From Sipunculus nudus (taxonomy: Eukaryota; Annelida; Sipuncula; Golfingiida; Sipunculidae): 64,000 nt of DNA. A program made the translations under genes and the position numbers. Position 1 is the stretch's first letter; the number at the start of each line of letters is the position of its first letter. The notes beneath the pieces are model-generated. The model was not told the origin of the DNA. It did no database searches and saw only the letters and a list, made by a program, of their open reading frames with translations. The stretch lies in assembly GCA_026874595.1 (NCBI GenBank), contig CM049313.1, positions 80,034,659-80,098,658 on the forward strand. The letters run 5' to 3'. Below, in pieces: positions 1 to 64,000 of this stretch.

Positions 1-649
1 TGTCCACAATGGATTCAGGTTCTATAATACCAGGTCACTGATGTCCCCAATGGATTCAGGTTCTATAACACCAGGTCATTGATGTCCACAATGGATTCAG
101 GTTTTATAATACCAGTACTGATGTTCACAATGGATTCATGTTTTATAATACCAGGTCATTGATGTTCACAATGGATTCAGGTTTTATAATACCAGGTCAC
201 TTATGTCAACAATATATTCAGGTTCTATAATACCAGTTCACTAATGTCCTCAATAGATTCAGGTTCTATAATACCAGGTCACTGATGTCCACAATGGATT
301 AAGGTTTTAAAATTCCAGGTCACTGATGTTCACAATGGATTCAGGTTTTATAATACCAGGTCACTTATGTCAACAATTGATTCAGGTTCTATAATACCAG
401 CTTAATGATGTCCTCAATAGATTCAGGTTCTATAATACCAGCTCACTGATGTCCTCAATAGATTCAGGTTCTATAATACCGGGTCACTGATGTCCTCAAT
501 AGATTCAGGTTCTATAATACCAGCTCACTGATGTCCTCAATAGATTCAGGTTCTATAATACCAGCTCACTGATGTCCTCAATAGATTCAGGTTCTATAAT
601 ACCAGCTCACTGATGTCCTCAATAGATTCAGGTTCTATAATACCGGGTC

Positions 650-1838
650 ACTGATGTTCACAATAGATTCCTTTTCTATAATTCCTGATCACTTATTTCA
701 ACAATAGATTCAGGTTCTATAATACCAGCTCAATGATGTCCTCAATAGATTCAGGTTCTATAATACCAGCTCACTGATGTCCTCAATAGATTCAGGTTCT
801 ATAATACCGGGTCACTGATGTCCTCAATAGATTCAGGTTCTATAATACCAGCTCACTGATGTCCTCAATAGATTCAGGTTCTATAATACCAGCTCACTGT
901 TGTCCTCAATAGATTCAGGTTCTATAATACCGGGTCACTGATGTTCACAATAGATTCCTTTTCTATAATTCCTGATCACTTATTTCAACAATAGATTCAG
1001 GTTCTATAATACCAGCTCAATGATGTCCTATATAGATTCAGGTTCTATAATACCGGGTCACTGATGTTCACAATAGATTCCTTTTCTATAATTCCTGGTC
1101 ACTTATGTCAACAATAGATTTAGGTTCTATAATACCAGCTCACCGATGTTTTCAATAGATTCAGGTTCTATAATACCAGCTCACTGATGTCCTCAATAGA
1201 TTCAGGTTTTATAATACCAGGTCACTGATGTCCACAATGGATTAAGGTTTTAAAATACCAGGTCACTGATGTCCACAATGGATTCAGGTTTTATAATACC
1301 AGGTCACTTATGTCCACAATAGATTCAGGTTCTATAATACCAGCTCACTGATGTCCTCAATAGATTCAGGTTCTATAATACTAGGTCACTGATTTTCACA
1401 ATATATTCCTTTTGTATAATTCCTGGTCACTGATGTCCACAATAGATTCAGGTTCTATAATACCAGCTCACTGATGTCCTCAATAGATTAAGGTTCTATA
1501 ATACCGGGTCCCTGATGTTCACAATAGATTCCTTTTCTATAATTCCTGATCACTTATTTCGACAAAAGATTCAGGTTCTATAATACCAGGCCACTGATGT
1601 CCTCAATAGATTCAGGTTCTATAATACCAGCTCACTGATGTCCTCAATAGATTCAGGTTCTATAATACCGGGTCCCTGATGTTCACAATAGATTCCTTTT
1701 CTATAATTCCTGATCACTTATTTCGACAAAAGATTCAGGTTCTATAATACCAGGCCACTGATGTCCTCAATAGATTCAGGTTCTATAATACCAGCTCACT
1801 GATGTCCTCAATAGATTCAGGTTCTATAATACCGGGTC
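650..1838. repeat. 29-mer higher-order repeat, copy 1 (1189 bp)
   Basis: This block of 29 monomers recurs 1189 bp downstream. Diagnostic variants repeat at exactly that offset: the CTGTTG variant at 892/2081, the CACCGATGTTTTC variant at 1141/2330, and the GGGTCCC variant at 1506/2695. The boundary at about 650 is approximate, because monomers on both sides are alike. Confidence 0.8.
1506..1833. repeat. nested 164 bp tetramer repeat
   Basis: Four-monomer blocks marked by GGGTCCCTGATG start at 1506, 1670 and 1834, that is every 164 bp (4 x 41). The same nested structure appears in the second 1189 bp copy from 2695. This shows local slippage or unequal exchange before the 29-mer was duplicated. 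Confidence 0.7.
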
Positions 1839-3027
1839 CCTGATGTTCACAATAGATTCCTTTTCTATAATACCTGATCACTTATTTCAACAATAGATTC
1901 AGGTTCTATAATACCAGCTCAATGATGTCCTCAGTAGATTCAGGTTCTATAATACCAGCTCACTGATGTCCTCAATAGATTCAGGTTCTATAATACCGGG
2001 TCACTGATGTCCTCAATAGATTCAGGTTCTATAATACCAGCTCACTGATGTCCTCAATAGATTCAGGTTCTATAATACCAGCTCACTGTTGTCCTCAATA
2101 GATTCAGGTTCTATAATACCGGGTCACTGATGTTCACAATAGATTCCTTTTCTATAATTCCTGATCACTTATTTCAACAATAGATTCAGGTTCTATAATA
2201 CCAGCTCAATGATGTCCTCAATAGATTCAGGTTCTATAATACCGGGTCACTGATGTTCACAATAGATTCCTTTTCTATAAGTCCTGGTCACTTATGTCAA
2301 CAATAGATTTAGGTTCTATAATACCAGCTCACCGATGTTTTCAATAGATTCAGGTTCTATAATACCAGCTCACTGATGTCCTCAATAGATTCAGGTTTTA
2401 TAATACCAGGTCACTGATGTCCACAATGGATTAAGGTTTTAAAATACCAGGTCACTGATGTTCACAATGGATTCAGGTTTTATAATACCAGGTCACTTAT
2501 GTCCACAATAGATTCAGGTTCTATAATACCAGCTCACTGATGTCCTCAATAGATTCAGGTTCTATAATACTAGGTCACTGATTTTCACAATATATTCCTT
2601 TTGTATAATTCCTGGTCACTGATGTCCACAATAGATTCAGGTTCTATAATACCAGCTCACTGATGTCCTCAATAGATTAAGGTTCTATAATACCGGGTCC
2701 CTGATGTTCACAATAGATTCCTTTTCTATAATTCCTGATCACTTATTTCGACAAAAGATTCAGGTTCTATAATACCAGGCCACTGATGTCCTCAATAGAT
2801 TCAGGTTCTATAATACCAGCTCACTGATGTCCTCAATAGATTCAGGTTCTATAATACCGGGTCCCTGATGTTCACAATAGATTCCTTTTCTATAATTCCT
2901 GATCACTTATTTCAACAAAAGATTCAGGTTCTATAATACCAGGCCACTGATGTCCTCAATAGATTCAGGTTCTATAATACCAGCTCACTGATGTCCTCAA
3001 TAGATTCAGGTTCTATAATACCGGGTC
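1839..3027. repeat. 29-mer higher-order repeat, copy 2
   Basis: Second copy of the 1189 bp block, differing from the first by scattered single bases (for example CTCAGTAG near 1930 where the first copy has CTCAATAG). It is followed by more divergent monomers to about 3600. Confidence 0.8.
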
Positions 3028-3607
3028 CCTGATGTTCACAATAGATTCCTTTTCTATAATTCCTGATAACTTATTTCAACAATAGATTCAGGTTCTATAA
3101 TACCGGGTCACTGATGTCCTCAATAGATTCCTTTTCTACAATTCCTGGTCACTGATGTCAACAATGGATTCAGGTTCTATAATACCAGGTCACTGATGTC
3201 CCCAATGGATTCAGGTTCTATAATACCGGGTCATTGATGTCCACAATAGATTCAGGTTTTATAATATAATTACTGATGTTCACAATGGATTCATGTTTTA
3301 AAATACCAGGTCATTGATGTTCACAATGGATTCAGGTTTTATAATACCAGGTCACTTATGTCAACAATAGATTCCAATTGTATAATTCCTGGTCTCTGAT
3401 GTGCACAATAGATTCAGGTTCTATAATACCAGGTCACTGATGTCCCCAATAGATTTAGGTTCTATAATACCGGGTCATTGATGTCCACAATAGATTCAGG
3501 TTCTATAATATAATTACTGATGTTCACAATGGATTCATGTTTTATAATACCAGGTCATTGACGTTCACAATGGATTCAGGTTTTATAATACCCGGTCACT
3601 TATGTCA

Positions 3608-6600
3608 ACAATAGATTCAGGTTCTATAATACCAGCTCACTGATGTCCTCAATAGATTCAGGATCTATAATACCGGGTTACTGATGTTCCCAATAGATTC
3701 CTTTTCTATAATACCAGGTCACTTATGTCCACAATAGATTCAGGTTCTATAATACCAGCTCACTGATGTCCTCAATAGATTCAAGATCTATAATACCGGG
3801 TTACTGATGTTCCCAATAGATTCCTTTTCTATAATACCAGGTCACTTATGTCCACAATAGATTCAGGTTCTATAATACCAGCTCACTGATGTTCACAATG
3901 GATTCAGGATCTATAATACCGGGTTACTGATGTTCCCAATAGATTCCTTTTCTATAATACCAGGTCACTTATGTCCACAATAGATTCAGGTTCTATAATA
4001 CCAGCTCACTGATGTCCTCAATAGATTCAGGTTCTATAATACCAGCTCACTGATGTCCTCAATAGATTCAGGATCTATAATACCGGGTTACTGATGTTCC
4101 CAATAGATTCCTTTTCTATAATACCAGGTCACTTATGTCCACAATAGATTCAGGTTCTATAATACCAGCTCACTGATGTCCTCAATAGATTCAGGATCTA
4201 TAATACCAGCTCACTGATGTCCTCAATAGATTCAGGATCTATAATACCGGGTTACTGATGTTCCCAATAGATTCCTTTTCTATAATACCAGGTCACTTAT
4301 GTCCACAATAGATTCAGGTTCTATGATACCAGCTCACTGATGTCCTCAATAGATTCAGGTTCTATAATACCAGCTCACTGATGTCCACAATAGATTCAGG
4401 ATCTATAATACCGGGTTACTGATGTTCCCAATAGATTCCTTTTCTATAATACCAGGTCACTTATGTCCACAATGGATTCAGGTTCTATAATACCAGCTCA
4501 CTGATGTCCTCAATAGATTCAGGTTCTATAATACCAGCTCACTGATGTCCTCAATAGATTCAGGATCTATAATACCGGGTTACTGATGTTCCCAATAGAT
4601 TCCTTTTCTATAATACCAGGTCACTTATGTCCACAATAGATTCAGGTTCTATAATACCAGCTCACTGATGTCCTCAATAGATTCAGGATCTATAATACCG
4701 GGTTACTGATGTTCCCAATAGATTCCTTTTCTATAATACCAGGTCACTTATGTCCACAATAGATTCAGGTTCTATAATACCAGCTCACTGATGTCCTCAA
4801 TAGATTCAGGATCTATAATACCGGGTTACTGATGTTCCCAATAGATTCCTTTTCTATAATACCAGGTCACTTATGTCCACAATAGATTCAGGTTCTATAA
4901 TACCAGCTCACTGATGTCCTCAATAGATTCAGGATCTATAATACCGGGTTACTGATGTTCGCAATAGATTCCTTTTCTATAATACCAGGTCACTTATGTC
5001 CACAATAGATTCAGGTTCTATAATACCAGCTCACTGATGTCCTCAATAGATTCAGGATCTATAATACCGGGTTACTGATGTTCCCAATAGATTCCTTTTC
5101 TATAATACCAGGTCACTTATGTCCACAATAGATTCAGGTTCTATAATACCGGGTCACTGATGTCCTCAATAGATTCAGGATCTATAATACCGGGTTACTG
5201 ATGTTCCCAATAGATTCCTTTTCTATAATTCCTGGTCACTGATGTCCACAATAGATTCAGGTTCTATAATACCAGCTCACTGATGTCCTCAATAGATTCA
5301 GGTTCTATAATACCAGCTCACTGATGTCCTCAATAGATTCAGGATCTATAATACCGGGTTACTGATGTTCCCAATAGATTCCTTTTCTATAATTCCTGGT
5401 CACTGATGTCCACAATAGATTCAGGATCTATAATACCGGGTTACTGATGTTCCCAATAGATTCCTTTTCTATAATTCCTGGTCACTGATGTCCTCAATAG
5501 ATTCAGGATCTATAATACCGGGTTACTGATGTTCCCAATAGATTCCTTTTCTATAATTCCTGGTCACTGATGTCCTCAATAGATTCAGGATCTATAATAC
5601 CGGGTTACTGATGTTCCCAATAGATTCCTTTTCTATAATTCCTGGTTACTGATGTCCACAATAGATTCAGGTTCTATAATACCAGCTCACTGATGTCCTC
5701 AATAGATTCAGGATCTATAATACCGGGTTACTGATGTTCCCAATAGATTCCTTTTCTATAATACCAGGTCACTTATGTCCTCAATAGATTCAGGATCTAT
5801 AATACCGGGTTACTGATGTTCCCAATAGATTCCTTTTCTATAATACCAGCTCACTGATGTCCTCAATAGATTCAGGATCTATAATACCGGGTTACTGATG
5901 TTCCCAATAGATTCCTTTTCTATAATTCCTGGTCACTGATGTCCACAATAGATTCAGGTTCTATAATACCAGCTCACTGATGTCCTCAATAGATTCAGGA
6001 TCTATAATACCGGGTTACTGATGTTCCCAATAGATTCCTTTTCTATAATACCAGGTCACTTATGTCCACAATAGATTCAGGTTCTATAATACCAGCTCAC
6101 TGATGTCCTCAATAGATTCAGGATCTATAATACCGGGTTACTGATGTTCCCAATAGATTCCTTTTCTATAATACCAGGTCACTTATGTCCACAATAGATT
6201 CAGGTTCTATAATACCAGCTCACTGATGTCCTCAATAGATTCAGGATCTATAATACCAGCTCACTGATGTCCTCAATAGATTCAGGATCTATAATACCGG
6301 GTTACTGATGTTCCCAATAGATTCCTTTTCTATAATACCAGGTCACTTATGTCCACAATAGATTCAGGTTCTATAATACCAGCTCACTGATGTCCTCAAT
6401 AGATTCAGGATCTATAATACCGGGTTACTGATGTTCCCAATAGATTCCTTTTCTATAATTCCTGGTCACTGATGTCCACAATAGATTCAGGTTCTATAAT
6501 ACCAGCTCACTGATGTCCTCAATAGATTCAGGATCTATAATACCGGGATACTGATGTTCCCAATAGATTCCTTTTCTATAATACCAGGTCACTTATGTCC

Positions 6601-7787
6601 ACAATAGATTCAGGTTCTATAATACCAGCTCACTGATGTCCTCAATAGATTCAGGATCTATAATACCGGGTTACTGATGTTCCCAATAGATTCCTTTTCT
6701 ATAATACCAGGTCACTTATGTCCACAATAGATTCAGGTTCTATAATACCAGCTCACTGATGTCCTCAATAGATTCAGGTTCTATAATACCGGGTCACTGA
6801 TGTTCCCAATAGATTCTTTTTCTATAATACCAGGTCACTGATGTTCACAATGGATTCAGGTTTTATAATACCAGGTCACTTATGTCAACAATAGATTCCA
6901 ATTGTATAATTCCTGGTCTCTGATGTGCAGAATAGATTCAGGTTCTATAATACCAGGTCACTGATGTCCCCAATAGATTTAGGTTCTATAATACCGGGTC
7001 ATTGATGTCCACAATAGATTCAGGTTTTATAATATAATTACTGATGTTCACAATGGTTTCATGTTTTATAATACCAGGTCATTGTCGTTCACAATAGATT
7101 CAGGTTTTATAATACCCGGTCACTTATGTCAACAATAGATTCAGGTTCTATAATACCAGCTCACTGATGTCCTCAATAGATTCAGGATCTATAATACCAG
7201 CTCACTGATGTCCTCAATAGATTCAGGATCTATAATACCAGCTCACTGATGTCCTCAATAGATTCAGGTTCTATAATACCGGGTCACTGATGTTCCCAAT
7301 AGATTCTTTTTCTATAATACCAGGTCACTGATGTTCACAATGGATTCAGGTTTCATAATACCAGGTCACTTATGTCCACAATAGATTCAGGTTCTATAAT
7401 ACCAGCTCACTGATGTCCTCTATAGATTCAGGTTCTATAATACCGGGTCACTGATGTTCCCAATAGATTCTTTTTCTATAATACCAGGTCACTGATGTTC
7501 ACAATGGATTCAGGTTTTATAATACCAGGTCACTTATGTCCACAATAGATTCAGGTTCTATAATACCAGCTCACTGATGTCCTCAATAGATTCAGGTTCT
7601 ATAATACCGGGTCACTGATGTTCCCAATAGATTCTTTTTCTATAATACCAGGTCACTGATGTTCACAATGGATTCAGGTTCTATAATACCAGGTCACTGA
7701 TGTTCACAATGGATTCAGGTTCTATAATACCGGGTTACTGATGTTCCCAATAGATTCCTTTTCTATAATACCAGGTCACTTATGTCC
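3608..7787. repeat. 102-mer higher-order repeat, copy 1 (4180 bp)
   Basis: This block recurs with a constant offset of 4180 bp. Rare private variants fall at the same phase: TCAAGATCTA at 3781/7961, GTTCACAATG at 3891/8071, TGTTCGCAATAG at 4961/9141, CCGGGATAC at 6541/10721, and TTTCATAATA at 7351/11531. It also contains the divergent monomers near 6890-7130. Confidence 0.93.
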
Positions 7788-10700
7788 ACAATAGATTCAG
7801 GTTCTATAATACCAGCTCACTGATGTCCTCAATAGATTCAGGATCTATAATACCGGGTTACTGATGTTCCCAATAGATTCCTTTTCTATAATACCAGGTC
7901 ACTTATGTCCACAATAGATTCAGGTTCTATAATACCAGCTCACTGATGTCCTCAATAGATTCAAGATCTATAATACCGGGTTACTGATGTTCCCAATAGA
8001 TTCCTTTTCTATAATACCAGGTCACTTATGTCCACAATAGATTCAGGTTCTATAATACCAGCTCACTGATGTTCACAATGGATTCAGGATCTATAATACC
8101 GGGTTACTGATGTTCCCAATAGATTCCTTTTCTATAATACCAGGTCACTTATGTCCACAATAGATTCAGGTTCTATAATACCAGCTCACTGATGTCCTCA
8201 ATAGATTCAGGTTCTATAATACCAGCTCACTGATGTCCTCAATAGATTCAGGATCTATAATACCGGGTTACTGATGTTCCCAATAGATTCCTTTTCTATA
8301 ATACCAGGTCACTTATGTCCACAATAGATTCAGGTTCTATAATACCAGCTCACTGATGTCCTCAATAGATTCAGGATCTATAATACCAGCTCACTGATGT
8401 CCTCAATAAATTCAGGATCTATAATACCGGGTTACTGATGTTCCCAATAGATTCCTTTTCTATAATACCAGGTCACTTATGTCCACAATAGATTCAGGTT
8501 CTATGATACCAGCTCACTGATGTCCTCAATAGATTCAGGTTCTATAATACCAGCTCACTGATGTCCACAATAGATTCAGGATCTATAATACCGGGTTACT
8601 GATGTTCCCAATAGATTCCTTTTCTATAATACCAGGTCACTTATGTCCACAATAGATTCAGGTTCTATAATACCAGCTCACTGATGTCCTCAATAGATTC
8701 AGGTTCTATAATACCAGCTCACTGATGTCCTCAATAGATTCAGGATCTATAATACCGGGTTACTGATGTTCCCAATAGATTCCTTTTCTATAATACCAGG
8801 TCACTTATGTCCACAATAGATTCAGGTTCTATAATACCAGCTCACTGATGTCCTCAATAGATTCAGGATCTATAATACCGGGTTACTGATGTTCCCAATA
8901 GATTCCTTTTCTATAATACCAGGTCACTTATGTCCACAATAGATTCAGGTTCTATAATACCAGCTCACTGATGTCCTCAATAGATTCAGGATCTATAATA
9001 CCGGGTTACTGATGTTCCCAATAGATTCCTTTTCTATAATACCAGGTCACTTATGTCCACAATAGATTCAGGTTCTATAATACCAGCTCACTGATGTCCT
9101 CAATAGATTCAGGATCTATAATACCGGGTTACTGATGTTCGCAATAGATTCCTTTTCTATAATACCAGGTCACTTATGTCCACAATAGATTCAGGTTCTA
9201 TAATACCAGCTCACTGATGTCCTCAATAGATTCAGGATCTATAATACCGGGTTACTGATGTTCCCAATAGATTCCTTTTCTATAATACCAGGTCACTTAT
9301 GTCCACAATAGATTCAGGTTCTATAATACCGGGTCACTGATGTCCTCAATAGATTCAGGATCTATAATACCGGGTTACTGATGTTCCCAATAGATTCCTT
9401 TTCTATAATTCCTGGTCACTGATGTCCACAATAGATTCAGGTTCTATAATACCAGCTCACTGATGTCCTCAATAGATTCAGGTTCTATAATACCAGCTCA
9501 CTGATGTCCTCAATAGATTCAGGATCTATAATACCGGGTTACTGATGTTCCCAATAGATTCCTTTTCTATAATTCCTGGTCACTGATGTCCACAATAGAT
9601 TCAGGATCTATAATACCGGGTTACTGATGTTCCCAATAGATTCCTTTTCTATAATTCCTGGTCACTGATGTCCTCAATAGATTCAGGATCTATAATACCG
9701 GGTTACTGATGTTCCCAATAGATTCCTTTTCTATAATTCCTGGTCACTGATGTCCTCAATAGATTCAGGATCTATAATACCGGGTTACTGATGTTCCCAA
9801 TAGATTCCTTTTCTATAATTCCTGGTTACTGATGTCCACAATAGATTCAGGTTCTATAATACCAGCTCACTGATGTCCTCAATAGATTCAGGATCTATAA
9901 TACCGGGTTACTGATGTTCCCAATAGATTCCTTTTCTATAATACCAGGTCACTTATGTCCTCAATAGATTCAGGATCTATAATACCGGGTTACTGATGTT
10001 CCCAATAGATTCCTTTTCTATAATACCAGCTCACTGATGTCCTCAATAGATTCAGGATCTATAATACCGGGTTACTGATGTTCCCAATAGATTCCTTTTC
10101 TATAATTCCTGGTCACTGATGTCCACAATAGATTCAGGTTCTATAATACCAGCTCACTGATGTCCTCAATAGATTCAGGATCTATAATACCGGGTTACTG
10201 ATGTTCCCAATAGATTCCTTTTCTATAATACCAGGTCACTTATGTCCACAATAGATTCAGGTTCTATAATACCAGCTCACTGATGTCCTCAATAGATTCA
10301 GGATCTATAATACCGGGTTACTGATGTTCCCAATAGATTCCTTTTCTATAATACCAGGTCACTTATGTCCACAATAGATTCAGGTTCTATTATACCAGCT
10401 CACTGATGTCCTCAATAGATTCAGGATCTATAATACCAGCTCACTGATGTCCTCAATAGATTCAGGATCTATAATACCGGGTTACTGATGTTCCCAATAG
10501 ATTCCTTTTCTATAATACCAGGTCACTTATGTCCACAATAGATTCAGGTTCTATAATACCAGCTCACTGATGTCCTCAATAGATTCAGGATCTATAATAC
10601 CGGGTTACTGATGTTCCCAATAGATTCCTTTTCTATAATTCCTGGTCACTGATGTCCACAATAGATTCAGGTTCTATAATACCAGCTCACTGATGTCCTC

Positions 10701-11967
10701 AATAGATTCAGGATCTATAATACCGGGATACTGATGTTCCCAATAGATTCCTTTTCTATAATACCAGGTCACTTATGTCCACAATAGATTCAGGTTCTAT
10801 AATACCAGCTCACTGATGTCCTCAATAGATTCAGGATCTATAATACCGGGTTACTGATGTTCCCAATAGATTCCTTTTCTATAATACCAGGTCACTTATG
10901 TCCACAATAGATTCAGGTTCTATAATACCAGCTCACTGATGTCCTCAATAGATTCAGGTTCTATAATACCGGGTCACTGATGTTCCCAATAGATTCTTTT
11001 TCTATAATACCAGGTCACTGATGTTCACAATGGATTCAGGTTTTATAATACCAGGTCACTTATGTCAACAATAGATTCCAATTGTATAATTCCTGGTCTC
11101 TGATGTGCAGAATAGATTCAGGTTCTATAATACCAGGTCACTGATGTCCCCAATAGATTTAGGTTCTATAATACCGGGTCATTGATGTCCACAATAGATT
11201 CAGGTTTTATAATATAATTACTGATGTTCACAATGGTTTCATGTTTTATAATACCAGGTCATTGTCGTTCACAATAGATTCAGGTTTTATAATACCCGGT
11301 CACTTATGTCAACAATAGATTCAGGTTCTATAATACCAGCTCACTGATGTCCTCAATAGATTCAGGATCTATAATACCAGCTCACTGATGTCCTCAATAG
11401 ATTCAGGATCTATAATACCAGCTCACTGATGTCCTCAATAGATTCAGGTTCTATAATACCGGGTCACTGATGTTCCCAATAGATTCTTTTTCTATAATAC
11501 CAGGTCACTGATGTTCACAATGGATTCAGGTTTCATAATACCAGGTCACTTATGTCCACAATAGATTCAGGTTCTATAATACCAGCTCACTGATGTCCTC
11601 TATAGATTCAGGTTCTATAATACCGGGTCACTGATGTTCCCAATAGATTCTTTTTCTATAATACCAGGTCACTGATGTTCACAATGGATTCAGGTTTTAT
11701 AATACCAGGTCACTTATGTCCACAATAGATTCAGGTTCTATAATACCAGCTCACTGATGTCCTCAATAGATTCAGGTTCTATAATACCGGGTCACTGATG
11801 TTCCCAATAGATTCTTTTTCTATAATACCAGGTCACTGATGTTCACAATGGATTCAGGTTCTATAATACCAGGTCACTGATGTTCACAATGGATTCAGGT
11901 TCTATAATACCGGGTTACTGATGTTCCCAATAGATTCCTTTTCTATAATACCAGGTCACTTATGTCC
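7788..11967. repeat. 102-mer higher-order repeat, copy 2
   Basis: Second copy of the 4180 bp block. Only a handful of differences are visible (for example AATAAATTC near 8406, a T in CTATTATACC near 10391, and A for G near 8667). Such near identity over 4.2 kb means either a very recent tandem duplication or an assembly duplication. Confidence 0.93.
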
Positions 11968-12577
11968 ACAATAGATTCAGGTTCTATAATACCAGCTCAC
12001 TGATGTCCTCAATAGATTCAGGTTCTATAATACCGGGTTACTGATGTTCCCAATAGATTCCTTTTCTATAATTCCTGGTCACTGATGTCCACAATAGATT
12101 CTTTTTCTATAATACCAGGTCACTGATGTTCACAATGGATTCAGGTTTTATAATACCAGGTCACTTATGTCCACAATTGATTCAGGTTCTATAATACCAG
12201 CTCACTGATGTCCTCAATAGATTCAGGTTCTATAATACCGGGTCACTGATGTTCCCAATAGATTCTTTTTCTATAATACCAGGTCACTGATGTTCACAAT
12301 GGATTCAGGTTTTATAATACCAGGTCACTGATGTCCTCAATAGATTCAGGTTCTATAATACCAGGTCACTGATGTTCACAATAGATTCCTTTTCTATAAT
12401 TCCAGGTCACTGATGTCCACAATAGATTCAGGTTCTATAATACCAGCTCACTGATGTCCTCAATAGATTCAGGGTCTATAATTATATATATAATACCGGG
12501 TCACTGATGTTCACAATAGATTCCTTTTCTATAATTCCATGTCACTGATGTTGCACAATGGATTCAGGTTTTATAAT

Positions 12578-12820
12578 AGGGTTTCAGATGCAGTTTCATG
12601 TTAACGTACAGACAAAAATGTTCTCTCTGGAATGTATACTAGGCGTTAATCCAGGATTTTTTTTGCAGGGAGGGGTCAACGGGAGTGGTCAACGGTGGGG
12701 GGGGGGGGGGGGGGGCGCTTGTCGAACCCCCCCCCCCCCGGTTCAACGCCTGGTATTTACATGTATAATCTAAGCTGGTTACCCCGATAAACAAATAAGG
12801 AATGTGTCTGTGTGTTTGTT
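12578..12820. other. spacer between satellite and Helentron-like element
   Basis: This is non-repetitive sequence apart from homopolymers. A G run (12697-12715, 19 bases) and a C run (12727-12739, 13 bases) are separated by 11 bases and could pair or form G-quadruplex/i-motif structures. Reading frames across it give only Gly/Pro-rich peptides from the homopolymers. A TG-rich stretch just before 12821 leads into the next element. Confidence 0.7.
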
Positions 12821-12867
12821 GCTTGCCGGAAATCTTCGATTTCTGCAAGCAGGTTGGTCAGTCGCGG

Positions 12868-12911
12868 ATGTCTGTTTGTCTGTTTGTTTGTTTGTCTGTC
12901 TGTCTGTCTGT
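12868..12911 (+). repeat. TGTC/TTTG microsatellite of left element
   Basis: Mixed TGTC and TTTG tetranucleotides directly after the 5' hairpin and its TCAGT leader. The same block, in varying lengths, sits at this place in every element and array unit of the window. Confidence 0.9.
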
Positions 12912-13017
12912 GTACTCTCTACAGGCCACAATTTTGCAGCAATTGCTTTTAAACTTACACAGCTGATAGACAAGCAAAAGTCCTCGAGGCCTATTGTTAT
13001 TGGGCGACATAGGTCCA

Positions 13018-13035
13018 AGGTCAAGGTCAAGGTCA
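13018..13035 (+). promoter_or_regulatory. three AGGTCA direct repeats (nuclear-receptor-like)
   Basis: Three consecutive AGGTCA hexamers without spacer, preceded by TCCA. AGGTCA is the nuclear-receptor half-site, and TCAAGGTCA is the extended monomer site of the FTZ-F1/ERR type. Degenerate copies occur at 14445-14462 and, on the - strand, at 34788-34815. Binding is inferred only. Confidence 0.4.
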
Positions 13036-13320
13036 TCAAAACTTCTCAAAACGGTTTTTTCTTCATATCTTTGTAACTGTTAGTGGTATCTTCTTCAAAC
13101 ATAGCTCATTTTAAACGCCATTCCCAGGCCTTTCTTCTGGTGTGTAGCTCTTTCAAACCATGGTTACGCATTTTGGGGAAAAGTCATGATATTCTGAAAT
13201 TAGGGGTCTTATTTTTCTAACTTTGTCAGTTTTAAAGCTAGAGAGGTCTAGTTTTTTGCATCAGGTAGCATTTAACAAGTACTGCAAGATTTTATTAAAA
13301 GTCTCGCGATATCTCGTACA

Positions 13321-13341
13321 ATATCTCGTCAAACGAGATAT
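13321..13341. other. perfect 9 bp stem palindrome in core
   Basis: ATATCTCGT and ACGAGATAT flank a CAA loop. Shorter versions (TCTCGT-CAA-ACGAGA) recur throughout L, S and M units, usually inside a second outer pair AAATCTCG/CGAGATTT. Confidence 0.7.
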
Positions 13342-13460
13342 TTCGAGATTTCAGTAATCTTGCCCTGGAGGCCACAGTTTTGCAGGAATCTTTTTGAAAC
13401 TGGCATATCTTAAGTCCTCCACTATTATCTCGAAATCAATTTTTCAATTTTTTAATTCGG

Positions 13461-13476
13461 CCGCTAGGGGGCGCTG
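13461..13476 (+). promoter_or_regulatory. CTCF-like core motif
   Basis: CCGCTAGGGGGCGCTG fits the vertebrate CTCF core consensus CCASYAGRKGGCRSY at all but one position of the core. It lies in the first core monomer. Function is inferred from the motif only. Confidence 0.45.
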
Positions 13477-13787
13477 GGTGCAAACCTCTCCAACATATCA
13501 TGTTTTGGCAATATCTCCAAAATTATAAGCCTCAATTACAAAAACTATATTGTATTTTTTTCCTCTAAGTCTTCTTCATTAACTCGTTTAGTCATCTGGT
13601 CTCAATCTTGTGTCACTTTGTCTCTGTGTCCGTCTGTTTCTCAGTTGTCCTCAAATCCGCTTGCTTGCCGATTCTTGCGTCTCACATATAGCATTCTACA
13701 GGACACAGTTTTGAAAGAATCTTTTTAAAACTATTATTATGTCTTACACTAATATCTCGAAACCAATTTTTCATTTTCCAGAATTGG

Positions 13788-13803
13788 CCGCTAGGGGGCG
13801 GTG
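13788..13803 (+). promoter_or_regulatory. CTCF-like core motif
   Basis: CCGCTAGGGGGCGGTG, at the same relative place in the second core monomer. Confidence 0.42.
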
Positions 13804-14118
13804 CACTCAAACTTGCACAACATATCATTTTTTGGCCATATCTCCAAAACTATAAACATCATTTACATAAACTATAGCTTATTTTCTTCCTCTGGGTCTT
13901 TCCAAAAACCTGGTGTTTTCATTTGGTTTCAATCTTGAGTCACTTTGTCTGTGTGTCCGTCTGTTTCTCAGTTGTCCTCAAATTCGCTTGCTTGCCGGTT
14001 CTTGCGTCTCACATATAGCATTCTACAGGCCACAGTTTTGAAAGAATCCTTTTAAAACTATTACATCTTATGTCTTACACTAATATCTCGAAACGGATTT
14101 TTCATTTTCCAGAATTGG

Positions 14119-14134
14119 CCGCTAGGGGGCGGTG
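14119..14134 (+). promoter_or_regulatory. CTCF-like core motif
   Basis: CCGCTAGGGGGCGGTG, at the same relative place in the third core monomer. Confidence 0.42.
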
Positions 14135-14584
14135 CACTCAAACTTGCACAATATGTCATTTTTTGGCCATATCTCCAAAACTATTAACCTCATTTACATA
14201 AATTATAGCTTATTATCTTCCCCTTAGGTTTCTTCATAACATGATTAAGTCATCTGTTCTCAATCTTGGGTCAGTATGTTTGCCTGTTTGTCAGTTGTCC
14301 TCAATTTCGCCTGCTTCCTGGTTCTTGCGTCTCACATGTAGCATTCTACTGGCCACAGTTTTGAAGGAATCGTTTTGTAAATTACACTTGTCATATATCA
14401 TGATGATATCTGGAAGTCCTATGTTTATTATTCAAATAAGTCAAAGGTCAAGGTCAAGGTGATCAAAATATATCAAAATCTTATTTTCTTTAGAACTTTG
14501 TTAATATTGGTTCTTTCTTCACAAACTATGGATTATTTTCTTTCACTTTGACACTGCTCGTTCATCTGTCTAACTTAGTGTCAT

Positions 14585-14616
14585 TTCCGGCAAGCGCGTG
14601 ACCTCTGGTCATCTAG
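14585..14616 (+). other. Helentron-like 3' terminus, intact
   Basis: TTCCGGCAAGCG (inverted relative to the 5' end), then the stem-loop TGACC-TCT-GGTCA, then TCTAG. The next element's 5' end (T TGCTTGCCGG) follows at once, giving a head-to-tail junction with only TT between the two ends. T-T is the insertion dinucleotide reported for Helentrons. Confidence 0.6.
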
Positions 14617-14702
14617 TTGCTTGCCGGAAATCTTCGATTTCGGCAAGCATGTTCGTCAGTTGCGTATGTCTGTTTGTCTGTTTGTCTGTTTGTTTGTTTG
14701 TT
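14617..14702 (+). repeat. extra 5' terminal segment (duplicated hairpin plus microsatellite)
   Basis: A complete 5' hairpin (14619-14648), TCAGTTGCGTATG leader and TGTC/TTTG run, directly followed by the same segment again from 14703. This is an 84 bp tandem duplication of an element 5' end at the left edge of the array. A comparable duplication lies at the inner edge of the right array (35014-35089). Confidence 0.85.
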
Positions 14703-14914
14703 GCTTGCCGGAAATCTTCGATTTCGGCAAGCATGTTCGTCAGTTGCGTATGTCTGTTTGTCTGTTTGTCTGTTTGTTTGTTTGTTTGTTTGTTTGTTTG
14801 TTTGTTTGTCACGACTCTCCAGGTCACATTTTTGCATCAATCAACTTGAAACTTACAGGCTTGATTGATAAACCGATTTCTAGGTGCCCTATTGTTTTTG
14901 GTCAACATTGCTCC

Positions 14915-14934
14915 AAGGTCAAGGTTCAAGGTCA
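14915..14934 (+). promoter_or_regulatory. paired AGGTCA half-sites in L leader
   Basis: AAGGTCA at 14915-14921 and TCAAGGTCA at 14926-14934, the second being the extended FTZ-F1/ERR-type half-site. Present at the same place in all L, S and M units. Confidence 0.35.
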
Positions 14935-15062
14935 CGACAAGTATGGTTAACGGTTTTTGCACTATAACTTTGCCATAAATAGGCGTATCCACTTCTGCAA
15001 TAGCTAATTTTTTTCGTCATCACCTGGCCTTTCTTCTGACATGTAGCTTACTTAAATTTGCC

Positions 15063-15076
15063 GTTACCATGGTTAC
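15063..15076 (-). promoter_or_regulatory. RFX X-box-like motif
   Basis: On the - strand GTAACCATGGTAAC fits the X-box consensus GTNRCC-N(0-3)-RGYAAC at every defined base. Further copies in the first units: 15805-15818, 17074-17087, 17528-17541, 18363-18376 and 18819-18832. The + strand reading fits with one mismatch. Confidence 0.35.
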
Positions 15077-15201
15077 ATTTTTTGGGCAAAAATCATGGGA
15101 TTTCGTGATATTTTTCAAATTTGCAGCAATCGTACTGATTCTGAGATATTTTATGTAACACAAGAATATCTCGAAATTGTTTTTTCAGATTTTGGAAATG
15201 G

Positions 15202-15214
15202 CCGCCAGGGGGCG
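15202..15214 (+). promoter_or_regulatory. CTCF-like core motif in L, site 1
   Basis: CCGCCAGGGGGCG, in the first core monomer of L. It recurs at the same phase in every L unit. Confidence 0.42.
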
Positions 15215-15657
15215 TTGCAGATGAAAAAACATGAAAATTTGTTTTGGTGCTATACCTCCAGAACTATTAAACATTGGGCTATTTCCATCACAGCACCTTC
15301 AACTGGGGTCCATGGGCTTATTTTTGCGAATAGGTGCCAAAGTGCGCTATTGCCAGATTTCTCTATTTTTGGGGTAAAACTTTTGAATTTTGAAAATATG
15401 CAGTTTTCAGCTTCTAACTCTGTCAGTTTTTATGCTGGAGAGGTCAATTTTTTTGCATCTTGTAGCCCTTGGTGAGTTCTCGGTGATCCACTCAAAAATC
15501 TTGCAAAATCTCGCACCGTTTCTCGTCAAACGAGAGTCTTCGAGATTTCATTAAATATGACCTACAGGTTGCATTTTTTTAACAATGGCTTTGAAAGTGA
15601 TATATTTTGTGTTATTTATAAATATCTCGAAATCAGTTTTTCATTTTTTGGAAATAG

Positions 15658-15670
15658 CCACCAGGGGGCG
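15658..15670 (+). promoter_or_regulatory. CTCF-like core motif in L, site 2
   Basis: CCACCAGGGGGCG is identical to the central 13 bases of the textbook vertebrate CTCF motif and lies 456 bp after site 1 in the same orientation. CTCF is conserved in bilaterians, so binding is plausible but untested. Confidence 0.48.
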
Positions 15671-15979
15671 TGGTAGCTGAAACACTGTAACATATCATTT
15701 TTCTGCAATATCTAAAATAATTTTAAACATGGCACAATTTTTATCGTTGTATCTTAAACTAGGAACTTTGGCTTATTCCTCCGCACATGTAGCTTTGTGC
15801 TGCCGTTACCATGGTTACCAAATCTGTGGGTTAAACTTGACGATCTGAAAATATGCAGTTTTTGGCTTCTATCTCGGTTAATATTTATGTTTCAAGGGTC
15901 TAGTTTTTTGCATAAGGCTGCTTCCCCTTGGTTCTAAGTCATTCAATTGCAAGTCTCGTCAAATTTCGCTCGGTTTATC

Positions 15980-16745
15980 GTCAAACGAGAAAAAACGAGA
16001 TTTCACGGAAATGCTTATAACTCGGCGACTTTTACAGCTATACAAGTCTAGTTTTCGGCATTTCATAACATATGACCAGCTTGACACGCCAGAAAAGAAA
16101 TCAGGCCAAATCTCGCACCATATCTCTTCAAGCGAGAAAAAAACGAGATATCATGGAAATGCTTATAACTAGGCGACTTTTACAGCTACTCAGGTCTAGT
16201 TTTTGGCATTTGGTAACATTTGGCCAACTTGACATAGTAAAACTGCGATACTTGGCGAAATCCCGCACTATATCTGGTCAAATGTGGAAAAACGAGATTT
16301 CACAGAAATGAATATAAGTCGGCGACTTTCACGGCTAGACAGGTCTAGTTTTTGGTATTCATTAACATTTGGACGGCTTGACATGACAAACCTGCAAGAC
16401 TGGCCAAATCTCGCACCATATCTCGTCAAACGATAAAAAGGAGATTTTACAGAAATGCTAATAACTCGGCGACTTTTACAGCTAGACAGATGTAGTTTTC
16501 GCCATTTCATAACATTTAGAGAGTTTGATATGACAAATCTACAAGACTGGCCAAATCCTGCACCATATCTCGTCAAACGAGAAAACACGAGAGTACACGG
16601 AAATGCTTATAACTCGGCGACTTTTACAGCTAGACGGATCTAGTTTTCGCCATTTCGTAACGTTTGGCCGTCTTGACATAATAAAACTGCTCGTCTTGCC
16701 AAATCTCGTACTATATCTCTTCAAGCGAGAAAAAAACATGATTTC
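15980..16745 (+). repeat. 148 bp subrepeats within L
   Basis: GGCGACTTTxACxGCT landmarks at 16024, 16172, 16321, 16468 and 16616 give spacings of 147-149 bp. Each subrepeat contains AAATCTCGCACCATA, the hairpin TCTCGT-CAA-ACGAGA or a decayed form, CGAGATTTCA and TCTAGTTTTxGCATT. Subrepeats within one unit differ clearly from each other, while the same subrepeat is near identical between units. The 148 bp expansion therefore predates the amplification of L. Confidence 0.88.
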
Positions 16746-17380
16746 ACGTTTTCATGATTCCATTTCCGGCAAGCGCGTGACCTCTGGTCATCTTGTTTGT
16801 TTGTTTGTTTGTTTGTTTGTCACGACTCTCCAGGTCACATTTTTGCATCAATCAACTTGAAACTTACAGGCTTGATTGATAAACCGATTTCTAGGTGCCC
16901 TATTGTTTTTGGTCAACATTGCTCCAAGGTCAAGGTTCAAGGTCACGACAAGTATGGTTAACGGTTTTTGCACTATAACTTCGCCATAAATAGGCTTATC
17001 CACTTCTGCAATAGCTAATTTTTTTCGTCATCACCTGCCCTTACTTTTGACATGTAGCTTACTTAAATTTGCCGTTACCATGGTTACATTTTTTGGGCAA
17101 AAATCATGGAAATTGGAAATAACACGACCATTTTTTGTAACTTTGTCAATTTTTAAGCTACAGACGTCTGGTTTTGGTCATTATGTACCTTATAGGCAGC
17201 TTGACATGATAAAACTAAAAGTCTCGCCAAATCTCGCACCATTTCTTGCCAAACGAGAGTTTCCGAGATTTCATTAAATATGACCTACAGGCCGCATTTT
17301 TTTAACAGTGGCTTTGAAATTGATATATTTTCTGTCATTTATAAATATCTCGAAATCAATTTTTCATTTTTGGGAAATAG

Positions 17381-17393
17381 CCACCAGGGGGCG
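17381..17393 (+). promoter_or_regulatory. CTCF-like core motif in S
   Basis: CCACCAGGGGGCG followed by TGG. One per S unit, with the same sequence as site 2 of L. Confidence 0.48.
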
Positions 17394-17774
17394 TGGTACA
17401 TGAAACACTGTAACATATCATTTTTCTGCAATATCTCAAAAAATATTAAACGTGACACCATTTTTTTTGTGGTATCTGAAACTAGGAACATTGGCTTATT
17501 GCTCCGCACATGTAGCTTTGTACTGCCGTTACCATGGTTACCAAATTTTGGGGTAAAACGTGACAACTTGAAAATACGAAGTTTACCTGCTTCTATCTCT
17601 GTTGATATTTGCCATAGAAAGGTCTGGTTTTCGGCGTTAGACAGCATCCCTCTAGTTCTAAGCCGTTCAATCGCAAGTCTCGTCATATCTCGCACCGTTT
17701 CTCGTGAAACGAGAACACGTGACCATTCAAAGAAATGCCTATAATTCTGTCATTTTTCACGCTACAGACACATG

Positions 17775-18000
17775 GTTTGCAGCGCTGGATAGCGGCTGAC
17801 ACTCGCAGTCACATTCAGGGGTCACGTTGTTAGTCTCGTCAAATCTCGCGCCGTTTTTCGCCATACCACGAAGACACTCGCCGTCGCCGCAAGTGGCGGC
17901 AGGGGCCTTACGGTGGGCGGCCGGCGTGTGCAGCGGTCCGTGACGGCCTCTCCGGGCCCCATCTATTATCATACATGTTGGAGGCACAGTCACAACTTTA
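17775..18000 (-). other. GC-rich segment, possible captured host fragment
   Basis: About 220 bp of GC-rich, high-complexity sequence in an otherwise AT-rich element, holding the hairpin GCCGC-AAGTG-GCGGC. It joins the end of the S or M core to the next unit's 5' hairpin. On the - strand it lies in an open frame (17757-18140, 127 codons) whose non-microsatellite part is cysteine-containing (TCGDGEC, then ECDCEC). I do not recognise a domain, and the frame borrows its start from microsatellite, so I do not call a gene. Gene-fragment capture is known for Helitrons. Other copies: every S and M end, for example 19066-19291, 22366-22591, 23657-23882, 26957-27182 and 30257-30482. Confidence 0.55.
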
Positions 18001-18002
18001 TT

Positions 18003-19293
18003 GCTTGCCGGAAATCTTCGATTTCGGCAAGCATGTTCGTCACCCGCGTATGTCTGTTTGTCTGTTTGTCTGTTTGTTTGTTTGTTTGTTTGTTTGTTTG
18101 TTTGTTTGTCACGACTCTCCAGGTCACATTTTTGCATCAATCAACTTGAAACTTACAGGCTTGATTGATAAACCGATTTCTAGGTGCCCTATTGTTTTTG
18201 GTCAACATTGCTCCAAGGTCAAGGTTCAAGGTCACGACAAGTATGGTTAACGGTTTTTGCACTATAACTTTGCCATAAATAGGCGTATCCACTTCTGCAA
18301 TAGCTAATTTTTTTCGTCATCACCTGGCCTTTCTTCTGACATGTAGCTTACTTAAATTTGCCGTTACCATGGTTACATTTTTTTGGGCAAAAATCATGGA
18401 AATTGGAAATAACACGACCATTTTTTGTAACTTTGTCAATTTTTAAGCTACAGACGTCTGGTTTTGGTCATTATGTACCTTATAGGCAGCTTGACATGAT
18501 AAAACTAAAAGTCTCGCCAAATCTCGCACCATTTCTTGCCAAACGAGAGTTTCCGAGATTTCATTAAATATGACCTACAGGCCGCATTTTTTTAACAGTG
18601 GCTTTGAAATTGATATATTTTCTGTCATTTATAAATATCTCGAAATCAATTTTTCATTTTTGGGAAATAGCCACCAGGGGGCGTGGTACATGAAACACTG
18701 TAACATATCATTTTTCTGCAATATCTCAAAAAATATTAAACGTGACACCATTTTTTTTTGTGGTATCTGAAACTAGGAACATTGGCTTATTGCTCCGCAC
18801 ATGTAGCTTTGTACTGCCGTTACCATGGTTACCAAATTTTGGGGTAAAACGTGACAACTTGAAAATACGAAGTTTACCTGCTTCTATCTCTGTTGATATT
18901 TGCCATAGAAAGGTCTGGTTTTCGGCGTTAGACAGCATCCCTCTAGTTCTAAGCCGTTCAATCGCAAGTCTCGTCATATCTCGCACCGTTTCTCGTGAAA
19001 CGAGAACACGTGACCATTCAAAGAAATGCCTATAATTCTGTCATTTTTCACGCTACAGACACATGGTTTGCAGCGCTGGATAGCGGCTGACACTCGCAGT
19101 CACATTCAGGGGTCACATTGTTAGTCTCGTCAAATCTCGCGCCGTTTTTCGCCATACCACGAAGACACTCGCCGTCGCCGCAAGTGGCGGCAGGGGCCTT
19201 ACGGTGGGCGGCCGGCGTGTGCAGCGGTCCGTGACGGCCTCTCCGGGCCCCATCTATTATCATACATGTTGGAGGCACAGTCACAACTTTATT
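18003..19293 (+). mobile_element. array unit type M (prototype, 1291 bp), L/S mosaic
   Basis: The 5' part (hairpin, microsatellite and leader with TTTGCC, AGGCGTATCC, CCTTTCTTCTGAC) matches L. From about 18341-18399 onward it matches S, including the GC-rich end. Two homopolymer differences from S (7 against 6 T near 18380, and 9 against 8 T near 18750) account for the two-base longer unit spacing. It carries one CTCF-like motif at 18671-18683. Recombination between L and S leaders in the shared CATGGTTAC/ATCATGG region is the simplest origin. Other copies: 22594-23884 and 30485-31359 (cut by the gap) on +, and eight on -. Confidence 0.8.
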
Positions 19294-22200
19294 GCTTGCC
19301 GGAAATCTTCGATTTCGGCAAGCATGTTCGTCACCCGCGTATGTCTGTTTGTCTGTTTGTCTGTTTGTTTGTTTGTTTGTTTGTTTGTTTGTTTGTTTGT
19401 CACGACTCTCCAGGTCACATTTTTGCATCAATCAACTTGAAACTTACAGGCTTGATTGATAAACCGATTTCTAGGTGCCCTATTGTTTTTGGTCAACATT
19501 GCTCCAAGGTCAAGGTTCAAGGTCACGACAAGTATGGTTAACGGTTTTTGCACTATAACTTTGCCATAAATAGGCGTATCCACTTCTGCAATAGCTAATT
19601 TTTTTCGTCATCACCTGGCCTTTCTTCTGACATGTAGCTTACTTAAATTTGCCGTTACCATGGTTACATTTTTTGGGCAAAAATCATGGGATTTCGTGAT
19701 ATTTTTCAAATTTGCAGCAATCGTACTGATTCTGAGATATTTTATGTAACACAAGAATATCTCGAAATTGTTTTTTCAGATTTTGGAAATGGCCGCCAGG
19801 GGGCGTTGCAGATGAAAAAACATGAAAATTTGTTTTGGTGCTATACCTCCAGAACTATTAAACATTGGGCTATTTCCATCACAGCACCTTCAACTGGGGT
19901 CCATGGGCTTATTTTTGCGAATAGGTGCCAAAGTGCGCTATTGCCAGATTTCTCTATTTTTGGGGTAAAACTTTTGAATTTTGAAAATATGCAGTTTTCA
20001 GCTTCTAACTCTGTCAGTTTTTATGCTGGAGAGGTCAATTTTTTTGCATCTTGTAGCCCTTGGTGAGTTCTCGGTGATCCACTCAAAAATCTTGCAAAAT
20101 CTCGCACCGTTTCTCGTCAAACGAGAGTCTTCGAGATTTCATTAAATATGACCTACAGGTTGCATTTTTTTAACAATGGCTTTGAAAGTGATATATTTTG
20201 TGTTATTTATAAATATCTCGAAATCAGTTTTTCATTTTTTGGAAATAGCCACCAGGGGGCGTGGTAGCTGAAACACTGTAACATATCATTTTTCTGCAAT
20301 ATCTAAAATAATTTTAAACATGGCACAATTTTTATCGTTGTATCTTAAACTAGGAACTTTGGCTTATTCCTCCGCACATGTAGCTTTGTGCTGCCGTTAC
20401 CATGGTTACCAAATCTGTGGGTTAAACTTGACGATCTGAAAATATGCAGTTTTTGGCTTCTATCTCGGTTAATATTTATGTTTCAAGGGTCTAGTTTTTT
20501 GCATAAGGCTGCTTCCCCTTGGTTCTAAGTCATTCAATTGCAAGTCTCGTCAAATTTCGCTCGGTTTATCGTCAAACGAGAAAAAACGAGATTTCACGGA
20601 AATGCTTATAACTCGGCGACTTTTACAGCTATACAAGTCTAGTTTTCGGCATTTCATAACATATGACCAGCTTGACACGCCAGAAAAGAAATCAGGCCAA
20701 ATCTCGCACCATATCTCTTCAAGCGAGAAAAAAACGAGATATCATGGAAATGCTTATAACTAGGCGACTTTTACAGCTACTCAGGTCTAGTTTTTGGCAT
20801 TTGGTAACATTTGGCCAACTTGACATAGTAAAACTGCGATACTTGGCGAAATCCCGCACTATATCTGGTCAAATGTGGAAAAACGAGATTTCACAGAAAT
20901 GAATATAAGTCGGCGACTTTCACGGCTAGACAGGTCTAGTTTTTGGCATTCATTAACATTTGGACGGCTTGACATGACAAACCTGCAAGACTGGCCAAAT
21001 CTCGCACCATATCTCGTCAAACGATAAAAAGGAGATTTTACAGAAATGCTAATAACTCGGCGACTTTTACAGCTAGACAGATGTAGTTTTCGCCATTTCA
21101 TAACATTTAGAGAGTTTGATATGACAAATCTACAAGACTGGCCAAATCCTGCACCATATCTCGTCAAACGAGAAAACACGAGAGTACACGGAAATGCTTA
21201 TAACTCGGCGACTTTTACAGCTAGACGGATCTAGTTTTCGCCATTTCGTAACGTTTGGCCGTCTTGACATAATAAAACTGCTCGTCTTGCCAAATCTCGT
21301 ACTATATCTCTTCAAGCGAGAAAAAAACATGATTTCACGTTTTCATGATTCCATTTCCGGCAAGCGCGTGACCTCTGGTCATCTTGTTTGTTTGTTTGTT
21401 TGTTTGTTTGTCACGACTCTCCAGGTCACATTTTTGCATCAATCAACTTGAAACTTACAGGCTTGATTGATAAACCGATTTCTAGGTGCCCTATTGTTTT
21501 TGGTCAACATTGCTCCAAGGTCAAGGTTCAAGGTCACGACAAGTATGGTTAACGGTTTTTGCACTATAACTTCGCCATAAATAGGCTTATCCACTTCTGC
21601 AATAGCTAATTTTTTTCGTCATCACCTGCCCTTACTTTTGACATGTAGCTTACTTAAATTTGCCGTTACCATGGTTACATTTTTTGGGCAAAAATCATGG
21701 AAATTGGAAATAACACGACCATTTTTTGTAACTTTGTCAATTTTTAAGCTACAGACGTCTGGTTTTGGTCATTATGTACCTTATAGGCAGCTTGACATGA
21801 TAAAACTAAAAGTCTCGCCAAATCTCGCACCATTTCTTGCCAAACGAGAGTTTCCGAGATTTCATTAAATATGACCTACAGGCCGCATTTTTTTAACAGT
21901 GGCTTTGAAATTGATATATTTTCTGTCATTTATAAATATCTCGAAATCAATTTTTCATTTTTGGGAAATAGCCACCAGGGGGCGTGGTACATGAAACACT
22001 GTAACATATCATTTTTCTGCAATATCTCAAAAAATATTAAACGTGACACCATTTTTTTTGTGGTATCTGAAACTAGGAACATTGGCTTATTGCTCCGCAC
22101 ATGTAGCTTTGTACTGCCGTTACCATGGTTACCAAATTTTGGGGTAAAACGTGACAACTTGAAAATACGAAGTTTACCTGCTTCTATCTCTGTTGATATT

Positions 22201-23884
22201 TGCCATAGAAAGGTCTGGTTTTCGGCGTTAGACAGCATCCCTCTAGTTCTAAGCCGTTCAATCGCAAGTCTCGTCATATCTCGCACCGTTTCTCGTGAAA
22301 CGAGAACACGTGACCATTCAAAGAAATGCCTATAATTCTGTCATTTTTCACGCTACAGACACATGGTTTGCAGCGCTGGATAGCGGCTGACACTCGCAGT
22401 CACATTCAGGGGTCACATTGTTAGTCTCGTCAAATCTCGCGCCGTTTTTCGCCATACCACGAAGACACTCGCCGTCGCCGCAAGTGGCGGCAGGGGCCTT
22501 ACGGTGGGCGGCCGGCGTGTGCAGCGGTCCGTGACGGCCTCTCCGGGCCCCATCTATTATCATACATGTTGGAGGCACAGTCACAACTTTATTGCTTGCC
22601 GGAAATCTTCGATTTCGGCAAGCATGTTCGTCACCCGCGTATGTCTGTTTGTCTGTTTGTCTGTTTGTTTGTTTGTTTGTTTGTTTGTTTGTTTGTTTGT
22701 CACGACTCTCCAGGTCACATTTTTGCATCAATCAACTTGAAACTTACAGGCTTGATTGATAAACCGATTTCTAGGTGCCCTATTGTTTTTGGTCAACATT
22801 GCTCCAAGGTCAAGGTTCAAGGTCACGACAAGTATGGTTAACGGTTTTTGCACTATAACTTTGCCATAAATAGGCGTATCCACTTCTGCAATAGCTAATT
22901 TTTTTCGTCATCACCTGGCCTTTCTTCTGACATGTAGCTTACTTAAATTTGCCGTTACCATGGTTACATTTTTTTGGGCAAAAATCATGGAAATTGGAAA
23001 TAACACGACCATTTTTTGTAACTTTGTCAATTTTTAAGCTACAGACGTCTGGTTTTGGTCATTATGTACCTTATAGGCAGCTTGACATGATAAAACTAAA
23101 AGTCTCGCCAAATCTCGCACCATTTCTTGCCAAACGAGAGTTTCCGAGATTTCATTAAATATGACCTACAGGCCGCATTTTTTTAACAGTGGCTTTGAAA
23201 TTGATATATTTTCTGTCATTTATAAATATCTCGAAATCAATTTTTCATTTTTGGGAAATAGCCACCAGGGGGCGTGGTACATGAAACACTGTAACATATC
23301 ATTTTTCTGCAATATCTCAAAAAATATTAAACGTGACACCATTTTTTTTTGTGGTATCTGAAACTAGGAACATTGGCTTATTGCTCCGCACATGTAGCTT
23401 TGTACTGCCGTTACCATGGTTACCAAATTTTGGGGTAAAACGTGACAACTTGAAAATACGAAGTTTACCTGCTTCTATCTCTGTTGATATTTGCCATAGA
23501 AAGGTCTGGTTTTCGGCGTTAGACAGCATCCCTCTAGTTCTAAGCCGTTCAATCGCAAGTCTCGTCATATCTCGCACCGTTTCTCGTGAAACGAGAACAC
23601 GTGACCATTCAAAGAAATGCCTATAATTCTGTCATTTTTCACGCTACAGACACATGGTTTGCAGCGCTGGATAGCGGCTGACACTCGCAGTCACATTCAG
23701 GGGTCACATTGTTAGTCTCGTCAAATCTCGCGCCGTTTTTCGCCATACCACGAAGACACTCGCCGTCGCCGCAAGTGGCGGCAGGGGCCTTACGGTGGGC
23801 GGCCGGCGTGTGCAGCGGTCCGTGACGGCCTCTCCGGGCCCCATCTATTATCATACATGTTGGAGGCACAGTCACAACTTTATT
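19294..23884 (+). repeat. left array trimer 2 (L S M)
   Basis: L 19294-21386, S 21387-22593, M 22594-23884. Nearly identical to trimer 1, without its private bases at 16356 and 17826. Confidence 0.95.
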
Positions 23885-26800
23885 GCTTGCCGGAAATCTT
23901 CGATTTCGGCAAGCATGTTCGTCACCCGCGTATGTCTGTTTGTCTGTTTGTCTGTTTGTTTGTTTGTTTGTTTGTTTGTTTGTTTGTTTGTCACGACTCT
24001 CCAGGTCACATTTTTGCATCAATCAACTTGAAACTTACAGGCTTGATTGATAAACCGATTTCTAGGTGCCCTATTGTTTTTGGTCAACATTGCTCCAAGG
24101 TCAAGGTTCAAGGTCACGACAAGTATGGTTAACGGTTTTTGCACTATAACTTTGCCATAAATAGGCGTATCCACTTCTGCAATAGCTAATTTTTTTCGTC
24201 ATCACCTGGCCTTTCTTCTGACATGTAGCTTACTTAAATTTGCCGTTACCATGGTTACATTTTTTGGGCAAAAATCATGGGATTTCGTGATATTTTTCAA
24301 ATTTGCAGCAATCGTACTGATTCTGAGATATTTTATGTAACACAAGAATATCTCGAAATTGTTTTTTCAGATTTTGGAAATGGCCGCCAGGGGGCGTTGC
24401 AGATGAAAAAACATGAAAATTTGTTTTGGTGCTATACCTCCAGAACTATTAAACATTGGGCTATTTCCATCACAGCACCTTCAACTGGGGTCCATGGGCT
24501 TATTTTTGCGAATAGGTGCCAAAGTGCGCTATTGCCAGATTTCTCTATTTTTGGGGTAAAACTTTTGAATTTTGAAAATATGCAGTTTTCAGCTTCTAAC
24601 TCTGTCAGTTTTTATGCTGGAGAGGTCAATTTTTTTGCATCTTGTAGCCCTTGGTGAGTTCTCGGTGATCCACTCAAAAATCTTGCAAAATCTCGCACCG
24701 TTTCTCGTCAAACGAGAGTCTTCGAGATTTCATTAAATATGACCTACAGGTTGCATTTTTTTAACAATGGCTTTGAAAGTGATATATTTTGTGTTATTTA
24801 TAAATATCTCGAAATCAGTTTTTCATTTTTTGGAAATAGCCACCAGGGGGCGTGGTAGCTGAAACACTGTAACATATCATTTTTCTGCAATATCTAAAAT
24901 AATTTTAAACATGGCACAATTTTTATCGTTGTATCTTAAACTAGGAACTTTGGCTTATTCCTCCGCACATGTAGCTTTGTGCTGCCGTTACCATGGTTAC
25001 CAAATCTGTGGGTTAAACTTGACGATCTGAAAATATGCAGTTTTTGGCTTCTATCTCGGTTAATATTTATGTTTCAAGGGTCTAGTTTTTTGCATAAGGC
25101 TGCTTCCCCTTGGTTCTAAGTCATTCAATTGCAAGTCTCGTCAAATTTCGCTCGGTTTATCGTCAAACGAGAAAAAACGAGATTTCACGGAAATGCTTAT
25201 AACTCGGCGACTTTTACAGCTATACAAGTCTAGTTTTCGGCATTTCATAACATATGACCAGCTTGACACGCCAGAAAAGAAATCAGGCCAAATCTCGCAC
25301 CATATCTCTTCAAGCGAGAAAAAAACGAGATATCATGGAAATGCTTATAACTAGGCGACTTTTACAGCTACTCAGGTCTAGTTTTTGGCATTTGGTAACA
25401 TTTGGCCAACTTGACATAGTAAAACTGCGATACTTGGCGAAATCCCGCACTATATCTGGTCAAATGTGGAAAAACGAGATTTCACAGAAATGAATATAAG
25501 TCGGCGACTTTCACGGCTAGACAGGTCTAGTTTTTGGCATTCATTAACATTTGGACGGCTTGACATGACAAACCTGCAAGACTGGCCAAATCTCGCACCA
25601 TATCTCGTCAAACGATAAAAAGGAGATTTTACAGAAATGCTAATAACTCGGCGACTTTTACAGCTAGACAGATGTAGTTTTCGCCATTTCATAACATTTA
25701 GAGAGTTTGATATGACAAATCTACAAGACTGGCCAAATCCTGCACCATATCTCGTCAAACGAGAAAACACGAGAGTACACGGAAATGCTTATAACTCGGC
25801 GACTTTTACAGCTAGACGGATCTAGTTTTCGCCATTTCGTAACGTTTGGCCGTCTTGACATAATAAAACTGCTCGTCTTGCCAAATCTCGTACTATATCT
25901 CTTCAAGCGAGAAAAAAACATGATTTCACGTTTTCATGATTCCATTTCCGGCAAGCGCGTGACCTCTGGTCATCTTGTTTGTTTGTTTGTTTGTTTGTTT
26001 GTCACGACTCTCCAGGTCACATTTTTGCATCAATCAACTTGAAACTTACAGGCTTGATTGATAAACCGATTTCTAGGTGCCCTATTGTTTTTGGTCAACA
26101 TTGCTCCAAGGTCAAGGTTCAAGGTCACGACAAGTATGGTTAACGGTTTTTGCACTATAACTTCGCCATAAATAGGCTTATCCACTTCTGCAATAGCTAA
26201 TTTTTTTCGTCATCACCTGCCCTTACTTTTGACATGTAGCTTACTTAAATTTGCCGTTACCATGGTTACATTTTTTGGGCAAAAATCATGGAAATTGGAA
26301 ATAACACGACCATTTTTTGTAACTTTGTCAATTTTTAAGCTACAGACGTCTGGTTTTGGTCATTATGTACCTTATAGGCAGCTTGACATGATAAAACTAA
26401 AAGTCTCGCCAAATCTCGCACCATTTCTTGCCAAACGAGAGTTTCCGAGATTTCATTAAATATGACCTACAGGCCGCATTTTTTTAACAGTGGCTTTGAA
26501 ATTGATATATTTTCTGTCATTTATAAATATCTCGAAATCAATTTTTCATTTTTGGGAAATAGCCACCAGGGGGCGTGGTACATGAAACACTGTAACATAT
26601 CATTTTTCTGCAATATCTCAAAAAATATTAAACGTGACACCATTTTTTTTGTGGTATCTGAAACTAGGAACATTGGCTTATTGCTCCGCACATGTAGCTT
26701 TGTACTGCCGTTACCATGGTTACCAAATTTTGGGGTAAAACGTGACAACTTGAAAATACGAAGTTTACCTGCTTCTATCTCTGTTGATATTTGCCATAGA

Positions 26801-27184
26801 AAGGTCTGGTTTTCGGCGTTAGACAGCATCCCTCTAGTTCTAAGCCGTTCAATCGCAAGTCTCGTCATATCTCGCACCGTTTCTCGTGAAACGAGAACAC
26901 GTGACCATTCAAAGAAATGCCTATAATTCTGTCATTTTTCACGCTACAGACACATGGTTTGCAGCGCTGGATAGCGGCTGACACTCGCAGTCACATTCAG
27001 GGGTCACATTGTTAGTCTCGTCAAATCTCGCGCCGTTTTTCGCCATACCACGAAGACACTCGCCGTCGCCGCAAGTGGCGGCAGGGGCCTTACGGTGGGC
27101 GGCCGGCGTGTGCAGCGGTCCGTGACGGCCTCTCCGGGCCCCATCTATTATCATACATGTTGGAGGCACAGTCACAACTTTATT
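23885..27184 (+). repeat. left array dimer (L S)
   Basis: L 23885-25977, S 25978-27184. The M unit is absent, giving a 3300 bp step to the next L. Confidence 0.95.
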
Positions 27185-30100
27185 GCTTGCCGGAAATCTT
27201 CGATTTCGGCAAGCATGTTCGTCACCCGCGTATGTCTGTTTGTCTGTTTGTCTGTTTGTTTGTTTGTTTGTTTGTTTGTTTGTTTGTTTGTCACGACTCT
27301 CCAGGTCACATTTTTGCATCAATCAACTTGAAACTTACAGGCTTGATTGATAAACCGATTTCTAGGTGCCCTATTGTTTTTGGTCAACATTGCTCCAAGG
27401 TCAAGGTTCAAGGTCACGACAAGTATGGTTAACGGTTTTTGCACTATAACTTTGCCATAAATAGGCGTATCCACTTCTGCAATAGCTAATTTTTTTCGTC
27501 ATCACCTGGCCTTTCTTCTGACATGTAGCTTACTTAAATTTGCCGTTACCATGGTTACATTTTTTGGGCAAAAATCATGGGATTTCGTGATATTTTTCAA
27601 ATTTGCAGCAATCGTACTGATTCTGAGATATTTTATGTAACACAAGAATATCTCGAAATTGTTTTTTCAGATTTTGGAAATGGCCGCCAGGGGGCGTTGC
27701 AGATGAAAAAACATGAAAATTTGTTTTGGTGCTATACCTCCAGAACTATTAAACATTGGGCTATTTCCATCACAGCACCTTCAACTGGGGTCCATGGGCT
27801 TATTTTTGCGAATAGGTGCCAAAGTGCGCTATTGCCAGATTTCTCTATTTTTGGGGTAAAACTTTTGAATTTTGAAAATATGCAGTTTTCAGCTTCTAAC
27901 TCTGTCAGTTTTTATGCTGGAGAGGTCAATTTTTTTGCATCTTGTAGCCCTTGGTGAGTTCTCGGTGATCCACTCAAAAATCTTGCAAAATCTCGCACCG
28001 TTTCTCGTCAAACGAGAGTCTTCGAGATTTCATTAAATATGACCTACAGGTTGCATTTTTTTAACAATGGCTTTGAAAGTGATATATTTTGTGTTATTTA
28101 TAAATATCTCGAAATCAGTTTTTCATTTTTTGGAAATAGCCACCAGGGGGCGTGGTAGCTGAAACACTGTAACATATCATTTTTCTGCAATATCTAAAAT
28201 AATTTTAAACATGGCACAATTTTTATCGTTGTATCTTAAACTAGGAACTTTGGCTTATTCCTCCGCACATGTAGCTTTGTGCTGCCGTTACCATGGTTAC
28301 CAAATCTGTGGGTTAAACTTGACGATCTGAAAATATGCAGTTTTTGGCTTCTATCTCGGTTAATATTTATGTTTCAAGGGTCTAGTTTTTTGCATAAGGC
28401 TGCTTCCCCTTGGTTCTAAGTCATTCAATTGCAAGTCTCGTCAAATTTCGCTCGGTTTATCGTCAAACGAGAAAAAACGAGATTTCACGGAAATGCTTAT
28501 AACTCGGCGACTTTTACAGCTATACAAGTCTAGTTTTCGGCATTTCATAACATATGACCAGCTTGACACGCCAGAAAAGAAATCAGGCCAAATCTCGCAC
28601 CATATCTCTTCAAGCGAGAAAAAAACGAGATATCATGGAAATGCTTATAACTAGGCGACTTTTACAGCTACTCAGGTCTAGTTTTTGGCATTTGGTAACA
28701 TTTGGCCAACTTGACATAGTAAAACTGCGATACTTGGCGAAATCCCGCACTATATCTGGTCAAATGTGGAAAAACGAGATTTCACAGAAATGAATATAAG
28801 TCGGCGACTTTCACGGCTAGACAGGTCTAGTTTTTGGCATTCATTAACATTTGGACGGCTTGACATGACAAACCTGCAAGACTGGCCAAATCTCGCACCA
28901 TATCTCGTCAAACGATAAAAAGGAGATTTTACAGAAATGCTAATAACTCGGCGACTTTTACAGCTAGACAGATGTAGTTTTCGCCATTTCATAACATTTA
29001 GAGAGTTTGATATGACAAATCTACAAGACTGGCCAAATCCTGCACCATATCTCGTCAAACGAGAAAACACGAGAGTACACGGAAATGCTTATAACTCGGC
29101 GACTTTTACAGCTAGACGGATCTAGTTTTCGCCATTTCGTAACGTTTGGCCGTCTTGACATAATAAAACTGCTCGTCTTGCCAAATCTCGTACTATATCT
29201 CTTCAAGCGAGAAAAAAACATGATTTCACGTTTTCATGATTCCATTTCCGGCAAGCGCGTGACCTCTGGTCATCTTGTTTGTTTGTTTGTTTGTTTGTTT
29301 GTCACGACTCTCCAGGTCACATTTTTGCATCAATCAACTTGAAACTTACAGGCTTGATTGATAAACCGATTTCTAGGTGCCCTATTGTTTTTGGTCAACA
29401 TTGCTCCAAGGTCAAGGTTCAAGGTCACGACAAGTATGGTTAACGGTTTTTGCACTATAACTTCGCCATAAATAGGCTTATCCACTTCTGCAATAGCTAA
29501 TTTTTTTCGTCATCACCTGCCCTTACTTTTGACATGTAGCTTACTTAAATTTGCCGTTACCATGGTTACATTTTTTGGGCAAAAATCATGGAAATTGGAA
29601 ATAACACGACCATTTTTTGTAACTTTGTCAATTTTTAAGCTACAGACGTCTGGTTTTGGTCATTATGTACCTTATAGGCAGCTTGACATGATAAAACTAA
29701 AAGTCTCGCCAAATCTCGCACCATTTCTTGCCAAACGAGAGTTTCCGAGATTTCATTAAATATGACCTACAGGCCGCATTTTTTTAACAGTGGCTTTGAA
29801 ATTGATATATTTTCTGTCATTTATAAATATCTCGAAATCAATTTTTCATTTTTGGGAAATAGCCACCAGGGGGCGTGGTACATGAAACACTGTAACATAT
29901 CATTTTTCTGCAATATCTCAAAAAATATTAAACGTGACACCATTTTTTTTGTGGTATCTGAAACTAGGAACATTGGCTTATTGCTCCGCACATGTAGCTT
30001 TGTACTGCCGTTACCATGGTTACCAAATTTTGGGGTAAAACGTGACAACTTGAAAATACGAAGTTTACCTGCTTCTATCTCTGTTGATATTTGCCATAGA

Positions 30101-31359
30101 AAGGTCTGGTTTTCGGCGTTAGACAGCATCCCTCTAGTTCTAAGCCGTTCAATCGCAAGTCTCGTCATATCTCGCACCGTTTCTCGTGAAACGAGAACAC
30201 GTGACCATTCAAAGAAATGCCTATAATTCTGTCATTTTTCACGCTACAGACACATGGTTTGCAGCGCTGGATAGCGGCTGACACTCGCAGTCACATTCAG
30301 GGGTCACATTGTTAGTCTCGTCAAATCTCGCGCCGTTTTTCGCCATACCACGAAGACACTCGCCGTCGCCGCAAGTGGCGGCAGGGGCCTTACGGTGGGC
30401 GGCCGGCGTGTGCAGCGGTCCGTGACGGCCTCTCCGGGCCCCATCTATTATCATACATGTTGGAGGCACAGTCACAACTTTATTGCTTGCCGGAAATCTT
30501 CGATTTCGGCAAGCATGTTCGTCACCCGCGTATGTCTGTTTGTCTGTTTGTCTGTTTGTTTGTTTGTTTGTTTGTTTGTTTGTTTGTTTGTCACGACTCT
30601 CCAGGTCACATTTTTGCATCAATCAACTTGAAACTTACAGGCTTGATTGATAAACCGATTTCTAGGTGCCCTATTGTTTTTGGTCAACATTGCTCCAAGG
30701 TCAAGGTTCAAGGTCACGACAAGTATGGTTAACGGTTTTTGCACTATAACTTTGCCATAAATAGGCGTATCCACTTCTGCAATAGCTAATTTTTTTCGTC
30801 ATCACCTGGCCTTTCTTCTGACATGTAGCTTACTTAAATTTGCCGTTACCATGGTTACATTTTTTTGGGCAAAAATCATGGAAATTGGAAATAACACGAC
30901 CATTTTTTGTAACTTTGTCAATTTTTAAGCTACAGACGTCTGGTTTTGGTCATTATGTACCTTATAGGCAGCTTGACATGATAAAACTAAAAGTCTCGCC
31001 AAATCTCGCACCATTTCTTGCCAAACGAGAGTTTCCGAGATTTCATTAAATATGACCTACAGGCCGCATTTTTTTAACAGTGGCTTTGAAATTGATATAT
31101 TTTCTGTCATTTATAAATATCTCGAAATCAATTTTTCATTTTTGGGAAATAGCCACCAGGGGGCGTGGTACATGAAACACTGTAACATATCATTTTTCTG
31201 CAATATCTCAAAAAATATTAAACGTGACACCATTTTTTTTTGTGGTATCTGAAACTAGGAACATTGGCTTATTGCTCCGCACATGTAGCTTTGTACTGCC
31301 GTTACCATGGTTACCAAATTTTGGGGTAAAACGTGACAACTTGAAAATACGAAGTTTAC
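27185..31359 (+). repeat. left array trimer 3 (L S M), cut by gap
   Basis: L 27185-29277, S 29278-30484, M 30485-31359. M breaks off in its core at the first N, after the GAAGTTTAC block. Confidence 0.93.
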
Positions 31360-31859
31360 NNNNNNNNNNNNNNNNNNNNNNNNNNNNNNNNNNNNNNNNN
31401 NNNNNNNNNNNNNNNNNNNNNNNNNNNNNNNNNNNNNNNNNNNNNNNNNNNNNNNNNNNNNNNNNNNNNNNNNNNNNNNNNNNNNNNNNNNNNNNNNNNN
31501 NNNNNNNNNNNNNNNNNNNNNNNNNNNNNNNNNNNNNNNNNNNNNNNNNNNNNNNNNNNNNNNNNNNNNNNNNNNNNNNNNNNNNNNNNNNNNNNNNNNN
31601 NNNNNNNNNNNNNNNNNNNNNNNNNNNNNNNNNNNNNNNNNNNNNNNNNNNNNNNNNNNNNNNNNNNNNNNNNNNNNNNNNNNNNNNNNNNNNNNNNNNN
31701 NNNNNNNNNNNNNNNNNNNNNNNNNNNNNNNNNNNNNNNNNNNNNNNNNNNNNNNNNNNNNNNNNNNNNNNNNNNNNNNNNNNNNNNNNNNNNNNNNNNN
31801 NNNNNNNNNNNNNNNNNNNNNNNNNNNNNNNNNNNNNNNNNNNNNNNNNNNNNNNNNNN
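31360..31859. other. assembly gap, exactly 500 N
   Basis: A round 500-base run of N is typical of a placeholder inserted by a scaffolder, so its true length is unknown. Repeat orientation switches from + to - exactly across it. The sequence on both sides lies within M units (core on the left, GC-rich segment on the right). Confidence 0.98.
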
Positions 31860-33003
31860 ACACGCCGGCCGCCCACCGTAAGGCCCCTGCCGCCACTTGC
31901 GGCGACGGCGAGTGTCTTCGTGGTATGGCGAAAAACGGCGCGAGATTTGACGAGACTAACAATGTGACCCCTGAATGTGACTGCGAGTGTCAGCCGCTAT
32001 CCAGCGCTGCAAACCATGTGTCTGTAGCGTGAAAAATGACAGAATTATAGGCATTTCTTTGAATGGTCACGTGTTCTCGTTTCACGAGAAACGGTGCGAG
32101 ATATGACGAGACTTGCGATTGAACGGCTTAGAACTAGAGGGATGCTGTCTAACGCCGAAAACCAGACCTTTCTATGGCAAATATCAACAGAGATAGAAGC
32201 AGGTAAACTTCGTATTTTCAAGTTGTCACGTTTTACCCCAAAATTTGGTAACCATGGTAACGGCAGTACAAAGCTACATGTGCGGAGCAATAAGCCAATG
32301 TTCCTAGTTTCAGATACCACAAAAAAAAATGGTGTCACGTTTAATATTTTTTGAGATATTGCAGAAAAATGATATGTTACAGTGTTTCATGTACCACGCC
32401 CCCTGGTGGCTATTTCCCAAAAATGAAAAATTGATTTCGAGATATTTATAAATGACAGAAAATATATCAATTTCAAAGCCACTGTTAAAAAAATGCGGCC
32501 TGTAGGTCATATTTAATGAAATCTCGGAAACTCTCGTTTGGCAAGAAATGGTGCGAGATTTGGCGAGACTTTTAGTTTTATCATGTCAAGCTGCCTATAA
32601 GGTACATAATGACCAAAACCAGACGTCTGTAGCTTAAAAATTGACAAAGTTACAAAAAATGGTCGTGTTATTTCCAATTTCCATGATTTTTGCCCAAAAA
32701 AATGTAACCATGGTAACGGCAAATTTAAGTAAGCTACATGTCAGAAGAAAGGCCAGGTGATGACGAAAAAAATTAGCTATTGCAGAAGTGGATACGCCTA
32801 TTTATGGCAAAGTTATAGTGCAAAAACCGTTAACCATACTTGTCGTGACCTTGAACCTTGACCTTGGAGCAATGTTGACCAAAAACAATAGGGCACCTAG
32901 AAATCGGTTTATCAATCAAGCCTGTAAGTTTCAAGTTGATTGATGCAAAAATGTGACCTGGAGAGTCGTGACAAACAAACAAACAAACAAACAAACAAAC
33001 AAA
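31860..33003 (-). mobile_element. partial M unit next to gap
   Basis: On the - strand it begins in the TTTG run directly after an intact CTAG terminus (33004-33007), so the hairpin is missing. It runs through leader and core and reaches into the GC-rich segment, where the gap starts. Leader variants are of M/L type (GGCAAAG, GGATACGCC). Confidence 0.85.
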
Positions 33004-33351
33004 CTAGACGACCATAGGTCGAACGCTTGCCGGAATTCGGAAGTGAAACACAGACGGACAGACAGAACATATTGTCGGTTTTCTATTAATGGAATGACTC
33101 TCAGAGACATTGCTGAGAATATGTGGCCCGTAGAATGACATATGAGACAAAAGAACAGGCAAGCAGACAAAGCTGACAACAAAAGACGAACAGACAGACA
33201 TACTGACTTTGTGAGACAAGATTGACACCAGATGACATAAGCTATTTATTGAGAAGATTCAAAGGAAGAAAATGAGTTATAATTTATGTAATTTAGATTT
33301 GTAGTTTACGAGGTATGGCGAATTAATGATATACTTGGGAGGCTCGACTGT

Positions 33352-33366
33352 AGCGCCCTCTAGCAG
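33352..33366 (-). promoter_or_regulatory. CTCF-like motif, right element
   Basis: On the - strand CTGCTAGAGGGCGCT, which fits the CTCF core at most positions. Confidence 0.35.
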
Positions 33367-33681
33367 ACATATTCCGAAGACGACAAATGCGTTTCGTATT
33401 ATTAGTGTATGACATGAGATGTCTCAGTTTCAAAAGGATTCCGTCAAAGCTGTGGCCTGTAGAATGCTCTATGTAAGGCGTAAGAACCAGCAAGCAGGCG
33501 ACTTTGAGGATAACGGACAAACAGATGGACACACTGACAAAGTGACAGAAGATTGAAACCAGATGCCTTGATCAGGTTATGGAGAAGACTCAAAGGAAGA
33601 AAATAAGCTATAGCTTATGTAACTGAGGCTTTGGGTGTAGAGTTATGGCCAATACAATGGTATGTGTGTGAGAGTCATGTG

Positions 33682-33699
33682 CAGCGCCCACTAGTGGCC
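33682..33699 (-). promoter_or_regulatory. CTCF-like motif, right element
   Basis: On the - strand GGCCACTAGTGGGCGCTG, close to the textbook motif GGCCACTAGGGGGCGCT with one change in the G run. Confidence 0.42.
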
Positions 33700-34011
33700 A
33701 TATCCGGAAAATGAAAAATTTATTTCTAGATATTAGTGTAAGACATAAGATGTAATAGTTTCAAAAGGATTCCGTCAAAACTGTGGCCTACAGAATGCTA
33801 TATGTGAGACGCAAGAGCCAACAAGCAGGCGAATTTGAGGAAAACTGACAAACAGACGAAAACACTGACAAAGTGACTCAAAATTGAGTTTAGATGACTT
33901 CTCCAGGTTATGGAGAATCTCAAAGGAAGAAAAAAGCTACAGTTTATGTAACTAAGGTATATAGTTTTGGAGATATTGCCAAAGCATGATATGTTGGGAG
34001 AGGTTCGAGTT

Positions 34012-34029
34012 CAGCGCCCCCTAGCGGCC
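34012..34029 (-). promoter_or_regulatory. CTCF-like motif, right element
   Basis: On the - strand GGCCGCTAGGGGGCGCTG, the same form as 13459-13476. Confidence 0.45.
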
Positions 34030-34339
34030 ATATCCGGAAAATGAAAAATTGGTTTCGAGATATTAGTGTAAGACTTAAGATGTAATAGTTTCAAAAGGAT
34101 TCTTTCAAAACTGTGGCCTGTAGAATGCTATATGCGAGACGCAAGAGCAAGCAGGCGAATTTGAGGACAACTGACAAACAGACGGACACAATGACAAAGT
34201 GACACAACATTGAGATCAGATGACATTATCAGTTTATGGAGAAGACTCAGAGGGAAAAAATAAGCTATAGTTTATGTAATTGAGGCTTTGGGTTTTAGAG
34301 ATATGGCCAATGTAATGATATCTGTGTGAGGGTCGTGTG

Positions 34340-34357
34340 CAGCGCCCCCTAGCAGCC
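34340..34357 (-). promoter_or_regulatory. CTCF-like motif, right element
   Basis: On the - strand GGCTGCTAGGGGGCGCTG, in the monomer nearest the leader. Confidence 0.42.
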
Positions 34358-35013
34358 ATATTCAAAAAATGAAAAAACAATTTCGAGATACCAGTGTAGG
34401 ACTTATGATATGTCAGTTTCAAAAAGATTCCTGCAATAATGTGGCCTTTGGCGCAAGATGAATGAAATCTCGAAATATCTCTATTCACGAGATATTTTAC
34501 GAGATACTGCAAGACTTGTAATAAAATCTTGTAGTACTAGTTGAATGCTACCTGATGCAAAAAACTAGATCACTCTAGCTTTAAAACTGACAAAGTTAGA
34601 AAAATAAGATCCCTTATTTTCGAATATCATGACTTTTCCCAAAAAAATTGTAACCATGGTTACGGCAAATTTGAGTCAGCTACACACCAGATGACAGGCC
34701 TTGGAATGACGATTAAAATGAGCTATTGTTGAAGTAGATACGACTAATAGTCACAAAGATATGAAGAAAAAAACGTTTTGAGAAGTTTTGACGACCTTGA
34801 CCTTGACCTTTGACCTATTTTAACCAAAAACAATAGGGCACCTAGAAATTATGTTTTCCAACATCCCTGTAAGTTTCAAGGTTATTGTGGCAAAATTGTG
34901 GCCAGTACAGTGGTGACAAACAAACAAACAAACAAACAAACAAACAGACAGACAGACAAACAGACATACGCAACTGACCAATATGCTTGCCGAAATCTTT
35001 GATTCCGGCAAGC

Positions 35014-35089
35014 AACAAACAGACAAACAGACAAACAGACATACGCGGGTGACGAACATGCTTGCCGAAATCGAAGATTTCCGGCAAGC
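35014..35089 (-). repeat. extra 5' terminal segment (hairpin plus microsatellite)
   Basis: Hairpin 35060-35089, the GTCACCCGCGTATG leader typical of array units, then TGTC/TTTG, followed on the - strand by the hairpin of the right element. It is the 5' end of an array unit whose body has been replaced by the 33004-35013 element. Confidence 0.8.
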
Positions 35090-38000
35090 AATAAAGTTGT
35101 GACTGTGCCTCCAACATGTATGATAATAGATGGGGCCCGGAGAGGCCGTCACGGACCGCTGCACACGCCGGCCGCCCACCGTAAGGCCCCTGCCGCCACT
35201 TGCGGCGACGGCGAGTGTCTTCGTGGTATGGCGAAAAACGGCGCGAGATTTGACGAGACTAACAATGTGACCCCTGAATGTGACTGCGAGTGTCAGCCGC
35301 TATCCAGCGCTGCAAACCATGTGTCTGTAGCGTGAAAAATGACAGAATTATAGGCATTTCTTTGAATGGTCACGTGTTCTCGTTTCACGAGAAACGGTGC
35401 GAGATATGACGAGACTTGCGATTGAACGGCTTAGAACTAGAGGGATGCTGTCTAACGCCGAAAACCAGACCTTTCTATGGCAAATATCAACAGAGATAGA
35501 AGCAGGTAAACTTCGTATTTTCAAGTTGTCACGTTTTACCCCAAAATTTGGTAACCATGGTAACGGCAGTACAAAGCTACATGTGCGGAGCAATAAGCCA
35601 ATGTTCCTAGTTTCAGATACCACAAAAAAAAATGGTGTCACGTTTAATATTTTTTGAGATATTGCAGAAAAATGATATGTTACAGTGTTTCATGTACCAC
35701 GCCCCCTGGTGGCTATTTCCCAAAAATGAAAAATTGATTTCGAGATATTTATAAATGACAGAAAATATATCAATTTCAAAGCCACTGTTAAAAAAATGCG
35801 GCCTGTAGGTCATATTTAATGAAATCTCGGAAACTCTCGTTTGGCAAGAAATGGTGCGAGATTTGGCGAGACTTTTAGTTTTATCATGTCAAGCTGCCTA
35901 TAAGGTACATAATGACCAAAACCAGACGTCTGTAGCTTAAAAATTGACAAAGTTACAAAAAATGGTCGTGTTATTTCCAATTTCCATGATTTTTGCCCAA
36001 AAAAATGTAACCATGGTAACGGCAAATTTAAGTAAGCTACATGTCAGAAGAAAGGCCAGGTGATGACGAAAAAAATTAGCTATTGCAGAAGTGGATACGC
36101 CTATTTATGGCGAAGTTATAGTGCAAAAACCGTTAACCATACTTGTCGTGACCTTGAACCTTGACCTTGGAGCAATGTTGACCAAAAACAATAGGGCACC
36201 TAGAAATCGGTTTATCAATCAAGCCTGTAAGTTTCAAGTTGATTGATGCAAAAATGTGACCTGGAGAGTCGTGACAAACAAACAAACAAACAAACAAACA
36301 AACAAACAAACAGACAAACAGACAAACAGACATACGCGGGTGACGAACATGCTTGCCGAAATCGAAGATTTCCGGCAAGCAATAAAGTTGTGACTGTGCC
36401 TCCAACATGTATGATAATAGATGGGGCCCGGAGAGGCCGTCACGGACCGCTGCACACGCCGGCCGCCCACCGTAAGGCCCCTGCCGCCACTTGCGGCGAC
36501 GGCGAGTGTCTTCGTGGTATGGCGAAAAACGGCGCGAGATTTGACGAGACTAACAATGTGACCCCTGAATGTGACTGCGAGTGTCAGCCGCTATCCAGCG
36601 CTGCAAACCATGTGTCTGTAGCGTGAAAAATGACAGAATTATAGGCATTTCTTTGAATGGTCACGTGTTCTCGTTTCACGAGAAACGGTGCGAGATATGA
36701 CGAGACTTGCGATTGAACGGCTTAGAACTAGAGGGATGCTGTCTAACGCCGAAAACCAGACCTTTCTATGGCAAATATCAACAGAGATAGAAGCAGGTAA
36801 ACTTCGTATTTTCAAGTTGTCACGTTTTACCCCAAAATTTGGTAACCATGGTAACGGCAGTACAAAGCTACATGTGCGGAGCAATAAGCCAATGTTCCTA
36901 GTTTCAGATACCACAAAAAAAATGGTGTCACGTTTAATATTTTTTGAGATATTGCAGAAAAATGATATGTTACAGTGTTTCATGTACCACGCCCCCTGGT
37001 GGCTATTTCCCAAAAATGAAAAATTGATTTCGAGATATTTATAAATGACAGAAAATATATCAATTTCAAAGCCACTGTTAAAAAAATGCGGCCTGTAGGT
37101 CATATTTAATGAAATCTCGGAAACTCTCGTTTGGCAAGAAATGGTGCGAGATTTGGCGAGACTTTTAGTTTTATCATGTCAAGCTGCCTATAAGGTACAT
37201 AATGACCAAAACCAGACGTCTGTAGCTTAAAAATTGACAAAGTTACAAAAAATGGTCGTGTTATTTCCAATTTCCATGATTTTTGCCCAAAAAATGTAAC
37301 CATGGTAACGGCAAATTTAAGTAAGCTACATGTCAAAAGTAAGGGCAGGTGATGACGAAAAAAATTAGCTATTGCAGAAGTGGATAAGCCTATTTATGGC
37401 GAAGTTATAGTGCAAAAACCGTTAACCATACTTGTCGTGACCTTGAACCTTGACCTTGGAGCAATGTTGACCAAAAACAATAGGGCACCTAGAAATCGGT
37501 TTATCAATCAAGCCTGTAAGTTTCAAGTTGATTGATGCAAAAATGTGACCTGGAGAGTCGTGACAAACAAACAAACAAACAAACAAACAAGATGACCAGA
37601 GGTCACGCGCTTGCCGGAAATGGAATCATGAAAACGTGAAATCATGTTTTTTTCTCGCTTGAAGAGATATAGTACGAGATTTGGCAAGACGAGCAGTTTT
37701 ATTATGTCAAGACGGCCAAACGTTACGAAATGGCGAAAACTAGATCCGTCTAGCTGTAAAAGTCGCCGAGTTATAAGCATTTCCGTGTACTCTCGTGTTT
37801 TCTCGTTTGACGAGATATGGTGCAGGATTTGGCCAGTCTTGTAGATTTGTCATATCAAACTCTCTAAATGTTATGAAATGGCGAAAACTACATCTGTCTA
37901 GCTGTAAAAGTCGCCGAGTTATTAGCATTTCTGTAAAATCTCCTTTTTATCGTTTGACGAGATATGGTGCGAGATTTGGCCAGTCTTGCAGGTTTGTCAT

Positions 38001-39680
38001 GTCAAGCCGTCCAAATGTTAATGAATGCCAAAAACTAGACCTGTCTAGCCGTGAAAGTCGCCGACTTATATTCATTTCTGTGAAATCTCGTTTTTCCACA
38101 TTTGACCAGATATAGTGCGGGATTTCGCCAAGTATCGCAGTTTTACTATGTCAAGTTGGCCAAATGTTACCAAATGCCAAAAACTAGACCTGAGTAGCTG
38201 TAAAAGTCGCCTAGTTATAAGCATTTCCATGATATCTCGTTTTTTTCTCGCTTGAAGAGATATGGTGCGAGATTTGGCCTGATTTCTTTTCTGGCGTGTC
38301 AAGCTGGTCATATGTTATGAAATGCCGAAAACTAGACTTGTATAGCTGTAAAAGTCGCCGAGTTATAAGCATTTCCGTGAAATCTCGTTTTTTCTCGTTT
38401 GACGATAAACCGAGCGAAATTTGACGAGACTTGCAATTGAATGACTTAGAACCAAGGGGAAGCAGCCTTATGCAAAAAACTAGACCCTTGAAACATAAAT
38501 ATTAACCGAGATAGAAGCCAAAAACTGCATATTTTCAGATCGTCAAGTTTAACCCACAGATTTGGTAACCATGGTAACGGCAGCACAAAGCTACATGTGC
38601 GGAGGAATAAGCCAAAGTTCCTAGTTTAAGATACAACGATAAAAATTGTGCCATGTTTAAAATTATTTTAGATATTGCAGAAAAATGATATGTTACAGTG
38701 TTTCAGCTACCACGCCCCCTGGTGGCTATTTCCAAAAAATGAAAAACTGATTTCGAGATATTTATAAATAACACAAAATATATCACTTTCAAAGCCATTG
38801 TTAAAAAAATGCAACCTGTAGGTCATATTTAATGAAATCTCGAAGACTCTCGTTTGACGAGAAACGGTGCGAGATTTTGCAAGATTTTTGAGTGGATCAC
38901 CGAGAACTCACCAAGGGCTACAAGATGCAAAAAAATTGACCTCTCCAGCATAAAAACTGACAGAGTTAGAAGCTGAAAACTGCATATTTTCAAAATTCAA
39001 AAGTTTTACCCCAAAAATAGAGAAATCTGGCAATAGCGCACTTTGGCACCTATTCGCAAAAATAAGCCCATGGACCCCAGTTGAAGGTGCTGTGATGGAA
39101 ATAGCCCAATGTTTAATAGTTCTGGAGGTATAGCACCAAAACAAATTTTCATGTTTTTTCATCTGCAACGCCCCCTGGCGGCCATTTCCAAAATCTGAAA
39201 AAACAATTTCGAGATATTCTTGTGTTACATAAAATATCTCAGAATCAGTACGATTGCTGCAAATTTGAAAAATATCACGAAATCCCATGATTTTTGCCCA
39301 AAAAATGTAACCATGGTAACGGCAAATTTAAGTAAGCTACATGTCAGAAGAAAGGCCAGGTGATGACGAAAAAAATTAGCTATTGCAGAAGTGGATACGC
39401 CTATTTATGGCAAAGTTATAGTGCAAAAACCGTTAACCATACTTGTCGTGACCTTGAACCTTGACCTTGGAGCAATGTTGACCAAAAACAATAGGGCACC
39501 TAGAAATCGGTTTATCAATCAAGCCTGTAAGTTTCAAGTTGATTGATGCAAAAATGTGACCTGGAGAGTCGTGACAAACAAACAAACAAACAAACAAACA
39601 AACAAACAAACAGACAAACAGACAAACAGACATACGCGGGTGACGAACATGCTTGCCGAAATCGAAGATTTCCGGCAAGC
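35090..39680 (-). repeat. right array trimer (L S M)
   Basis: On the - strand: L 39680-37588, S 37587-36381, M 36380-35090. The M here carries the S-type base in GGCGAAGTTATAG (near 36110), unlike most other M units. Confidence 0.95.
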
Positions 39681-42600
39681 AATAAAGTTGTGACTGTGCC
39701 TCCAACATGTATGATAATAGATGGGGCCCGGAGAGGCCGTCACGGACCGCTGCACACGCCGGCCGCCCACCGTAAGGCCCCTGCCGCCACTTGCGGCGAC
39801 GGCGAGTGTCTTCGTGGTATGGCGAAAAACGGCGCGAGATTTGACGAGACTAACAATGTGACCCCTGAATGTGACTGCGAGTGTCAGCCGCTATCCAGCG
39901 CTGCAAACCATGTGTCTGTAGCGTGAAAAATGACAGAATTATAGGCATTTCTTTGAATGGTCACGTGTTCTCGTTTCACGAGAAACGGTGCGAGATATGA
40001 CGAGACTTGCGATTGAACGGCTTAGAACTAGAGGGATGCTGTCTAACGCCGAAAACCAGACCTTTCTATGGCAAATATCAACAGAGATAGAAGCAGGTAA
40101 ACTTCGTATTTTCAAGTTGTCACGTTTTACCCCAAAATTTGGTAACCATGGTAACGGCAGTACAAAGCTACATGTGCGGAGCAATAAGCCAATGTTCCTA
40201 GTTTCAGATACCACAAAAAAAATGGTGTCACGTTTAATATTTTTTGAGATATTGCAGAAAAATGATATGTTACAGTGTTTCATGTACCACGCCCCCTGGT
40301 GGCTATTTCCCAAAAATGAAAAATTGATTTCGAGATATTTATAAATGACAGAAAATATATCAATTTCAAAGCCACTGTTAAAAAAATGCGGCCTGTAGGT
40401 CATATTTAATGAAATCTCGGAAACTCTCGTTTGGCAAGAAATGGTGCGAGATTTGGCGAGACTTTTAGTTTTATCATGTCAAGCTGCCTATAAGGTACAT
40501 AATGACCAAAACCAGACGTCTGTAGCTTAAAAATTGACAAAGTTACAAAAAATGGTCGTGTTATTTCCAATTTCCATGATTTTTGCCCAAAAAATGTAAC
40601 CATGGTAACGGCAAATTTAAGTAAGCTACATGTCAAAAGTAAGGGCAGGTGATGACGAAAAAAATTAGCTATTGCAGAAGTGGATAAGCCTATTTATGGC
40701 GAAGTTATAGTGCAAAAACCGTTAACCATACTTGTCGTGACCTTGAACCTTGACCTTGGAGCAATGTTGACCAAAAACAATAGGGCACCTAGAAATCGGT
40801 TTATCAATCAAGCCTGTAAGTTTCAAGTTGATTGATGCAAAAATGTGACCTGGAGAGTCGTGACAAACAAACAAACAAACAAACAAACAAGATGACCAGA
40901 GGTCACGCGCTTGCCGGAAATGGAATCATGAAAACGTGAAATCATGTTTTTTTCTCGCTTGAAGAGATATAGTACGAGATTTGGCAAGACGAGCAGTTTT
41001 ATTATGTCAAGACGGCCAAACGTTACGAAATGGCGAAAACTAGATCCGTCTAGCTGTAAAAGTCGCCGAGTTATAAGCATTTCCGTGTACTCTCGTGTTT
41101 TCTCGTTTGACGAGATATGGTGCAGGATTTGGCCAGTCTTGTAGATTTGTCATATCAAACTCTCTAAATGTTATGAAATGGCGAAAACTACATCTGTCTA
41201 GCTGTAAAAGTCGCCGAGTTATTAGCATTTCTGTAAAATCTCCTTTTTATCGTTTGACGAGATATGGTGCGAGATTTGGCCAGTCTTGCAGGTTTGTCAT
41301 GTCAAGCCGTCCAAATGTTAATGAATGCCAAAAACTAGACCTGTCTAGCCGTGAAAGTCGCCGACTTATATTCATTTCTGTGAAATCTCGTTTTTCCACA
41401 TTTGACCAGATATAGTGCGGGATTTCGCCAAGTATCGCAGTTTTACTATGTCAAGTTGGCCAAATGTTACCAAATGCCAAAAACTAGACCTGAGTAGCTG
41501 TAAAAGTCGCCTAGTTATAAGCATTTCCATGATATCTCGTTTTTTTCTCGCTTGAAGAGATATGGTGCGAGATTTGGCCTGATTTCTTTTCTGGCGTGTC
41601 AAGCTGGTCATATGTTATGAAATGCCGAAAACTAGACTTGTATAGCTGTAAAAGTCGCCGAGTTATAAGCATTTCCGTGAAATCTCGTTTTTTCTCGTTT
41701 GACGATAAACCGAGCGAAATTTGACGAGACTTGCAATTGAATGACTTAGAACCAAGGGGAAGCAGCCTTATGCAAAAAACTAGACCCTTGAAACATAAAT
41801 ATTAACCGAGATAGAAGCCAAAAACTGCATATTTTCAGATCGTCAAGTTTAACCCACAGATTTGGTAACCATGGTAACGGCAGCACAAAGCTACATGTGC
41901 GGAGGAATAAGCCAAAGTTCCTAGTTTAAGATACAACGATAAAAATTGTGCCATGTTTAAAATTATTTTAGATATTGCAGAAAAATGATATGTTACAGTG
42001 TTTCAGCTACCACGCCCCCTGGTGGCTATTTCCAAAAAATGAAAAACTGATTTCGAGATATTTATAAATAACACAAAATATATCACTTTCAAAGCCATTG
42101 TTAAAAAAATGCAACCTGTAGGTCATATTTAATGAAATCTCGAAGACTCTCGTTTGACGAGAAACGGTGCGAGATTTTGCAAGATTTTTGAGTGGATCAC
42201 CGAGAACTCACCAAGGGCTACAAGATGCAAAAAAATTGACCTCTCCAGCATAAAAACTGACAGAGTTAGAAGCTGAAAACTGCATATTTTCAAAATTCAA
42301 AAGTTTTACCCCAAAAATAGAGAAATCTGGCAATAGCGCACTTTGGCACCTATTCGCAAAAATAAGCCCATGGACCCCAGTTGAAGGTGCTGTGATGGAA
42401 ATAGCCCAATGTTTAATAGTTCTGGAGGTATAGCACCAAAACAAATTTTCATGTTTTTTCATCTGCAACGCCCCCTGGCGGCCATTTCCAAAATCTGAAA
42501 AAACAATTTCGAGATATTCTTGTGTTACATAAAATATCTCAGAATCAGTACGATTGCTGCAAATTTGAAAAATATCACGAAATCCCATGATTTTTGCCCA

Positions 42601-42980
42601 AAAAATGTAACCATGGTAACGGCAAATTTAAGTAAGCTACATGTCAGAAGAAAGGCCAGGTGATGACGAAAAAAATTAGCTATTGCAGAAGTGGATACGC
42701 CTATTTATGGCAAAGTTATAGTGCAAAAACCGTTAACCATACTTGTCGTGACCTTGAACCTTGACCTTGGAGCAATGTTGACCAAAAACAATAGGGCACC
42801 TAGAAATCGGTTTATCAATCAAGCCTGTAAGTTTCAAGTTGATTGATGCAAAAATGTGACCTGGAGAGTCGTGACAAACAAACAAACAAACAAACAAACA
42901 AACAAACAAACAGACAAACAGACAAACAGACATACGCGGGTGACGAACATGCTTGCCGAAATCGAAGATTTCCGGCAAGC
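39681..42980 (-). repeat. right array dimer (L S)
   Basis: L 42980-40888, S 40887-39681. It matches the position of the dimer at 23885-27184 in the left array. Confidence 0.95.
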
Positions 42981-45900
42981 AATAAAGTTGTGACTGTGCC
43001 TCCAACATGTATGATAATAGATGGGGCCCGGAGAGGCCGTCACGGACCGCTGCACACGCCGGCCGCCCACCGTAAGGCCCCTGCCGCCACTTGCGGCGAC
43101 GGCGAGTGTCTTCGTGGTATGGCGAAAAACGGCGCGAGATTTGACGAGACTAACAATGTGACCCCTGAATGTGACTGCGAGTGTCAGCCGCTATCCAGCG
43201 CTGCAAACCATGTGTCTGTAGCGTGAAAAATGACAGAATTATAGGCATTTCTTTGAATGGTCACGTGTTCTCGTTTCACGAGAAACGGTGCGAGATATGA
43301 CGAGACTTGCGATTGAACGGCTTAGAACTAGAGGGATGCTGTCTAACGCCGAAAACCAGACCTTTCTATGGCAAATATCAACAGAGATAGAAGCAGGTAA
43401 ACTTCGTATTTTCAAGTTGTCACGTTTTACCCCAAAATTTGGTAACCATGGTAACGGCAGTACAAAGCTACATGTGCGGAGCAATAAGCCAATGTTCCTA
43501 GTTTCAGATACCACAAAAAAAAATGGTGTCACGTTTAATATTTTTTGAGATATTGCAGAAAAATGATATGTTACAGTGTTTCATGTACCACGCCCCCTGG
43601 TGGCTATTTCCCAAAAATGAAAAATTGATTTCGAGATATTTATAAATGACAGAAAATATATCAATTTCAAAGCCACTGTTAAAAAAATGCGGCCTGTAGG
43701 TCATATTTAATGAAATCTCGGAAACTCTCGTTTGGCAAGAAATGGTGCGAGATTTGGCGAGACTTTTAGTTTTATCATGTCAAGCTGCCTATAAGGTACA
43801 TAATGACCAAAACCAGACGTCTGTAGCTTAAAAATTGACAAAGTTACAAAAAATGGTCGTGTTATTTCCAATTTCCATGATTTTTGCCCAAAAAAATGTA
43901 ACCATGGTAACGGCAAATTTAAGTAAGCTACATGTCAGAAGAAAGGCCAGGTGATGGCGAAAAAAATTAGCTATTGCAGAAGTGGATACGCCTATTTATG
44001 GCAAAGTTATAGTGCAAAAACCGTTAACCATACTTGTCGTGACCTTGAACCTTGACCTTGGAGCAATGTTGACCAAAAACAATAGGGCACCTAGAAATCG
44101 GTTTATCAATCAAGCCTGTAAGTTTCAAGTTGATTGATGCAAAAATGTGACCTGGAGAGTCGTGACAAACAAACAAACAAACAAACAAACAAACAAACAA
44201 ACAGACAAACAGACAAACAGACATACGCGGGTGACGAACATGCTTGCCGAAATCGAAGATTTCCGGCAAGCAATAAAGTTGTGACTGTGCCTCCAACATG
44301 TATGATAATAGATGGGGCCCGGAGAGGCCGTCACGGACCGCTGCACACGCCGGCCGCCCACCGTAAGGCCCCTGCCGCCACTTGCGGCGACGGCGAGTGT
44401 CTTCGTGGTATGGCGAAAAACGGCGCGAGATTTGACGAGACTAACAATGTGACCCCTGAATGTGACTGCGAGTGTCAGCCGCTATCCAGCGCTGCAAACC
44501 ATGTGTCTGTAGCGTGAAAAATGACAGAATTATAGGCATTTCTTTGAATGGTCACGTGTTCTCGTTTCACGAGAAACGGTGCGAGATATGACGAGACTTG
44601 CGATTGAACGGCTTAGAACTAGAGGGATGCTGTCTAACGCCGAAAACCAGACCTTTCTATGGCAAATATCAACAGAGATAGAAGCAGGTAAACTTCGTAT
44701 TTTCAAGTTGTCACGTTTTACCCCAAAATTTGGTAACCATGGTAACGGCAGTACAAAGCTACATGTGCGGAGCAATAAGCCAATGTTCCTAGTTTCAGAT
44801 ACCACAAAAAAAATGGTGTCACGTTTAATATTTTTTGAGATATTGCAGAAAAATGATATGTTACAGTGTTTCATGTACCACGCCCCCTGGTGGCTATTTC
44901 CCAAAAATGAAAAATTGATTTCGAGATATTTATAAATGACAGAAAATATATCAATTTCAAAGCCACTGTTAAAAAAATGCGGCCTGTAGGTCATATTTAA
45001 TGAAATCTCGGAAACTCTCGTTTGGCAAGAAATGGTGCGAGATTTGGCGAGACTTTTAGTTTTATCATGTCAAGCTGCCTATAAGGTACATAATGACCAA
45101 AACCAGACGTCTGTAGCTTAAAAATTGACAAAGTTACAAAAAATGGTCGTGTTATTTCCAATTTCCATGATTTTTGCCCAAAAAATGTAACCATGGTAAC
45201 GGCAAATTTAAGTAAGCTACATGTCAAAAGTAAGGGCAGGTGATGACGAAAAAAATTAGCTATTGCAGAAGTGGATAAGCCTATTTATGGCGAAGTTATA
45301 GTGCAAAAACCGTTAACCATACTTGTCGTGACCTTGAACCTTGACCTTGGAGCAATGTTGACCAAAAACAATAGGGCACCTAGAAATCGGTTTATCAATC
45401 AAGCCTGTAAGTTTCAAGTTGATTGATGCAAAAATGTGACCTGGAGAGTCGTGACAAACAAACAAACAAACAAACAAACAAGATGACCAGAGGTCACGCG
45501 CTTGCCGGAAATGGAATCATGAAAACGTGAAATCATGTTTTTTTCTCGCTTGAAGAGATATAGTACGAGATTTGGCAAGACGAGCAGTTTTATTATGTCA
45601 AGACGGCCAAACGTTACGAAATGGCGAAAACTAGATCCGTCTAGCTGTAAAAGTCGCCGAGTTATAAGCATTTCCGTGTACTCTCGTGTTTTCTCGTTTG
45701 ACGAGATATGGTGCAGGATTTGGCCAGTCTTGTAGATTTGTCATATCAAACTCTCTAAATGTTATGAAATGGCGAAAACTACATCTGTCTAGCTGTAAAA
45801 GTCGCCGAGTTATTAGCATTTCTGTAAAATCTCCTTTTTATCGTTTGACGAGATATGGTGCGAGATTTGGCCAGTCTTGCAGGTTTGTCATGTCAAGCCG

Positions 45901-47571
45901 TCCAAATGTTAATGAATGCCAAAAACTAGACCTGTCTAGCCGTGAAAGTCGCCGACTTATATTCATTTCTGTGAAATCTCGTTTTTCCACATTTGACCAG
46001 ATATAGTGCGGGATTTCGCCAAGTATCGCAGTTTTACTATGTCAAGTTGGCCAAATGTTACCAAATGCCAAAAACTAGACCTGAGTAGCTGTAAAAGTCG
46101 CCTAGTTATAAGCATTTCCATGATATCTCGTTTTTTTCTCGCTTGAAGAGATATGGTGCGAGATTTGGCCTGATTTCTTTTCTGGCGTGTCAAGCTGGTC
46201 ATATGTTATGAAATGCCGAAAACTAGACTTGTATAGCTGTAAAAGTCGCCGAGTTATAAGCATTTCCGTGAAATCTCGTTTTTTCTCGTTTGACGATAAA
46301 CCGAGCGAAATTTGACGAGACTTGCAATTGAATGACTTAGAACCAAGGGGAAGCAGCCTTATGCAAAAAACTAGACCCTTGAAACATAAATATTAACCGA
46401 GATAGAAGCCAAAAACTGCATATTTTCAGATCGTCAAGTTTAACCCACAGATTTGGTAACCATGGTAACGGCAGCACAAAGCTACATGTGCGGAGGAATA
46501 AGCCAAAGTTCCTAGTTTAAGATACAACGATAAAAATTGTGCCATGTTTAAAATTATTTTAGATATTGCAGAAAAATGATATGTTACAGTGTTTCAGCTA
46601 CCACGCCCCCTGGTGGCTATTTCCAAAAAATGAAAAACTGATTTCGAGATATTTATAAATAACACAAAATATATCACTTTCAAAGCCATTGTTAAAAAAA
46701 TGCAACCTGTAGGTCATATTTAATGAAATCTCGAAGACTCTCGTTTGACGAGAAACGGTGCGAGATTTTGCAAGATTTTTGAGTGGATCACCGAGAACTC
46801 ACCAAGGGCTACAAGATGCAAAAAAATTGACCTCTCCAGCATAAAAACTGACAGAGTTAGAAGCTGAAAACTGCATATTTTCAAAATTCAAAAGTTTTAC
46901 CCCAAAAATAGAGAAATCTGGCAATAGCGCACTTTGGCACCTATTCGCAAAAATAAGCCCATGGACCCCAGTTGAAGGTGCTGTGATGGAAATAGCCCAA
47001 TGTTTAATAGTTCTGGAGGTATAGCACCAAAACAAATTTTCATGTTTTTTCATCTGCAACGCCCCCTGGCGGCCATTTCCAAAATCTGAAAAAACAATTT
47101 CGAGATATTCTTGTGTTACATAAAATATCTCAGAATCAGTACGATTGCTGCAAATTTGAAAAATATCACGAAATCCCATGATTTTTGCCCAAAAAATGTA
47201 ACCATGGTAACGGCAAATTTAAGTAAGCTACATGTCAGAAGAAAGGCCAGGTGATGACGAAAAAAATTAGCTATTGCAGAAGTGGATACGCCTATTTATG
47301 GCAAAGTTATAGTGCAAAAACCGTTAACCATACTTGTCGTGACCTTGAACCTTGACCTTGGAGCAATGTTGACCAAAAACAATAGGGCACCTAGAAATCG
47401 GTTTATCAATCAAGCCTGTAAGTTTCAAGTTGATTGATGCAAAAATGTGACCTGGAGAGTCGTGACAAACAAACAAACAAACAAACAAACAAACAAACAA
47501 ACAGACAAACAGACAAACAGACATACGCGGGTGACGAACATGCTTGCCGAAATCGAAGATTTCCGGCAAGC
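42981..47571 (-). repeat. right array trimer (L S M)
   Basis: L 47571-45479, S 45478-44272, M 44271-42981. M has GATGGCG near 43955 where most units have GATGACG. Confidence 0.95.
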
Positions 47572-50500
47572 AATAAAGTTGTGACTGTGCCTCCAACATG
47601 TATGATAATAGATGGGGCCCGGAGAGGCCGTCACGGACCGCTGCACACGCCGGCCGCCCACCGTAAGGCCCCTGCCGCCACTTGCGGCGACGGCGAGTGT
47701 CTTCGTGGTATGGCGAAAAACGGCGCGAGATTTGACGAGACTAACAATGTGACCCCTGAATGTGACTGCGAGTGTCAGCCGCTATCCAGCGCTGCAAACC
47801 ATGTGTCTGTAGCGTGAAAAATGACAGAATTATAGGCATTTCTTTGAATGGTCACGTGTTCTCGTTTCACGAGAAACGGTGCGAGATATGACGAGACTTG
47901 CGATTGAACGGCTTAGAACTAGAGGGATGCTGTCTAACGCCGAAAACCAGACCTTTCTATGGCAAATATCAACAGAGATAGAAGCAGGTAAACTTCGTAT
48001 TTTCAAGTTGTCACGTTTTACCCCAAAATTTGGTAACCATGGTAACGGCAGTACAAAGCTACATGTGCGGAGCAATAAGCCAATGTTCCTAGTTTCAGAT
48101 ACCACAAAAAAAAATGGTGTCACGTTTAATATTTTTTGAGATATTGCAGAAAAATGATATGTTACAGTGTTTCATGTACCACGCCCCCTGGTGGCTATTT
48201 CCCAAAAATGAAAAATTGATTTCGAGATATTTATAAATGACAGAAAATATATCAATTTCAAAGCCACTGTTAAAAAAATGCGGCCTGTAGGTCATATTTA
48301 ATGAAATCTCGGAAACTCTCGTTTGGCAAGAAATGGTGCGAGATTTGGCGAGACTTTTAGTTTTATCATGTCAAGCTGCCTATAAGGTACATAATGACCA
48401 AAACCAGACGTCTGTAGCTTAAAAATTGACAAAGTTACAAAAAATGGTCGTGTTATTTCCAATTTCCATGATTTTTGCCCAAAAAAATGTAACCATGGTA
48501 ACGGCAAATTTAAGTAAGCTACATGTCAGAAGAAAGGCCAGGTGATGGCGAAAAAAATTAGCTATTGCAGAAGTGGATACGCCTATTTATGGCAAAGTTA
48601 TAGTGCAAAAACCGTTAACCATACTTGTCGTGACCTTGAACCTTGACCTTGGAGCAATGTTGACCAAAAACAATAGGGCACCTAGAAATCGGTTTATCAA
48701 TCAAGCCTGTAAGTTTCAAGTTGATTGATGCAAAAATGTGACCTGGAGAGTCGTGACAAACAAACAAACAAACAAACAAACAAACAAACAAACAGACAAA
48801 CAGACAAACAGACATACGCGGGTGACGAACATGCTTGCCGAAATCGAAGATTTCCGGCAAGCAATAAAGTTGTGACTGTGCCTCCAACATGTATGATAAT
48901 AGATGGGGCCCGGAGAGGCCGTCACGGACCGCTGCACACGCCGGCCGCCCACCGTAAGGCCCCTGCCGCCACTTGCGGCGACGGCGAGTGTCTTCGTGGT
49001 ATGGCGAAAAACGGCGCGAGATTTGACGAGACTAACAATGTGACCCCTGAATGTGACTGCGAGTGTCAGCCGCTATCCAGCGCTGCAAACCATGTGTCTG
49101 TAGCGTGAAAAATGACAGAATTATAGGCATTTCTTTGAATGGTCACGTGTTCTCGTTTCACGAGAAACGGTGCGAGATATGACGAGACTTGCGATTGAAC
49201 GGCTTAGAACTAGAGGGATGCTGTCTAACGCCGAAAACCAGACCTTTCTATGGCAAATATCAACAGAGATAGAAGCAGGTAAACTTCGTATTTTCAAGTT
49301 GTCACGTTTTACCCCAAAATTTGGTAACCATGGTAACGGCAGTACAAAGCTACATGTGCGGAGCAATAAGCCAATGTTCCTAGTTTCAGATACCACAAAA
49401 AAAATGGTGTCACGTTTAATATTTTTTGAGATATTGCAGAAAAATGATATGTTACAGTGTTTCATGTACCACGCCCCCTGGTGGCTATTTCCCAAAAATG
49501 AAAAATTGATTTCGAGATATTTATAAATGACAGAAAATATATCAATTTCAAAGCCACTGTTAAAAAAATGCGGCCTGTAGGTCATATTTAATGAAATCTC
49601 GGAAACTCTCGTTTGGCAAGAAATGGTGCGAGATTTGGCGAGACTTTTAGTTTTATCATGTCAAGCTGCCTATAAGGTACATAATGACCAAAACCAGACG
49701 TCTGTAGCTTAAAAATTGACAAAGTTACAAAAAATGGTCGTGTTATTTCCAATTTCCATGATTTTTGCCCAAAAAATGTAACCATGGTAACGGCAAATTT
49801 AAGTAAGCTACATGTCAAAAGTAAGGGCAGGTGATGACGAAAAAAATTAGCTATTGCAGAAGTGGATAAGCCTATTTATGGCGAAGTTATAGTGCAAAAA
49901 CCGTTAACCATACTTGTCGTGACCTTGAACCTTGACCTTGGAGCAATGTTGACCAAAAACAATAGGGCACCTAGAAATCGGTTTATCAATCAAGCCTGTA
50001 AGTTTCAAGTTGATTGATGCAAAAATGTGACCTGGAGAGTCGTGACAAACAAACAAACAAACAAACAAACAAGATGACCAGAGGTCACGCGCTTGCCGGA
50101 AATGGAATCATGAAAACGTGAAATCATGTTTTTTTCTCGCTTGAAGAGATATAGTACGAGATTTGGCAAGACGAGCAGTTTTATTATGTCAAGACGGCCA
50201 AACGTTACGAAATGGCGAAAACTAGATCCGTCTAGCTGTAAAAGTCGCCGAGTTATAAGCATTTCCGTGTACTCTCGTGTTTTCTCGTTTGACGAGATAT
50301 GGTGCAGGATTTGGCCAGTCTTGTAGATTTGTCATATCAAACTCTCTAAATGTTATGAAATGGCGAAAACTACATCTGTCTAGCTGTAAAAGTCGCCGAG
50401 TTATTAGCATTTCTGTAAAATCTCCTTTTTATCGTTTGACGAGATATGGTGCGAGATTTGGCCAGTCTTGCAGGTTTGTCATGTCAAGCCGTCCAAATGT

Positions 50501-52162
50501 TAATGAATGCCAAAAACTAGACCTGTCTAGCCGTGAAAGTCGCCGACTTATATTCATTTCTGTGAAATCTCGTTTTTCCACATTTGACCAGATATAGTGC
50601 GGGATTTCGCCAAGTATCGCAGTTTTACTATGTCAAGTTGGCCAAATGTTACCAAATGCCAAAAACTAGACCTGAGTAGCTGTAAAAGTCGCCTAGTTAT
50701 AAGCATTTCCATGATATCTCGTTTTTTTCTCGCTTGAAGAGATATGGTGCGAGATTTGGCCTGATTTCTTTTCTGGCGTGTCAAGCTGGTCATATGTTAT
50801 GAAATGCCGAAAACTAGACTTGTATAGCTGTAAAAGTCGCCGAGTTATAAGCATTTCCGTGAAATCTCGTTTTTTCTCGTTTGACGATAAACCGAGCGAA
50901 ATTTGACGAGACTTGCAATTGAATGACTTAGAACCAAGGGGAAGCAGCCTTATGCAAAAAACTAGACCCTTGAAACATAAATATTAACCGAGATAGAAGC
51001 CAAAAACTGCATATTTTCAGATCGTCAAGTTTAACCCACAGATTTGGTAACCATGGTAACGGCAGCACAAAGCTACATGTGCGGAGGAATAAGCCAAAGT
51101 TCCTAGTTTAAGATACAACGATAAAAATTGTGCCATGTTTAAAATTATTTTAGATATTGCAGAAAAATGATATGTTACAGTGTTTCAGCTACCACGCCCC
51201 CTGGTGGCTATTTCCAAAAAATGAAAAACTGATTTCGAGATATTTATAAATAACACAAAATATATCACTTTCAAAGCCATTGTTAAAAAAATGCAACCTG
51301 TAGGTCATATTTAATGAAATCTCGAAGACTCTCGTTTGACGAGAAACGGTGCGAGATTTTGCAAGATTTTTGAGTGGATCACCGAGAACTCACCAAGGGC
51401 TACAAGATGCAAAAAAATTGACCTCTCCAGCATAAAAACTGACAGAGTTAGAAGCTGAAAACTGCATATTTTCAAAATTCAAAAGTTTTACCCCAAAAAT
51501 AGAGAAATCTGGCAATAGCGCACTTTGGCACCTATTCGCAAAAATAAGCCCATGGACCCCAGTTGAAGGTGCTGTGATGGAAATAGCCCAATGTTTAATA
51601 GTTCTGGAGGTATAGCACCAAAACAAATTTTCATGTTTTTTCATCTGCAACGCCCCCTGGCGGCCATTTCCAAAATCTGAAAAAACAATTTCGAGATATT
51701 CTTGTGTTACATAAAATATCTCAGAATCAGTACGATTGCTGCAAATTTGAAAAATATCACGAAATCCCATGATTTTTGCCCAAAAAATGTAACCATGGTA
51801 ACGGCAAATTTAAGTAAGCTACATGTCAGAAGAAAGGCCAGGTGATGACGAAAAAAATTAGCTATTGCAGAAGTGGATACGCCTATTTATGGCAAAGTTA
51901 TAGTGCAAAAACCGTTAACCATACTTGTCGTGACCTTGAACCTTGACCTTGGAGCAATGTTGACCAAAAACAATAGGGCACCTAGAAATCGGTTTATCAA
52001 TCAAGCCTGTAAGTTTCAAGTTGATTGATGCAAAAATGTGACCTGGAGAGTCGTGACAAACAAACAAACAAACAAACAAACAAACAAACAAACAGACAAA
52101 CAGACAAACAGACATACGCGGGTGACGAACATGCTTGCCGAAATCGAAGATTTCCGGCAAGC
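47572..52162 (-). repeat. right array trimer (L S M)
   Basis: L 52162-50070, S 50069-48863, M 48862-47572. M shares the GATGGCG variant (near 48545) with the preceding trimer, so these two trimers are sister duplicates. Confidence 0.95.
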
Positions 52163-55100
52163 AATAAAGTTGTGACTGTGCCTCCAACATGTATGATAAT
52201 AGATGGGGCCCGGAGAGGCCGTCACGGACCGCTGCACACGCCGGCCGCCCACCGTAAGGCCCCTGCCGCCACTTGCGGCGACGGCGAGTGTCTTCGTGGT
52301 ATGGCGAAAAACGGCGCGAGATTTGACGAGACTAACAATGTGACCCCTGAATGTGACTGCGAGTGTCAGCCGCTATCCAGCGCTGCAAACCATGTGTCTG
52401 TAGCGTGAAAAATGACAGAATTATAGGCATTTCTTTGAATGGTCACGTGTTCTCGTTTCACGAGAAACGGTGCGAGATATGACGAGACTTGCGATTGAAC
52501 GGCTTAGAACTAGAGGGATGCTGTCTAACGCCGAAAACCAGACCTTTCTATGGCAAATATCAACAGAGATAGAAGCAGGTAAACTTCGTATTTTCAAGTT
52601 GTCACGTTTTACCCCAAAATTTGGTAACCATGGTAACGGCAGTACAAAGCTACATGTGCGGAGCAATAAGCCAATGTTCCTAGTTTCAGATACCACAAAA
52701 AAAAATGGTGTCACGTTTAATATTTTTTGAGATATTGCAGAAAAATGATATGTTACAGTGTTTCATGTACCACGCCCCCTGGTGGCTATTTCCCAAAAAT
52801 GAAAAATTGATTTCGAGATATTTATAAATGACAGAAAATATATCAATTTCAAAGCCACTGTTAAAAAAATGCGGCCTGTAGGTCATATTTAATGAAATCT
52901 CGGAAACTCTCGTTTGGCAAGAAATGGTGCGAGATTTGGCGAGACTTTTAGTTTTATCATGTCAAGCTGCCTATAAGGTACATAATGACCAAAACCAGAC
53001 GTCTGTAGCTTAAAAATTGACAAAGTTACAAAAAATGGTCGTGTTATTTCCAATTTCCATGATTTTTGCCCAAAAAAATGTAACCATGGTAACGGCAAAT
53101 TTAAGTAAGCTACATGTCAGAAGAAAGGCCAGGTGATGACGAAAAAAATTAGCTATTGCAGAAGTGGATACGCCTATTTATGGCAAAGTTATAGTGCAAA
53201 AACCGTTAACCATACTTGTCGTGACCTTGAACCTTGACCTTGGAGCAATGTTGACCAAAAACAATAGGGCACCTAGAAATCGGTTTATCAATCAAGCCTG
53301 TAAGTTTCAAGTTGATTGATGCAAAAATGTGACCTGGAGAGTCGTGACAAACAAACAAACAAACAAACAAACAAACAAACAAACAGACAAACAGACAAAC
53401 AGACATACGCGGGTGACGAACATGCTTGCCGAAATCGAAGATTTCCGGCAAGCAATAAAGTTGTGACTGTGCCTCCAACATGTATGATAATAGATGGGGC
53501 CCGGAGAGGCCGTCACGGACCGCTGCACACGCCGGCCGCCCACCGTAAGGCCCCTGCCGCCACTTGCGGCGACGGCGAGTGTCTTCGTGGTATGGCGAAA
53601 AACGGCGCGAGATTTGACGAGACTAACAATGTGACCCCTGAATGTGACTGCGAGTGTCAGCCGCTATCCAGCGCTGCAAACCATGTGTCTGTAGCGTGAA
53701 AAATGACAGAATTATAGGCATTTCTTTGAATGGTCACGTGTTCTCGTTTCACGAGAAACGGTGCGAGATATGACGAGACTTGCGATTGAACGGCTTAGAA
53801 CTAGAGGGATGCTGTCTAACGCCGAAAACCAGACCTTTCTATGGCAAATATCAACAGAGATAGAAGCAGGTAAACTTCGTATTTTCAAGTTGTCACGTTT
53901 TACCCCAAAATTTGGTAACCATGGTAACGGCAGTACAAAGCTACATGTGCGGAGCAATAAGCCAATGTTCCTAGTTTCAGATACCACAAAAAAAAATGGT
54001 GTCACGTTTAATATTTTTTGAGATATTGCAGAAAAATGATATGTTACAGTGTTTCATGTACCACGCCCCCTGGTGGCTATTTCCCAAAAATGAAAAATTG
54101 ATTTCGAGATATTTATAAATGACAGAAAATATATCAATTTCAAAGCCACTGTTAAAAAAATGCGGCCTGTAGGTCATATTTAATGAAATCTCGGAAACTC
54201 TCGTTTGGCAAGAAATGGTGCGAGATTTGGCGAGACTTTTAGTTTTATCATGTCAAGCTGCCTATAAGGTACATAATGACCAAAACCAGACGTCTGTAGC
54301 TTAAAAATTGACAAAGTTACAAAAAATGGTCGTGTTATTTCCAATTTCCATGATTTTTGCCCAAAAAAATGTAACCATGGTAACGGCAAATTTAAGTAAG
54401 CTACATGTCAGAAGAAAGGCCAGGTGATGACGAAAAAAATTAGCTATTGCAGAAGTGGATACGCCTATTTATGGCGAAGTTATAGTGCAAAAACCGTTAA
54501 CCATACTTGTCGTGACCTTGAACCTTGACCTTGGAGCAATGTTGACCAAAAACAATAGGGCACCTAGAAATCGGTTTATCAATCAAGCCTGTAAGTTTCA
54601 AGTTGATTGATGCAAAAATGTGACCTGGAGAGTCGTGACAAACAAACAAACAAACAAACAAACAAACAAACAAACAGACAAACAGACAAACAGACATACG
54701 CGGGTGACGAACATGCTTGCCGAAATCGAAGATTTCCGGCAAGCAATAAAGTTGTGACTGTGCCTCCAACATGTATGATAATAGATGGGGCCCGGAGAGG
54801 CCGTCACGGACCGCTGCACACGCCGGCCGCCCACCGTAAGGCCCCTGCCGCCACTTGCGGCGACGGCGAGTGTCTTCGTGGTATGGCGAAAAACGGCGCG
54901 AGATTTGACGAGACTAACAATGTGACCCCTGAATGTGACTGCGAGTGTCAGCCGCTATCCAGCGCTGCAAACCATGTGTCTGTAGCGTGAAAAATGACAG
55001 AATTATAGGCATTTCTTTGAATGGTCACGTGTTCTCGTTTCACGAGAAACGGTGCGAGATATGACGAGACTTGCGATTGAACGGCTTAGAACTAGAGGGA

Positions 55101-58044
55101 TGCTGTCTAACGCCGAAAACCAGACCTTTCTATGGCAAATATCAACAGAGATAGAAGCAGGTAAACTTCGTATTTTCAAGTTGTCACGTTTTACCCCAAA
55201 ATTTGGTAACCATGGTAACGGCAGTACAAAGCTACATGTGCGGAGCAATAAGCCAATGTTCCTAGTTTCAGATACCACAAAAAAAATGGTGTCACGTTTA
55301 ATATTTTTTGAGATATTGCAGAAAAATGATATGTTACAGTGTTTCATGTACCACGCCCCCTGGTGGCTATTTCCCAAAAATGAAAAATTGATTTCGAGAT
55401 ATTTATAAATGACAGAAAATATATCAATTTCAAAGCCACTGTTAAAAAAATGCGGCCTGTAGGTCATATTTAATGAAATCTCGGAAACTCTCGTTTGGCA
55501 AGAAATGGTGCGAGATTTGGCGAGACTTTTAGTTTTATCATGTCAAGCTGCCTATAAGGTACATAATGACCAAAACCAGACGTCTGTAGCTTAAAAATTG
55601 ACAAAGTTACAAAAAATGGTCGTGTTATTTCCAATTTCCATGATTTTTGCCCAAAAAATGTAACCATGGTAACGGCAAATTTAAGTAAGCTACATGTCAA
55701 AAGTAAGGGCAGGTGATGACGAAAAAAATTAGCTATTGCAGAAGTGGATAAGCCTATTTATGGCGAAGTTATAGTGCAAAAACCGTTAACCATACTTGTC
55801 GTGACCTTGAACCTTGACCTTGGAGCAATGTTGACCAAAAACAATAGGGCACCTAGAAATCGGTTTATCAATCAAGCCTGTAAGTTTCAAGTTGATTGAT
55901 GCAAAAATGTGACCTGGAGAGTCGTGACAAACAAACAAACAAACAAACAAACAAGATGACCAGAGGTCACGCGCTTGCCGGAAATGGAATCATGAAAACG
56001 TGAAATCATGTTTTTTTCTCGCTTGAAGAGATATAGTACGAGATTTGGCAAGACGAGCAGTTTTATTATGTCAAGACGGCCAAACGTTACGAAATGGCGA
56101 AAACTAGATCCGTCTAGCTGTAAAAGTCGCCGAGTTATAAGCATTTCCGTGTACTCTCGTGTTTTCTCGTTTGACGAGATATGGTGCAGGATTTGGCCAG
56201 TCTTGTAGATTTGTCATATCAAACTCTCTAAATGTTATGAAATGGCGAAAACTACATCTGTCTAGCTGTAAAAGTCGCCGAGTTATTAGCATTTCTGTAA
56301 AATCTCCTTTTTATCGTTTGACGAGATATGGTGCGAGATTTGGCCAGTCTTGCAGGTTTGTCATGTCAAGCCGTCCAAATGTTAATGAATGCCAAAAACT
56401 AGACCTGTCTAGCCGTGAAAGTCGCCGACTTATATTCATTTCTGTGAAATCTCGTTTTTCCACATTTGACCAGATATAGTGCGGGATTTCGCCAAGTATC
56501 GCAGTTTTACTATGTCAAGTTGGCCAAATGTTACCAAATGCCAAAAACTAGACCTGAGTAGCTGTAAAAGTCGCCTAGTTATAAGCATTTCCATGATATC
56601 TCGTTTTTTTCTCGCTTGAAGAGATATGGTGCGAGATTTGGCCTGATTTCTTTTCTGGCGTGTCAAGCTGGTCATATGTTATGAAATGCCGAAAACTAGA
56701 CTTGTATAGCTGTAAAAGTCGCCGAGTTATAAGCATTTCCGTGAAATCTCGTTTTTTCTCGTTTGACGATAAACCGAGCGAAATTTGACGAGACTTGCAA
56801 TTGAATGACTTAGAACCAAGGGGAAGCAGCCTTATGCAAAAAACTAGACCCTTGAAACATAAATATTAACCGAGATAGAAGCCAAAAACTGCATATTTTC
56901 AGATCGTCAAGTTTAACCCACAGATTTGGTAACCATGGTAACGGCAGCACAAAGCTACATGTGCGGAGGAATAAGCCAAAGTTCCTAGTTTAAGATACAA
57001 CGATAAAAATTGTGCCATGTTTAAAATTATTTTAGATATTGCAGAAAAATGATATGTTACAGTGTTTCAGCTACCACGCCCCCTGGTGGCTATTTCCAAA
57101 AAATGAAAAACTGATTTCGAGATATTTATAAATAACACAAAATATATCACTTTCAAAGCCATTGTTAAAAAAATGCAACCTGTAGGTCATATTTAATGAA
57201 ATCTCGAAGACTCTCGTTTGACGAGAAACGGTGCGAGATTTTGCAAGATTTTTGAGTGGATCACCGAGAACTCACCAAGGGCTACAAGATGCAAAAAAAT
57301 TGACCTCTCCAGCATAAAAACTGACAGAGTTAGAAGCTGAAAACTGCATATTTTCAAAATTCAAAAGTTTTACCCCAAAAATAGAGAAATCTGGCAATAG
57401 CGCACTTTGGCACCTATTCGCAAAAATAAGCCCATGGACCCCAGTTGAAGGTGCTGTGATGGAAATAGCCCAATGTTTAATAGTTCTGGAGGTATAGCAC
57501 CAAAACAAATTTTCATGTTTTTTCATCTGCAACGCCCCCTGGCGGCCATTTCCAAAATCTGAAAAAACAATTTCGAGATATTCTTGTGTTACATAAAATA
57601 TCTCAGAATCAGTACGATTGCTGCAAATTTGAAAAATATCACGAAATCCCATGATTTTTGCCCAAAAAATGTAACCATGGTAACGGCAAATTTAAGTAAG
57701 CTACATGTCAGAAGAAAGGCCAGGTGATGACGAAAAAAATTAGCTATTGCAGAAGTGGATACGCCTATTTATGGCAAAGTTATAGTGCAAAAACCGTTAA
57801 CCATACTTGTCGTGACCTTGAACCTTGACCTTGGAGCAATGTTGACCAAAAACAATAGGGCACCTAGAAATCGGTTTATCAATCAAGCCTGTAAGTTTCA
57901 AGTTGATTGATGCAAAAATGTGACCTGGAGAGTCGTGACAAACAAACAAACAAACAAACAAACAAACAAACAAACAGACAAACAGACAAACAGACATACG
58001 CGGGTGACGAACATGCTTGCCGAAATCGAAGATTTCCGGCAAGC
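52163..58044 (-). repeat. right array tetramer (L S M M)
   Basis: L 58044-55952, S 55951-54745, M 54744-53454, M 53453-52163. This gives the only 5882 bp step between L units (4591 + 1291). The first M has the S-type GGCGAAG base near 54476 and the second does not. Confidence 0.95.
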
Positions 58045-59335
58045 AATAAAGTTGTGACTGTGCCTCCAACATGTATGATAATAGATGGGGCCCGGAGAGG
58101 CCGTCACGGACCGCTGCACACGCCGGCCGCCCACCGTAAGGCCCCTGCCGCCACTTGCGGCGACGGCGAGTGTCTTCGTGGTATGGCGAAAAACGGCGCG
58201 AGATTTGACGAGACTAACAATGTGACCCCTGAATGTGACTGCGAGTGTCAGCCGCTATCCAGCGCTGCAAACCATGTGTCTGTAGCGTGAAAAATGACAG
58301 AATTATAGGCATTTCTTTGAATGGTCACGTGTTCTCGTTTCACGAGAAACGGTGCGAGATATGACGAGACTTGCGATTGAACGGCTTAGAACTAGAGGGA
58401 TGCTGTCTAACGCCGAAAACCAGACCTTTCTATGGCAAATATCAACAGAGATAGAAGCAGGTAAACTTCGTATTTTCAAGTTGTCACGTTTTACCCCAAA
58501 ATTTGGTAACCATGGTAACGGCAGTACAAAGCTACATGTGCGGAGCAATAAGCCAATGTTCCTAGTTTCAGATACCACAAAAAAAAATGGTGTCACGTTT
58601 AATATTTTTTGAGATATTGCAGAAAAATGATATGTTACAGTGTTTCATGTACCACGCCCCCTGGTGGCTATTTCCCAAAAATGAAAAATTGATTTCGAGA
58701 TATTTATAAATGACAGAAAATATATCAATTTCAAAGCCACTGTTAAAAAAATGCGGCCTGTAGGTCATATTTAATGAAATCTCGGAAACTCTCGTTTGGC
58801 AAGAAATGGTGCGAGATTTGGCGAGACTTTTAGTTTTATCATGTCAAGCTGCCTATAAGGTACATAATGACCAAAACCAGACGTCTGTAGCTTAAAAATT
58901 GACAAAGTTACAAAAAATGGTCGTGTTATTTCCAATTTCCATGATTTTTGCCCAAAAAAATGTAACCATGGTAACGGCAAATTTAAGTAAGCTACATGTC
59001 AGAAGAAAGGCCAGGTGATGACGAAAAAAATTAGCTATTGCAGAAGTGGATACGCCTATTTATGGCAAAGTTATAGTGCAAAAACCGTTAACCATACTTG
59101 TCGTGACCTTGAACCTTGACCTTGGAGCAATGTTGACCAAAAACAATAGGGCACCTAGAAATCGGTTTATCAATCAAGCCTGTAAGTTTCAAGTTGATTG
59201 ATGCAAAAATGTGACCTGGAGAGTCGTGACAAACAAACAAACAAACAAACAAACAAACAAACAAACAGACAAACAGACAAACAGACATACGCGGGTGACG
59301 AACATGCTTGCCGAAATCGAAGATTTCCGGCAAGC
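58045..59335 (-). mobile_element. right array M unit
   Basis: A complete M unit following another M without an L or S between them. It has hairpin, leader, one CTCF-like motif and the GC-rich segment. Confidence 0.93.
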
Positions 59336-60552
59336 AATAAAGTTGTGACTGTGCCTCCAACATGTATGATAATAGATGGGGCCCGGAGAGGCCGTCACGG
59401 ACCGCTGCACACGCCGGCCGCCCACCGTAAGGCCCCTGCCGCCACTTGCGGCGACGGCGAGTGTCTTCGTGGTATGGCGAAAAACGGCGCGAGATTTGAC
59501 GAGACTAACAATGTGACCCCTGAATGTGACTGCGAGTGTCAGCCGCTATCCAGCGCTGCAAACCATGTGTCTGTAGCGTGAAAAATGACAGAATTATAGG
59601 CATTTCTTTGAATGGTCACGTGTTCTCGTTTCACGAGAAACGGTGCGAGATATGACGAGACTTGCGATTGAACGGCTTAGAACTAGAGGGATGCTGTCTA
59701 ACGCCGAAAACCAGACCTTTCTATGGCAAATATCAACAGAGATAGAAGCAGGTAAACTTCGTATTTTCAAGTTGTCACGTTTTACCCCAAAATTTGGTAA
59801 CCATGGTAACGGCAGTACAAAGCTACATGTGCGGAGCAATAAGCCAATGTTCCTAGTTTCAGATACCACAAAAAAAAATGGTGTCACGTTTAATATTTTT
59901 TGAGATATTGCAGAAAAATGATATGTTACAGTGTTTCATGTACCACGCCCCCTGGTGGCTATTTCCCAAAAATGAAAAATTGATTTCGAGATATTTATAA
60001 ATGACAGAAAATATATCAATTTCAAAGCCACTGTTAAAAAAATGCGGCCTGTAGGTCATATTTAATGAAATCTCGGAAACTCTCGTTTGGCAAGAAATGG
60101 TGCGAGATTTGGCGAGACTTTTAGTTTTATCATGTCAAGCTGCCTATAAGGTACATAATGACCAAAACCAGACGTCTGTAGCTTAAAAATTGACAAAGTT
60201 ACAAAAAATGGTCGTGTTATTTCCAATTTCCATGATTTTTGCCCAAAAAAATGTAACCATGGTAACGGCAAATTTAAGTAAGCTACATGTCAGAAGAAAG
60301 GCCAGGTGATGACGAAAAAAATTAGCTATTGCAGAAGTGGATACGCCTATTTATGGCGAAGTTATAGTGCAAAAACCGTTAACCATACTTGTCGTGACCT
60401 TGAACCTTGACCTTGGAGCAATGTTGACCAAAAACAATAGGGCACCTAGAAATCGGTTTATCAATCAAGCCTGTAAGTTTCAAGTTGATTGATGCAAAAA
60501 TGTGACCTGGAGAGTCGTGACAAACAAACAAACAAACAAACAAACAAACAAA
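59336..60552 (-). mobile_element. right array terminal M unit, hairpin missing
   Basis: The outermost unit. Its 5' hairpin is missing; the TTTG run joins directly to an intact CTAG terminus at 60553-60556. It carries the S-type GGCGAAG base near 60357. Confidence 0.9.
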
Positions 60553-60780
60553 CTAGACGACCAGAGGTCGAACGCTTGCCGGAAGTGACCGGAAATAGGA
60601 CAGCAAAATAGATGGACAGTTACTAGGCAGACAGACAGGGAACATTTGGATCTGATCAAATATAAAACCCCTATCATGGGGGAAATAGAAGCACATATGA
60701 ATAAGGTTTTGCTGATTTTCAAAAGTCAAAGAGGAGTAGACAGAGAGACAGACAGACGGACAGACAGATAGAGACAATAA
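60553..60780 (-). mobile_element. 3' end of a further Helentron-like element
   Basis: On the - strand: TGTC-rich microsatellite (about 60770-60730), a unique stretch with ATTTGATCAGATCC and CCTATTTCCGG, another short TGTC block, then TTCCGGCAAGCG (60573-60584), stem-loop CGACC-TCT-GGTCG (60558-60570) and CTAG (60553-60556). The core monomers seen in the other elements are absent, so this is a short or truncated relative. Its 5' limit is not clear. Confidence 0.5.
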
Positions 60781-61400
60781 TAGTGTTATTATTAGTAGCC
60801 ATCCTATACAGGACAATCCATTTTTGGACAGAAATAAAAATAATGGAAGTCCAACTGAATCCTTGGCAGTTCTTCTATTCTTGAGTGCTGGAAATAAGAA
60901 AAAGCACTGAAAATGAAACTTGAAGAGTTGAACGTCCAGAATGCCGAAATGCAAGCGAAGCCGCGTTCGTGTGAGACAGAGACCCGACCTCTGGGTCTGG
61001 GAGACTTGACCTTTCATTCCTGGACAAGCTAGGTGCCTATCAAGACCATCCTTTAAGGTCTCGGCTTAAATTAGGGCTGTCCTTGAAGAAAAAAGGCAGC
61101 CGGTCAGCCTGCGTCCGGGAATTATAAAATTCCAAGAAGTCCTGCCCATCACGGATTAACTGTAATGTCCCCTTGGTGTAAGTTATCTGCCATGTGAAAT
61201 TTAATATATGTTAAAAATTGGAATCGTTGGTAAAAAAAAGGAAAGCAGGGTTTTTTAAGGAGTCTGAAGTGGTAAGTAATGAGATAAAAAAATGTGAGGC
61301 CCTAGTTCCGTGGTGGGTTAGGACTTTATATATAAAACTATTTACTGGCATGAGAAAGGGGTGCTGTCAAATTTTTTGGCGCCTGCCGCACGTTTGTGAA
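60781..61400. other. low-copy DNA, nothing recognised
   Basis: AT-rich, without obvious tandem repeats. The longest frame (60553-61017, - strand, 154 codons) includes the microsatellite and shows no domain I know. A small + frame at 61218-61403 is unconvincing. No RNA gene seen. Confidence 0.5.
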
Positions 61401-61404
61401 TAAA

Positions 61405-61640
61405 ACGGTACACTTGACACGGGCGCGATGGAAATTTAAGAGGAAAGGTAGTAATCCCAAGCCGTAGTTGAGTTGTTTTGACCCCAGAGTTTGCAGTCCT
61501 AGCTGAAATAGGCATGGGACGGGATCTTTTTTAAACCCGGAACGCCAGAAGAGGCTGGAGATTGAATGAAGGATTGGGCCATTTTTTTATCCGAAAAACC
61601 TGGGAATTGGCAATTAAAAAAAATGACAGGGACCTTCTTA
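61405..61640 (+). repeat. diverged direct repeat, copy 1
   Basis: It shares patchy similarity and order of blocks with 62250-62470: AAATTTAAGA, TGGGACGGGxTCTTTxTTA, GAACGC, a GAATGAxGG/GAATGATTG block and GGGxCATTTTT. The homology is old or partial. No function seen. Confidence 0.3.
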
Positions 61641-61806
61641 GCCCGTTCCAGCTCAGGGAACGGTCATTAGAATATTGTCGGGAATCCATATTATCCTACC
61701 TGTGGGCTGGGACGGTCCAGAAAACCGCAATTATACGGGTATCCATAAAATTGTATGTCAATTTTTGTCATTAATAAATACATATACATCTATAACGCGG
61801 ACAGCT

Positions 61807-61827
61807 GGAGAATTCGCGGAGAATTCA
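61807..61827. repeat. inverted repeat arm, left
   Basis: 21 bp, itself a near-direct repeat of GGAGAATTC. Its complement matches 62167-62187 at 19 of 21 positions, enclosing about 340 bp. It could be the ends of a small MITE-like element, but I see no clear target-site duplication. Confidence 0.4.
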
Positions 61828-62166
61828 TCATGATGATATTATTAAATGTGAGCAAAGGTACAATTTATGTTTTGTATCATATTTCCTTAAGAACCTGTAA
61901 ATTTGATATCCTGCATGGTTTTTTTACGGTTTGCACAGTAAACTGTTGAAAAAATATATAGTGTTTAGCGTTTTCGTCTGATGTAAGATCGGTAGTCAAT
62001 GTTAGCTGGTGATCCAGATTGGTGTTAGTGGCAGTCCCACATTGTTTGCGCTGGTTATTATTTCGGTAATTTAACAGTGAATAAATGTCTTTTGAGTAAT
62101 ATAGTGGTAGATTTTAAATGATTTTAACGTGTAATTAAAAGTATCATTGCATATAAAATCTCTCCG

Positions 62167-62187
62167 TGAATTCTCCGGGAATTCCCC
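62167..62187. repeat. inverted repeat arm, right
   Basis: Partner of 61807-61827, differing at two positions. Confidence 0.4.
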
Positions 62188-62249
62188 GCATTTACATATA
62201 AACGCATTTACCAGCCGTATGAAAGTTTTTGTCCGCTTTCATAATGTTT

Positions 62250-62470
62250 GCCGTGCCCCGGACACAAATTTAAGACGAGATGGACTAAACCCCGCCCCGG
62301 TAGGATTGTTCGGACTCTGAAGAAACGAACCCTCGCAGGAAATGCGGTGGGACGGGCTCTTTCTTATTCGATGAACGCTCGAAAAGAGTGGTGAATGATT
62401 GAAAAAATAGGGTCATTTTCACTGTCATCTTGAATAACGGAATAAATATTTTTTTTAAAATTCATAGAGA
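62250..62470 (+). repeat. diverged direct repeat, copy 2
   Basis: Second member of the patchy pair, about 840 bp downstream. Confidence 0.3.
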
Positions 62471-62802
62471 CTTGGTCATCCAATAACAGCAGAAAAAAAT
62501 GTTCTTTCAAATGTTGTGTGGTGTCCATTGTACCCTCGCCCACCGCCGGGATCCAAAGAGAAGCCTGGATTTTACTGCAAAAAAACACAACCACCCCCCC
62601 CCCCCCAAAAAAACAAAAACAAAAAAACTTTTATTCATTTTAATTTTTTTTTTTATTACTGGATGTAATTGAATATCATGGTTTATTTATAAAAAAATAA
62701 GATGCAATTCATTGGATGAAAAGAGATTTTATTAAATATATTGATACATGTTTATAACAGTTTGATATTTGATTTTTTTTAATTTATAGACAGACAATTT
62801 GT
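62471..62802. other. AT-rich spacer with C13 and poly(A/T)
   Basis: A C run (62594-62606, 13 bases) is flanked by A-rich and then T-rich tracts. The rest is low-complexity AT-rich sequence. No gene seen. Confidence 0.6.
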
Positions 62803-64000
62803 TACCTCAAATCTGTACTCATGGTCCAACATGCATGTATTTGGTGTTCTTAGACCCATTTTAGGGTGTATATCCATGATAACAAGATAATATTACCTTG
62901 TTCCCACCAGCAAACATTTCAAGCCCCCAGAAAGCTGATTTCAGCTGAGGACTTATGGCTTATTATACACAGGCAAATAGTGTTTTGGACCACCTCATCT
63001 CCACCAGACTCATCACACACACCTGGTTTGGCTATCATTGCAATCCATTCACACCCACTGGCTGGAATCTCAAAGCATTTGGTTCAAATCCCTCAGAAAA
63101 AAAATTAGGGCCAGTTTGAATTTCCAAATCTGGACACAGTGGACATAGTGATATACAGAGAAAATCCATTTTTTCCCCTCAAATCTGTACTGATGGTCCC
63201 ACAAACCTGGTTTTGGTGTCATTAGGTCCAGTTTAGGGTGTATATACAGGGAAACAAGATAATATTACCCTGTTCCCACAAACAAAAATTTCATGCCCCC
63301 AGAAACCTGATTTCAGGCCAGTTTATGCTTATACACAGTCAAATAGGTTCTGGCCCCCTTCATCTCCACAAAACTCAACACACACTCCTGGTTTGGGTAT
63401 CATTGCAATCCATTTACACCCACTGGCTGGCATCACCAAGCATTTGGCTCAACTCCATCAGAAAAAAAATTAGGGCCAGTTTGAATTTCCAAATCTGGAC
63501 ACAGTAAACATAGTGATATACAGAGAAAATCCATTTTTCCCCCTCAAATCTGTACTGATGGTCCCACAAACCTGGTTTTGGTGTCATTAGGCCCAGTTTA
63601 GGGTGTATATACAGGGAAACAAGATAATATTACCCTGTTCCCACAAACAAAAATTCCATGCCCCCAGAAACCTGATTTCAGGCCAGTTTATGCTTATACA
63701 CAGTCAAATAGGTTCTGGCCCCCTTCATATCCACAAAACTCAACACACACTCCTGGTTTGGGTATCATTGCAATCCATTTACACCCACTGGCTGGCATCA
63801 CCAAGCATTTGGCTCAACTCCCTCAGAAAAAAAATTAGGACCAGTTTGAATTCCCAAAAATGGACACAGTGAACATAGTGATATACAGGGAAAATCCATT
63901 TTTTTACCTCAAATCTGTAATGATGGTCCCTAAAACATGGTTTAGGTGTCATTAGGCCCAATTCAAGGTGTATATACAGGGAAACAAGATAATATTACCC
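62803..64000 (+). repeat. satellite of about 365 bp
   Basis: The landmark AACAAGATAATATTACC lies at 62881, 63253, 63618 and 63983, giving spacings of 372, 365 and 365 bp. The first copy is the most divergent and the next two are very similar. The array continues past the window. Short open frames (80-89 codons at 62866, 63238 and 63603) recur with the unit but differ by frame changes and show no known domain, so I treat them as by-products. Confidence 0.93.

Follow-up and report, generated by a model that had tools for sequence, protein, structure and literature searches.

Facing arrays of HINE-like elements in Sipunculus nudus probably reflect a contig placed backwards

How do two arrays built from the same repeated elements come to face each other, in the same order, across a gap in a genome scaffold? 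We address this question for 64,000 nucleotides of Sipunculus nudus DNA (C8:80034659-80098658, hereafter the window), in which three unit types, L, S and M, form one array on the forward strand and another on the reverse strand, on either side of a run of 500 N. The earlier note on this DNA, made from the sequence alone, had offered three explanations: a real palindrome of multi-10-kb size, two haplotypes scaffolded tail to tail, or a mis-oriented contig. The last of these emerges as the best supported, while the second finds no backing in the flanking sequence. We consider it likely that the mirror arrangement is an assembly orientation error, in which a 98.1-kb contig (31860-130007) was inserted backwards. 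The repeat array itself is real; the doubt concerns the inverted pair alone.

Layout and base differences of the facing arrays

The genome searched comprises 1.43 Gb in 153 contigs, and the window was extended by flanks of 60 kb on the left and 170 kb on the right; positions below 1 or above 64000 are given in extended window coordinates. The 500-N join reported previously is present and is the only such run inside the window (Table 1). Over the extended region, 500-N gaps start at 31360, 130008, 169770 and 223691. The contig to the right of the join is 98.1 kb long, has a 500-N gap at both ends, and is followed by contigs of 39 kb and 53 kb (170270-223690) and by a last contig that begins at 224191. 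The left contig measures 91 kb or more; the last, whose end lies beyond the extended region, is at least 9.8 kb long. Elements of the superarray are present on at least four contigs. The right contig has two copies of the larger block to which the 365-bp repeats belong (62232-65757 and 73422-76947), and the block is also found inverted in the 170270-223690 contig. A search of Rfam gave no match at the gathering threshold in the window or in 104001-144000.

Table 1. Positions of the features discussed, in window coordinates.
Feature	Positions	Strand	Basis
41-bp satellite array in the left contig, extending left of the window	1..12578	.	TRF, 306.7 copies
Diverged unit(s) beside the left array	12805..14394	+	alignment
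Head of the left array: 84-bp 5' module (hairpin and TGTC/TGTT microsatellite) in two copies	14616..14786	+	tandem-repeat search
Left array, running up to the gap, with unit order L S M L S M L S L S M	14697..31359	+	anchors, alignment
3' module of one L unit as an example, with the 3' sub-terminal inverted repeat in CATTTCCGGCAAGC and the TGACC-TCT-GGTCA palindrome	16760..16795	+	sequence, fold
5' module, one example: hairpin GCTTGCCGGAAAT, then (TGTC/TGTT)n	18003..18032	+	sequence, fold
500-N scaffold join, point at which element orientation switches	31360..31859	.	N run
Partial M unit with which the right contig opens, 1111 bases (100%)	31860..32970	-	alignment
Diverged unit(s) on the gap side of the right array	33414..35029	-	alignment
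Right array, unit order on the - strand: M M L S M M L S M L S M L S L S M	35014..60519	-	anchors, alignment
365-bp tandem repeats belonging to a larger repeated block	62805..64000	.	repeat search, self-comparison

Units were counted from the anchor CACGACTCTCC, with sizes of 2011 bases for L, 1289 for S and 1291 for M. These anchor spacings confirm the equal 11-unit order that had been described, + on the left and - on the right. The left order recurs in the right array when this is read on the - strand from 52055 downward, and outward of the 11 matching units the right array continues as M M L S M M; further arrays in the same contig reach 128.5 kb. Both inner ends are incomplete, the last left M unit retaining 768 of its 1291 bases, with the remainder lost at the gap, and the innermost M unit of the right array having 1260. 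Aligned without gaps, 14697-31359 and 52168-35506 are 99.946% identical, with nine differences in 16,663 bases, four of them in the 5' module ahead of the first unit and five within units.

As had been noted, the outer flanks differ: before 14600 on the left, nothing matches the right contig at 90% or more. The left flank resembles diverged units of the right contig at 76-81%, always inverted; the similarity of its own diverged unit(s) (12805-14394) is 81% to 33414-35029 and about 80% to the 4096-bp units at 113.8-130.0 kb. At the start of the right contig, 2259 bases (31860-34118) show 94.6-94.7% similarity to the 4096-bp units at 113.5-130.0 kb, and the two ends of that contig are alike at 94.6%. 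Comparison of contig ends fixed no join, the left end fitting several unit positions equally well.

Within the right contig, direct copies of large blocks are evident (34561-45481 against 79897-90819, 99.15%; 57969-71737 against 69161-82926, 99.85%). The closing run L S L S M is found three times, in the left array, at 35-43 kb and at 80-88 kb, indicating that block copying has taken place inside the superarray. There is also a recurrent junction, at which an M or S unit stops at about base 1260 and the array continues as S sequence from base 1177; it lies at 35014, 69161, 80351, 114968, 119064, 123160 and 127256.

Do the bases themselves tie each left unit to the right unit that it faces? Alignments of 12 rows per type, drawn from both contigs (the M alignment takes in the cut left unit and omits partial copies and those of the 4096-bp arrays), contain one variable column in L, two in S and two in M. 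The ten complete left units differ from their in-register partners at four positions in total, and the mean against same-type units of the right contig is 3.86. Homology of the arms in register is rejected on this comparison of ten complete unit pairs, and the in-register tie that the shared order had seemed to imply finds no support in it; the bases give no sign that the arms are in register. Of the 12 M rows only two bear a private C, and these are the partners faced by two left M units.

Most of the single-base observations in the earlier note proved accurate. GATGGCG occurs between 14 and 61 kb only at 43953 and 48544, in the two right M units named; the inner right M unit (34900-36273) does carry an S-type base; and none of the other aligned S units has the G seen at 17826. 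The T at 16356 is present in the first left L unit as described, but is not private regionally, since the L unit at 92081-94091 shares this derived base. That unit belongs to the right contig and lies 28 kb beyond the window. Dispersed L copies (L029, L030, L032 and L033) have C at the same position. The S-type base is likewise seen in the M units at 59229-60519 and 53347-54637.

The earlier statement that chance agreement of the unit order is unlikely was too strong. Under a first-order model of unit succession, simulation gave an 11-unit match with a frequency of 0.079 when a random left string was set against the actual right arrays, and of 0.055 when both strings were random. The shared unit order as a link between the two sides is thus suggestive and not compelling. 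That the likeness of order is pure coincidence, two stretches having been drawn from the same three unit types with no special link, is nonetheless hardly credible as an explanation of the locus, for although these frequencies speak in its favour it covers the order alone, and is compatible with the other readings rather than an alternative to them.

Anatomy of the repeated elements

The repeats look like a known kind of element, namely tandem, 3'-truncated HINE-like (non-autonomous Helentron) elements. An L unit starts with the hairpin GCTTGCCGGAAATCTTCGATTTCGGCAAGC, folded with an 11-bp stem, followed by a TGTC/TGTT microsatellite. Its body includes about five (5.2) tandem repeats of 148 bp, and its 3' part carries ATTTCCGGCAAGC, the reverse complement of the 5' repeat, with TGACC-TCT-GGTCA near the end. 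This 3' module of sub-terminal inverted repeat and palindrome is found in all 12 L units and is absent from the 28 other excised units, which comprise S, M and partial ones; the 14-mer in CATTTCCGGCAAGC has five exact copies on each strand of the window. S and M share with L its first 289-290 bases (98.3 and 99.7%, respectively) and a block at 84%. The 5' hairpin module is present on three of the four unit-bearing contigs. Coding capacity in the window is small, the longest open reading frame amounting to 154 aa when frames across the N gap are left out.

The plan described for HINE and DINE-1 elements (PMC4067079, PMC7492417) comprises a 5' subTIR hairpin, a microsatellite, tandem repeats, and a 3' subTIR with a palindrome. 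In terms of those accounts, which include Cg_HINE of the Pacific oyster (PMC7492417), the array elements share the 5' subTIR hairpin, have a similar tetranucleotide microsatellite and central tandem repeats, and agree in a 3' subTIR followed by a short palindrome and in having no long open reading frame. They are unlike HINE and DINE-1 in that L sits inside the microsatellite of other copies and forms, with S and M, a 4.6-kb L-S-M higher-order repeat. The likeness is one of structural plan. The element type resembles those of bivalves and other animals, as a matter of resemblance only. S and M, which are without a 3' end, have the form reported for tandem rolling-circle copies.

Dispersed copies bear on the probable nesting of L. 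Among six whose flanks were compared, L029, L030 and L032 begin directly behind another 5' module and L031 directly behind a 3' end, while L033 has other sequence beyond its TTTG runs. L therefore tends to lie within the microsatellite of related copies. Whether insertion takes place at TT and leaves no target-site duplication was examined, and the TTTG runs in which the copies lie mask their exact ends. A Helentron-type gene with Helitron_like_N, PIF1 helicase and Exo_endo_phos domains (1551 aa) occurs at 104038-108693 in the 98-kb contig. Allowing two mismatches, the only subTIR-like site between 94 and 114 kb is at 94146, at the edge of an array; the gene is at most a candidate for mobilising the array elements.

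Element orientation along the scaffold and the competing readings

The orientation of elements was scored from the best matches to L, S or M that do not overlap (E <= 1e-20), and it is uniform within every contig that carries them. All 15 pieces in the left contig are on the + strand, all 59 in the 98-kb contig on -, all 39 in the 53-kb contig on + and all three in the last contig on -; the 39-kb contig has no L, S or M match at this threshold. Among the 115 adjacent pairs formed by these 116 pieces there are three strand switches, and they fall on the three pairs that cross gaps. Random placement would put three switches on the gaps once in 246,905 trials, a figure that assumes independence, yet the pieces are copies of one another. 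The 5' modules follow the same pattern on the three contigs that bear them (9 on +, 37 on - and 9 on +), with none against the strand. All 285 matches of at least 90% between the left and right contigs are inverted, as are the ten matches between the 98-kb and 53-kb contigs (90.0-96.7%), with none direct.

Across the genome, joining matches that lie within 60 kb of each other, among the longer of the matches listed (42 of 59 and 79 of 260, together 121), gave 28 loci, 14 of them multi-copy; 13 of these have a single orientation and the present locus alone is mixed. Additional multi-copy loci judged by eye among 41 matches (C25, C34, C47, C142, C1 near 66.7 Mb and C8 near 80.8 Mb) are likewise each single-orientation. 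The 60-kb rule matters to this count, as wider joining would make loci mixed on C2 (copies at 3.53-3.55 Mb on - and at 3.72 Mb on +, 162 kb apart), C9 (0.26 Mb on - and 0.39 Mb on +, 137 kb apart) and C1 (66.7 Mb on - and 66.9 Mb on +, 179 kb apart).

Orientation that is uniform inside contigs and switches only at gaps supports a mis-oriented contig. PMC6719893 describes short contigs as liable to be placed in the wrong orientation during Hi-C scaffolding. The present case is like that class of error in having a short contig, a gap at each end and strand switches only at gaps, and unlike it in that the probable error is deduced here from the strand of repeats, not from Hi-C data. At least one assembly scaffolded with 3D-DNA, described in PMC10421919, has 500 N between its contigs, and we infer that scaffolding of a 3D-DNA-like kind may also have produced the present assembly. 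The elements of the last contig are also on the - strand, so that flipping the 98-kb contig alone would be insufficient, and a second flip or a real inversion would be needed.

Rather unlikely, in our assessment, is a real inverted duplication whose arms, of at least 16.7 kb, would face each other with their centre lost in the gap and exchange between them preserving the likeness. The near-identity of 16,663 bases and the matching order of 11 units would be expected of such a structure, and long palindromes are places at which assemblers tend to break. Since a true long palindrome would also break an assembly at its midpoint, switches confined to gaps are not independent of a real inversion; nor does the gap at 31360-31859, which takes the place of contiguous sequence through the palindrome centre, disprove a palindrome. 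Against this, the identity of the arms equals that of any two units of the same type, their bases show no in-register pairing, no contig of the region contains an inverted pair of units, and the 13 other multi-copy loci counted among the longer matches keep a single orientation. We also regard it as unlikely that C8 carries here, about 0.8 Mb short of where its sequence ends, a real inverted rolling-circle superarray with arms of 16.7 kb or more, a direction that alternates +, -, +, - over about 200 kb, and units kept identical by exchange between arms.

Quite improbable, finally, is that the 98-kb contig represents this locus a second time, as an unpurged other haplotype or as a duplicate contig, and was scaffolded next to the primary copy. 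The near-identity of the units and the derived T common to the left head unit and to 92081-94091 would fit such an origin, and the run of small contigs may be typical of unpurged or repeat-broken sequence. However, none of the 285 left-right matches (at least 90%) starts before 14600 on the left or falls in the four non-array stretches of the right contig that were tested, so that a flank match identifying the contigs as allelic is unsupported. A 2-kb non-array piece of the right contig also has no second copy nearby, a weak test in that the piece is a dispersed repeat; its next best match, at 98%, is on C14.

Proposed origin of the arrangement and its significance

If the backwards placement of the 98-kb contig is correct, the HINE-like elements in the cell would run head to tail in one direction, as a superarray. 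The assembly would have broken inside near-identical units at 31359, and the contig 31860-130007 would then have been scaffolded backwards, so that a direct repeat of the array appears palindromic. The matching order would reflect a 4591-bp LSM higher-order repeat with few allowed variations and a recent duplication of blocks. L may have arisen as a full element nested in the TTTG microsatellite of another copy, with S and M as copies without a 3' end, and the array could have grown through rolling-circle tandem insertion and unequal exchange in TTTG tracts, a mode of growth with which the recurrent junction near base 1260 would be in keeping.

More generally, apparent palindromes of multi-10-kb size at scaffold gaps may be mistaken for inversions or for palindromic gene-conversion systems. 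A check of repeat orientation, looking for elements that are uniform within contigs and switch only at gaps, can flag contigs placed backwards without recourse to reads. Were the inversion at this locus true, it would mean that arrays of rolling-circle elements are homogenised across opposite orientations.

Elements and arrays around the inverted pair

Features flanking the arrays (window coordinates; positions above 64000 extend the window rightward)
Feature	Coordinates	Remarks
41-bp satellite	1-12578	~307 copies within the window; extends further left
Helentron-type gene	104038-108693 (subsequence L019:38-4693)	1551 aa; intact-looking; in 98.1-kb contig
4096-bp higher-order repeat	113549-130007	~4 copies
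39-kb contig	130508-169769 (C8:80165166-80204427)	outside the window; gap on either side
Uniform array, 1274-bp units	170270-181873	in 53-kb contig
Uniform array, 1288-bp units	~206870-223690	in 53-kb contig

The Helentron-type gene encodes a product with a Rep/helicase region and an endonuclease domain at its C-terminal end. Its Rep region contains EFQARGSPHAH, a form with serine between G and P; PMC4067079 treats this form as diagnostic of Helentrons. Every copy of the higher-order repeat contains a 1260-bp unit of the HINE-like type M (99.9-100% identity). Both arrays in the 53-kb contig are highly uniform and consist of units related to type L at 81-83%; relatives of the 1288-bp array, 97-99% identical across part of the unit, are present in the small unplaced contigs C25, C34, C37, C47 and C142.

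On the other side, the satellite lies near the left array. Beside its edge (12687-12741), reading of the sequence revealed a long stretch of G residues and, after it, a long stretch of C.

A contig of unusual composition

The 39-kb contig has a GC content of 51%, against 39-40% in its neighbours, and a CpG ratio of 1.02. It has no array elements. It contains 82 stop-to-stop frames of at least 110 aa, the longest spanning 1637 aa, compared with 14 frames and a maximum of 275 aa in one shuffle. Six frames were tested against Pfam: four gave no match, one carried a C-type lectin domain, and another combined Pkinase and YqaJ viral recombinase domains. Judged from its sequence, the contig looks like a fragment of a large DNA virus, which may be either endogenous or a foreign contig brought in by scaffolding.
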